This document shows positions 1 to 64,000 of a DNA stretch of 64,000 nucleotides, one piece after another (the first letter of the stretch is position 1; every line of letters starts with the position of its first letter). The DNA is from Cordilura impudica (taxonomy: Eukaryota > Arthropoda > Insecta > Diptera > Scathophagidae), in contig OY821519.1 in assembly GCA_963682025.1 (NCBI GenBank), forward strand, positions 188,789,253 through 188,853,252. Reading direction: 5' to 3'. The position numbers and the translations under genes were made by a program. The notes under the pieces were generated by a model. It was not told the DNA's origin and did not search any database. It worked only from the letters and a program-made list of their open reading frames with translations.

Positions 1-353
1 TCCCTTTGACCCCATATAGAGCTGCTTCCCGATCTTCACTTAAATCTATCAAAAAGCAAAAATATTGCACTGATTCTGCACTGATTCTTCTCAAATTTTG
101 TTTGTATATATTTTTGCAAAATACAAGAGACTTTACCAAACATGATCAGGATCGGTCCATTTTTGGACCTAGTCCGTTTATAGATATAGCATCCGATATG
201 AACTTTTTCATATCTGCAGCCAAAAAAATTAATAAAAATCCCACTCAAATTTGATTTTTGCTTATTTTCAATGTCCAGTTAGTTGGGCCTAAGAGATCAT
301 ATAGTCGGGTATCATATAGTCGGTCTAGACCGACTATAATTTTCTTACTTGTT
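1..353 (-). mobile_element. HLE1 element, 5' half, cut by window edge
   Basis: This is the 5' half of a Helentron-like non-autonomous element (HLE1) in reverse orientation, ending at CTTGTT (the complement of AACAAG) at 353. The subterminal palindrome (ATAGTCGGTCT followed by its complement) lies at about 316-337. Compared with its counterpart at 22414-22769, it has an 11-bp duplication near 75-85 and a rearranged stretch near 290-315 where the subterminal repeat ATACCCTATACCA has been lost. Small frames here are not coding: the same frames recur in every HLE1 copy with stops and no conserved start. Confidence 0.85.
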
Positions 354-1062
354 TTTTTTGAATTTCAATTTGTGTTTAACGAATAAAATTTATATATTAA
401 AGATGCAATTGATGTCTTCTAAATATAAAATTATAATTTCCGACGTTTTGATATGATTTTCTGAAATTCAATTAATTGGAAATTTTTAATTCCAGTTTTT
501 AGAATTGATATTTTCTTAAATTTGAATGGAAAATTTAAAAAGTGCCATTTTGTATTTAAGTGAATAACAGTGCTTTAGTAATTATAAACAATTTTTAAAA
601 ATTAGATGTAATCGCAATCAAAAAACTCATTGATGACTCGGTAACTCTATTTTGTAAAGACAACAAAAAGTTAATATGCCAAACTTATGTTCATATTTGT
701 AAAAGAATAATGAAAAAATTTATGAAATAAAAGACCAGCCCGTGTATACTCTTAACATTGTTATGTATAATATCTATTTGAAAATATTGACATTCATGTT
801 AAAATAGAAATAACTATTGCAAAGCTAATTAGAACAAAAATTGTGGCGCCATCTTCTGTAGCATAGTCACGCTGAGCAAAGTGAAGTGACACTCTGTTAA
901 TGCAAAAGAAATGTATTTTCCCCACAACAAAATATTGCAGAATTTTTGTAAATAAAATAATATACCGATTTATTTCTAACATGCAGTTATTATGGATATA
1001 CATATATAGAATATATGAATATTATTTGTATTATTTATGTATATGTAAATATTACACACAAA
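354..1062. other. HLE2 body sequence, no gene
   Basis: This AT-rich stretch aligns with the HLE2 interior at 26560-27880. It lacks the 575-bp MITE that occupies that copy at 26893-27467, so it shows the MITE empty site near 671-676 (GTTAATATGCC). No credible gene is seen. Confidence 0.7.
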
Positions 1063-1835
1063 AACAAGTAAGAAAATTATAGTCGGTCTAGACCGACTAT
1101 ACGATACCGTATACCATGCGTTTGGAAACCCTATCTCTTAGGCCCAACTAACTGGACATAGAAAATAAGCAAAAACCAAATTTGAGTGGGATTTTTATTA
1201 ATTTTTTTGGCTGCAGATATGAAAAAGTTCATATCGGATGCTATATCTATATGGGGACTGGGTCCAAAAATGGACCGATCCTGACCATGGTTGGTAACGT
1301 CTCTTGTATTTTGCTGAAACATATACAAACAAAATTTGAGAAGAATCAGTGCAATATTTTTGTTTTTTAATAGATTTAAGTTAATATCGGGAAGCAGCTC
1401 TATATGAGACCAAAGGGATCATTTTTGGACTACTCATTAATGGATCTAATAAACGCATACAAACCCAATTTGAGTAAGATCTATATGACAATTTGGATCT
1501 TATGGCAATTTATGTAATTTGTATGGGGGCTAGGTCTGAACATGGACCGAATTTCACCAATTTCAATAGCGTTCATCCCATGGCCGATAAAAGCTTATAT
1601 ACCAAATTTCATCAAAATATATTCATATTTGCGACCTGCAGTTTGATTACAAGGTTTACATGGACACACAGACGGACGGACGGACGGACGGACGGACGGA
1701 CATTGTTAAATCAACTCAAAAAGTGATTCTGATTCGATCGGTATAATTAAAGATGCGTCTGGGTCAAATATTTTTGGTTGTTACAAACAGCAGCACAAAG
1801 TCATTATACCCAAACTACATAGTGGTATAGGGTAT
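1063..1835 (+). mobile_element. HLE1 element, complete
   Basis: A complete HLE1 of 773 bp. It starts AACAAGTAAG, followed by the 22-nt palindrome and ATACC(G)TATACCA. A (GGAC)n microsatellite lies at about 1671-1701. It ends with a hairpin built on CCACATAGTGG-like sequence and GGTATAGGGTAT. The empty site is visible in the related HLE2 copies at about 27885 and 53976, where CACAC plus six A plus TACAAC is uninterrupted. The insertion therefore fell between A and A without target duplication. Confidence 0.9.
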
Positions 1836-2776
1836 AAATACAACATCAAACGTTATTTTTGTGTTTTTCTCTTTAAATAAATTAATACATAAAATTTTTT
1901 TTTGCTAAATTTACATTGTTTTTTTTTATTAACAACTAGGTATTTTAGCATTATTTGCTTTAGATGCTGGTGAATTTTTACTGCCTTTATATTAACTCGT
2001 AGTGTCTGCTTGTCGAAAAAATTTTGGATCGATTTTAACCCCTTTCCCGTGACCCAATCGATCTGAAACTTTGCAGGCAGGCTCGTGGCAATGACAGAAA
2101 TGATCCAGTAAATTTTTATAGTGATGCCAAAACAATGGAAACTTTTAAATTTTTCTACCAGAGTTGATAAAAAAGGTACAAAGGGTTAGTTTTTATTATA
2201 TTATTACCACAACGACCACAAAAACAACAAGTCCAGCTATGACAACAATATAACATTTAGAATAACAACAAGACACTATAGAAACATCATATTTTTCATT
2301 TTTTTATTTTTATTTTTCAGAGATTTCCCTGGACCTGTTCCACCGATTTTAATGATTTTGGAAATAGTAATCTTCCCATGAATTTGGAAATCATTTTCAC
2401 TAAAAATGATCACCTTAGCTATCCTATTGAGGGCGTGATCGTGACCAGAACAACATAGAAAATTATATTTTTTAAAGACTTTTTTTAGTTCTTCATTGAA
2501 ATCTCGGGCCCTAATCGACCGATTTGGACGATTTTAAATAGCAAACTTTTCAGGATGTTAGTGAATAATTTTTTATGTCAGCGAGCACCCTAGCTACCGG
2601 ATTGATGCCGCCATCGTGATTTCCACAGACGGACAGACGGACATCGCTATATCAACTCCGGTTGTTATAAGGATCACAAATATATATATTTTATGGGGTC
2701 CAAAATTTTTTTTCTAATTATTACAAACGGAATGACAAACTTATATATACCCTCTGCACACTGGAGTGGAGGGTAT
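1836..2776 (+). mobile_element. HLE2 element, 3' part
   Basis: This is the 3' portion of an HLE2 element. It runs through a conserved segment beginning GTGTCTGCTTGTCGA (about 1999) and a short GTCY microsatellite (CAGACGGACAGACGGAC, about 2626-2642). It ends at a hairpin with ATACCCTCTGCAC and GAGTGGAGGGTAT. The 46 bp after it (2777-2822) are host or older repeat sequence up to the next HLE1. Confidence 0.8.
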
Positions 2777-2822
2777 AAAAATGTTCCAAAACTATCTTTT
2801 ATACCAACAAATCGATAATAAA

Positions 2823-3591
2823 AACAAGTAAGAAAATTATAGTCGGTCTAGACCGACTGTACGATACCCTATACCATGCGCTTAGAGACCCTATCTCTCA
2901 GGACCAACTAACTGGATATAGAAAATAAGCATAAACCAAATTTGAGTGGGATTTTTCTTAATTTTTTTGGCTGCAGATATGAAAAATTTCATATCGGATG
3001 CTATGTCTATATGGGGACTAGGTCCAAAAATGGACCGATCCTGCCAATGGTTGGTAAAGTCTATTGTATTTTGCGAAAATATATACAAACAAAATTTGAG
3101 ATGAATCAGTGCAATATTTTTGTTTTTTGATAGATTTAAGTGAAGATCGGGAAGCAGCTCTACATGGGGCCAAAGGGATCATTTTGGGACTACTCGTTAA
3201 TGGACGTAATGAACGCATATAAAACCCAATTTGAGTAAGATATGTACGACAATTTGGATCTTATGGAAATTTATGTCGATTTTGTAGGGGTCATTTGTAT
3301 GGGGGCTAGGTCTGAACATGGACCGATTCTCACCAATTTCAATAGCGTTCATCCCATGGCCGATAGAAGCTTACATACCAAAGTTGGTCAAAATACATTC
3401 ATATTTGCGACCTGCAGTTTGATTACAAGCTTTACATGGACACACAGACGGACGGACATCGTTAAATCGAATCAGATAGTGATTCTGATTCGATCGGTAT
3501 AATAAAAGATGGGTCTAGGTCAAATATTTTTGGTAGTTACAAACAGCAGCACAAGGTCATTATACCCAAACCACATAGTGGTATAGGGTAT
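2823..3591 (+). mobile_element. HLE1 element, complete
   Basis: A complete HLE1 with AACAAGTAAG start, a palindrome carrying one mismatch (ending GACTGTACG), ATACCCTATACCA subterminal repeat, a short (GACG)n tract near 3446-3458, and a 3' hairpin ending GGGTAT. The counterpart is 36998-37766. In that copy an HLE2 ends immediately before base 1 of this element. In this copy the flank is AATAAA, so no HLE2 is present. Confidence 0.9.
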
Positions 3592-4069
3592 AATTATGAA
3601 CTTTTCCAAAAATCTCTAAATTGTTCATCGCATGGATTCCAAAACTCTCTATTTATTTATTTCATTTATTTATTTGTTTTAAATTACGTGTACCTATTCT
3701 CTCAAGGAAACATTGTTTTCAAAACTATTTTAATAGATAGTTTTCGTTGGTCTAATGTAATATCAGTAATACCGTTATTATCAAACAGTACTTTTAAATG
3801 AAATTGTATTTTATTTATTTGGGATTTCAATTTTACCAGTCGGTTGTGTAATATCGTACATTGAGCACCTACTCACATTATTTTGTTGTTTCATTGTAAT
3901 TTTTCATTGTAATTAATTTATATTATTTTATTGTGTTAAATTGTGCATTTAATTGTGTTTGATTTGTGTAATTTTTATGTGTACATATTATTAAATTCAA
4001 CTATGGGTATAGAAGAATCGAACCGGATTGATAGAAAGGCAATGTTAATTGAATTCGGAAAAGGAGCAT
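3592..4069. other. AT-rich spacer, no gene
   Basis: Between the HLE1 and the transposase-like pseudogene there is AT-rich, unrecognised sequence with short TTTATTTATT runs. It may be the 5' untranslated part of the transposon that carried the pseudogene. No inverted terminal repeat was identified. Confidence 0.4.
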
Positions 4070-5450
4070 TTTTTGTGTAACTTCGGCATCGATTAAAATC
4101 AAGGGACAATCAAAGAAAACGGTATCCACGAATTATTATATTCAAAAACTTTCTGGAAAAACGCACCAACCTGTGAAGGTATGTCAAAAGGCTATTTTAG
4201 ATATTTTAAAAATATCTAGATTTCGTCTTCAACACATTTGCCGAAATTTTCATGCAGATAGCGCAATACCAAGTGAAAAACGCGATGGTAAACGATTATT
4301 GCCGTAATGCCAACATAACATAAAAAACAGTATCTGCCCAGTGAATTAAGCATTAATAAGTTGTGGAAGCAATTTAATTCAGACAATGTCGCATATTCAG
4401 TAAAGTACGATTTTTTCCGTAAAATTTTTGTAAATAAATTAAATTTTTCCCTCTCCATCAACCGATATGTGCTCTAAATGCTTATAGCTTAAGGAAATGA
4501 TACAAAATACTGTTAATTCTGCAAAGAAACGGCAATTGATGACGGAATTACACATTCACAAATTAAGATCCAAAGCGTTTTATCAAGAATTGGGCCAAGA
4601 AAATAATGATGAAATTAAATTTTCTTTCGATTGCCAAAAAAAATATGGTTTTACCTAAATTGCCAGATCAGTCGACGTATTTCTCAAGACAGCTGTATCA
4701 GTACAATTTCACGATTTGTAAAGGTATTTCAAAATCGAACCAATCATAGGAAAATATTTTTTGTTATAGGTGGAATGAAGCAAGGAGACCCAAAGGATCA
4801 AACGAAATTGTCTCTGCAGTTTACCATCAATTAAATATATCTGAGTTTGATGAAAGGGTCACTGCAATTAAAATTGTTTGTGATGGATGTGGTGGCCAGA
4901 ATAAAAACCGGTAACTTTTCCAGTACCCGGGCACTCCTTTATCCAACCGGATCGAGTTTTCGGACGCATCGAAAAAGTAGTCAAAAAAAAATAGAAACAA
5001 TGGTACAGCCAGAAGAATATATTAAAATATTCAAACGACATGGAACTGTGTACAATTTGGAGGATATTCCATTTTACGATTGGAAATCCTCAGCCAATCA
5101 AATATTTAAGCCACTTAGTAGCTGGCATTTTAAATTTGCGCCAACCAAAAAATTTACTTTCCACCGGAAAAGTGAAAATATTATTTATATTCAGGAAGAA
5201 GCCAATTATAAGGTTGAGTTAGGAAACCCTCAATCTATTTTTAAACGATTAAAAAATGCGAGCAACATAATTCCAACCGAAATCCCTTTAGGAGTAACGG
5301 TAAAAAAAAGAAAACTGAACGATGTTGATAAATTGTTGACCAAACATTTTGGATTAGATTAGAGAGATTCCGAATCCCTTTAATATTATATGGATACAAT
5401 AGATAACTGTGATAATTTCGAAGATAATGTTCTAGACGAAGATGACGAAA
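4070..5450 (+). pseudogene. DNA-transposon-type protein relic (CGGQNKN motif family)
   Basis: A decayed gene of the arthropod family of uncharacterised transposase-like proteins that carry a DGCGGQNKNR-type motif. I associate it, from memory, with the domain called DUF7869. In successive frames I read an N-terminal part (VTSASIKIKGQSKKTVSTNY, then RFRLQHICRNFHADSAIPSE), a middle part (LPKLPDQSTYFSRQLYQYNF), then GSNEIVSAVYHQL and VCDGCGGQNKNR, then PVPGHSFIQPDRVFGRIEK. The C-terminal part is open from about 4999 to 5362 (EEYIKIFKRHGTVYNLEDI, and later DVDKLLTKHFGLD). Several stops and frameshifts break it, for example after RDGKRLLP, after NKNR and after VVKKK. A segment between NKNR and PVPGH looks deleted. 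It cannot make a full protein. The same breaks are present in the copy at 38245-39625, so it was dead before the duplication. Confidence 0.75.
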
Positions 5451-6094
5451 CATTTACAAATGTTATTGAAGAAGCTGCAATACAGTTTAATAATGTAGTT
5501 AAATTAATTTTTAAAATTAATTTATTTTCTTGTTTTGTATGCAAGCCAGATTTTTAAAGTTGAATTTGTGATTTTTTATTTTTTTGTTCTGAAATATTTT
5601 ATTTTAATGTTCTCTTTATAATTAATACTAGTATGGCCTGTCGCGCATCGCTACGATTTATTGATATGTTTTTTTCATATTTAATTTTTCCTACGAAGTT
5701 TGTATTATAACACTAAACATTTTATTTGATATATTTTATCTTTTTTTGATCTCAATGCTTGCTTATATATGTACAATATTTTTTGTTTTTTCATTGCATA
5801 TGAGAAAAACAAAAAACCCGACTACATGGATGGCCTTGCATTTATAATATCATTTGGCAATTTTTATTTTAACGATTTTTGATTTTGCCAATTTTTGATT
5901 CTGCCAGCTTTTTATTTTTGAAGATTTTTGTTTTTGGCGATTTTTGTTTTTCGCGATTTTCGGTTTCAGCGATTTTTGGCTTTTTGAATTTGGTTAATCC
6001 GCCCATATTTTTCGACTACGCACATTGATAATTAATGTATTTGTCAAAAGTTTCAAGATTATCGCTATCAAAGTACTTTTAATTTTTTTGTATT
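5451..6094. repeat. AT-rich low-complexity tract with degenerate short repeats
   Basis: No gene is seen. Positions 5845-5995 are a degenerate tandem of about 18-20 bp with a GATTTTTG core. A 67-bp piece (5946-6012), bounded by the direct repeat ATTTTT, is absent from the other copy, whose junction lies near 40118-40120. Confidence 0.6.
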
Positions 6095-7090
6095 AGAGGT
6101 GACACGCCCACTGATTCCATACCACCCATTTTTTATCTGCCTACTCACATTAATATCTGATGGGCTCGTATAACGTGTCATGGTTTTTCTTTTATAGTAC
6201 TTCAGTTATATGATATTATATATTAACTTTGTATTTGCGCTGCCACGCCCACTGGTCAGATCACGCCCATTTTTTGTTCGACCAATCCTATAAATAACTT
6301 ATGGGCTGATTCAAAGTCTTAATGCTCTCACTATTTATGAAATTAAATATTAACTTAGTATGGGATGCCATGCCTACTGATCCCATACCGCCCATTTTTA
6401 TATGACTACTTACATTAATATTTGATGGGCTCGTATAAAGTGTCATGGCTTTTCCTTTTATAATACTTCAGTTATATGAAATTATATATTTACTTGGCAT
6501 TGGCGCTACCACGCCCACTGCTCAGATCACGCCCATTTTTGGTTCGACTAATCATATGAATAACTTATGGGCTGATGCAAAGTCCCAAGGCTCTTAATAT
6601 TTCAGTACTTCGAATATATGACATTTTATATACTTTGTAAACGAGGTTCCACGCCCATTGGTCAGATCCTGCTAATTTTTGTCCGACGACTTACATTAAT
6701 AACAGATGACCTCAAACAAATCTACAAAGCTGTCCCCATCATAATACTCGGGATGTATAATATTGAATTAATACTTTGTGTTGGAGGTGCCACGCCCACT
6801 TATTTGAGCCCGCCCATTTCAAGTATACCCACTAACGTTAATAACAGGTGGCCTCGCACAAATTTGCAAAGCTCTCCCTGTCATAGTAGTCAATATATAT
6901 GACATTAAAAATTTACTTTGTATGGGGCTGCCATGCCCACTAAAAATATTTTAAAAATTGTATTCTATGGCACTTTCCATATCCGCAGTAAGACTCCATG
7001 AAAATTTCAGGAAGATCAGATTAGTAGTTATGGAGATTACCTCCTACAAACAAACAAACACACATTACCTCTTTATTATATTAGTATAGA
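6095..7090 (+). mobile_element. CACGCCC-repeat element, internal tandem array
   Basis: An interspersed element made of diverged tandem monomers of about 130-142 bp. The anchor GCCACGCCCACT (or close variants) occurs at about 6112, 6241, 6369, 6508, 6649, 6787 and 6929, each followed by CCGCCCATTTTT and then TTAATA...GATGGGCTCG-like sequence. The 3' tail has AAAATTTCAGGAAGATCAGA, GGAGATTACC, CAAACAAACACACATTACC and TTATATTAGTATAGA. No coding capacity is seen. The superfamily is not identified. It is copied at 40203-41198. Confidence 0.75.
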
Positions 7091-7625
7091 ATAGGTGTAA
7101 CCAGATGTGCTTCGCCACCCAAAGTCCCAAGTTACTCATTATTACAGTACTCCAGATGTATGAAAGTTATTATTTAGTTTGTATGCGGGTGCCACGCCCC
7201 GTTGTCCGATCCCGCCCATTTTTTGTCTGACTATTCACGTTAATAATATATGACCTAAGACAAATTTGGAAAGCTGTGTCTCTCACAGTACTCGAGATAT
7301 ATGATATTGATATTGTATGGGAGGTATCACGCCCACTTATCCGATCCCGTAAATTTCCGACATAGCTACTAAAATTAGTAATAGGTAACCTCACACAAAT
7401 TTGAAAAGCTCTCCATATCATAGTACTCAATATATATGATATTAAAAATTTACTTTGTGCCATGCCCACTAAAAATATTTACAAAAATTATAGCCTATAA
7501 AACTTCCCATATCTGCAGTAAGACTCTCTGAATATTTCAGGAAGATCAAATTAGTAGTTACGGAGATTACCTCATACAAACAAACAAATAAACACACATT
7601 ACCTCTTTATTATATTAGTATAGAT
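7091..7625 (+). mobile_element. CACGCCC-repeat element, second short copy
   Basis: A second element of the same family lies head to tail after the first. It starts near TAGGTGTAACCAGATGTGC, which resembles TAGATGTAACCCGGTGCGC at 19397. It carries monomers at about 7190, 7329 and 7460 and ends in the same CAAACAAACAAATAAAC...TTATATTAGTATAGA tail. The copy in the other locus is at 41199-41733. Confidence 0.7.
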
Positions 7626-8074
7626 TAAAATTAGTTACTTATTGTTATTTTATTACTGAGACTGAATTATTTAATATATAAAATTTTTAATAAATAAATA
7701 GCCTAAGATTTTTATTTTATAATCAACGAATTTTTTATTGTTTCAAAACTTTCTATATAGAGTTTTAGCTGTTCCAGAACAATCCAAAAATATAATTGTT
7801 TCCAAAACTCTCCATTTTGTTTTTTATAAATCGATTAACTCCGTAATTAATAATTTCATACGAGTCAAATTGTGTAATTTTATTCTTTAGCACCTCAAGG
7901 ATAATAAAAAACAAGCAAAAAATTTTATAACGTAAAAAAACCTTTAATTTATAAAATTTGCCTTTTACCAAAAAATAGCTTAACGGCAGTTTGAAAAAGG
8001 ACACCTCATATAATAACATATTAATACTTTGGGTATGACCCAAAGTCGGCACATCTTCGCGGTATTGATTCGGT
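7626..8074. other. AT-rich interval, no gene
   Basis: No gene is supported. A reverse-strand frame at 7765-8052 recurs at 41873-42160, but only because the block is duplicated. It has no recognisable domain and a low-complexity composition. Confidence 0.5.
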
Positions 8075-8790
8075 TTAATTTTTAAAAATTAAAAATTAAA
8101 AAATTAAAAATTAAAAATTAAAAATTAAAAATTAAAAATTAAAAATTAAAAATTCAAAATTGAAAATTAAAAATTAAAAATTTAAAATAAAAATTAAAAA
8201 TTAAAAATTAAAAATTAAAAATTAAAAAATAAAAATTAAAAATTAAAAATTAAAAATTAAAAATTAAAAATTAAAAATTAAAATTTAAAAATTAAAAATT
8301 AAAAATTAAAATTTAAAAATTAAAAATTAAAAATTAAAAATTAAAAATTAAAAATTAAAAATTAAAAATTAAAAATTAAAAATTAAAAATTAAAAATTAA
8401 AAATTAAAAATTAGAAATTAAAAATTAAAAATTAAAAATTAAAAATTAAAAATTAAAAATTAAAAATTAAAAATTAAAAATTAAATGTTAAAAATTAAAA
8501 ATTAAAAATTAAAAATTAAAAATTAAAAATTAAAAATTAAAAATTAAAAATTAAAAATTAAAAATTAAAAATTAAAAATTAAAAATTAAAAATTAAAAAT
8601 TAAAAATTAAAAATTAAAAATTAAAAATTAAAAATTAAAAATTAAAAATTAAAAATTAAAAATTAAAAATTAAAAATTAAAAATTAAAAATTAAAAATTA
8701 AAAATTAAAAATTAAAAATTAAAAATTAAAAATTAAAAATTTAAAAAATTTAAAATTTAAAATTAAATATTAAAAATTAAAAACTACGAA
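8075..8790. repeat. Heptanucleotide satellite (AAAAATT)n
   Basis: About 100 head-to-tail copies of a 7-bp unit (AAAAATT), mostly perfect, with rare variants such as TTCAAAATTGAAAATT near 8151 and AAATGTTAAA near 8484. The corresponding array at 42186-42958 keeps the same marker variants but differs in unit number on either side of them. Slippage after duplication, or assembly uncertainty, would both explain this. Confidence 0.95.
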
Positions 8791-8861
8791 CTGAAAATTT
8801 AAAAAGAGATATTTAAAGAGATATATATAATAAATATAAAAACAATCAATTTGAAAGATTA

Positions 8862-9502
8862 AATCGTCATATGAAGTCCAAAAAGTCGTAAGTTACATTT
8901 AGAACATTTTACAGGAGAAGCAAAAATTTCCTTAAGTAAAAATAAACAAAATTTGTTCGACATTTTTTCAGGTTAACCTTATTTTTTATTATCGAATTAG
9001 TATTAGTATTTTCATAGTGTAAATTAGTGTAAAAAGCATGGCAATTTTCTGGTATGAAGGATTTAAGATCCGTAAGATGTTCCCACTTTTTCTTAGAAAT
9101 ATTTAATCTGTGAATATGTAATGGAGCAAAACTATTTTTTGCACTTCGGTGCGGAAGAAGTGCATATTCCTCTTTAATGTTTGTTTTAAAATAAATAGTT
9201 CCAGACGGATCATATCGCAATGCTCGAATCCTGTTGACGGTTGGATCTCTAGCTTTTTTTCCTGTAAAATATTTTTTATTTTATTGTATTTCTTCTCTTG
9301 TGTTTGTTATTTATTTTTCTTCGAAAGGTGTAAGTTACCTTTTTGGTTTTATGAATTTTTTTAATAAAATCGTCATTTTTAGTCTCTTAGGAGTGCAAAA
9401 TTTTGCAGGAACATGTACTTTGATACGGTTTATCGTAATCAATCAAAAAGTCGATTTTGAATTTTTTGTAACTTACGGCTTTTTGGATTTCATATGACGA
9501 TT
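8862..9502. mobile_element. 641-bp terminal-inverted-repeat element
   Basis: The ends are inverted repeats of about 35 bp with two mismatches. AATCGTCATATGAAGTCCAA at 8862 reads inward, and its complement TTGGATTTCATATGACGATT ends at 9502. Both arms continue through the GTAAGTTACA motif. No clear target duplication was found. It carries a reverse-strand coding fragment (8909-9262) that resembles a transposase C-terminus, so it may be an internally deleted transposon. It is copied at 59339-59951. Confidence 0.7.
8909..9262 (-). pseudogene. C-terminal fragment, possibly transposase-like
   Basis: An open frame ends at 8909. It can be read upstream past its first methionine to a splice-acceptor-like TTTTACAG at about 9263, giving ARDPTVNRIRALRYDPSG..., then EEYALLPHRS and KKKWEHLTDLKSFIPENCHA. 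The pattern of a polar PHRS segment followed by KK..HL.DLK..IP..CH.FY resembles, from memory, the C-terminus of other members of the CGGQNKN transposase-like family. The resemblance is weak and unverified. It lies wholly within the TIR element. The copy at 59386-59739 has one amino-acid change (ENCHA to EDCHA). I do not assign a function. Confidence 0.4.
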
Positions 9503-10347
9503 GTAAACATTACATATGGGTATACAGTAAAACACAACATGATACTGAAAGAAATATACAACTTTCTTAATTGAATATTAAAATAAACTTATTAATATTC
9601 AATTACACCTGGAATATATAAAAAATTTGAAAAAAAAAATACAAAATGTCAGTACTACAATATAAAAAAAAAAATATACGGCATACTTTTAGACAGCTGG
9701 AAAACCAAAAAGTGTATTTTCAAATAAAACTTGACTGAAATTCCCAAAAAAATAAAATTATTTTTTTATTTATTGTATTTTAAGAAAAAAAAAAAGAAAA
9801 AATATATTTCTACTATCTCTATTTGAATATTCAAAGTTAAGGATAAGGAAGTTAACATACTAAAATCTAAAAATAAACACTACCTTCCGTCACCTGGATA
9901 TTCCAATTGCAATTTTGTAAAATTTAACGTGATCAGTAGCGTTGCCAGCCTTAAAAAGGTTTGTGAATCTACTAAAATCTAAAACACTACTGCCACCTAG
10001 AGTTAAAAATGGAAACTTTTGTGTACATCACTCATTTTTTTCCATTCAAATTGAGTTAGAAACGCCAGAAATATACATACTACTAAATAAAAACTGACAT
10101 AGAATCAAAAACTGTTAAGGCTCCGAAAATTATTAATACAATTTTATAGTTGCAAATTACTTTTTATCTTACAATTATTTAATTTATTAATTACAATTTA
10201 AATAACATGTCTTGTTTTATGCACTATATTGAAACAAGACAAATAACTATTTTTTTTTATAAAACGAACAATTTAAATTTAGTCAAATAAAATGCTTAAT
10301 AGACTTAATCGTAACTGAAGTTTTATTTAGCAATTAATTATTTAAGT
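9503..10347. other. Intergenic, AT-rich, no gene
   Basis: This is the downstream flank of the esterase gene. It has homopolymer runs and A-rich tracts. ACTACTGCCACCTAGAG-like and CCTTCCGTCACCTGGA-like short motifs recur near 9890 and 9985. No reading frame or RNA gene was recognised. Confidence 0.5.
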
Positions 10348-10475
10348 TTAGAATTCAATATCTTTTCTATCCAAACTATCATTATTTGGGTCGTCGATAG
10401 TACTGGTAAGTTCTTCATATACATCATTGCCTAATGAAATATTATAATTTATGTGGAAATATGGGCCGCTATCAG
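10348..10475 (-). CDS. Carboxylesterase, last exon
   Basis: The terminal exon of an insect carboxylesterase (type B, alpha/beta-hydrolase) gene on the minus strand. The acceptor TTTTCAG ends at 10476. Joined in phase to the upstream exon, it reads LPMT-TDSGPYFHINYNIS and runs to a TAA stop at 10348. The xPYFHIN motif fits the usual C-terminal strand of these esterases (LxYLxI/LHIN). The intron between the exons is 64 bp (10476-10539), a typical fly intron. The other copy, 60792-60919, differs by one silent change in this exon. Confidence 0.75.
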
Positions 10476-10539
10476 CTGAAAACACAGAAGGAGACATAAA
10501 TAAACATACATTTTGGATTTACTACAAACATTAGCATAC

Positions 10540-10858
10540 TTGTCATTGGTAAAATTTCAATCTCATTTTCCACTTTTGGTTTTCCCTCCATGGCAAACGA
10601 CGTCCACATTTCTACCATTTTCCTTGCCATTTCCGTGTCTTTAGCATTCAAATTATACGTTGAAAATAAATAGATGTTATTATTTCCGTGGTGAACACCA
10701 CCTTCAAATGGATAGTGTTCATTGCCAAGATCATAACCGAATCGAGTATAAGATCCTTCATAATCGAAACTGTATAGAAAGACAGGAGCCAAATTTTTTT
10801 GTAACATATTTTTGGCCAAAGTCAGGACTGGAGATTTCATTTCCACAATAGTAGCTAG
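10540..10858 (-). CDS. Carboxylesterase, penultimate exon (partial gene)
   Basis: This exon encodes part of the C-terminal region of a type-B carboxylesterase. It reads PVFLYSFDYEGSYTRFG, then GVHHGNNNIYLF, then NAKDTEMARKMVEMWTSFA and MEGKP. The family pattern is PVYxYxFDYxG, Gx(x)HxDEL.YLF around the catalytic histidine, and M...WTxFAxxGxP. The His of GVHH is in the expected place; the following acidic residues (usually D/E-D/E-L) are replaced by N-N-N, which is unusual. The donor is A|GTATGC at 10540/10539. The acceptor is TTTAAAG ending at 10859, or the next AG four bases on. No upstream exons, signal peptide, or GxSxG nucleophile region were found in block C. The gene may have long introns, be truncated, or be a pseudogene. 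The second copy is at 60984-61302. Confidence 0.75.
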
Positions 10859-11107
10859 CTTTAAATAAAAATTATTAATTATTAAAAAAATCGTATGCAT
10901 ATATTCTGAATGATGGGCAAATGGTGTCTTTTAGGTCAATTCGTTTTCGTATTAGCAAAAACAAATGGAATATATTCTGAAAGAAGAGGTTAAACAAATA
11001 CTCATTGGGTGGAATACAGTACGTATAAGTATTTGTTCTGAGATATTTATGTGCATTACGCGAGAATACGATTTGTTATAGAAAAACTTGGACACATGAA
11101 TAGGTTT

Positions 11108-11766
11108 ATACCCTATACCACTTTGCGAACAGGGTATAATGAGTTTGTGCTGATGTTTGTAACTGTAATCTAGAATAATTTTTTAGACAATTTAGATGTC
11201 CATGTAAACCTTGTACTCAAACTACAGGGGCCATTCGATATCGAGTAAAATCAATCGAAATTCCATATTTTGGATTATTATTTCTTCTCAACCAGAGGCC
11301 ATAATTCTTCAACTGTCACAAAGAAAAATTATTCTTAACATTTTATTTTGGGAAATAAAAAAATCATTTCGATCGAAAAATTTCGATAACGAATGCGGTG
11401 ATTTGTCCCCAGGTCGCAAATATGAATATATTTTGATGAAATTTATTCCCCATACAAATAGCCCATATTAGATCGACCTAAATTGTCTTAAGATCAATAT
11501 TATCATATATAAATAAAAAAAATAACCCTGTAGGACCATTTTAGTCATAATCCCCATATAAAGCTGCTTCCAGACCTTAACTTAAATCTATCAAAAACAA
11601 AAGTATTGCATAGATTTTTCTCAAATTTGGTTTATTTTATATATGTTTATGTGAGTCTACTAAATAAATATGGTCATGATCCATCCATTTTTCTAGCTAG
11701 TCTCCATATGAAAATAGAATCTGATATGAAATTTTTCATTTCTGAGGGCAACAAATTCACAACACT
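11108..11766 (-). mobile_element. Old, diverged HLE1 copy
   Basis: A degenerate HLE1 in reverse orientation. The 3' hairpin remnant (ATACCCTATACCACTTTG...AGGGTATAATGA) comes first, then TGTCCATGTAAACCTTG, GTCGCAAATATGAATATATT, AAAGCTGCTTCCAGACC and CTTAAATCTATCAAAAA. All are HLE1 landmarks with many changes. About 150 bp of foreign sequence interrupts it at roughly 11230-11400. A young HLE1 abuts its 5' remnant at 11767. Confidence 0.7.
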
Positions 11767-12561
11767 AACAAGTAAGAAAATTATAGTCGGTCTAGACCGA
11801 CTATACGATACCCTATACCATGCATTTATATACCCTATCTCTCAGACCCAACTAACTGGATATAGAAAATAAGCATAAACCAAATTTGAGTGAAATTTTT
11901 ATTAATTTTTTTGGCTGCAGATATGAAAAAGTTCATATCGGATGCTATATCTATATGGGGACTAGGCCCAAAAATGGACCGATCCTGACCATGTTTGGTA
12001 AAGTCTCTTGTATTTTCTAAAAATATATACAAACAAAATTTGAGAAGAATCAGTGCAATATTTTTGTTTTTTGATAGATTTAAGTGAAGATCGGGAAACA
12101 GATCTATATGGGGCCTATGACTAAGAGTTGTCCAATAGGGATCATTTCTGGACTACTGATTAATGGATGTAATATATACATACAAACCCAATTTGACTAA
12201 GATTTGTATGATAACTTGGATCTTATGGCAATATATGTTGATTTCATACGGGTCATTTGTATGGGGGCTAGGTCTGAACATGGACCGATTCTCACCAATT
12301 TCAATAGCGTTCATCCCATGGCCGATAAAAGATCAAATACCAAATTTCATCAAAACATATTCATATTTGCGACCTGCAGTTTGATTAAAAGCTTTACATG
12401 GACACACAGACGGACGGACGGACGGACATCGTTAAATCGAATCAGATAGTGATTCTGATTCGATCGGTATAATTAAAGATGGGTGTAGGTCAAATATTTT
12501 TGGTTGTTACAAACAGCAGCACAAAGTCATTATACCCAAACCACATAGTGGTATAGGGTAT
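11767..12561 (+). mobile_element. HLE1 element, complete
   Basis: A complete HLE1 with AACAAGTAAG, a perfect subterminal palindrome, ATACCCTATACCA, (GACG)n near 12408-12428, and a hairpin ending GGGTAT. It carries an extra GCCTATGACTAAGAGTTG segment near 12113 not seen in the other copies. The other locus copy is 62211-63001, whose (GACG)n is eight bases shorter. Confidence 0.9.
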
Positions 12562-13749
12562 AAAAACGATATTTCAACTCTTATTTTGTTTGTAGATTAG
12601 AGTGTCGTATCGGAAAGACTTTTATAGTGAAGCCCCTGCATTTTTAGTTTGTGATCGTAGTGTGTTTTGTCAAAATAAGAAATATGTGTTGGGCAAAATT
12701 GTTAACTTATTGTAGAATAATATTTATAAAGTTCTGGTCATTTACATTTTTAGATTTTGATATAAAATCTCTAAAAATTCGACTGACAATGGAAAATAAT
12801 ACATGGGACTCGTATATATCTTATATTTAAGTGTAAAAATTCAAATTTGAATATCGTATTTGACGGTATATGAAACATGTACACAAATGCTTTTGTTTTT
12901 ATGTTATTCCTCTAAATAATAAAATTATAGGAGCTTTTGAATGGGGTGCTGCAATAGGTCTGATGTAAATTAACATATTGTTAATCTCTATTATATTTAA
13001 GTGAATACCTTTTCTTCTTTCTTTATTTTCCGGCTAGTTTGTGTTTCAGGCGAGATTTTCTCTTGGATTATGGTGTCCAATATGGATATCATTTTTTTTT
13101 TGTTTTAGTACAATAATAATATGTATGGAAATGTAAAGGGAATTTTGCTGCGATACAAAATTTTTCAAAAAAAATCTTAAATCTTAATGGTTTTTTTTTA
13201 ATAAAAACTATGTACTATATTTCCATCAAAAATTTTAATAAAATGTTGCTAAACCTAAAGTTTGTTACATTGATTTAACTTTATCTCAGGAACTGTTCAT
13301 CCGATTTAATAATTCTAAAAACTAACGCCCGTATTCATAATCAAATTCTAGCAGTTGGCTAACTTTTTTCATGCAAATTTTGAAATTTTCATATGAAAAA
13401 AAGTTAGCCAACTGCTAGAATTTGCCAACTGCCAAAATGTTTTAAAAATTTTTATACGAGTATCGTTATGCATGATTTTTTAATTCTTCTTTATATTTAA
13501 AGCATGTTTTATTAATTCTCTTAGCTTACACAAACATTTTAAATATTTAATAATAACCCATTATAATGAAGAATTAAACATTATGAATTTTTTTTATAAA
13601 TATGTTATATAAGCTTTTTTGTATATACAGTGGGTGAAAATACATTGGAATCATTTACAAAACTCTGAATTTGCCAATTTTGCGAAATGACTCTTTCGTT
13701 GGTATATTCCCTATCGAAAGATAACAAATTTGTTACAAAAAACAAAATA
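12562..13749. other. AT-rich interval with one long hairpin, no gene
   Basis: No reading frame is supported. The only notable structure is the hairpin at 13342-13424. Duplication with copy 2 extends to 13560, where the window of the second copy ends. Confidence 0.5.
13342..13424. repeat. 83-nt near-perfect hairpin
   Basis: CAAATTCTAGCAGTTGGCTA followed by ACTTTTTTCAT is mirrored by its complement ending TGCCAACTGC... The left arm is at 13342-13372 and the right arm at about 13393-13424, separated by about 20 nt. The stem is about 31 bp with a single unpaired base. It could be a fold-back mobile element or a small-RNA precursor. It is duplicated at 63782-63864. Confidence 0.8.
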
Positions 13750-14557
13750 AACAAGTAAGAAAATTATAGTCGGTCTAGACCGACTATACGATACCCTATA
13801 CCATGCGTTTAGAAACCCTATCTCTTAGGCCCAACTAACTGGACATTGAAAATAAGCAAAAACCAAATTTGAGTGGGATTTTTATTAATTTTTTTGGCTG
13901 CAGATATGAAAAAGTTCATATCGGATGCTATATCTATAAAGGGACTAGGTCCAAAAATGGACCGATCCTGATCATGTTTGGTAAAGTCTCTTGTATTTTG
14001 CAAAAATATGTAGAAACAAAATTTGAGAAGAATCAGTGCAATATTTTTGTTTTTTAATAGATTTAAGTGAAGATCGGGAAGCAGCTCCATATGGGGTCAA
14101 AGGGATCATTTTTGGACTACTCATTAGTGGATGTAATGAATGCATACAAACCCAATTTGAGTAAGATCTATATGACAATTTGGATCTTATGGCAATTTAT
14201 GTCGATTTCATATGGGTAATTTGTATGGGGGCTAGGTCTGAACATGGACCGATTCTCACCAATTTCAATAGCGTTCATCCCATGGCCGATAAAAGCTTAT
14301 ATACCAAATTTCATCAAAATATATTCATATTTGCGACCTGCAGTTTGATTACAAGCTTTACATGGACACACAGACGGACGGACGGACGGACGGACGGACG
14401 GACGGACGGACGGACGGACGGACATTGTTAAATCAATTCAGAAAGTGATTCTGATTCGATCGGTATAATTAAAGATGGGTCTAGGTCAAATATTTTTGGT
14501 TGTTACAAACAGCAGCACAAAGTCATTATACCCAAACCACATAGTGGTATAGGGTAT
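13750..14557 (+). mobile_element. HLE1 element, complete
   Basis: A complete HLE1 with a perfect palindrome and subterminal repeat. It has the longest (GACG)n run in the window (about 14375-14422, roughly 12 units) and a hairpin ending GGGTAT at 14557. Confidence 0.9.
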
Positions 14558-14768
14558 AAAAACATAGATAAAAGAAAAAAAAATATTTTTTTAGTTATGT
14601 CAGAGCAATGAATACTTTTAAACTGTTGTGCCAGAGTTAATTTAATAAAATTAAAATATAAGATATTATGTATAATATCTTAACCGTTTTTTAAATTTAT
14701 AGTTTCTAACTTTTTATTTAAACTGTACAACTGTATTTTTCTATGCTATAATTAATTATTATAAAAAA

Positions 14769-16168
14769 ATGGCAAGAATTAAGTTTTGTGTGGAGTTAAA
14801 ACCAGAATAATAGATGATGTTACTGCTGGTCTTAACCCAAAGGAAATTTGAGAAAAAATTATCTACGAATAAATCCATAATTTTAAAAATTTCAAGAAAT
14901 ATCGTGAAAGAGGCACGGTGACGACGCAACATTTAGTGGCAGGCCCTATAAAACGAGTCAAAGACAAAATAATTTAATAGCAAGGGATTATAAAAAATAT
15001 CACAACAAAAAATGTCAACAATCTGAAGCAAAAACAAGTAAGAAAATTATAGTCGGTCTAGACCGACTATACGATACCCTATACCATGCGTTTAGAAACC
15101 CTATCTCTTAGGCCAAATTAACTGGACATAGAAAATAAGCAAAAACCAAATTTGAGTGGGATTTGTATTAATTTTTTTGGCTGCAGATATGAAAAAGTTC
15201 ATATCGGAGGCTATATCTATATAGGGACTAGGTCCAAAAATGGACCGATCCTGATCATGTTTGGTAAAGTCTCTTGTATTTTGCAAAAATATATACAAAC
15301 AAAATTTGAGAAGAATCAGTGCAATATTTATGTTGTTTAATAGATTTAAGTGAAGATCGGGAAGCAGCTCTATATGGGGTCAAAGGCATCATTTTTGGAC
15401 TACTCATTAATGGATGTAATGAACGCATACCAACCCAATTTGGGTAAGATCTATATGACAATTTGGATCTTATGGCAATTTATGTCGATTTCATATGGGT
15501 AATTTGTATGGGGGCTAGGTCTGACCATGGACCGATTCTCACCAATTTCAATAGCTTTCATCCCATGGCTGATAAAAACTTATGTACCAAATTTCATCAA
15601 AATATATTCATATTTGCGACCTGCAGTTTGATTACAAGGCTTACATGGACACACAGACGGACGGACGGACGGACGGACGGACGGACGGACGGACGGACAT
15701 TGTTAAATCAACTCAGAAAGTGATTCTGATTCGATCGGTATAATTAAAGATGGGTCTATGTCAAATATTTTTGGTTGTTACAAACAGCAGCACAAAGTCA
15801 TTATAAATATATGCTCGAACTGTTTCCCGACGAGCTGATCTGGGTTGTTATCGTCCTATGAAGATACCACTGATATCAGAGAAAAATCGTCTGGTTCGCA
15901 TAAATTTTGCTAAAGAAGACATGAACTGGTTAAGACGGAATTGGAATACTGTTCTCTTTTCAGATGAGTCAAAGTTTGATTTAAGAGGCCATCATGGAGG
16001 AACGCTTGTACGACGACCAAAGGGAAAAAGACTCTTAAGTTTGCCGGTTGCAATATTATGGTATATGGTTGCTTTTCGGGCGAAGGGATGGGTCCAATTC
16101 TTGTAGTAAAAGATACTCTAAACGGAATTGGATACAGGCATATTCTAAATGAAGCATGGAACTAGTAA
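14769..16168 (+). pseudogene. Tc1-like transposase relic split by an HLE1
   Basis: A Tc1-family transposase remnant in two pieces around the HLE1 at 15033-15806. The left piece has a start-like ATGGCAAGAATT, then decayed helix-turn-helix sequence with KKYRERGTVTTQHLVAGPIK. The right piece reads ARTVSRRADLGCYRPMKIPL, then NWLRRNWNTVLFSDESKFDL with the first catalytic Asp of the DDE triad, then LVRRPKGKR. A frameshift follows, after which the frame gives CNIMVYGCFSGEGMGPILVV and ends at TAG near 16162. Stops interrupt the N-terminal part. The second Asp motif and the third catalytic residue are missing, so the 3' third has been lost. It cannot encode an active enzyme. Confidence 0.8.
15033..15806 (+). 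mobile_element. HLE1 element, 3' hairpin deleted
   Basis: An HLE1 inserted in the Tc1 relic. The 5' landmarks and (GACG)n (about 15656-15698) are intact. The sequence stops at AAGTCATTATA and continues directly into the Tc1 flank (AATATATGCTCG). The expected hairpin from CCCAAACCAC to AGGGTATA is missing. The remnant fits deletion between the two TATA motifs that bracket the hairpin. Confidence 0.85.
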
Positions 16169-16260
16169 AAGTTTACAATGTTTTGTCAACAGCATAATTT
16201 GAATACTTTTAAGTTCGGTTATTTTTTTCTGAAGCTAAGCTATTTATGTTAATAATTTTT

Positions 16261-16602
16261 ATACCCTATACCACTATGTGGTTTGGGTATAATGACTTTG
16301 TGCTGCTGTTTGTAACAACCAAAAATATTTGACCTAGACCCATCTTTAATTATACCGATCGAATCAGAATCACTTTCTGAGTTGATTTAACAATGTCCGT
16401 CCGTCCGTCTGTGTGTCCATGTAAAGCTTTTAATCAAACTGTAGGTCGCAAATATGAACATATTTTGATGAAATTTGGTACATAAGCTTTTATCGGCCAT
16501 GTGATGAACGCTATTGAAATTGGTGAGAATCGGTCCATGTTCAGACCTAGCCCCCATACAAATTACCCATATGAAATCGACATAAATTGCCATAAGATCC
16601 AA
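16261..16602 (-). mobile_element. HLE1 element, 3' half
   Basis: A reverse-oriented HLE1 that begins with its 3' hairpin (ATACCCTATACCACTATGTG). It carries a short GTCC microsatellite near 16395-16410 and is cut off after CATAAGATCCAAA, exactly where the long-TIR Transib-like element starts. The rest of this HLE1 was not found beyond the right end of that element. Confidence 0.85.
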
Positions 16603-16603
16603 A

Positions 16604-19224
16604 TTTTTTATTGTTTTTTGGTAAAGGGTTGCATACATTTTTATTACTTCAAATAATTTTATACATATATCTTTTCAAAGAAGGTATAATTATAAGTTAA
16701 TGGTCTATGAAATATTTACCTAATGAGTTTCAACTGATCATAAAATTGCCCGAAACTCTGATGCTGATTTTATACAAAAAAAAAAAAAACAGGTAAAAAG
16801 CCAAAGCCTAAGATATTTTCATTATTAAATAACAAATATAACTAAATTTTTTTTAATGAGTATTTTTTTATTTGTTTTATAATAGGCTTAAAATTACATA
16901 ACAATTGTCTGCTTTTTTACTAGTTATTTTCTACAAAACAATCAGAAATATCAAAAGATAAAAGATGTTTTATATCTATAGCTTCGGAATCGTCATTTTC
17001 TATTTCAAGACTTATTTTTGGTAACCATTTTGTTCTTATGGAGTATATTACTTGATCTGATGATATCAATAAATATTCCATTAAATCGGAATTTTGGGCT
17101 TCTTTGCTACATTTTCTTGTATTAAAAAGTCTAAAGTGTTTGACATCTCTGTTTCTAGCTTCTTGTGCTTCTTCAGTCAGTTCTCCCAAGGGCAGGATGC
17201 TATTTTGTATTATTTCTTTCCCATGAGCTAATACTTTGTGTACAATTGGTGTCATTGGCCTCCAAGGATATAAGTTCATTATTAATTCCTTAGTTCCACT
17301 AGCATATGTTTTCAATTTCTCCGCATTAATTTGTTGTTTACTATTAATGACAGCTAATATTACTTTAAACCGTGCGATTAAAGCCTTGTCAATGCCAGTA
17401 ATCAAATAAGTACTTTCGGGATCTTCAAAGAAACGTCTTGCTGTATTACCATCATTTGAACTTCCATAGCCACAAAGAGGCTCATCGATAATTAGACCAA
17501 GTTGCATTTTAAATTCATCCCGAATTCCTTTCTTCTCAGTTTTTCGTATGGCGTGTAGATCAGTATTATTTTTAACTGGTATATTTTTTTGACCTGGAAT
17601 TTGCCGGTATTTTAGATCATATGCGAGATGCAAGCAATATTCCATAAATCGTATTCTTGCATGAAGTGGTGATATTCCAAATTTTAAAGCAATTTCATTA
17701 ATAGGAAATTCATCACAACTGTTATGAAATTCTGGTTGAAATAACACTTTAATGACACTTCCAGATATTTCCACAAAAACTGGAGACAATCTCGAAATTT
17801 CCTGATTTATTGAAATCACTAAGCTTTGTGTTGTAATTTTGTCTTCCTTTGTGTACTCAAATCGGATTGGCCGACATAGAAACTTAGATCCGGGTGTTAA
17901 ATTACTCCATATGTCCTGATATTCTCCCTCACTAGAAGAAGAACTTGTCTCATTATATAGGCTCATTTTTAATGGTACTAATGATGTCATAAAAATTGTT
18001 GAAAAATTTATTTCTGAATTGCTTCCACTTGGTTGTCTATACTTAGAAAATCCAGATGTTCCATCGCATCCCCATTTACATATTAACGTAACTTCTGAAT
18101 TGTTGCATATTTCTATTTCTTCTTTGCTAAATGTGGATATTATTCTAGATGCAGTGTTTTCAAGCAGTTCCGCTAATCCAACATTTGCACTTTCAGTATT
18201 GGATATAACATTAGATGGTAGAATTTTATTTTTGTTTCCTTTATGGCTCTGCTGGTAGGAAAAATATCAAATCCTTTTTCTTTGAGAGCTTTTCTCAAAA
18301 TACCATATTTATTTCTTGTCAATCCCAAATTTAAAATAAGACCTAACGCATCCTCTTCTGTAAATGATGTTGACGACTTTGGCGTTGAAATACTTTGCAC
18401 CATACGCTTCAACCGCTTAGGAGATGCAGTTGGTAACACATCTACAATTTTAGCTTCCTTTGGTTGCATGCGTGTCAAGGCTGATTTAAAAGAATCCTTA
18501 ATTTCATTAGGCGAATGGTTACTAATGATTTCTTCTTGTTTTTTCTTTTTTGTCCTTGATTGAACATTTTCGTAGTCCTTTTTAGGTCGACCAAATGCCT
18601 TTTTCTCAATTTGTACTGTGAGGCCCGTTTTCAACCATTCTTCATTTTTAGTCATAAACTTTGATTTTGATAAACCCGATTGGCTAAATCTTCTTTCGTA
18701 AGCTTTGTAAAAATTTTCAACATCTTCAGAACTCACATTTAAACCGTAAGTGTTGTTAATTGTATAAAATAATTTCGAGACTTTTTCCGAACGTGATGAA
18801 TGAATAGTAGAATCGGAAGGATTTTCCCAAATAACTTTGCAAAGTGAATAATACTTTAATGTAACCTCCATGATAGATTATACGTAAGTGATCTTAATAA
18901 ACAAGAAACTCATGGTTATATACTGAAAATACTTTTTGAAAGGTAATATATCGGGTAGGTACTTCAACCAATACTTACATTTTTTTTAGTGAATCTAAGG
19001 ATTTGGCTTTTACCTGTTTTTTTTTTGCATAAAAAGGTATTGTGAATTACAGATATTTTGCAATAGGTATCAGAGTTTCGGGCAATTTTATGATCAGTTG
19101 AAACTCCTTAGGTAAATATTTCATACACCATTAACTTATAATTATACCTTCTTTGAAAAGATATATAAAATTATTTGAAGTAATAAAAACGTATGCAACC
19201 CTTTACCAAAAAACAATAAAAAAA
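16604..19224. mobile_element. Transib/RAG1-like transposon with long terminal inverted repeats
   Basis: About 2.6 kb bounded by long inverted repeats. The left arm (16604 to about 16814) and the right arm (19224 back to about 18994) share TTTTTTATTGTTTTTTGGTA at the tip, then TTGCATAC.TTTTTATTACTT, TTTCAAAGAAGGTATAATTA, GTTTCAACTGATCATAAAAT and CAGGTAAAA.GCCAAA. Small indels separate the matches. The Transib consensus tip CACWATG is not present at these ends, and no 5-bp target duplication was found, so the exact termini are uncertain. The transposase pseudogene lies between the arms. Confidence 0.8.
16920..18871 (-). pseudogene. RAG1/Transib-like transposase with one frameshift
   Basis: A nearly complete DDE transposase of the Transib/RAG1 superfamily on the minus strand. 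The N-terminal part (232 codons from 18871) includes FTEEDALGLILNLGLTRNKY. At about 18216-18220 one base is missing. The frame then resumes as PSNVISNTESANVGLAELLE and KWGCDGTSGFSKYRQ, where the Asp aligns with the first catalytic Asp region of RAG1 (CDG), and continues in the 356-codon frame ending at 16920. That frame has GISPLHARIRF (105-115), DGNTARRFF (180-188), HKVLAHGKEII (251-261) and LTEEAQEARN (271-280). The last carries the Glu equivalent to the RAG1 catalytic Glu. I do not find the MxDGK-type segment and Cys pairs expected before GISPLHARIRF, so the second Asp may have been deleted. The element is probably catalytically dead. Confidence 0.8.
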
Positions 19225-19395
19225 TATGTCATTCACTATGTAAATGACCATTTATATGAACAAATAGGGAAATAGCTAAATTTTTGCCTGTGGAGTGTGG
19301 TTTGGGGTCATTATTTCAGCATGTTGCAATATATTTGAGAGACATGTTATATATCGTTGAATAGATAAATATGTCTTCTTTAATAATATATATAA
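19225..19395. other. Short spacer
   Basis: Unrecognised sequence between the Transib-like element and the CACGCCC-type element. It contains CACTATG at 19233-19239, which I regard as chance. Confidence 0.4.
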
Positions 19396-20767
19396 CTAGA
19401 TGTAACCCGGTGCGCTTCGCTACACCCTCCCCCTCCCCCCCCCACTTCCGAATTGTTACGAAAAGGCTGACGCAAGTCCCAAGGCTCTCACTAACACAGT
19501 AATTCAGATATATCACATTTAATATTAAGTTTGTATAGGGGTACCATGCGCATTTGTCCAATCCCGCCCATTTTTTATTGGACTACTCATATTAATATCT
19601 GAGGGACTCGTGAAAAATGTCGAGCCTTTCCCAGTTATATGATACTAGATGTAACCCGGTGCGCTTCGCTACACCCTCCCCCTCCCCCCCCCCCCACTTC
19701 CGAATTGTTACGAAAAGGCTCACGCAAGTCCCAAGGCTCTCACTAACACAGTAATTCAGATATATCACATTTAATATTAAGTTTGTATAGGGGTACCATG
19801 CGCATTTGTCCAATCCCGCCCATTTTTTATTGGACTACTCATATTAATATCTGAGGGACTCGTGCAAAATGTCGAGCCTTTCACAGTTATATGATATTAG
19901 ATATCTACTTTGCATGGGCGGTGCTACGCCCACTGCTTCTATCACTCCCATTTTTTTGTTCGACTAATCACACAAAGAACCTATGGGCTCACGCAAAGCC
20001 ACAAAGCTCTTTCTTTTACAGTACTCCAAATATTTGACATTTAATAGTTACTTTGCATGGGGAGCTCCACGCCCATTGGTGTGAACCCGCCAATTTTTTG
20101 TCTGACTACTCATACTAAGATCTGATGGTGTCGTGCAAAGTGCCAAAGCTTCCCTCTTTTAGTACACCAGTTATATAATATCATATATTTACTTTGTACG
20201 GGCGGTGCCACGCCCACTGCTCCGATCACGCCCATTTTTTGTCTAACTAATCATATGAATAACTTATGGGTTCACACAAAATCCCAAGACTCTCACTATA
20301 ACAGTACTCCAGATATATGGCATTTTATATTTTATTTGTATGGCAGGTGCCACGCCTATTGGTCCGATAGTGCCCATTTTTTGTCCGACTGCTCACATTA
20401 ATAATAGGTGCCATCAGACAAATTTTAAAAGCTCTCTCTATCATAGTACTCGAGACCACGCCCACTTCTCCGATCCGGCCCATTTCCGGCGCGACTACTA
20501 ATATTAACAATAGGTGACCTCACACAAATTTGCAAAGCTCTCCCTGTCATGGTACTCAATATATGTATATGATATTAAAAATTTACTTTGTGTGGGAGGT
20601 GCCACGCCCACTAAAAATATTAAAAAATTATAGCCTATAGCACTTCCCATATCCGCAGTAAGACTCCGTGAAAATTTCAGGAAGATCAGATGGCTAGTTA
20701 CGGAGATTACCCCCTACAAACAAATAAACAAACAAACACACATTACCTCTTTATTATATTAGTATAG
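19396..20767 (+). mobile_element. CACGCCC/ACCCGG-type repeat element
   Basis: It starts CTAGATGTAACCCGGTGCGC and ends TTATTATATTAGTATAGAT. The first 249 bp are tandemly duplicated (CTAGATGTAACCCGG at 19396 and 19645, each with a C-rich CCCTCCCCCTCCCCCC tract). The rest is a run of diverged monomers of about 140 bp with GCCACGCCCACTG and CCGCCCATTTTTTG anchors. The tail has AAAATTTCAGGAAGATCAGA and CAAACAAACACACATTACC. No coding sequence was found. Confidence 0.75.
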
Positions 20768-21865
20768 ATAATAAGTAAAATTCAAAAATTTTGGGAACAC
20801 TTTACCAAAAAAACCAAAAAAACGAAAAACCATAGTTTTTCTATATTTTTTTTCTGAAATTTGAATATAAATATCTCAAAAACTATTAACGTTATCAAAA
20901 TGATTTTTTGAAATGTTTTAGATAGTTTAAATGCCGTTCTGAGTCAATAAATAAAATATAAAAATAACTAATCTTAATATGTTTTTTATGTTAACAAAAA
21001 AAAATTCGTATGAAAATTTGACTTTTTTCACCATTTAAGCCCTCCTGACCACGTTTATGTAATGGCGGTGAATTTTATTGCGGCAAATAAATAAAAATAT
21101 TTGGAGCTTTAATACTGCGGTGAAATCGAGCGGATATTTTTGTATTAACTTTTAAAACTTAGTTTTTCTTTAAAAAAATTGCCCAATTTCGTCCAATGCT
21201 GGACGTAGGGTGCATGTCCAAAAATATTAAAAATTTCGCTCACAACCATTCTTGAAGCATATTCTTTTAAAATATGTAGAAAAATATATACATATTTTAC
21301 CAAGGTTGTGAGAAAAAAGTGAAAGAATGAAGGGTATTTTTTGGCAAAAATTTGCAATTTTTAGAACCTGATTCAAAAAGTCAACTTTAAGATTTTGTGC
21401 TCACTAAACGGTTTGAAATAATTCAAAAAATACTTCAACATATTTTTTTAAAAAGTACTGGCTATCGGCACATATTTTTAGATTTTTTTTTATCTAAGAA
21501 AGAATTTGGTGAAAAGTTCAAATGTTGATTTTTAAAATCAAATATTTTTAAACCATAAGCGATAACTAGGTAGTATAAGCATGTTTTTTTGTTAATAATT
21601 TAATGGTTATTGGAAAAATTTAAAAAACGTAAAAATCACTTCATATTTATAAAAGTTACAAGCTTTGAAAGCATTTTCCACCTCGAGGTGGTCGACTTTG
21701 GCACCCTGTAACTCACCCTGTGTTACAACAGGGTATCTCAAAAATAAATATTTTGAAAGCCTATATCCTTGACTACAATCGCCTAGAATATACTATTCCA
21801 ATCCAACCAATAGTTTAGAAGTTCCAGACTTATTACCACTTTTTTTTTTGGTTTTGAACCACTGT
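20768..21865. other. AT-rich interval, no gene
   Basis: About 1.1 kb with no supported feature. It has A/T homopolymers and a CACCCTGTAACTCACCCTGTG repeat near 21704. No frame longer than 70 codons is open, and none shows a domain. Confidence 0.5.
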
Positions 21866-21985
21866 GTATCGTTAAAAGAAGTTACTGAATCGCGGTACTG
21901 AAAAGCTATTAATTTCTCCTGAAATTCAATATTTTTTTTAAATGTAAAAATTTTTTAAATGTAAACATAGGTATTTGGTGTTTTT
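21866..21985. mobile_element. HLE2 body fragment upstream of an HLE1
   Basis: CTATCGTTAAAAGAAGTTAC and the following 90 bp match the HLE2 interior at 26447 and 52538. With 22770-23478 and 24244-25184 this is the same old HLE2 as in block A, broken by two HLE1 insertions. Confidence 0.75.
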
Positions 21986-22769
21986 ATACCCTATACCACT
22001 ATGTGGTTTGGGTATAATGACTTTGTGCTGCTGTTTGTAACAACCAAAAATATTTGACCTAGACCCATCTTTAATTATACCGATCGAATCAGAATCACTT
22101 TCTGAGTTGATGTAACAATGTCCGTCCGTCCGTCCGTCCGTCCGTCTGTGTGTCCATGTAAAGCTTGTAATCAAACTGCAGGTCGCAAATATGAATATAT
22201 TTTGATGAAATTTGGTATATAAGCTTTTATCGGCCATGGGATGAACGCTATTGAAATTGGTGAGAATCGGTCCATGTTCAGACCTAGCCCCCATACAAAT
22301 TACCCATATGAAATCGACATTAATTGCCATAAGATCCAAATTATCATATAGATCTTATTCAAATTGGGTTTGTATGCCTTCATTACATCCACTAATGAGT
22401 AGTCCAAAAATGCTCCCTTTGACCCCATATAGAGCTGCTTCCCGATCTTCACTTAAATCTATCAAAAAGCAAAAATATTGCACTGATTCTTCTCAAATTT
22501 TGTTTGTATATATTTTTGCAAAATACAAGAGACTTTACCAAACATGATCAGGATCGGTCCATTTTTGGACCTAGTCCGTTTATAGATATAGCATCCGATA
22601 TGAACTTTTTCATATCTGCAGCCAAAAAAATTAATAAAAATCCCACTCAAATTTGATTTTTGCTTATTTTCAATGTCCAGTTAGTTGGGCCTAAGAGATA
22701 GGGTTTCTAAACGCATGGTATAGGGTATCATATAGTCGGTCTAGACCGACTATAATTTTCTGACTTGTT
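21986..22769 (-). mobile_element. HLE1 element, complete, reverse
   Basis: A complete reverse-oriented HLE1. The 3' hairpin starts at 21986 (ATACCCTATACCACTATGTG), the GTCC microsatellite is at about 22120-22146, and ATAGGGTATC and the palindrome precede CTTGTT at 22769. Its right part is the counterpart of 1-353. Confidence 0.9.
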
Positions 22770-23478
22770 TTTTTTGAATTTCAATTTGTGTTTAACGAAT
22801 AAAATTTATATATTAAAGATGCAATTGATGTCTTCTAAATATAAAATTATAATTTCCGACGTTTTGATATGATTTTCTGAAATTCAATTAATTGGAAATT
22901 TTTAATTCCAGTTTTTAGAATTGATATTTTCTTAAATTTGAATGGAAAATTTAAAAAGTGCCATTTTGTATTTAAGTGAATAACAGTGCTTTAGTAATTA
23001 TAAACAATTTTTAAAAATTAGATGTAATCGCAATCAAAAAACTCATTGATGACTCGGTAACTCTATTTTGTAAAGACAACAAAAAGTTAATATGCCAAAC
23101 TTATGTTCATATTTGTAAAAGAATAATGAAAAAATTTATGAAATAAAAGACCAGCCCGTGTATACTCTTAACATTGTTATGTATAATATCTATTTGAAAA
23201 TATTGACATTCATGTTAAAATAGAAATAACTATTGCAAAGCTAATTAGAACAAAAATTGTGGCGCCATCTTCTGTAGCATAGTCACGCTGAGCAAAGTGA
23301 AGTGACACTCTGTTAATGCAAAAGAAATGTATTTTCCCCACAACAAAATATTGCAGAATTTTTGTAAATAAAATAATATACCGATTTATTTCTAACATGC
23401 AGTTATTATGGATATACATATATAGAATATATGAATATTATTTGTATTATTTATGTATATGTAAATATTACACACAAA

Positions 23479-24243
23479 AACAAGTAAGAAAATTATAGTC
23501 GGTCTAGACCGACTATACGATACCGTATACCATGCGTTTGGAAACCCTATCTCTTAGGCCCAACTAACTGGACATAGAAAATAAGCAAAAACCAAATTTG
23601 AGTGGGATTTTTATTAATTTTTTTGGCTGCAGATATGAAAAAGTTCATATCGGATGCTATATCTATATGGGGACTGGGTCCAAAAATGGACCGATCCTGA
23701 CCATGGTTGGTAACGTCTCTTGTATTTTGCTGAAACATATACAAACAAAATTTGAGAAGAATCAGTGCAATATTTTTGTTTTTTAATAGATTTAAGTTAA
23801 TATCGGGAAGCAGCTCTATATGAGACCAAAGGGATCATTTTTGGACTACTCATTAATGGATCTAATAAACGCATACAAACCCAATTTGAGTAAGATCTAT
23901 ATGACAATTTGGATCTTATGGCAATTTATGTAATTTGTATGGGGGCTAGGTCTGAACATGGACCGAATTTCACCAATTTCAATAGCGTTCATCCCATGGC
24001 CGATAAAAGCTTATATACCAAATTTCATCAAAATATATTCATATTTGCGACCTGCAGTTTGATTACAAGGTTTACATGGACACACAGACGGACGGACGGA
24101 CGGACGGACATTGTTAAATCAACTCAAAAAGTGATTCTGATTCGATCGGTATAATTAAAGATGCGTCTGGGTCAAATATTTTTGGTTGTTACAAACAGCA
24201 GCACAAAGTCATTATACCCAAACTACATAGTGGTATAGGGTAT
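23479..24243 (+). mobile_element. HLE1 element, complete
   Basis: Copy 2 counterpart of 1063-1835. It is identical in landmarks, including the variant ATACCGTATACCA, with a (GACG)n shorter by eight bases. Confidence 0.9.
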
Positions 24244-25184
24244 AAATACAACATCAAACGTTATTTTTGTGTTTTTCTCTTTAAATAAATTAATACATAA
24301 AATTTTTTTTTGCTAAATTTACATTGTTTTTTTTTATTAACAACTAGGTATTTTAGCATTATTTGCTTTAGATGCTGGTGAATTTTTACTGCCTTTATAT
24401 TAACTCGTAGTGTCTGCTTGTCGAAAAAATTTTGGATCGATTTTAACCCCTTTCCCGTGACCCAATCGATCTGAAACTTTGCAGGCAGGCTCGTGGCAAT
24501 GACAGAAATGATCCAGTAAATTTTTATAGTGATGCCAAAACAATGGAAACTTTTAAATTTTTCTACCAGAGTTGATAAAAAAGGTACAAAGGGTTAGTTT
24601 TTATTATATTATTACCACAACGACCACAAAAACAACAAGTCCAGCTATGACAACAATATAACATTTAGAATAACAACAAGACACTATAGAAACATCATAT
24701 TTTTCATTTTTTTATTTTTATTTTTCAGAGATTTCCCTGGACCTGTTCCACCGATTTTAATGATTTTGGAAATAGTAATCTTCCCATGAATTTGGAAATC
24801 ATTTTCACTAAAAATGATCACCTTAGCTATCCTATTGAGGGCGTGATCGTGACCAGAACAACATAGAAAATTATATTTTTTAAAGACTTTTTTTAGTTCT
24901 TCATTGAAATCTCGGGCCCTAATCGACCGATTTGGACGATTTTAAATAGCAAACTTTTCAGGATGTTAGTGAATAATTTTTTATGTCAGCGAGCACCCTA
25001 GCTACCGGATTGATGCCGCCATCGTGATTTCCACAGACGGACAGACGGACATCGCTATATCAACTCCGGTTGTTATAAGGATCACAAATATATATATTTT
25101 ATGGGGTCCAAAATTTTTTTTCTAATTATTACAAACGGAATGACAAACTTATATATACCCTCTGCACACTGGAGTGGAGGGTAT
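24244..25184 (+). mobile_element. HLE2 element, 3' part
   Basis: Counterpart of 1836-2776. It keeps the uninterrupted site ACATTGTTTTTTTT near 24324, where other HLE2 copies carry the 614-bp MITE. It ends in the ATACCCTCTGCAC ... GAGGGTAT hairpin. Confidence 0.8.
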
Positions 25185-26892
25185 AAAAATGTTCCAAAAC
25201 TATCTTTTATACCAACAAATCGATAATAAAAACAAGTAAGAGTGTTAAATTCGGCTGTGCCGAATCTTTGATACCCTCCACCTCGGTCTGAGTCTTGATA
25301 ATAAATGTAAATGAAAAAGTAAACAATTTGTTAAACTTAATACCAAATTATTTCAGCAAATTCTTTGGGTTGGTTTTCTTCTTTTCTATTATTTCGGATT
25401 TATTTCGGTGTTTGCTTTTTGGTCATCGTGGTTGCTGATCGGCATGCATTTTGGTTATATACCTATATGCATGCGTTTCCGGTTATATGACATAACTTCT
25501 CGTTTAATTTAGTTTTTGCTAATTAAATAGCTCGCCCTAACCTCCATTGCAAAGGTAATGGTTGTGTAGAGTGGCTATATGCATTAAATCGTGCTAATTG
25601 GAGATGGCTGTATAGTTTCTTTTAACTGGCCAAATATTTCTTCATTGTGGCCATATAGGTCGGATGGAGTAACAAAATAATAACCAAAAAAAAAGCTCTC
25701 TCAACTTTTTTTTTTAAATATTGCCATATTTTGAAAACATAGAGAATAAATTTATAATAATAAATAATCAAATTAGGGATGAAAAACGCAAAAAACGAAA
25801 AGTCCCAAACATTTTAAATAAAATAATTTAATGTTATCTATATTTTCTGAAAAACTTCAAATTTTCATCCAAAAAAAATTGTGAAAATTTATATATAAAA
25901 AATAACATTCTCATAAAATTACGTTTACTTATGTAACAATTTTTATGTTAGCAATTCTTAAATATCATTTGAGGTTTTCTTAAATTCATTGAATTTAAAT
26001 TAATATCGACAAATCTGTTTTTCTATTTATTTAAATTGTAAAGGAGTGGCATCTCTGTCAAAATAAGCGAAAAACACAAAGAATAGAAAAAAACAAATTA
26101 CTTCGTGTTTGACAGGATGATTTTATGTTTATGTTTAATATCTTTATTTTTTTTACTAATATTTCTGTTTATTTATTTGAAAATGAAATAATGAATTGAA
26201 TATGCTATTTAATTTTTTTATTTATATAAAAAAGTTTTTTAATTAAAGCAAAATATTTTCACTATATCATGATTTTTATTTATGTATGACGACATTTCAA
26301 CCTAAAAATTTAAGTTTTTATCGATTGGATAAACAACACAAAAATGGTTGTCGTTTAGATAACAACAACAGCTGACTTTAACAATAGCGAATATCGTTTC
26401 AAAATTTTACTGATAATTTTTCAATTTTCTTTTTTTTTACAATTCGACTATCGTTAAAAGAAGTTACTGAATCGCGGTACTGAAAAGTTATTAATATCTC
26501 CTGAATGGCAATATTTTTTTTAAATGTAAACATTTTTAAATGTAAAGATATTTCTAAATTTAAAATTATTATTTCCGACGTTTTGATATGATTTTCTGAA
26601 ACTCAATTAATATTTTCTAATTTATAATTGGAAATTTTATTTTCGGTTTTTATTATAATTGATACTTTCTTAAATTTGAATGGAAAATTTAAAAAGTGAA
26701 ATTTTGTATTTATGTGAATAATAATGCTTTATTAATTATAAACAATTCTTAAAAATTAGATGTAATCGCAATCAGATATTTTATAGGTAAAGCAGAATAA
26801 TAATTCTATATAACTATGTAGAACTGTTTTGTAAGCAAAAAACTCATTGACGAACTCGGTAACTCTATTTTGTAAAGACAACAAAAAGTTAA

Positions 26893-27467
26893 CCCCCCAA
26901 TCTCACATCACACTGAAATTGTAAAATCGTTGTGTACGTATTATCAACGAAAAATTGTTCGAATTAGTCGAATCCATCGCCATTAAATTTTATGCTCAAA
27001 CATCTGACTGCAATCTCATTTTTAAAATGTTGTCGAAGCGTAAACTTGAAAACATTTGTATACTTCTCTCTCTTATTTTATTTTAAGTAGAGTTACCAAG
27101 TTTATTATACAGGCACATGTTTGAGGGAAAATGTTTACATTTATTATTATTAGTATTATTTTAATAATAGTTAATAATATTTATGCTCTATAATTAACAA
27201 ACTTGCGTTTTTGTATGCGCATTTCAAAAAATAAATCATTATAATAGATTTAACAAGTTAAAACTTTAATTACAATTTTACAGAATCCAGTAAATTTGCA
27301 TTAAATTTATAACAGGGTAACATTAATCATCGTTAGTGTCTGCCACTATTCGCACGAAAAATTTGGTGCCATTAGTGTGACCACTGCGGAAAATGTGTGT
27401 GTATTAGTAAAAAAAATGTGAGTGTATTGAGTTTTTCGAACTTGCAGTGTGATGTGAGATTGGTGGG
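26893..27467. mobile_element. 575-bp MITE with TAA target duplication (Harbinger-like)
   Basis: Terminal inverted repeats are CCCCCCAATCTCACATCACA... at the left and the complement of CCCACCAATCTCACATCACA at the right, with one or two mismatches over 23 bp. It is flanked by TAA on both sides. The empty site GTTAATATGCC is preserved in block A near 671-676 and in A'. A 3-bp TWA-type duplication fits the PIF/Harbinger superfamily. Confidence 0.85.
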
Positions 27468-27958
27468 TAATATGCCAAACTTATGTTCATATTTGTAAAA
27501 GAATAATGAAAAAACGTATGAAATAAAAGACCAACCCGTGTATACTCTTAACATTGTTCTGTATGATATCTAGTTGAAAATATTAACATTCATGTTAAAA
27601 TAGAAATAACTATTGCAAAGCTAATTAGAACAAACAAAAATTATGACGGCATCTACTGTGGCATAGTCACGCTGAGCAAAATGAAGTGACACTCTGTTAT
27701 ACAAAAGAAATGTATTTTCCCCACAACAAAATACTGCAGAATTTTATGTAAATAAAATAACCGATTTATTTCTAACATGCAGTTACTATGAATATACATA
27801 CATACATATATATAATATATGTACATTATTTGTATTATTTAATATGTGTATGTATGTATATTTAAATATTACACACAAAAAATACAACATCAAACGTTAT
27901 TTTTGTGTTTTTCTCTTTAAATAAATTAATACATAAATTTTTTTGCTAAATTTACATT

Positions 27959-28572
27959 TGGGCAATTCACAACAGGTGTTGTATATTGTATGTTGTATTG
28001 AAATACACAATACAATCATTTGTTGTGAACACTCAGTTGTATTTTCATATTGTAAAACGCTTTCTTTAGTAATTTTCGATCCAACGAGGAAAGATCGCTT
28101 CGTCGCTTCTGCTATTTTGTATAAGAGAAAACACTTGTCAGTGTTTGCTTTTTGGTCGTGAGATGTACCCTGGAGTTTTAGTTACGTACCTCTTGCATTT
28201 TAATTTATAATGAAAAAAAAATGTTAAATGTTTTGGTTGGTACTGAAAGAGAAAATACATACTAAAAATATAAACATTAATTTTTATATAAATAAACTTA
28301 TCGATGTATTTGCGTTATTTGCCATATTTTATTTTATAATTATTTATGCTGATAATATTCTATGTATTTGTTTTTTCTTTTTCATAAAAACTGGCATTCA
28401 CTTGGAACTGATATGTTATGATACAATATACAACATTTACTAAACATAGCAAATGAAGTTGGATCGTGTATCAGATTTTTCAGTAAAAATTACCAACAAC
28501 AATTTTACACTATTGTAAAGTGATACACGATACAAGAGATACAACGATACATTACCCATTGTGAATTGCCCA
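27959..28572. mobile_element. 614-bp MITE with ATT target duplication
   Basis: Inverted repeats TGGGCAATTCACAA and TTGTGAATTGCCCA lie between duplicated ATT. The empty site ACATTGTTTTTT is present in blocks A (near 1915) and A'. Sub-terminal TTGTATATTGTATGTTGTAT and GATACAATATACAACATT are also mutually inverted. Small open frames inside show no domain. The 3-bp duplication again suggests a Harbinger-type parent. Confidence 0.85.
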
Positions 28573-29436
28573 ATTGTTTTTTTTATTAACAACTAGGTAT
28601 TTTAGCATTATTTGCTTTAGATGTTGGTGAATTTTTACTCCCTTTATATTAACTCGTAGTGTCTGCTTGTCGAAAAAATTTTGGATCGATTTTAACCACT
28701 TTCCCGTGACCCAATCGATCTGAAATTTTGCAGGCAGGCTTGTGGCAATGACAGAAATGATCTAACATATTTTTTTAGTGATGCCAAAACAATGGAAACT
28801 TTTAAATTTTTCTACCAGAGTTGATAAAAAAAATGTACAAAGGGTTTGTTTTTGTTATATTATTACCATAACGACCACAAAAACAACAAGTCCAGCTATG
28901 AAAACAATGCAACATTTAGAATAACAACAAGAACAATATAGAAATATCATGTTTTTCATTTTTTTTTACTTTTTCAGAGATTTCCCTGGACCTGTTCCAC
29001 CGATTTTAATGATTTTTGAAGTAGAAATCTTTCCATGAATTTGGTGAATCATTCTCAAATGATCACTGTAGCTGCACTATTGAGGGCGTGATCGTGACAA
29101 GAACAACATAGAAAATTATTTTTTTTTCAAGACTTTTTTAGTTCTTCATTCAAATCTCGGGCCCTAATCGACCGATTTGGACGATTTTAAATAGCAAATT
29201 TCTCAGGATGTTAGTGAATCATTTTTATGTCAATGAGTACCCTAGCTGCCGGATTGATGCCGTCATCGTGATTTCCACAGACGGACAGACGGACAGACGG
29301 ACATCGCTATATCAACTCCGGTTGTTATAAGGATCTCAAATATATAAATTTTATGGGGTCCAAAATTTTTTTTCTAATTATTACAAACGGAATGACAAAC
29401 TTATATATACCCTCTGCACACTGGAGTGGAGGGTAT

Positions 29437-32400
29437 AACAACTCTACAACAGCAACAATGAGTCATATGTTTTTCAAATAGGAAAAAACTGTTTATGTGT
29501 TAGTTTCGGTCATTCCCCAGTATGCATTGAAATATTATTTCGCCAATGTTGGAGAAAAGTTAAGTTCTTAAATTGATGTCAAATGTAATTCTCAACTTGG
29601 GTTGAACAATTTTTCTCCTTGTTTGCTTTCAACTTGACATCAAGTTGAGACTTAACATTTTTTCCAATCTTTGAGAAACATTTTTACTCTCAATTGGATA
29701 TCCAACACTTTTCTCCACTTGAGACCAAACATTTTTTCAACTTGAATACGATTTGTGTTAAGTCTGAGATATTATTTAAATATGTCATAAATAATAAATT
29801 AAATTAAAAAATGCCAAAAAAGTACAAATAAATCATTGATATATTTTTAATTATTTCTGCTTTTTGTCAAATTTTTCAAAAAATGTACAACTAATTAATT
29901 CATTTATTTTTAATTCTAGATTTTAAAAAATGTACATAATATGTACATTTAATGTTAAATATGTACATAGTAATGTTAAATATATAATGAAATTAAATTG
30001 AAAATTGAAACATTAAAAAAAGTAATTGTTTTCATTTCTAAAATTAGTATAATATTTTTTAATATGGCAATTCCGTACCTTCCATTTGATACCGATTGGA
30101 AATATTTCTTTGCTATCAAGTTGAGAATCACAAATTTCTCAATTTGATAACTATGAAAATCGCCATATAAAAAATGTGCCTTTTAAGTTGAGAAGACTAT
30201 ATTCGAACTATTGAGGGCATTTGAGAATTAACGTTGGAGATTTGAAAAATGTATTTGATCTCAAATGCACCTCAACTTGATAGCAAACAAAAATGTTTAG
30301 TGGGACATTTATTGTAGGGTCGTTTGCACACACACAAAAAATAGAAAATAAATTGTCAATAAGCAAAGCAAGTGGCTTCGAAATTCGATGATGGCAGTTA
30401 ATCATTTTTTGTTCACGAGGAATTTATAATTGGAGGAATTTTTTTTCTCGAGAAATGTATTTTCCGTGAGAAAGAAATTCCTTGAGAATATTCATAATTG
30501 GGATGAATAACTTTTAATTGGAACTTTTTAGTCAGAATAAATCATAATTCTAGTTAGATATTGGTTAATATTTAATTAGAAAAAATATTGTGGTGGCATC
30601 TACGCAATTATTGAGGCAGTCACGGAAAAATTAAATGCAAGTCTGTTTTTTTTAATATAACAAAAATGGATTTTCCCTTTAACAAAATATGGCAGAATTC
30701 TTTATAAATGAAATGCAAAATGGAAAATCAATTTTGTGCTAATTCTTAACAAAATTAATAATATATATATATATATATATTATTATATTTATTAATATTT
30801 GTAATTTTATTTGACACAATTTCACACACAGTTTTACAGATCAACTGATTTAGAAGTTTTCTGTTTTTGAAACAGTAGTGCCAATTTGTAATATTTTGTG
30901 ATGTAATGAAAATCGCAGAATAATAAGTTAATACACAATAAAAAATATTAAATTTTTAAGTTTTATATACATATTGCAATAAAAAAACTTTGGTAAATTT
31001 ACACTGAAGATGGTCAGAAATGAATGAGAAAAAATATATAGGCATTTTAGAAAAGCACATTTAATATTAAACTTTATGCACAAAATATATGGGTTTTTGT
31101 TGTTTCGAATTTAACTGTGGCTCTAAGTGAAAAGTTTTAGACCGATCGTATATTACATCTTGAGGATCCTCACCTAATATTTTCAAATATTTTAAATTCT
31201 TTTTAACTCATTTAACCTCATTACGAAAATAGTAAAACAGTAAATATGGAAAATCCACGCACCTCAAAAAATTGTTTTCTATGAAATAAATTAAAGACAT
31301 TTCATATTATACAATTTTCTTTCAAAAATGTATCAATTATTGCAAATTTGAAATTTGACATATAGTATTTGTACATATATTTGTATAGATTTCGCAGTAT
31401 GAAAAGAACTATTATTTCTTTATTTAGAATATATGTAAGTATTGCTCGCAAAAAAATGCAACATCATGCATGAAACACATAGACGACTGCTGCCAGCAGC
31501 ATTTGTAGTCGTGTAGTTAGCTACTTGATTTTTCTGAATACGACAGCAACATATAATACAAATGCATTTTGATTTAAATATACAATTACTTTTACTTATT
31601 TAAAATGTATTAGTATAACGTAAAAATAAATAAACAAATTAATTTAACCCCTTTTGATTATTAATGGAATTATAGCCTTTCATTTTGCGATTTTTTTTTT
31701 AACAAAATAAAATATTTCATAGCACTAATTTCTTTTACATATTTTGTTATATTGTCAACACTATTTTTGTTTTGTAGCCAACAAAACACACTTGCAGTTT
31801 TTTTTTTTTCTATTTGAAGAACATATGACTGCCATTGTTGATGTTGTAGAGTTGTTTTTTTTTTTTTGATTTTGTTTCGTTAACTCTTTTGTATTAAAGC
31901 ACCTCCAATATATGTATCCATTTTAGTTTGCAAATTCAGTATATTTATAATTTATTACTTACAGCAAAAAATAATAGAAACAATTTTATCAGTTATGCTT
32001 ACGAAACTATATAAATAGACTTGAAGTTGGCTGCAAAAGCAGTAGCCTGTGTAAAGAACAAGTTAGCGACATGTAACTGTTACGTAACGTGTCAGCCTTT
32101 TTTTCACATGAAAAGTATTGGGACGTTCCGGTTACGTTCGGTAACTGTTTTAAATGATTTTCATGTAAAAAAAAGCAACTGACTCGTTACGATTACGGGT
32201 AGAAAACATTGACCTTTTATATGTATTATAATGCTATGAATGCATTTATCTTTATTTTATTTTATTTATATATTCTTTTTTTTTGTATTGTATATTATTT
32301 TTTTTTATTATTATTACTATTTCATTTAATTATTTTTTTCTTTAAATAAATTAATACATAAAAATTTGTTTTTTAAATTATTGGTGAACTTTTACTCCCT

Positions 32401-33212
32401 TTACTTACTGCCTTTATATTAACTGGTAGTGTCTGCTTGTCGACAAAATTTTGGATCGATTTTTAGCCCCTTTCCCGTGAGCCAATCGATCTGAAATTTT
32501 GCATGCAGGCTCGTAGCAATGACAGAAATGATCTAACAAATTTTTTTAGTGATGCCAAAACAATGGAAACTTTTAAAATTTTCTACCAGAGTTCACAAAA
32601 AAATGTACAAAGGGTTTGTTTTTATTATATTATTACCACAACGACCACAAAAACAACAAGTCCAGCTATGACAACAATGCAACATTTAGAATAACAACAG
32701 GAACAATATGGAAACATCATGTTTTTCATTTTTTTTTTAATTTTTCATAGATTTACCTGGACTTGTTCCACCGATTTTAATGATTTTTGAAGTAGAAATC
32801 TTTCCATGAATTTGGTGAATCATTCTCACTAAAAATGATCACTGTAGCTGCACTATTGAGGGCGTGATCGTGACAAGAACAACATAGAAAATTATTTTTT
32901 TTTCAAGACTTTTTTAGTTCTTCATTCAAATCTCGGGCCCTAATCGACCGATTTGGACGATTTTAAATAGCAAATTTCTCAGGATGTTAGTGAATCATTT
33001 TTATGTCAATGAGTACCCTAGCTGCCGGATTGATGCCGTCATCGTGATTTCCACAGACGGACAGACGGACAGACGGACATCGCTATATCAACTCCGGTTG
33101 TTATAAGGATCTCAAATATATAAATTTTATGGGGTCCAAAATTTTTTTTCTAATTATTACAAACGGAATGACAAACTTATATATACCCTCTGCACACTGG
33201 AGTGGAGGGTAT
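29437..33212 (+). repeat. 3776-bp tandem unit E (first copy)
   Basis: First copy of a tandem duplication inside the HLE2 unit, running from one HLE2 3' end to the next. It holds a region rich in CTCAACTTGA-like motifs (29540-30330), TA microsatellite (about 30763-30780), a 109-nt hairpin (32083-32191) and an HLE2 3' end. That 3' end is a hybrid: like the distal type up to 32763 and like the proximal type from 32803. Confidence 0.9.
32083..32191. repeat. Imperfect hairpin, about 32-bp arms
   Basis: CGTAACGTGTCAGCCTTTTT and CACATGAAAA on the left are mirrored by TTTTCATGTAAAAAAAAGC and GACTCGTTACG on the right, with a loop of about 45 nt. Copies lie at 35859-35967 and 58176-58284. Confidence 0.7.
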
Positions 33213-36200
33213 AACAACTCTACAACAGCAACAATGAGTCATATGTTTTTCAAATAGGAAAAAACTGTTTATGTGTTAGTTTCGGTCATTCCCCAGTATG
33301 CATTGAAATATTATTTCGCCAATGTTGGAGAAAAGTTAAGTTCTTAAATTGATGTCAAATGTAATTCTCAACTTGGGTTGAACAATTTTTCTCCTTGTTT
33401 GCTTTCAACTTGACATCAAGTTGAGACTTAACATTTTTTCCAATCTTTGAGAAACATTTTTACTCTCAATTGGATATCCAACACTTTTCTCCACTTGAGA
33501 CCAAACATTTTTTCAACTTGAATACGATTTGTGTTAAGTCTGAGATATTATTTAAATATGTCATAAATAATAAATTAAATTAAAAAATGCCAAAAAAGTA
33601 CAAATAAATCATTGATATATTTTTAATTATTTCTGCTTTTTGTCAAATTTTTCAAAAAATGTACAACTAATTAATTCATTTATTTTTAATTCTAGATTTT
33701 AAAAAATGTACATAATATGTACATTTAATGTTAAATATGTACATAGTAATGTTAAATATATAATGAAATTAAATTGAAAATTGAAACATTAAAAAAAGTA
33801 ATTGTTTTCATTTCTAAAATTAGTATAATATTTTTTAATATGGCAATTCCGTACCTTCCATTTGATACCGATTGGAAATATTTCTTTGCTATCAAGTTGA
33901 GAATCACAAATTTCTCAATTTGATAACTATGAAAATCGCCATATAAAAAATGTGCCTTTTAAGTTGAGAAGACTATATTCGAACTATTGAGGGCATTTGA
34001 GAATTAACGTTGGAGATTTGAAAAATGTATTTGATCTCAAATGCACCTCAACTTGATAGCAAACAAAAATGTTTAGTGGGACATTTATTGTAGGGTCGTT
34101 TGCACACACACAAAAAATAGAAAATAAATTGTCAATAAGCAAAGCAAGTGGCTTCGAAATTCGATGATGGCAGTTAATCATTTTTTGTTCACGAGGAATT
34201 TATAATTGGAGGAATTTTTTTTCTCGAGAAATGTATTTTCCGTGAGAAAGAAATTCCTTGAGAATATTCATAATTGGGATGAATAACTTTTAATTGGAAC
34301 TTTTTAGTCAGAATAAATCATAATTCTAGTTAGATATTGGTTAATATTTAATTAGAAAAAATATTGTGGTGGCATCTACGCAATTATTGAGGCAGTCACG
34401 GAAAAATTAAATGCAAGTCTGTTTTTTTTAATATAACAAAAATGGATTTTCCCTTTAACAAAATATGGCAGAATTCTTTATAAATGAAATGCAAAATGGA
34501 AAATCAATTTTGTGCTAATTCTTAACAAAATTAATAATATATATATATATATATATTATTATATTTATTAATATTTGTAATTTTATTTGACACAATTTCA
34601 CACACAGTTTTACAGATCAACTGATTTAGAAGTTTTCTGTTTTTGAAACAGTAGTGCCAATTTGTAATATTTTGTGATGTAATGAAAATCGCAGAATAAT
34701 AAGTTAATACACAATAAAAAATATTAAATTTTTAAGTTTTATATACATATTGCAATAAAAAAACTTTGGTAAATTTACACTGAAGATGGTCAGAAATGAA
34801 TGAGAAAAAATATATAGGCATTTTAGAAAAGCACATTTAATATTAAACTTTATGCACAAAATATATGGGTTTTTGTTGTTTCGAATTTAACTGTGGCTCT
34901 AAGTGAAAAGTTTTAGACCGATCGTATATTACATCTTGAGGATCCTCACCTAATATTTTCAAATATTTTAAATTCTTTTTAACTCATTTAACCTCATTAC
35001 GAAAATAGTAAAACAGTAAATATGGAAAATCCACGCACCTCAAAAAATTGTTTTCTATGAAATAAATTAAAGACATTTCATATTATACAATTTTCTTTCA
35101 AAAATGTATCAATTATTGCAAATTTGAAATTTGACATATAGTATTTGTACATATATTTGTATAGATTTCGCAGTATGAAAAGAACTATTATTTCTTTATT
35201 TAGAATATATGTAAGTATTGCTCGCAAAAAAATGCAACATCATGCATGAAACACATAGACGACTGCTGCCAGCAGCATTTGTAGTCGTGTAGTTAGCTAC
35301 TTGATTTTTCTGAATACGACAGCAACATATAATACAAATGCATTTTGATTTAAATATACAATTACTTTTACTTATTTAAAATGTATTAGTATAACGTAAA
35401 AATAAATAAACAAATTAATTTAACCCCTTTTGATTATTAATGGAATTATAGCCTTTCATTTTGCGATTTTTTTTTTAACAAAATAAAATATTTCATAGCA
35501 CTAATTTCTTTTACATATTTTGTTATATTGTCAACACTATTTTTGTTTTGTAGCCAACAAAACACACTTGCAGTTTTTTTTTTTTCTATTTGAAGAACAT
35601 ATGACTGCCATTGTTGATGTTGTAGAGTTGTTTTTTTTTTTTTGATTTTGTTTCGTTAACTCTTTTGTATTAAAGCACCTCCAATATATGTATCCATTTT
35701 AGTTTGCAAATTCAGTATATTTATAATTTATTACTTACAGCAAAAAATAATAGAAACAATTTTATCAGTTATGCTTACGAAACTATATAAATAGACTTGA
35801 AGTTGGCTGCAAAAGCAGTAGCCTGTGTAAAGAACAAGTTAGCGACATGTAACTGTTACGTAACGTGTCAGCCTTTTTTTCACATGAAAAGTATTGGGAC
35901 GTTCCGGTTACGTTCGGTAACTGTTTTAAATGATTTTCATGTAAAAAAAAGCAACTGACTCGTTACGATTACGGGTAGAAAACATTGACCTTTTATATGT
36001 ATTATAATGCTATGAATGCATTTATCTTTATTTTATTTTATTTATATATTCTTTTTTTTTGTATTGTATATTATTTTTTTTTATTATTATTACTATTTCA
36101 TTTAATTATTTTTTTCTTTAAATAAATTAATACATAAAAATTTGTTTTTTAAATTATTGGTGAACTTTTACTCCCTTTACTTACTGCCTTTATATTAACT

Positions 36201-36997
36201 GGTAGTGTCTGCTTGTCGACAAAATTTTGGATCGATTTTTAGCCCCTTTCCCGTGAGCCAATCGATCTGAAATTTTGCATGCAGGCTCGTAGCAATGACA
36301 GAAATGATCTAACAAATTTTTTTAGTGATGCCAAAACAATGGAAACTTTTAAAATTTTCTACCAGAGTTCACAAAAAAATGTACAAAGGGTTTGTTTTTA
36401 TTATATTATTACCACAACGACCACAAAAACAACAAGTCCAGCTATGACAACAATGCAACATTTAGAATAACAACAGGAACAATATGGAAACATCATGTTT
36501 TTCATTTTTTTTTTAATTTTTCATAGATTTACCTGGACTTGTTCCACCGATTTTAATGATTTTTGAAGTAGAAATCTTCCCATGAATTTGGTGAATCATT
36601 CTCACTAAAAATTATCACCCTAGCTATCCTATTGAGGGCGTGATCGTGACAAGAACAACATAGAAAATTATATTTTTTCAAGACTTTTTTTAGTTCTTCA
36701 TTCAAATCTCGGGCCCTAATTGACCGATTTGGACGATTTTAAATAGCAAACTTTTCAGGATGTTAATGAATCATTTTTTATGCCAACGAGCACCCTAGCT
36801 GCCCGATTGATGCCGTCATCGTGATTTCCACAGACGGACAGACGGACAGACGGACAGACGGACATCGCTATATCAACTCCGGTTATTATAAGGATCACAA
36901 ATATATATATTTTATGGGGTCCAAATTTTTTTTTCTAATTATTACAAACGGAATGACAAACTTATATATACCCTCTGCACACTGGAGTGGAGGGTAT
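33213..36997 (+). repeat. 3785-bp tandem unit E' (second copy)
   Basis: Second copy of unit E. It is almost identical until the terminal few hundred bases, where it carries the distal HLE2 3' type (TCTTCCCATGAATTTGG, ATCACCCTAGCTATCC, and a longer GACGGACA run at 36832-36862). It ends GGGTAT at 36997. Confidence 0.9.
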
Positions 36998-37766
36998 AAC
37001 AAGTAAGAAAATTATAGTCGGTCTAGACCGACTGTACGATACCCTATACCATGCGCTTAGAGACCCTATCTCTCAGGACCAACTAACTGGATATAGAAAA
37101 TAAGCATAAACCAAATTTGAGTGGGATTTTTCTTAATTTTTTTGGCTGCAGATATGAAAAATTTCATATCGGATGCTATGTCTATATGGGGACTAGGTCC
37201 AAAAATGGACCGATCCTGCCAATGGTTGGTAAAGTCTATTGTATTTTGCGAAAATATATACAAACAAAATTTGAGATGAATCAGTGCAATATTTTTGTTT
37301 TTTGATAGATTTAAGTGAAGATCGGGAAGCAGCTCTACATGGGGCCAAAGGGATCATTTTTGGACTACTCGTTAATGGACGTAATGAACGCATATAAAAC
37401 CCAATTTGAGTAAGATATGTACGACAATTTGGATCTTATGGAAATTTATGTCGATTTTGTAGGGGTCATTTGTATGGGGGCTAGGTCTGAACATGGACCG
37501 ATTCTCACCAATTTCAATAGCGTTCATCCCATGGCCGATAGAAGCTTACATACCAAAGTTGGTCAAAATACATTCATATTTGCGACCTGCAGTTTGATTA
37601 CAAGCTTTACATGGACACACAGACGGACGGACATCGTTAAATCGAATCAGATAGTGATTCTGATTCGATCGGTATAATAAAAGATGGGTCTAGGTCAAAT
37701 ATTTTTGGTAGTTACAAACAGCAGCACAAGGTCATTATACCCAAACCACATAGTGGTATAGGGTAT
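36998..37766 (+). mobile_element. HLE1 element, complete
   Basis: Counterpart of 2823-3591 with the same palindrome mismatch. An HLE2 ends on the base immediately before it. Confidence 0.9.
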
Positions 37767-38244
37767 AATTATGAACTTTTCCAAAAATCTCTAAATTGTT
37801 CATCGCATGGATTCCAAAACTCTCTATTTATTTATTTCATTTATTTATTTGTTTTAAATTACGTGTACCTATTCTCTCAAGGAAACATTGTTTTCAAAAC
37901 TATTTTAATAGATAGTTTTCGTTGGTCTAATGTAGTATCAGTAATACCGTTATTATCAAACAGTACTTTTAAATGAAATTGTATTTTATTTATTTGGGAT
38001 TTCAATTTTACCAGTCGGTTGTGTAATATCGTACATTGAGCACCTACTCACATTATTTTGTTGTTTCATTGTAATTTTTCATTGTAATTAATTTATATTA
38101 TTTTATTGTGTTAAATTGTGCATTTAATTGTGTTTGATTTGTGTAATTTTTATGTGTACATATTATTAAATTCAACTATGGGTATAGAAGAATCGAACCG
38201 GATTGATAGAAAGGCAATGTTAATTGAATTCGGAAAAGGAGCAT

Positions 38245-39625
38245 TTTTTGTGTAACTTCGGCATCGATTAAAATCAAGGGACAATCAAAGAAAACGGTAT
38301 CCACGAATTATTATATTCAAAAACTTTCTGGAAAAACGCACCAACCTGTGAAGGTATGTCAAAAGGCTATTTTAGATATTTTAAAAATATCTAGATTTCG
38401 TCTTCAACGCATTTGCCGAAATTTTCATGCAGATAGCGCAATACCAAGTGAAAAACGCGATGGTAAACGATTATTGCCGTAATGCCAACATAACATAAAA
38501 AACAGTATCTGCCCAGTGAATTAAGCATTAATAAGTTGTGGAAGCAATTTAATTCAGACAATGTCGCATATTCAGTAAAGTACGATTTTTTCCGTAAAAT
38601 TTTTGTAAATAAATTAAATTTTTCCCTCTCCATCAACCGATATGTGCTCTAAATGCTTATACCTTAAGGAAATGATACAAAATACTGTTAATTCTGCAAA
38701 GAAACGGCAATTGATGACGGAATTACACATTCACAAATTAAGATCCAAAGCGTTTTATCAAGAATTGGGCCAAGAAAATAATGATGAAATTAAATTTTCT
38801 TTCGATTGCCAAAAAAAATATGGTTTTACCTAAATTGCCAGATCAGTCGACGTATTTCTCAAGACAGCTGTATCAGTACAATTTCACGATTTGTAAAGGT
38901 ATTTCAAAATCGAACCAATCATAGGAAAATATTTTTTGTTATAGGTGGAATGAAGCAAGGAGACCCAAAGGATCAAACGAAATTGTCTCTGCAGTTTACC
39001 ATCAATTAAATATATCTGAGTTTGATGAAAGGGTCACTGCAATTAAAATTGTTTGTGATGGATGTGGTGGCCAGAATAAAAACCGGTAACTTTTCCAGTA
39101 CCCGGGCACTCCTTTATCCAACCGGATCGAGTTTTCGGACGCATCGAAAAAGTAGTCAAAAAAAAATAGAAACAATGGTACAGCCAGAAGAATATATTAA
39201 AATATTCAAACGACATGGAACTGTGTACAATTTGGAGGATATTCCAGTTTACGATTGGAAATCCTCAGCCAATCAAATATTTAAGCCACTTAGTAGCTGG
39301 CATTTTAAATTTGCGCCAACCAAAAAATTTACTTTCCACCGGAAAAGTGAAAATATTATTTATATTCAGGAAGAAGCCAATTATAAGGTTGAGTTAGGAA
39401 ACCCTCAATCTATTTTTAAACGATTAAAAAATGCGAGCAACATAATTCCAACCGAAATCCCTTTAGGAGTAACGGTAAAAAAAAGAAAACTGAACGATGT
39501 TGATAAATTGTTGACCAAACATTTTGGATTAGATTAGAGAGATTCCGAATCCCTTTAATATTATATGGATACAATAGATAACTGTGATAATTTCGAAGAT
39601 AATGTTCTAGACGAAGATGACGAAA
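38245..39625 (+). pseudogene. DNA-transposon-type protein relic (CGGQNKN motif family), second copy
   Basis: Second copy of the relic at 4070-5450, sharing its stops and frameshifts. Copy-specific changes include LEDIPVYDW for LEDIPFYDW, and a substitution near 38664 (TACCTTAAGG for TAGCTTAAGG). That change extends one small frame through CSKCLYLKEMIQNTVNSA, part of the family's Cys-containing middle region. It therefore removes a stop that copy 1 has, so the two copies have drifted independently. Confidence 0.75.
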
Positions 39626-40202
39626 CATTTACAAATGTTATTGAAGAAGCTGCAATACAGTTTAATAATGTAGTTAAATTAATTTTTAAAATTAATTTAT
39701 TTTCTTGTTTTGTATGCAAGCCAGATTTTTAAAGTTGAATTTGTGATTTTTTATTTTTTTGTTCTGAAATATTTTATTTTAATGTTCTCTTTATAATTAA
39801 TACTAGTATGGCCTGTCGCGCATCGCTACGATTTATTGATATGTTTTTTTCATATTTAATTTTTCCTACGAAGTTTGTATTATAACACTAAACATTTTAT
39901 TTGATATATTTTATCTTTTTTTGATCTCAATGCTTGCTTATATATGTACAATATTTTTTGTTTTTTCATTGCATATGAGAAAAACAAAAAATCCGACTAC
40001 ATGGATGGCCTTGCATTTATAATATCATTTGGCAATTTTTATTTTAACGATTTTTGATTTTGCCAATTTTTGATTCTGCCAGCTTTTTATTTTTGAAGAT
40101 TTTTGTTTTTGGCGATTTTTCGACTACGCACATTGATAATTAATGTATTTGTCAAAAGTTTCAAGATTATCGCTATCAAAGTACTTTTAATTTTTTTGTA
40201 TT

Positions 40203-41198
40203 AGAGGTGACACGCCCACTGATTCCATACCACCCATTTTTTATCTGCCTACTCACATTAATATCTGATGGGCTCGTATAACGTGTCATGGTTTTTCTTT
40301 TATAGTACTTCAGTTATATGATATTATATATTAACTTTGTATTTGCGCTGCCACGCCCACTGGTCAGATCACGCCCATTTTTTGTTCGACCAATCCTATA
40401 AATAACTTATGGGCTGATTCAAAGTCTTAATGCTCTCACTATTTATGAAATTAAATATTAACTTAGTATGGGATGCCATGCCTACTGATCCCATACCGCC
40501 CATTTTTATATGACTACTTACATTAATATTTGATGGGCTCGTATAAAGTGTCATGGCTTTTCCTTTTATAATACTTCAGTTATATGAAATTATATATTTA
40601 CTTGGCATTGGCGCTACCACGCCCACTGCTCAGATCACGCCCATTTTTGGTTCGACTAATCATATGAATAACTTATGGGCTGATGCAAAGTCCCAAGGCT
40701 CTTAATATTTCAGTACTTCGAATATATGACATTTTATATACTTTGTAAACGAGGTTCCACGCCCATTGGTCAGATCCTGCTAATTTTTGTCCGACGACTT
40801 ACATTAATAACAGATGACCTCAAACAAATCTACAAAGCTGTCCCCATCATAATACTCGGGATGTATAATATTGAATTAATACTTTGTGTTGGAGGTGCCA
40901 CGCCCACTTATTTGAGCCCGCCCATTTCAAGTATACCCACTAACGTTAATAACAGGTGGCCTCGCACAAATTTGCAAAGCTCTCCCTGTCATAGTAGTCA
41001 ATATATATGACATTAAAAATTTACTTTGTATGGGGCTGCCATGCCCACTAAAAATATTTTAAAAATTGTATTCTATGGCACTTTCCATATCCGCAGTAAG
41101 ACTCCATGAAAATTTCAGGAAGATCAGATTAGTAGTTATGGAGATTACCTCCTACAAACAAACAAACACACATTACCTCTTTATTATATTAGTATAGA
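40203..41198 (+). mobile_element. CACGCCC-repeat element
   Basis: Counterpart of 6095-7090, with the same seven monomers of 130-142 bp and the same tail. Confidence 0.75.
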
Positions 41199-41733
41199 AT
41201 AGGTGTAACCAGATGTGCTTCGCCACCCAAAGTCCCAAGTTACTCATTATTACAGTACTCCAGATGTATGAAAGTTATTATTTAGTTTGTATGCGGGTGC
41301 CACGCCCCGTTGTCCGATCCCGCCCATTTTTTGTCTGACTATTCACGTTAATAATATATGACCTAAGACAAATTTGGAAAGCTGTGTCTCTCACAGTACT
41401 CGAGATATATGATATTGATATTGTATGGGAGGTATCACGCCCACTTATCCGATCCCGTAAATTTCCGACATAGCTACTAAAATTAGTAATAGGTAACCTC
41501 ACACAAATTTGAAAAGCTCTCCATATCATAGTACTCAATATATATGATATTAAAAATTTACTTTGTGCCATGCCCACTAAAAATATTTACAAAAATTATA
41601 GCCTATAAAACTTCCCATATCTGCAGTAAGACTCTCTGAATATTTCAGGAAGATCAAATTAGTAGTTACGGAGATTACCTCATACAAACAAACAAATAAA
41701 CACACATTACCTCTTTATTATATTAGTATAGAT
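41199..41733 (+). mobile_element. CACGCCC-repeat element, short copy
   Basis: Counterpart of 7091-7625. Confidence 0.7.
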
Positions 41734-42185
41734 TAAAATTAGTTACTTATTGTTATTTTATTACTGAGACTGAATTATTTAATATATAAAATTTTTAATA
41801 AATAAACAGCCTAAGATTTTTATTTTATAATCAACGAATTTTTTATTGTTTCAAAACTTTCTATATAGAGTTTTAGCTGTTCCAGAACAATCCAAAAATA
41901 TAATTGTTTCCAAAACTCTCCATTTTGTTTTTTATAAATCGATTAACTCCGTAATTAATAATTTCATACGAGTCAAATTGTGTAATTTTATTCTTTAGCA
42001 CCTCAAGGATAATAAAAAACAAGCAAAAAATTTTATAACGTAAAAAAACCTTTAATTTATAAAATTTGCCTTTTACCAAAAAATAGCTTAACGGCAGTTT
42101 GAAAAAGGACACCTCATATAATAACATATTAATACTTTGGGTATGACCCAAAGTCGGCACATCTTCGCGGTATTGATTCGGTTTA

Positions 42186-42958
42186 ATTTTTAAAAATTAA
42201 AAATTAAAAAATTAAAAATTAAAAATTAAAAATTAAAAATTCAAAATTGAAAATTAAAAATTAAAAATTTAAAATAAAAATTAAAAATTAAAAATTAAAA
42301 ATTAAAAAATAAAAATTAAAAATTAAAAATTAAAAATTAAAATTTAAAAATTAAAAATTAAAAATTAAAAATTAAAAATTAAAAATTAAAAATTAAAAAT
42401 TAAAAATTAAAAATTAAAATTTAAAAATTAAAAATTAAAAATTAAAAATTAAAAATTAAAAATTAAAAATTAAAAATTAAAAATTAAAAATTAAAAATTA
42501 AAAATTAAAAATTAAAAATTAAAAATTAAAAATTAAAAATTAAAAATTAAAAATTAAAAATTAAAAATTAAAAATTAAAAATTAAAAATTAAAAATTAAA
42601 AATTAAAAATTAAAAATTAAAAATTAAAAATTAAAAATTAAAAATTAAAAATTAAAAATTAAAAATTAAAAATTAAAAATTAAAAATTAAAAATTAAAAA
42701 TTAAAAATTAAATGTTAAAAATTAAAAATTAAAAATTAAAAATTAAAAATTAAAAATTAAAAATTAAAAATTAAAAATTAAAAATTAAAAATTAAAAATT
42801 AAAAATTAAAAATTAAAAATTAAAAATTAAAAATTAAAAATTAAAAATTAAAAATTAAAAATTAAAAATTAAAAATTAAAAATTAAAAATTAAAAATTAA
42901 AAATTAAAAATTAAAAATTTAAAAAATTTAAAATTTAAAATTAAATATTAAAAATTAA
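42186..42958. repeat. Heptanucleotide satellite (AAAAATT)n, second array
   Basis: Counterpart of 8075-8790. The marker variant TTCAAAATTGAAAATT occurs after about 6 units here against about 11 in the other array, and the region between markers is longer. Unit number has changed while the variants stayed in order. Confidence 0.95.
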
Positions 42959-43084
42959 AAACTACGAACTGAAAATTTAAAAAGAGATATTTAAAGAGAT
43001 ATATATAATAAACTAGCTGGACCCGGCAAACGTTATTTTGTCCTCAATGAATTTTTATTTTAGTTAGAATCTGTATATACCTAT

Positions 43085-43363
43085 ATAAAATGTGTGACGA
43101 AGATCTCCAGATAATAAAATGAGAGCTTCACCAAAAAATCTTTCTTTGCCTTTCAAATCTTTTATCAAATCAAATCACAATGTTTGTGAGCCATGGTACA
43201 TTCATCCCAAATAAAAATACTGCATTTTTGCAGAACTTTTGCCATACCGGAATGTTTTTTGATATTACAGACGGCATTCTCATTTTTTTGTACGTTTAAC
43301 GGTGATTTGAGTGCTGAATGAGCTGTGCGGCCACCATGCAATAATGTAGCGGCTTTTTCCTTC
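43085..43363 (-). pseudogene. Helitron PIF1-type helicase fragment
   Basis: Read on the minus strand, this gives GKAATLLHGGRTAHSALKSP, then LNVQKNENAVCNIKKHSGMA, then KVLQKCSIFIWDECTMAHKH. After a frameshift at about 43165 it gives KDLKGKERFFGEALILLSGD and LRHT. These are the segment after Walker A, the Walker B box (WDECTM) and motif III (LLSGDxRxT) of the PIF1-like helicase domain found in Rep/helicase proteins of Helitrons. The Walker A lysine motif, the HUH Rep domain and the C-terminal helicase motifs are absent. It is a dead fragment of about 90 residues. It lies inside the ACCCGG-type element, which hints at that element's parentage or at capture. Confidence 0.85.
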
Positions 43364-43439
43364 TTTTTCGTTAGAATATTTATATATAAAAACGTTTGTG
43401 AGTTTATTTATTAAAATTTATATAAATTTGACAACTCAT

Positions 43440-43713
43440 TATTTTTCGAACGACAGCGCCATCTACCGGGTCCAATAAAAAATGTTTCTAACATACATAT
43501 ATGTACATTCTTAGTTTCATTAAAATCACACCATAAATAAGAATATTCGAAATAACTTTACCCAGCGCCACCTATCGGGTCCATTTATACATACAAAAAT
43601 TTCTTATGACGAAAAATACGTTCATTCTGAATTGCAGTCAAATCGCGCTGAAAGTAAAAATTTTTGTTTTTAACTTGACCCCAACGCCAGCTAGAGGGTT
43701 AAAACTAAAAAAA
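43440..43713 (+). repeat. Diverged tandem of about 120 bp with GCGCCATCTA motif
   Basis: GACAGCGCCATCTACCGGGT, CCCAGCGCCACCTATCGGGT and CCCCAACGCCAGCTAGAGGG are spaced by about 120 bp with related sequence between. They look like decayed monomers of a tandem array in the ACCCGG-type element. Confidence 0.6.
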
Positions 43714-44507
43714 AACAAGTAAGAGTGTTAAATTCGGCTATGCCGAATCTTTGATACCCTCCACCTGGGTTTTACGTTTACATTAATATCTGGACTTCTT
43801 GCACTATTGAATATGTAAACACTTTGATAAACCTATTACTGAATTATTACAACAAATGCTCTGAATTTTCAGCATTTTATAGAGGTGTCTACATATTTTA
43901 GGTCATAAATTGGCAGAATGACTCCCGATTTATCCCATTTTAAATACTAACCTGATCCAGATAATTACAAACAATATTAAGTTTAACCAGGTAAATGGTT
44001 TATTTTGTAATTTTCTTTTTAATTTAAATTTTTTAATATAAAGGTGCATTTTATTTTTTACAATCCTTTTCAATTTTCCAGACCTATTAGTATAGGGCAC
44101 ATTTGTGAGTCCGCATAGATCAACTTTCAACTCTTACTTCTTTTTATTGTATTAAATCTATCTTTGTGTCTTTAAATTAATTAAGATAATTAAGATGAAA
44201 ATATTTAACAAACTGTTTTTTTTTAGTTAATATCTGAACATTTTACTGATACAAGGCAAAACTAAAACTGCCAAAAATTTCAGTCAAAACTATTTTGAAT
44301 GTATTTGTTAAATATCGCATAATTTTTATCAATTTTAAACTTTAAAGTCTTTTTAAGTCTGGTAATAACTCCATAATATGAAGGAAGTAAATATGTGGAT
44401 TCTTTAATAACAATGACAAGTATAAAACACTGTTTTGTGCATAACATTAAAATATTATAAATTTGAGCATAATTAATTTAGAAACATAATTAATTTTAGA
44501 AAAATGT

Positions 44508-44757
44508 CCGATTCGTTTTTCGATGATGCTGAAAACACATCAAAGAAATACAGAACATAAAGATTTTGCTTCAGTTAGTTGAGAGACGAGAAGCTAATGG
44601 ATGGCTGGAGCAGGTCAAAGGTGACGACTATAAATGCAAATGCAAGGCTTTTGAAAATATATTAAAATGCGATAAATCAGATCTAAGTATACATGCTTAT
44701 AACCACTGTTATAAAAAATCTTTTAAACCCAACAGTATTGCCATAATTTGAAATTGT
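44508..44757 (+). pseudogene. hAT-type zinc-finger N-terminal relic
   Basis: Starts ATGTCCGATTCG (MSDSFFDDAENTSKKYRT), then after a stop and frame change reads GWLEQVKGDDYKCKCKAF and SDLSIHAYNHCYKKSFKP. The W.....YKCKCK followed 17 or so residues later by HA...H matches the degenerate BED/C2H2-type finger at the N-terminus of many hAT transposases. Followed by GATGCTAAA motifs that also occur at the hAT end near 45835. It points away from the hAT C-terminal fragment at 45080-45600, so the original element was rearranged or two relics lie together. Confidence 0.5.
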
Positions 44758-45079
44758 AAAGATGCTAAATTGCAAAAAAAGATGCTTAAACGTACTGGAT
44801 GCTAAATTTTTTTTTTTCAAATTTCATTACCTTTATACTGAAAAATTATATACTTATTAATAAATTCTTTGGTTTTTAAATCGAAAAATTAATATAAAAC
44901 ATATGTTTCGATTTATATTTTTTAATTTTTAATTAAAATTATTTTGGATTTCATCTGAAATTTTTATTAACATCAAATTGAGTTTATTTTAAACTTAAAT
45001 TAAATATTTTTAATTTTAGAGGGATTTTTTTTTTATTTAAAATATAACAGAAATTACATTATCAAAAGATACGATTATA

Positions 45080-45600
45080 TTAGAATAATTGGTTTATGGA
45101 ATCTAACATTTCTGTGATGTCTTCATCTTCAAGTTCTTCTTGGCTCTGATATATTTCTGACGATCGACTCTTATCAACGACATCGCTCGGTATATTGTAA
45201 GTGTGACAGCACCAATTTTTCAATTTCAATCCTTCTTTTATACGTATTACAGAACATAACAACTCGGATTTTATTCTGTTCGAAGTTTGCTTTTAACTAA
45301 AGCTATTAAGCTAAACAAACGTTCAACTTCGGCTTTTGAGAAAGACAAAACTAATATAGACAACACAAATATTGATTCCTAAAATGGATTTTCGCCAATA
45401 GAATTTTTCAATCCATAAAGAGGTTGTATTCAGTGTTGTATCCCAGTTTTGTTCTGTGATATAACTCCATTGGATTTGAATTTTTTCTGTTTCAGATGAT
45501 ATAAATTTAAACTCTTCTAATATATTGGTTATCTGTTCTTTTACCCGTTTTAATGTGTTTTGTATTGAAAATTTTGGCATTTTTTTAATACAATAATATT
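45080..45600 (-). pseudogene. hAT transposase C-terminal relic
   Basis: On the minus strand the sequence reads MPKFSIQNTLKRVKEQITNI, then WDTTLNTTSLWIEKFY, then with a frame change LSFSKAEVERLFSLIALVK, and finally LLCSVIRIKEGLKLKNWC. The SxAxVERLFSxxxxVK block followed by L...IRIK.GL is the hAT C-terminal dimerisation region. At least two frameshifts break it and most of the catalytic core is absent. The terminus facing it at 45903 (CAGTGTTGCCGTTTTAGCTT on the minus strand) is a hAT-like end. Confidence 0.75.
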
Positions 45601-45829
45601 TTTTGGCAATCGACTTTCAAATTCATTAAAAACTGTTGTTGGTGTTTACATTCTTCTATTTCAAAATGTTTTGTTATATTTGTTGAAAGAAACGAGCAGA
45701 GTGGTAAAAGGAGTAGTACACAAAATTACTGTACTACACTTTGAGAAATAAAAACATATCAATACCATTAAAAGATGCTAAAAGCAACATTTTATTAATA
45801 AAAGATTCTAAGTTAGCATCTAGCATCTT

Positions 45830-45903
45830 TTGATAAATTTTGGATGCTAAACGACAAAAAAAGTTGCTAAATCTAGCAACTAAAAAGCTAAAACGGCAAC
45901 ACT
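45830..45903 (-). repeat. hAT-like terminal inverted repeat end
   Basis: The minus strand from 45903 reads CAGTGTTGCCGTTTTAGCTT and includes GTTGCTAGATTTAGCAAC, a local palindrome. CAGTG..GC is a common hAT tip. The opposite end was not found. Confidence 0.6.
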
Positions 45904-45966
45904 GAAAACCAAGAACAAATATTCTGTTTGAGTTGTAACATCTCATTTGCAAGCCATTTTAATTAA

Positions 45967-46454
45967 GCTGCGTTCACACTATGTGTTTTGCTTGTGTTTT
46001 TCTTATTGTTTTAGCACATGCAATTTGTACACATAGTGTGAACCCTTTCAAAAACTGTTTATGTACAACACATTTGGCAAAACATATGTAAATTTTTCAA
46101 TTAGAGCAGGTTCTACTTTGGCATGACAACCATATTAAAATACAATACTGCTTGTGGCGAAAGAAAAACAGAGTAAATTATAAAGATAAATATTGAAAGA
46201 AAAATAAATTGTTTAATATTAATTAACAATTAAAAAATATAAAAAATATATTACTTTATTTTTAACAATAACTTTTTGTAAATTCACAAATTAAATCAGC
46301 TGTTGTTTACATTTAGAGGTTATGTCATACGGAAATACATATGTACGTTTGATCGCAAAATGATGAATTGTATGTAAAACGCCAATTTTGCGTTTACGTA
46401 TGGATCGTAAAACTGAATTTACATATGGAAAATACACATAGTGTAAACACACCT
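45967..46454. mobile_element. 488-bp TTAA-flanked MITE
   Basis: The left end GCTGCGTTCACACTATGTG and the right end read inward (AGGTGTGTTTACACTATGTG) match with three substitutions. TTAA flanks both ends (45963-45966 and 46455-46458), which fits a piggyBac-like TTAA duplication. The left end forms an extra hairpin: GTTCACACTATGTGT near 45971 and ACACATAGTGTGAAC near 46030. Confidence 0.7.
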
Positions 46455-46458
46455 TTAA

Positions 46459-47494
46459 TTGTGTAAATTTTAAATGCACATCTAACCATATCAAAAAGAT
46501 GAATTAAACAGAATTGCAAAAATATTTTTTTTATAATATCTGTATGTTTTTTATATTATTCTTATGTAATTCTCATGATATTTTTATCTTATTTTTTATT
46601 TTTACATAATTGAAATTGTACAAATTAAAAATAAATTTTAAAAAAAGTAGTGTAGGGAAAAAAGGGAATTTTTTTCATAAGCGTAGAGATTTCTGAAAAA
46701 ATCTCCTGGCATCACTAGTACCTATTAAAAAACAATGTAAAAATTCACAAGACAACGCGACATAGACTTGCTTTGTTCAAAAGCTTCAATAAGACTGAAT
46801 GAAATTGTTGCTTACTTTACTCTTTGGTGAGTATTTTCATTTTTGTTCGGCTGCATACATATAAGAAGCCAATTTGAGTTCGGTTTACTCGTGCTGCTAT
46901 GCATATGTTTGTGTGTTAACAAAAATATGCGATATCCCAGTCATCATTTCGAAGATTGTTTTAACAAAAAATACCTTACTGTGTCTTCTTCGAGCACTTT
47001 TGATAATTAAAAACTGCTTAATCACATGCGCTATTAGAAAAAGACTAGATAATGATTTTTGCTTTCTCTTAGAAAGTGATTTATAGAAAAATTACATTAA
47101 ATAAGACTCAAAAATGAGTCGAAACTGATTAGAAAAGCGGATAAAAAGGACTCTCAAGAAGATTCGCGGGTAACGTAATATTTAATCCCAACAAAAGAAT
47201 ATTTTGTGATCAGCAAAAGAGCGCATTTATAACTGTTTTAATAGCACATATGAGTCAAAAAGACTCTACATGATCATTTATTGCATAAAATGCTTACTGG
47301 GATTTTATTCACTATCTGTAGAAACAGGTTTTTTAAGTAAAACAAATCTGCATACAATTTCAATTCTATTTCGTTCACAATGATACGATCAGTTTGTTTA
47401 CTAGCTACTAGTAAAATAAGAAAATAGTATTATAATACAGCGTAATGATGAATTGTACTTCTCAATTAGTTTATTTTTAATGTGCCATAAGAAG
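46459..47494. other. AT-rich interval, no gene
   Basis: No supported feature. Small frames lack domains. Near 47106-47125, ACTCAAAAATGAGTC is a short palindrome. Confidence 0.45.
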
Positions 47495-47765
47495 TTCGGT
47501 TTGTGCTAAGAAAAGCATGAATATATGTTTCCCAGGGCGAAGCTTCATCATTGCACTATGATTGAGTTGAGCTCCGCGACTATTCATAATGTGAATAGCT
47601 CGTGTCAAAAATTTTTGGTAGTTGGGAATGGCGTTTGTGTTAAGAAAAGCATAAACGCATGTTTCCCAGGGCAAGGCTCGATCATTGCACATTGATTGAG
47701 CTGAGCTCCGCGGTTATTCTTAATGTGGATAACTGTTGAAACAAAATTTTCGGAATGGCGTTTGC
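47495..47765 (+). repeat. Two diverged tandem units of about 135 bp
   Basis: GCTAAGAAAAGCATGAA at about 47506 and GTTAAGAAAAGCATAAAC at about 47640 begin matching segments that share TGTTTCCCAGGGC, ATCATTGCAC, TTGAG.TGAGCTCCGCG and TTC.TAATGTG. The family is unrecognised. Confidence 0.75.
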
Positions 47766-48092
47766 CTCCGTCCCGACATTAAATAACAAAGTTTAAAAAT
47801 TTATTTTAATTAACATCTTTTTTTAACATCTGACAAAAAATAGTATTTTTCTAAACAACAATTTTTATTACAGGGTAAATAAATATTTTATGGCTTACCT
47901 ACCTACCTACTACTTTTGAAAGCAAGTATGCAGGGTTTATACATGTACTAAAAATACAACTCTTAAAACCATACTATTTTTTCAACTCTAAAAATTTCAG
48001 AATTTTGTAAAAATAAAATACCGATTTATTTTAATATGCGCTTATTATGGATATACATACATATACAAAATATATGAATATTATTTATAGTA
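47766..48092. other. AT-rich flank of the mariner element
   Basis: HLE2-like body sequence (GCGCTTATTATGGATATACA at about 48037, compare GCAGTTATTATGGATATACA at 983) leads to TA at 48091-48092, the target of the mariner insertion. Confidence 0.5.
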
Positions 48093-49398
48093 ACGGGTGA
48101 TTTTTTTGAGGTTAGGATTTTCATGCATTAGTATTTGACAGATCACGTGGGATTTCAGACATGGTGTCAAAGAGAAAGATGCTCAGTATGCTTTGACATT
48201 TCATCATGAATAGACTTACTAACGAGCAACGCTTGCAAATCATTGAATTTTATTACCAAAATCAGTGTTCGGTTCGAAATGTGTTTCACGCTTTACGTCC
48301 GATTTATGGTCTACATAATCGACCAAGTGAGCAAACAATTAATGCGATTGTGACCAAGTTTCGCACTCAGTTTACTTTATTGGACATTAAACCAACCACA
48401 CGAATGCGTACAGTGCGTACAGAAGAGAATATTGCGTCTGTTTCTGAGAGTGTTACTGAAGACCGTGAAATGTCGATTCGTCGCCGTTCGCAGCAATTGG
48501 GTTTGTGTTATTCGACCACATGGAAGATTTTACGCAAAGATCTTGGTGTAAAACCGTATAAAATACAGCTCGTGCAAGAACTGAAGCCGAACGATCTGCC
48601 ACAACGTCTAATTTTCAGTGAATGGGCCCTAGAAAAGTTGGCAGAAAATCCGCTTTTTTATCGACAAATTTTGTTCAGCGATGAGGCTCATTTCTGGTTG
48701 AATGGCTTCGTAAATAAGCAAAATTGCCGTATTTGGAGTGAAGAGCAACCAGAAGCCGTTCAAGAACTGCCCATGCATCCCGAAAAATGCACTGTTTGGT
48801 GTGGTTTGTACGCTGGTGGAATCATTGGACCGTATTTTTTCAAAGATGCTGTTGGACGCAACGTTACGGTGAATGGCGATCGCTATCGTTCGATGCTAAC
48901 AAACTTTTTGTTGCCAAAAATGGAAGAACTGAACTTGGTTGACATGTGGTTTCAACAAGATGGCGCTACATGCCACACAGCTCGCGATTCTATGGCCATT
49001 TTGAGGGAAAACTTCGGAGAACAATTTATCTCAAGAAATGGACCGGTAAGTTGGCCACCAAGATCATGCGATTTGACGCCTTTAGACTATTTTTTGTGGG
49101 GCTACGTCAAGTCTAAAGTCTACAGAAATAAGCCAGCAACTATTCCAGCTTTGGAAGACAACATTTCCGAAGAAATTCGGGCTATTCCGGCCGAAATGCT
49201 CGAAAAAGTTGCCCAAAATTGGACTTTCCGAATGGACCACCTAAGACGCAGCCGCGGTCAACATTTAAATGAAATTATCTTCAAAAAGTAAATGTCATGG
49301 ACCAATCTAACGTTTCAAATAAAGAACCGATGAGATTTTGCAAATTTTATGCGTTTTTTTTTAAAAAAAAGTTATCAAGCTCTTAAAAAATCACCCTT
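48093..49398 (+). mobile_element. Complete DD41D mariner-type transposon
   Basis: A 1306-bp element flanked by TA on both sides (48091-48092 and 49399-49400). The ends are ACGGGTGATTTTTTTGAG at the left and, read inward, AAGGGTGATTTTTTAAGAG at the right, about 14-17 bp of inverted repeat. It holds one intact transposase frame. The intact ORF, matching ends and clean TA duplication point to a recent insertion. It lies in an HLE2. Confidence 0.95.
48206..49291 (+). CDS. Mariner-family transposase, DD41D
   Basis: A 361-residue IS630/Tc1/mariner transposase that cuts and pastes its own element at TA sites in the nucleus. The N-terminal half has paired helix-turn-helix DNA-binding regions (about 1-60 and 85-115). 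The catalytic triad is Asp159 (ILFSDEAHFWLNG), Asp252 (WFQQDGATCHTA) and Asp294 (CDLTPLDYFLWG). There are 41 residues between the last two when the DLxPxDY motif is aligned with mariner, hence DD41D, as in rosa-like elements. The C-terminus ends MDHLRRSRGQHLNEIIFKK. The start ATG at 48206 gives the usual MNRLTNEQR opening, and the size fits the family (about 340-360). No frameshift or stop is present. An AATAAA signal at about 49318 follows the stop. Confidence 0.95.
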   Translation: MNRLTNEQRLQIIEFYYQNQCSVRNVFHALRPIYGLHNRPSEQTINAIVTKFRTQFTLLDIKPTTRMRTVRTEENIASVSESVTEDREMSIRRRSQQLGLCYSTTWKILRKDLGVKPYKIQLVQELKPNDLPQRLIFSEWALEKLAENPLFYRQILFSDEAHFWLNGFVNKQNCRIWSEEQPEAVQELPMHPEKCTVWCGLYAGGIIGPYFFKDAVGRNVTVNGDRYRSMLTNFLLPKMEELNLVDMWFQQDGATCHTARDSMAILRENFGEQFISRNGPVSWPPRSCDLTPLDYFLWGYVKSKVYRNKPATIPALEDNISEEIRAIPAEMLEKVAQNWTFRMDHLRRSRGQHLNEIIFKK

Positions 49399-50150
49399 TA
49401 TTTTGATATTGGCAACAGTAGTATGTATCAATTTGTAACATTTTGTGATGTTATAAAAATCGCAGAATATTGATATTGATTTTATATAGTTTCTTTTATT
49501 AATTAATTAACTTAAATATTACACCAAAAAATATTGATATTGATGAATTTTTATATTATTAACACAACGACCACAAAAACAACATGCACAGCTATGACAA
49601 AATACAAAATTTAGGAAAACAATATAGGAAAACGTCATATTTTTTTTTACCTTTTCAGTGATTTCTCGGCACCTATGAAACCTATTGTCATGATTTAAAA
49701 ACAGGAACCTTTTCAAGATGTTAGTGAATCATTCTCACTAAAAACAAGCGCCCTATCTGCCCTATTGAGGGCGTTATCACAAGAACACATATTCAAATCA
49801 TATTTTCTCATGACTTTTTAATTCTTCGCTCAATTCTCGGGACCAGATTAACCGATTTGGACGATTTTAAATAGCAAACTTCTCAGGATGTTAGTGAATC
49901 ATTTTTTATACCAAGGAGCACCCTAGCTATCCGATTGAAGCCGTCATCGTGATTTCCACAGACGGACAGACGGACAGACGGACAGCCGGACAGACGGACA
50001 GACGGACAGACGGACATCGTTATATCAGCTTCGCTTGTTATAAGGATCACAAATATATATATTTTATGGGGTCCAGAATTTTTTTTTCTAATTATTACAA
50101 ACGGAATGACAAACTTATATATACCCTCTGCACACTGGAGTGGAGGGTAT
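49399..50150 (+). mobile_element. HLE2 3' portion right of the mariner
   Basis: This resumes the HLE2 body interrupted by mariner. CAATTTGTAACATTTTGTGATG is shared with 30880, and ACACAACGACCACAAAAACA with other HLE2 copies. The (GACGGACA)n tract at 49960-50017 is longer than in the other copies and has one CCGGACAGAC interruption. The end is GAGGGTAT. Confidence 0.75.
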
Positions 50151-50245
50151 AAACACAGAAGAGCTCGAACCGAACCTATGCTGGAAATCCTACCTCGACA
50201 GCTCTTATGGTTCCGGAGATCATTCGTTACAATCAAATGCATCAA

Positions 50246-50688
50246 CGTTTTTATATATACGCCACGCCCCTTTGCCCACTAACAACTTTATATAGCTAAG
50301 GTCTTATTATTTCGCAAAAATATCCTTTTGTGAAAATTTCATGACGATCCTTCCAGTAGTTTAGAAGATATTACGATTTTTTATTTTTCTAAAAAGGGGC
50401 GTGGTCCCGCCCACTTTTCTTCTGGTATGTATTTCTATTCATGCTAATACCATATGTACCAAATATGACTGTTGTAGGTAAAAAAATTCCCGTGATATGA
50501 CTTTTTTAAATTTTTGGTTATATGGGCGTGGCACCGCCCCTTTGTCCAATCAAAAATTTATATAGCATATTATTCCTTCCAGAGTCACAGTAACACGCTC
50601 TGAAAATTTCAGGAAGATCGGTTCTTTGGTTTGGCCTCCTATAAAGCACAAACAAACACACATTCATTTTTATATATATAGATAGATT
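50246..50688 (+). mobile_element. CACGCCC-type element, short
   Basis: CGCCACGCCCCTTTGCCCAC, then AAAAAGGGGCGTGGTCCCGC, then GAAAATTTCAGGAAGATCGG and CAAACAAACACACATTCATT ... TATATATATAGATA. It has the same architecture and tail as the larger family members, with two to three internal CGCCC or GGGCG blocks. Confidence 0.6.
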
Positions 50689-51321
50689 GAAAGCAGATTA
50701 ATTATGATTTAAGATAAAATGGGGCGAAAAAGGGGGACTCGGTAATAAAAAAATGTATGGCTACCTTACCTGTAGATAAAAAGTGTATAAAACTTTAGAT
50801 AAATACATATTACAAAAAAATTATTTTGTATAGCAAACATTGTTAGTGGTATAAGTAAAAAAAAAAGGGGGCGGTGAAATGGGCGTGGTTCATAGTTATA
50901 TGGCGACGTTAACAGTATTAAGAGCAATATACTACCAAATAAAAAAATCCGTTGGAAGGAACAAATTTGTACAGAGAAAAAAAGTTTAAAACTTTCAAAC
51001 AAAATTTGGCGTGAAAAGGGGCGTGAAAGGGGGCGTGGCGTAAGAAATGTTTATTTCTACCTCGCCTGGAGTATAATGTGTATACAATTTGAAGTAAATC
51101 TGTTAAAAACTATATGGGAGCAATTACATAATTTTAAAAAAGTGGGCGTAAAAGTGGGCGTGGTCAAAAAAAAGTACCCTATTAATCATGCCAGAGTCCC
51201 AGTTAAATGCTGTGAAAATTTCAGGAAGATCGGTCCAGAGGTTTGGTCTCCTATAAGGTACACACAAACAAACAAACAAACAAATAAACAAACACACATT
51301 CAATTTTATATTTATAGATAT
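50689..51321 (+). mobile_element. CACGCCC-type element tail
   Basis: Repeated AAAAGGGGGCGTGG-like blocks at about 50868, 51015 and 51142, then the GAAAATTTCAGGAAGATCGG and (CAAA)n, ACACATTC tail, ending TTTATATTTATAGATAT directly against the next HLE2 start. Possibly the 3' end of the ACCCGG-type element that starts at 43013. Confidence 0.6.
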
Positions 51322-52983
51322 AACAAGTAAGAGTGTTAAATTCGGCTGTGCCGAATCTTTGATACCCTCCACCTCGGTTTGAGTCTTGATAATAAATGTA
51401 AATGAAAAAGTAAACAATTTGTTAAACTTAATACCAAATTATTTCAGCAAATTCTTTGGGTTGGTTTTCTTCTTTTCTATTATTTCGGATTTATTTCGGT
51501 GTTTGCTTTTTGGTCATCGTGGTTGCTGATCGGCATGCATTTTGGTTATATACCTATATGCATGCGTTTCCGGTTATATGACATAACTTCTCGTTTAATT
51601 TAGTTTTTGCTAATTAAATAGCTCGCCCTAACCTCCATTGCAAAGGTAATGGTTGTGTAGAGTGGCTATATGCATTAAATCGTGCTAATTGGAGATGGCT
51701 GTATAGTTTCTTTTAACTGGCCAAATATTTCTTCATTGTGGCCATATAGGTCGGATGGAGTAACAAAATAATAACCAAAAAAAAAGCTCTCTCAACTTTT
51801 TTTTTTAAATATTGCCATATTTTGAAAACATAGAGAATAAATTTATAATAATAAATAATCAAATTAGGGATGAAAAACGCAAAAAACGAAAAGTCCCAAA
51901 CATTTTAAATAAAATAATTTAATGTTATCTATATTTTCTGAAAAACTTCAAATTTTCATCCAAAAAAAATTGTGAAAATTTATATATAAAAAATAACATT
52001 CTCATAAAATTACGTTTACTTATGTAACAATTTTTATGTTAGCAATTCTTAAATATCATTTGAGGTTTTCTTAAATTCATTGAATTTAAATTAATATCGA
52101 CAAATCTGTTTTTCTATTTATTTAAATTGTAAAGGAGTGGCATCTCTGTCAAAATAAGCGAAAAACACAAAGAATAGAAAAAAACAAATTACTTCGTGTT
52201 TGGCAGGATGATTTTATGTTTATGTTTAATATCTTTATTTTTTTTACTAATATTTCTGTTTATTTATTTGAAAATGAAATAATGAATTGAATATGCTATT
52301 TAATTTTTTTATTTATATAAAAAAGTTTTTTAATTAAAGCAAAATATTTTCACTATATCATGATTTTTATTTATGTATGACGACATTTCAACCTAAAAAT
52401 TTAAGTTTTTATCGATTGGATAAACAACACAAAAATGGTTGTCGTTTAGATAACAACAACAGCTGACTTTAACAATAGCGAATATCGTTTCAAAATTTTA
52501 CTGATAATTTTTCAATTTTCTTTTTTTTTACAATTCGACTATCGTTAAAAGAAGTTACTGAATCGCGGTACTGAAAAGTTATTAATATCTCCTGAATGGC
52601 AATATTTTTTTTAAATGTAAACATTTTTAAATGTAAAGATATTTCTAAATTTAAAATTATTATTTCCGACGTTTTGATATGATTTTCTGAAACTCAATTA
52701 ATATTTTCTAATTTATAATTGGAAATTTTATTTTCAGTTTTTATTATAATTGATAGTTTCTTAAATTTGAATGGAAAATTTAAAAAGTGAAATTTTGTAT
52801 TTATGTGAATAATAATGCTTTATTAATTATAAACAATTCTTAAAAATTAGATGTAATCGCAATCAGATATTTTATAGGTAAAGCAGAATAATAATTCTAT
52901 ATAACTATGTAGAACTGTTTTGTAAGCAAAAAACTCATTGACGAACTCGGTAACTCTATTTTGTAAAGACAACAAAAAGTTAA

Positions 52984-53558
52984 CCCCCCAATCTCACATC
53001 ACACTGAAATTGTAAAATCGTTGTGTACGTATTATCAACGAAAAATTGTTCGAATTAGTCGAATCCATCGCCATTAAATTTTATGCTCAAACATCTGACT
53101 GCAATCTCATTTTTAAAATGTTGTCGAAGCGTAAACTTGAAAACATTTGTATACTTCTCTCTCTTATTTTATTTTAAGTAGAGTTACCAAGTTTATTATA
53201 CAGGCACATGTTTGAGGGAAAATGTTTACATTTATTATTATTAGTATTATTTTAATAATAGTTAATAATATTTATGCTCTATAATTAACAAACTTGCGTT
53301 TTTGTATGCGCATTTCAAAAAATAAATCATTATAATAGATTTAACAAGTTAAAACTTTAATTACAATTTTACAGAATCCAGTAAATTTGCATTAAATTTA
53401 TAACAGGGTAACATTAATCATCGTTAGTGTCTGCCACTATTCGCACGAAAAATTTGGTGCCATTAGTGTGACCACTGCGGAAAATGTGTGTGTATTAGTA
53501 AAAAAAATGTGAGTGTATTGAGTTTTTCGAACTTGCAGTGTGATGTGAGATTGGTGGG
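52984..53558. mobile_element. 575-bp MITE (TAA duplication), second copy
   Basis: Same element and same position inside the HLE2 unit as 26893-27467. It moved as a passenger rather than by its own transposition. Confidence 0.85.
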
Positions 53559-54049
53559 TAATATGCCAAACTTATGTTCATATTTGTAAAAGAATAATGA
53601 AAAAACGTATGAAATAAAAGACCAACCCGTGTATACTCTTAACATTGTTCTGTATGATATCTAGTTGAAAATATTAACATTCATGTTAAAATAGAAATAA
53701 CTATTGCAAAGCTAATTAGAACAAACAAAAATTATGACGGCATCTACTGTGGCATAGTCACGCTGAGCAAAATGAAGTGACACTCTGTTATACAAAAGAA
53801 ATGTATTTTCCCCACAACAAAATACTGCAGAATTTTATGTAAATAAAATAACCGATTTATTTCTAACATGCAGTTACTATGAATATACATACATACATAT
53901 ATATAATATATGTACATTATTTGTATTATTTAATATGTGTATGTATGTATATTTAAATATTACACACAAAAAATACAACATCAAACGTTATTTTTGTGTT
54001 TTTCTCTTTAAATAAATTAATACATAAATTTTTTTGCTAAATTTACATT

Positions 54050-54663
54050 TGGGCAATTCACAACAGGTGTTGTATATTGTATGTTGTATTGAAATACACA
54101 ATACAATCATTTGTTGTGAACACTCAGTTGTATTTTCATATTGTAAAACGCTTTCTTTAGTAATTTTCGATCCAACGAGGAAAGATCGCTTCGTCGCTTC
54201 TGCTATTTTGTATAAGAGAAAACACTTGTCAGTGTTTGCTTTTTGGTCGTGAGATGTACCCTGGAGTTTTAGTTACGTACCTCTTGCATTTTAATTTATA
54301 ATGAAAAAAAAATGTTAAATGTTTTGGTTGGTACTGAAAGAGAAAATACATACTAAAAATATAAACATTAATTTTTATATAAATAAACTTATCGATGTAT
54401 TTGCGTTATTTGCCATATTTTATTTTATAATTATTTATGCTGATAATATTCTATGTATTTGTTTTTTCTTTTTCATAAAAACTGGCATTCACTTGGAACT
54501 GATATGTTATGATACAATATACAACATTTACTAAACATAGCAAATGAAGTTGGATCGTGTATCAGATTTTTCAGTAAAAATTACCAACAACAATTTTACA
54601 CTATTGTAAAGTGATACACGATACAAGAGATACAACGATACATTACCCATTGTGAATTGCCCA
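54050..54663. mobile_element. 614-bp MITE (ATT duplication), second copy
   Basis: Same element and position inside the HLE2 unit as 27959-28572. Confidence 0.85.
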
Positions 54664-55532
54664 ATTGTTTTTTTTATTAACAACTAGGTATTTTAGCATT
54701 ATTTGCTTTAGATGTTGGTGAATTTTTACTCCCTTTATATTAACTCGTAGTGTCTGCTTGTCGAAAAAATTTTGGATCGATTTTAACCACTTTCCCGTGA
54801 CCCAATCGATCTGAAATTTTGCAGGCAGGCTTGTGGCAATGACAGAAATGATCTAACATATTTTTTTAGTGATGCCAAAACAATGGAAACTTTTAAATTT
54901 TTCTACCAGAGTTGATAAAAAAAATGTACAAAGGGTTTGTTTTTGTTATATTATTACCATAACGACCACAAAAACAACAAGTCCAGCTATGAAAACAATG
55001 CAACATTTAGAATAACAACAAGAACAATATAGAAATATCATGTTTTTCATTTTTTTTTACTTTTTCAGAGATTTCCCTGGACCTGTTCCACCGATTTTAA
55101 TGATTTTTGAAGTAGAAATCTTTCCATGAATTTGGTGAATCATTCTCACTAAAAATGATCACTGTAGCTGCACTATTGAGGGCGTGATCGTGACAAGAAC
55201 AACATAGAAAATTATTTTTTTTTCAAGACTTTTTTAGTTCTTCATTCAAATCTCGGGCCCTAATCGACCGATTTGGACGATTTTAAATAGCAAATTTCTC
55301 AGGATGTTAGTGAATCATTTTTATGTCAATGAGTACCCTAGCTGCCGGATTGATGCCGTCATCGTGATTTCCACAGACGGACAGACGGACAGACGGACAT
55401 CGCTATATCAACTCCGGTTGTTATAAGGATCTCAAATATATAAATTTTATGGGGTCCAAAATTTTTTTTCTAATTATTACAAACGGAATGACAAACTTAT
55501 ATATACCCTCTGCACACTGGAGTGGAGGGTAT

Positions 55533-58500
55533 AACAACTCTACAACAGCAACAATGAGTCATATGTTTTTCAAATAGGAAAAAACTGTTTATGTGTTAGT
55601 TTCGGTCATTCCCCAGTATGCATTGAAATATTATTTCGCCAATGTTGGAGAAAAGTTAAGTTCTTAAATTGATGTCAAATGTAATTCTCAACTTGGGTTG
55701 AACAATTTTTCTCCTTGTTTGCTTTCAACTTGACATCAAGTTGAGACTTAACATTTTTTCCAATCTTTGAGAAACATTTTTACTCTCAATTGGATATCCA
55801 ACACTTTTCTCCACTTGAGACCAAACATTTTTTCAACTTGAATACGATTTGTGTTAAGTCTGAGATATTATTTAAATATGTCATAAATAATAAATTAAAT
55901 TAAAAAATGCCAAAAAAGTACAAATAAATCATTGATATATTTTTAATTATTTCTGCTTTTTGTCAAATTTTTCAAAAAATGTACAACTAATTAATTCATT
56001 TATTTTTAATTCTAGATTTTAAAAAATGTACATAATATGTACATTTAATGTTAAATATGTACATAGTAATGTTAAATATATAATGAAATTAAATTGAAAA
56101 TTGAAACATTAAAAAAAGTAATTGTTTTCATTTCTAAAATTAGTATAATATTTTTTAATATGGCAATTCCGTACCTTCCATTTGATACCGATTGGAAATA
56201 TTTCTTTGCTATCAAGTTGAGAATCACAAATTTCTCAATTTGATAACTATGAAAATCGCCATATAAAAAATGTGCCTTTTAAGTTGAGAAGACTATATTC
56301 GAACTATTGAGGGCATTTGAGAATTAACGTTGGAGATTTGAAAAATGTATTTGATCTCAAATGCACCTCAACTTGATAGCAAACAAAAATGTTTAGTGGG
56401 ACATTTATTGTAGGGTCGTTTGCACACACACAAAAAATAGAAAATAAATTGTCAATAAGCAAAGCAAGTGGCTTCGAAATTCGATGATGCCAGTTAATCA
56501 TTTTTTGTTCACGCGGAATTTATAATTGGAGGAATTTTTTTTCTCGAGAAATGTATTTTCCGTGAGAAAGAAATTCCTTGAGAATATTCATAATTGGGAT
56601 GAATAACTTTTAATTGGAACTTTTTAGTCAGAATAAATCATAATTCTAGTTAGATATTGGTTAATATTTAATTAGAAAAAATATTGTGGTGGCATCTACG
56701 CAATTATTGAGGCAGTCACGGAAAAATTAAATGCAAGTCTGTTTTTTTTAATATAACAAAAATGGATTTTCCCTTTAACAAAATATGGCAGAATTCTTTA
56801 TAAATGAAATGCAAAATGGAAAATCAATTTTGTGCTAATTCTTAACAAAATTAATAATATATATATATATATATTATTATATTTATTAATATTTGTAATT
56901 TTATTTGACACAATTTCACACACAGTTTTACAGATCAACTGATTTAGAAGTTTTCTGTTTTTGAAACAGTAGTGCCAATTTGTAATATTTTGTGATGTAA
57001 TGAAAATCGCAGAATAATAAGTTAATACACAATAAAAAATATTAAATTTTTAAGTTTTATATACATATTGCAATAAAGAAACTTTGGTAAATTTACACTG
57101 AAGATGGTCAGAAATGAATGAGAAAAAATATATAGGCATTTTAGAAAAGCACATTTAATATTAAACTTTATGCACAAAATATATGGGTTTTTGTTGTTTC
57201 GAATTTAACTGTGGCTCTAAGTGAAAAGTTTTAGACCGATCGTATATTACATCTTGAGGATCCTCACCTAATATTTTCAAATATTTTAAATTCTTTTTAA
57301 CTCATTTAACCTCATTACGAAAATAGTAAAACAGTAAATATGGAAAATCCACGCACCTCAAAAAATTGTTTTCTATGAAATAAATTAAAGACATTTCATA
57401 TTATACAATTTTCTTTCAAAAATGTATCAATTATTGCAAATTTGAAATTTGACATATAGTATTTGTACATATATTTGTATAGATTTCGCAGTATGAAAAG
57501 AACTATTATTTCTTTATTTAGAATATATGTAAGTATTGCTCGCAAAAAAATGCAACATCATGCATGAAACACATAGACGACTGCTGCCAGCAGCATTTGT
57601 AGTCGTATAGTTAGCTACTTGATTTTTCTGAATACGACAGCAACATATAATACAAATGCATTTTGATTTAAATATACAATTACTTTTACTTATTTAAAAT
57701 GTATTAGTATAACGTAAAAATAAATAAACAAATTAATTTAACCCCTTTTGATTATTAATGGAATTATAGCCTTTCATTTTGCGATTTTTTTTTTAACAAA
57801 ATAAAATATTTCATAGCACTAATTTCTTTTACATATTTTGTTATATTGTCAACACTATTTTTGTTTTGTAGCCAACAAAACACACTTGCAGTTTTTTTTT
57901 TTCTATTTGAAGAACATATGACTGCCATTGTTGATGTTGTAGAGTTGTTTTTTTTTTTTTGATTTTGTTTCGTTAACTCTTTTGTATTAAAGCACCTCCA
58001 ATATATGTATCCATTTTAGTTTGCAAATTCAGTATATTTATAATTTATTACTTACAGCAAAAAATAATAGAAACAATTTTATCAGTTATGCTTACGAAAC
58101 TATATAAATAGACTTGAAGTTGGCTGCAAAAGCAGTAGCCTGTGTAAAGAACAAGTTAGCGACATGTAACTGTTACGTAACGTGTCAGCCTTTTTTTCAC
58201 ATGAAAAGTATTGGGACGTTCCGGTTACGTTCGGTAACTGTTTTAAATGATTTTCATGTAAAAAAAAGCAACTGACTCGTTACGATTACGGGTAGAAAAC
58301 ATTGACCTTTTATATGTATTATAATGCTATGAATGCATTTATCTTTATTTTATTTTATTTATATATTCTTTTTTTTTGTATTGTATATTATTTTTTTTTA
58401 TTATTATTACTATTTCATTTAATTATTTTTTTCTTTAAATAAATTAATACATAAAAATTTGTTTTTTAAATTATTGGTGAACTTTTACTCCCTTTACTTA

Positions 58501-59314
58501 CTGCCTTTATATTAACTGGTAGTGTCTGCTTGTCGACAAAATTTTGGATCGATTTTTAGCCCCTTTCCCGTGAGCCAATCGATCTGAAATTTTGCATGCA
58601 GGCTCGTAGCAATGACAGAAATGATCTAACAAATTTTTTTAGTGATGCCAAAACAATGGAAACTTTTAAAATTTTCTACCAGAGTTCACAAAAAAATGTA
58701 CAAAGGGTTTGTTTTTATTATATTATTACCACAACGACCACAAAAACAACAAGTCCAGCTATGACAACAATGCAACATTTAGAATAACAACAGGAACAAT
58801 ATGGAAACATCATGTTTTTCATTTTTTTTTTAATTTTTCATAGATTTACCTGGACTTGTTCCACCGATTTTAATGATTTTTGAAGTAGAAATCTTCCCAT
58901 GAATTTGGTGAATCATTCTCACTAAAAATTATCACCCTAGCTATCCTATTGAGGGCGTGATCGTGACAAGAACAACATAGAAAATTATATTTTTTCAAGA
59001 CTTTTTTTAGTTCTTCATTCAAATCTCGGGCCCTAATTGACCGATTTGGACGATTTTAAATAGCAAACTTTTCAGGATGTTAATGAATCATTTTTTATGC
59101 CAACGAGCACCCTAGCTGCCCGATTGATGCCGTCATCGTGATTTCCACAGACGGACAGACGGACAGACGGACAGACGGACATCGCTATATCAACTCCGGT
59201 TATTATAAGGATCACAAATATATATATTTTATGGGGTCCAAATTTTTTTTTCTAATTATTACAAACGGAATGACAAACTTATATATACCCTCTGCACACT
59301 GGAGTGGAGGGTAT
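55533..59314 (+). repeat. Unit E'' (single copy, 3782 bp)
   Basis: Counterpart of E and E'. It starts after a proximal-type HLE2 3' end (TCTTTCCATG, GATCACTGTAGCTGCAC) and finishes with the distal type (TCTTCCCATG, ATCACCCTAGCTATCC). It has private changes absent from E and E', such as GATGATGCCAG for GATGATGGCAG near 56488. Confidence 0.9.
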
Positions 59315-59338
59315 AAAAACAATCAATTTGAAAGATTA

Positions 59339-59951
59339 AATCGTCATATGAAGTCCAAAAAGTCGTAAGTTACATTTAGAACATTTTACAGGAGAAGCAA
59401 AAATTTCCTTAAGTAAAAATAAACAAAATTTGTTCGACATTTTTTCAGGTTAACCTTATTTTTTATTATCGAATTAGTATTAGTATTTTCATAGTGTAAA
59501 TTAGTGTAAAAAGCATGGCAATCTTCTGGTATGAAGGATTTAAGATCCGTAAGATGTTCCCACTTTTTCTTAGAAATATTTAATCTGTGAATATGTAATG
59601 GAGCAAAACTATTTTTTGCACTTCGGTGCGGAAGAAGTGCATATTCCTCTTTAATGTTTGTTTTAAAATAAATAGTTCCAGACGGATCATATCGCAATGC
59701 TCGAATCCTGTTGACGGTTGGATCTCTAGCTTTTTTTCCTGTAAAATATTTTTTATTTTATTGTATTTCTTCTCTTGTGTAAGTTACCTTTTTGGTTTTA
59801 TGAATTTTGTTAATAAAATCGTCATTTTTAGTCTCTTAGGAGTGCAAAATTTTGCAGGAACATGTACTTTGATACGGTTTATCGTAATCAATCAAAAAGT
59901 CGATTTTGAATTTTTTGTAACTTACGGCTTTTTGGATTTCATATGACGATT
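59339..59951. mobile_element. 613-bp terminal-inverted-repeat element
   Basis: Counterpart of 8862-9502, shorter by 28 bp. The missing piece lies between GTGT direct repeats. Confidence 0.7.
59386..59739 (-). pseudogene. C-terminal fragment, possibly transposase-like, second copy
   Basis: Counterpart of 8909-9262 with the single change ENCHA to EDCHA. No function is assigned. Confidence 0.4.
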
Positions 59952-60791
59952 GTAAACATTACATATGGGTATACAGTAAAACACAACATGATACTGAAAG
60001 AAATATACAACTTTCTTAATTGAATATTAAAATAAACTTATTAATATTCAATTACACCTGGAATATATAAAAAATTTGAAAAAAAAAATACAAAATGTCA
60101 GTACTACAATATAAAAAAAAAAATATACGGCATACTTTTAGACAGCTGGAAAACCAAAAAGTGTATTTTCAAATAAAACTTGACTGAAATTCCCAAAAAC
60201 ATAAAATTATTTTTTTATTTATTGTATTTTAAGAAAAAAAAAAGAAAAAATATATTTCTACTCTATTTGAATATTCAAAGTTAATGATAAGGAAGTTAAC
60301 ATACTAAAATCTAAAAATAAACACTACCTTCCGTCACCTGGATATTCCAATTGCAATTTTGTAAAATTTAACGTGATCAGTAGCGTTGCCAGCCTTAAAA
60401 AGGTTTGTGAATCTACTAAAATCTAAAACACTACTGCCACCTAGAGTTAAAAATGGAAACTTTTGTGTACATCACTCATTTTTTTCCATTCAAATTGAGT
60501 TAGAAACGCCAGAAATATACATACTACTAAATAAAAACTGACATAGAATCAAAAACTGTTAAGGCTCCGAAAATTATTAATACAATTTTATAGTTGCAAA
60601 TTACTTTTTATCTTACAATTATTTAATTTATTAATTACAATTTAAATAACATGTCTTGTTTTATGCACTATATTAAAACAAGACAAATAACTATTTTTTT
60701 TTATAAAACGAACAATTTAAATTTAGTCAAATAAAATGCTTAATAGACTTAATCGTAACTGAAGTTTTATTTAGCAATTAATTATTTAAGT

Positions 60792-60919
60792 TTAGAATTC
60801 AATATCTTTTCTATCCAAACTATCATTATTTGGGTCGTCGATAGTACTGGTAAGTTCTTCATATACATCATTGCCTAATGAAATATTGTAATTTATGTGG
60901 AAATATGGGCCGCTATCAG
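60792..60919 (-). CDS. Carboxylesterase, last exon, second copy
   Basis: Counterpart of 10348-10475. One silent change (TAT to TAC in HINYNIS). The acceptor, stop and intron are the same. Confidence 0.75.
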
Positions 60920-60983
60920 CTGAAAACACAGAAGGAGACATAAATAAACATACATTTTGGATTTACTACAAACATTAGCATAC

Positions 60984-61302
60984 TTGTCATTGGTAAAATT
61001 TCAATCTCATTTTCCACTTTTGGTTTTCCCTCCATGGCAAACGACGTCCACATTTCTACCATTTTCCTTGCCATTTCCGTGTCTTTAGCATTCAAATTAT
61101 ACGTTGAAAATAAATAGATGTTATTATTTCCGTGGTGAACACCACCTTCAAATGGATAGTGTTCATTGCCAAGATCATAACCGAATCGAGTATAAGATCC
61201 TTCATAATCGAAACTGTATAGAAAGACAGGAGCCAAATTTTTTTGTAACATATTTTTGGCCAAAGTCAGGACTGGAGATTTCATTTCCACAATAGTAGCT
61301 AG
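60984..61302 (-). CDS. Carboxylesterase, penultimate exon, second copy
   Basis: Counterpart of 10540-10858 with an identical predicted peptide, including GVHHGNNNIYLF. The identity reflects the young age of the duplication and does not by itself show selection. Upstream exons are not seen in this copy either. Confidence 0.75.
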
Positions 61303-61551
61303 CTTTAAATAAAAATTATTAATTATTAAAAAAATCGTATGCATATATTCTGAATGATGGGCAAATGGTGTCTTTTAGGTCAATTCGTTTTCGTATTAGC
61401 AAAAACAAATGGAATATATTCTGAAAGAAGAGGTTAAACAAATACTCATTGGGTGGAATACAGTACGTATAAGTATTTGTTCTGAGATATTTATGTGCAT
61501 TACGCGAGAATACGATTTGTTATAGAAAAACTTGGACACATGAATAGGTTT

Positions 61552-62210
61552 ATACCCTATACCACTTTGCGAACAGGGTATAATGAGTTTGTGCTGATGT
61601 TTGTAACTGTAATCTAGAATAATTTTTTAGACAATTTAGATGTCCATGTAAACCTTGTACTCAAACTACAGGGGCCATTCGATATCGAGTAAAATCAATC
61701 GAAATTCCATATTTTGGATTATTATTTCTTCTCAACCAGAGGCCATAATTCTTCAACTGTCACAAAGAAAAATTATTCTTAACATTTTATTTTGGGAAAT
61801 AAAAAAATCATTTCGATCGAAAAATTTCGATAACGAATGCGGTGATTTGTCCCCAGGTCGCAAATATGAATATATTTTGATGAAATTTATTCCCCATACA
61901 AATAGCCCATATTAGATCGACCTAAATTGTCTTAAGATCAATATTATCATATATAAATTAAAAAAATAACCCTGTAGGACCATTTTAGTCATAATCCCCA
62001 TATAAAGCTGCTTCCAGACCTTAACTTAAATCTATCAAAAACAAAAGTATTGCATAGATTTTTCTCAAATTTGGTTTATTTTATATATGTTTATGTGAGT
62101 CTACTAAATAAATATGGTCATGATCCATCCATTTTTCTAGCTAGTCTCCATATGAAAATAGAATCTGATATGAAATTTTTCATTTCTGAGGGCAACAAAT
62201 TCACAACACT
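61552..62210 (-). mobile_element. Old, diverged HLE1 copy, second copy
   Basis: Counterpart of 11108-11766. Confidence 0.7.
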
Positions 62211-63001
62211 AACAAGTAAGAAAATTATAGTCGGTCTAGACCGACTATACGATACCCTATACCATGCATTTATATACCCTATCTCTCAGACCCAACTAAC
62301 TGGATATAGAAAATAAGCATAAACCAAATTTGAGTGAAATTTTTATTAATTTTTTTGGCTGCAGATATGAAAAAGTTCATATCGGATGCTATATCTATAT
62401 GGGGACTAGGCCCAAAAATGGACCGATCCTGACCATGTTTGGTAAAGTCTCTTGTATTTTCTAAAAATATATACAAACAAAATTTGAGAAGAATCAGTGC
62501 AATATTTTTGTTTTTTGATAGATTTAAGTGAAGATCGGGAAACAGATCTATATGGGGCCTATGACTAAGAGTTGTCCAATAGGGATCATTTCTGGACTAC
62601 TGATTAATGGATGTAATATATACATACAAACCCAATTTGACTAAGATTTGTATGATAACTTGGATCTTATGGCAATATATGTTGATTTCATACGGGTCAT
62701 TTGTATGGGGGCTAGGTCTGAACATGGACCGATTCTCACCAATTTCAATAGCGTTCATCCCATGGCCGATAAAAGATCAAATACCAAATTTCATCAAAAC
62801 ATATTCATATTTGCGACCTGCAGTTTGATTAAAAGCTTTACATGGACACACAGACGGACGGACGGACATCGTTAAATCGAATCAGATAGTGATTCTGATT
62901 CGATCGGTATAATTAAAGATGGGTGTAGGTCAAATATTTTTGGTTGTTACAAACAGCAGCACAAAGTCATTATACCCAAACCACATAGTGGTATAGGGTA
63001 T
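62211..63001 (+). mobile_element. HLE1 element, complete
   Basis: Counterpart of 11767-12561, with (GACG)n shorter by two units. Confidence 0.9.
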
Positions 63002-63781
63002 AAAAACGATATTTCAACTCTTATTTTGTTTGTAGATTAGAGTGTCGTATCGGAAAGACTTTTATAGTGAAGCCCCTGCATTTTTAGTTTGTGATCGTAG
63101 TGTGTTTTGTCAAAATAAGAAATATGTGTTGGGCAAAATTGTTAACTTATTGTAGAATAATATTTATAAAGTTCTGGTCATTTACATTTTTAGATTTTGA
63201 TATAAAATCTCTAAAAATTCGACTGACAATGGAAAATAATACATGGGACTCGTATATATCTTATATTTAAGTGTAAAAATTCAAATTTGAATATCGTATT
63301 TGACGGTATATGAAACATGTACACAAATGCTTTTGTTTTTATGTTATTCCTCTAAATAATAAAATTATAGGAGCTTTTGAATGGGGTGCTGCAATAGGTC
63401 TGATGTAAATTAACATATTGTTAATCTCTATTATATTTAAGTGAATACCTTTTCTTCTTTCTTTATTTTCCGGCTAGTTTGTGTTTCAGGCGAGATTTTC
63501 TCTTGGATTATGGTGTCCAATATGGATATCATTTTTTTTTTGTTTTAGTACAATAATAATATGTATGGAAATGTAAAGGGAATTTTGCTGCGATACAAAA
63601 TTTTTCAAAAAAAATCTTAAATCTTAATGGTTTTTTTTTAATAAAAACTATGTACTATATTTCCATCAAAAATTTTAATAAAATGTTGCTAAACCTAAAG
63701 TTTGTTACATTGATTTAACTTTATCTCAGGAACTGTTCATCCGATTTAATAATTCTAAAAACTAACGCCCGTATTCATAAT

Positions 63782-63864
63782 CAAATTCTAGCAGTTGGCT
63801 AACTTTTTTCATGCAAATTTTGAAATTTTCATATGAAAAAAAGTTAGCCAACTGCTAGAATTTG
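63782..63864. repeat. 83-nt near-perfect hairpin, second copy
   Basis: Counterpart of 13342-13424, unchanged as far as I can see. Confidence 0.8.
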
Positions 63865-64000
63865 CCAACTGCCAAAATGTTTTAAAAATTTTTATACGAG
63901 TATCGTTATGCATGATTTTTTAATTCTTCTTTATATTTAAAGCATGTTTTATTAATTCTCTTAGCTTACACAAACATTTTAAATATTTAATAATAACCCA

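What the first reader, a model, noticed from the sequence alone, without database searches (positions are those of the whole stretch)
25231..59314. An 8-12 kb non-autonomous Helentron-like unit mobilised twice, carrying passenger MITEs
Segments 25231-36997 and 51322-59314 share exactly the same first bases (AACAAGTAAGAGTG) and last bases (GAGTGGAGGGTAT) and are almost identical inside, yet their left flanks are unrelated and their right flanks are too. That is the hallmark of transposition of the entire unit. Such a length without any transposase frame is unusual for HINE/DINE-like elements. The unit contains an internal 3' terminus, so mobilisation appears to have read through the first 3' end to a second one, as is known for Helitron 3' end bypass.
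Basis: partly seen in the sequence, partly recalled or inferred. Interest (0 to 1): 0.85.

Follow-up and report, generated by a model that had tools for sequence, protein, structure and literature searches.

The report
Composite non-coding rolling-circle transposon, 8 kb
Two near-identical 8-kb stretches in this insect genome are copies of one non-coding rolling-circle jumping element, apparently made when one such element landed inside another and the pair began to move as one; about 1,500 copies of its diagnostic joint are found.

Summary
In detail: S (25231-36997) and S' (51322-59314) share exact termini, are nearly identical inside and have different flanks. Whole-unit transposition is well supported: the same contig carries an uninterrupted target for each (2822/2823; 8837/8838). 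Three readings change. (1) By the published HINE/DINE-1 anatomy the elements lie on the minus strand. (2) The 11.8-kb copy is the 8.0-kb unit plus a 3.78-kb duplication made by unequal crossover. (3) It moved far more than twice: the internal joint has 1,522 exact copies. At 12 joint loci sampled, 12 had the 5' module and 9 the exact 3' terminus, with visibly different flanks. Most likely a 4.2-kb HINE inserted into a TT of a repeat downstream of another HINE-type 5' terminus, and replication ran from the outer 5' end to the nested 3' terminator. Eleven of 12 joint-less repeat ends read show the repeat uninterrupted. The autonomous-partner search did not complete. Composite Helitron transposition is an idea already in print.

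The parts
51322..59314 (-). S', 7,993-bp composite HINE: 5' terminus at 59314, 3' terminus at 51322
25231..36997 (-). S, the same composite plus one extra 3.78-kb X copy; 5' terminus at 36997, 3' terminus at 25231
51322..55532 (-). core HINE of S' (4.2 kb, with MITE1 and MITE2)
25231..29436 (-). core HINE of S
55533..59314 (-). module X of S': HINE 5' region (B2), about 0.5 kb linker, and repeat C ending ..GTTGTAGAGTTGTT
33213..36997 (-). outer module X of S
29437..33212 (-). duplicated module X of S; its B region is a B2/B1 recombinant, switching just before 32803
   Evidence: 0 mismatches to the outer X over the first 3,366 bp; one switch; about 61 of the 128 columns lie inside B itself
55483..55532 (-). 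internal 5' terminus of S' (TT|ATACCCTCCACTCC..)
59265..59314 (-). outer 5' terminus of S' with subTIR ATACCCTCCAC and inverted repeat
51322..51372 (-). 3' terminus of S': subTIR GTGGAGGGTAT, palindrome ATTCGGCACAGCCGAAT, ..CTCTTACTTGTT
   Evidence: palindrome folded in S
25231..25281 (-). 3' terminus of S
52983..53559 (.). passenger MITE1 of S' (S: about 26892-27468), apparent TSD TAA
54049..54664 (.). passenger MITE2 of S' (S: about 27958-28573), apparent TSD ATT
2795..2860 (.). uninterrupted target of S, insertion point 2822/2823, immediately beside the 3' end of a family A element
8805..8870 (.). uninterrupted target of S' (8837/8838) and of y (8834/8835)
43013..51321 (.). y, inserted beside S'; read as a CTAGCTGG.. 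repeat split by another HINE (43714-50150, minus strand); that the two outer pieces are one repeat is inferred
36998..37768 (-). HINE family A copy whose 3' end directly abuts the 5' end of S

Best explanation
S and S' are two copies of a high-copy non-autonomous Helentron derivative (HINE, DINE-1 type) on the minus strand. The mobile unit is 8.0 kb: module X (a HINE-type 5' terminus, a linker and part of a repeat C) followed without a gap by a complete 4.2-kb core HINE carrying two MITEs. It most likely arose when the core inserted into a TT of repeat C, downstream of another HINE-type 5' terminus. A Helentron Rep/helicase supplied in trans then started at the outer 5' end and stopped at the first 3' terminator met, that of the nested core. 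Shown: termini, uninterrupted targets, a joint shared by about 1,500 places, different flanks. Inferred: rolling-circle replication, trans supply, order of events. The 11.8-kb version adds a tandem copy of X by one unequal crossover.
For: Termini match the published HINE plan: 11-bp subTIR at the 5' edge and 40 nt from the 3' end, 7-bp palindrome 18 nt from the 3' end, mostly TT flanks. Uninterrupted targets for both insertions lie in the other copy of a large duplication. The joint has 1,522 exact copies, reversed control 0. Of 12 joint loci sampled, 12 had X's 5' part or outer terminus, 11 had core and 9 the exact 3' terminus. 43 of 48 joints on C1:1-162.52 Mb carry the core's MITE2 mark, 40 of these 1.39-1.50 kb away. 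11 of 12 joint-less C ends read on in a common sequence, i.e. C without the core. Crossover.
Against: No RepHel-coding partner was seen; the PF14214 search did not complete. Whether uninterrupted C copies carry the B2 5' terminus is untested (X-interior count unanswered, last). Site 1 alone could be a deletion through the 11-bp repeat AACAAGTAAGA, and at site 2 up to 5 bp (TATAA) could be given to either side. The 3' palindrome folds only modestly better than shuffles (z -1.98; 8 of 200 at least as good). An X|X joint on C2 is not explained by the simple model. The first probe's 14 copies all lacked C, although that search skips common words and even missed S'.
Confidence: 0.82

Rival explanations
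1. S and S' are pieces of segmental duplications whose breakpoints fell in repeated HINE ends.
For: The window does hold a large tandem duplication, and unequal crossover between B copies did occur inside S.
Against: Flanks differ at both ends, uninterrupted targets exist for both, and the joint lies on contigs C1-C5 with visibly different flanks in the copies read.
Confidence: 0.05
2. One reading: an internal 3' terminus was bypassed in favour of an outer one.
For: Helraiser experiments show 3' read-through (PMC4778049, passages).
Against: The internal terminus has the 5' anatomy (subTIR at the edge plus inverted repeat); the 3' anatomy (subTIR 40 nt inside, palindrome 18 nt from the end) is at the other, single end.
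Confidence: 0.07
3. X is a complete element with its own 3' end ..GAGTTGTT, and X|core is a tandem of two elements co-mobilised by bypass of X's terminator.
For: An X|X joint exists on C2, and family A directly abuts S in the same way.
Against: Where the joint is absent, 11 of 12 C ends read continue in one shared sequence instead of random flanks.
Confidence: 0.12
4. The duplicated units are two haplotypes wrongly placed in tandem by the assembler, so S and y+S' are heterozygous insertions (compatible with the best explanation).
For: The units differ by few mismatches (6 in 2,836 and 7 in 4,726 columns, but 38 in 5,995 for Q).
Against: Not tested. It would change the age of the insertions but not the reading of S as a transposon.
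Confidence: 0.3

Closest known systems
HINE / DINE-1 (non-autonomous Helentrons; PMC4067079, passages and section 15 seen)
   Same: subTIRs at the published distances, 3' palindrome, TT target, microsatellite inside, clustering with other HINEs
   Different: 8-kb composite of two units with an internal 5' terminus, two passenger MITEs and a foreign repeat segment; no partner identified
Helraiser/Helibat 3' read-through and de novo 3' ends (PMC4778049, passages seen)
   Same: as in that work, the 3' hairpin region is read as the terminator, and a changed 3' boundary carries extra DNA along
   Different: here the new 3' boundary seems to come from a nested second element, so no bypass is needed; canonical Helitron ends are absent
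Helitron tandem arrays and composite transposition (suggested in section 15 of PMC4067079)
   Same: neighbouring elements moved together
   Different: here one precise composite joint occurs about 1,500 times

Membership tests
HINE/DINE-1 (Helentron, non-autonomous) | subTIRs of at least 11 bp at both ends | tested here: met
   ATACCCTCCAC at the 5' edge and GTGGAGGGTAT near the 3' end
HINE/DINE-1 (Helentron, non-autonomous) | 3' subTIR 38-60 nt from the 3' terminus, with a 5-10 bp palindrome 8-35 nt from it | tested here: met
   40 nt; 7-bp stem 18 nt from the end, counted on sequences against the text; folding only modestly better than shuffles (8 of 200 at least as good)
HINE/DINE-1 (Helentron, non-autonomous) | insertion in TT without target-site modification, shown by empty sites | tested here: met
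   two uninterrupted targets, with 11 bp (site 1) and up to 5 bp (site 2) assignable to either side; most, not all, flanks read are TT-type
HINE/DINE-1 (Helentron, non-autonomous) | no coding capacity | tested here: met
   0 Pfam families in six frames of S'
HINE/DINE-1 (Helentron, non-autonomous) | autonomous Rep/helicase/endonuclease partner with the same ends in the genome | not tested
   PF14214 search unanswered
Canonical Helitron | 5' TC and 3' CTRR ends, A|T target | tested here: not met
   ends ATACCC.. and ..CTTGTT in TT, against the definition quoted
TIR/MITE DNA transposon (whole unit) | terminal inverted repeats at both outer ends and a target-site duplication (definition recalled) | tested here: not met
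   the inverted repeat is 40 nt inside the 3' end, and no duplication is needed to explain either site

The most novel reading that the evidence does not exclude
Nesting as a general route to new rolling-circle families: an element inserted inside another hands it a new 3' terminator, so the outer 5' end now exports the truncated host element plus the nested one as a fused unit, and here the fusion became a major family (roughly 1,500 joints).
Probability: 0.5. Interest if true: 0.62.

Novelty: new variant of a known kind. Interest (0 to 1): 0.5.

Why it matters
It gives a legible case of how rolling-circle elements grow, fuse and carry other DNA: both empty sites are in one window, core copies without the joint and uninterrupted C repeats still exist in the same genome, and the fusion can be counted. 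It makes the idea of composite Helentron transposition testable by counting joints, and shows that orientation matters when inferring end bypass.

Tried and rejected
Segmental duplication as the whole explanation was rejected on flanks and empty sites. Chance was rejected for the joint: 1,522 exact copies, reversed control 0. That the 12-kb form was itself the mobile unit was rejected by the B2-to-B1 switch. Of its 128 columns about 67 lie at the edge of B, where the two sequences hardly align, so about 61 count; a second alignment with cut ends gave one B2-type and one ambiguous column of 45 in the B1-type stretch, both near the cut end. That C is a complete TIR element ending at the joint was weakened by the shared continuation in 11 of 12 joint-less ends (these 12 were chosen from 26 such places among the first 100). 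The first end-probe search returned mostly older copies and missed S'; it skips common words, so its 14 copies without C are no estimate. Host: one protein search with the carboxylesterase frame gave 7 unnamed hits; 'insect, likely a fly' rests on repeat types recalled. Rfam gave nothing at gathering threshold. Paper searches listed no report that I recognised as this element, but only open-licence papers are held and only two were opened. PMC4067079: passages and section 15; PMC4778049: passages; all others: listings only.
Full report
What was checked. The two segments exist as described. Self-comparison of the window plus 50 kb on each side shows a large duplication: -5811..2833 matches 16604..25241 at 99.25%, 2823-8817 matches 36998-42923 (in two pieces), 8835-13751 matches 59312-64191, and 14558-16605 matches 64190-66242. 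Copy 1 runs P-Q-R without interruption. Copy 2 runs P'-S-Q'-y-S'-R'. Copy 1 therefore holds the uninterrupted targets..GATAATAAA^AACAAGTAAGAAAA.. for S and ..ATAATAAA(y)TAT^AAAAACAATC.. for S'. No bases are lost. The exact cut cannot be placed within 11 bp at site 1, because S and its neighbour A both end in AACAAGTAAGA, nor within 5 bp (TATAA) at site 2. Since GGGTAT closes the element in most copies read while the opposite flank varies, I read no target-site duplication.

Orientation. HINEs in the paper on DINE-1 have the subTIR about 2-4 nt from the 5' terminus, the other subTIR 38-60 nt from the 3' terminus, a palindrome 8-35 nt from the 3' terminus, and a preference for TT (PMC4067079, passages). 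Read on the minus strand, S' begins TT|ATACCCTCCAC.., has GTGGAGGGTAT 40 nt from its other end and a 7-bp palindrome 18 nt from it. That palindrome, folded in S, is only modestly more stable than shuffles (8 of 200 at least as good; for the 5' inverted repeat of S' 1 of 200). Most of the 14 further family copies show the same two ends; some ends are mutated, and L019 and L020 (3' end) and L014 (5' end) are truncated. No coding partner was available to confirm this.

Size. In S the two X modules have no mismatch over the first 3,366 bp, and the middle B region switches once from B2-type to B1-type (93 then 35 columns; about 26 and 35 of them inside B itself). That is a single unequal crossover inside an 8-kb element. 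S and S' otherwise differ by 4 mismatches and 1 indel in 4,206 bp of core and 4 mismatches and 2 indels in 3,782 bp of X.

Genome-wide. A 421-bp probe across the internal joint gave 40 scored places, all 100% identical, of 174 candidates; three of the 40 are the window's own. The 31-base joint has 1,522 exact copies (787 + 735; reversed control 0). Joints are not elements: S holds two, tandems hold more, and changed joints are missed. I sampled 12 joint loci: 6 of the 40 places, and 6 of the first 100 places. X's 5' part or outer terminus lies on the 5' side in 12 of 12; in L041 and L044 only the last 120-145 bp of B, common to both B types, were in the piece. Core sequence was seen in 11 of 12; the 3' piece of L063 matched only weakly. 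The exact 3' terminus was seen in 9 of 12; the misses are a copy shifted by about 1.4 kb (L042/L043), a shifted one (L065) and L063. The nine 3' flanks and three 5' flanks read are visibly different; I did not align them to each other.

Core alone or composite. A core mark (left edge of MITE2) has 2,251 exact copies. On C1:1-162.52 Mb, 43 of 100 such marks have an exact joint upstream. The other 57 are core-only copies or copies with a changed joint; one of them, at 91383300, has a joint with one changed base. 43 of 48 joints there have the mark: 40 at 1.39-1.50 kb and three at 2.0, 2.2 and 3.6 kb. One full core-only copy is 97.6% identical to the S' core (L010). So copies that begin at the inner and at the outer 5' terminus appear to coexist.

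Origin of the joint. The last 24 bases of C have 2,025 exact copies, more than the joint. Of the first 100 listed, 26 are not in the joint list (my comparison). Of 12 of these 26 read for 41 bp downstream, 11 continue TTTGTTAAGGTTTAGG.. or a close variant, and one is the joint with one changed base. The 11 are what C looks like with no core in it: GTTGTT^TTTGTTAAGG, a TT target. I infer that the core landed in C, and that replication from an upstream HINE 5' terminus then ended at the core's 3' terminator, so that no terminator had to be bypassed. Whether uninterrupted C copies carry that upstream terminus is not tested, because that count did not complete.

Loose ends. On C2, three joints lie about 4.04 kb apart; the middle one is X|X with a B2-type start, apart from nine columns that are mostly one microsatellite unit. 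This is a tandem that the crossover seen in S does not produce unless the exchange lay very near the terminus. Among the first 100 places I saw by eye no same-strand neighbours about 3.8 or 8.0 kb apart. The duplicated units could be two haplotypes misplaced in tandem; this affects dating, not the nature of the element.

Comparison with what is known. The termini and target meet the HINE features tested. The DINE-1 paper already suggests that missed termination or composite transposition between neighbouring elements can carry extra DNA (PMC4067079, section 15). Helraiser experiments show the 3' hairpin acting as terminator and circles with joined ends (PMC4778049, passages). I recognised no report of this composite in the listings. 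I rate it a new variant of a known kind.

Noticed in passing
-5811..66242 in window coordinates (L033, window, L034): Large tandem duplication (about 22.4-kb unit), or two haplotypes placed in tandem, differing by several insertions; a family A element at about 13751-14558 is present in copy 1 only.
   Followed up: partly
16920-18877 (minus), and L033:4508-6462: Two overlapping frames with weak matches to RAG1 (PF12940, 20.7 bits) and DUF1280 (20.3 bits), both below the cut-off of 25; duplicated with the large unit; two frames in L010 look related by eye.
   Followed up: partly
43714-50150 (minus): Another HINE of 6.4 kb with related ends; it holds a 364-aa frame at 48197-49291 (PF16087 match; looks like a Tc1/mariner-type transposase, recalled), and 48085-49401 is 99.5% identical to a stretch in L035.
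   Followed up: partly
417-2776: An older copy of the core HINE (84-97% identical pieces, lacking its 3' end), itself holding a family A element.
   Followed up: partly
8082-8783 and 42190-42961: Arrays of about 100 and 110 copies of TTAAAAA inside the two Q copies, ending about 50 bp before the y insertion point.
   Followed up: no
L069 (C2:159742300-159742800): X|X head-to-tail joint in a tandem with a period of about 4.04 kb.
   Followed up: partly
L064 (C1:102074632-102074891): Two composite 5' ends lie 33 bp apart with the elements pointing away from each other.
   Followed up: no
C1, one search list: Joint copies look denser further along C1: of the first 100 places, 49 lie below 162.7 Mb and 51 between 163.5 and 206.8 Mb (counted by eye).
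   Followed up: no
10472-10930 and 60916-61374 (minus): A carboxylesterase-like frame (PF00135, for the first) in both copies of R.
   Followed up: partly
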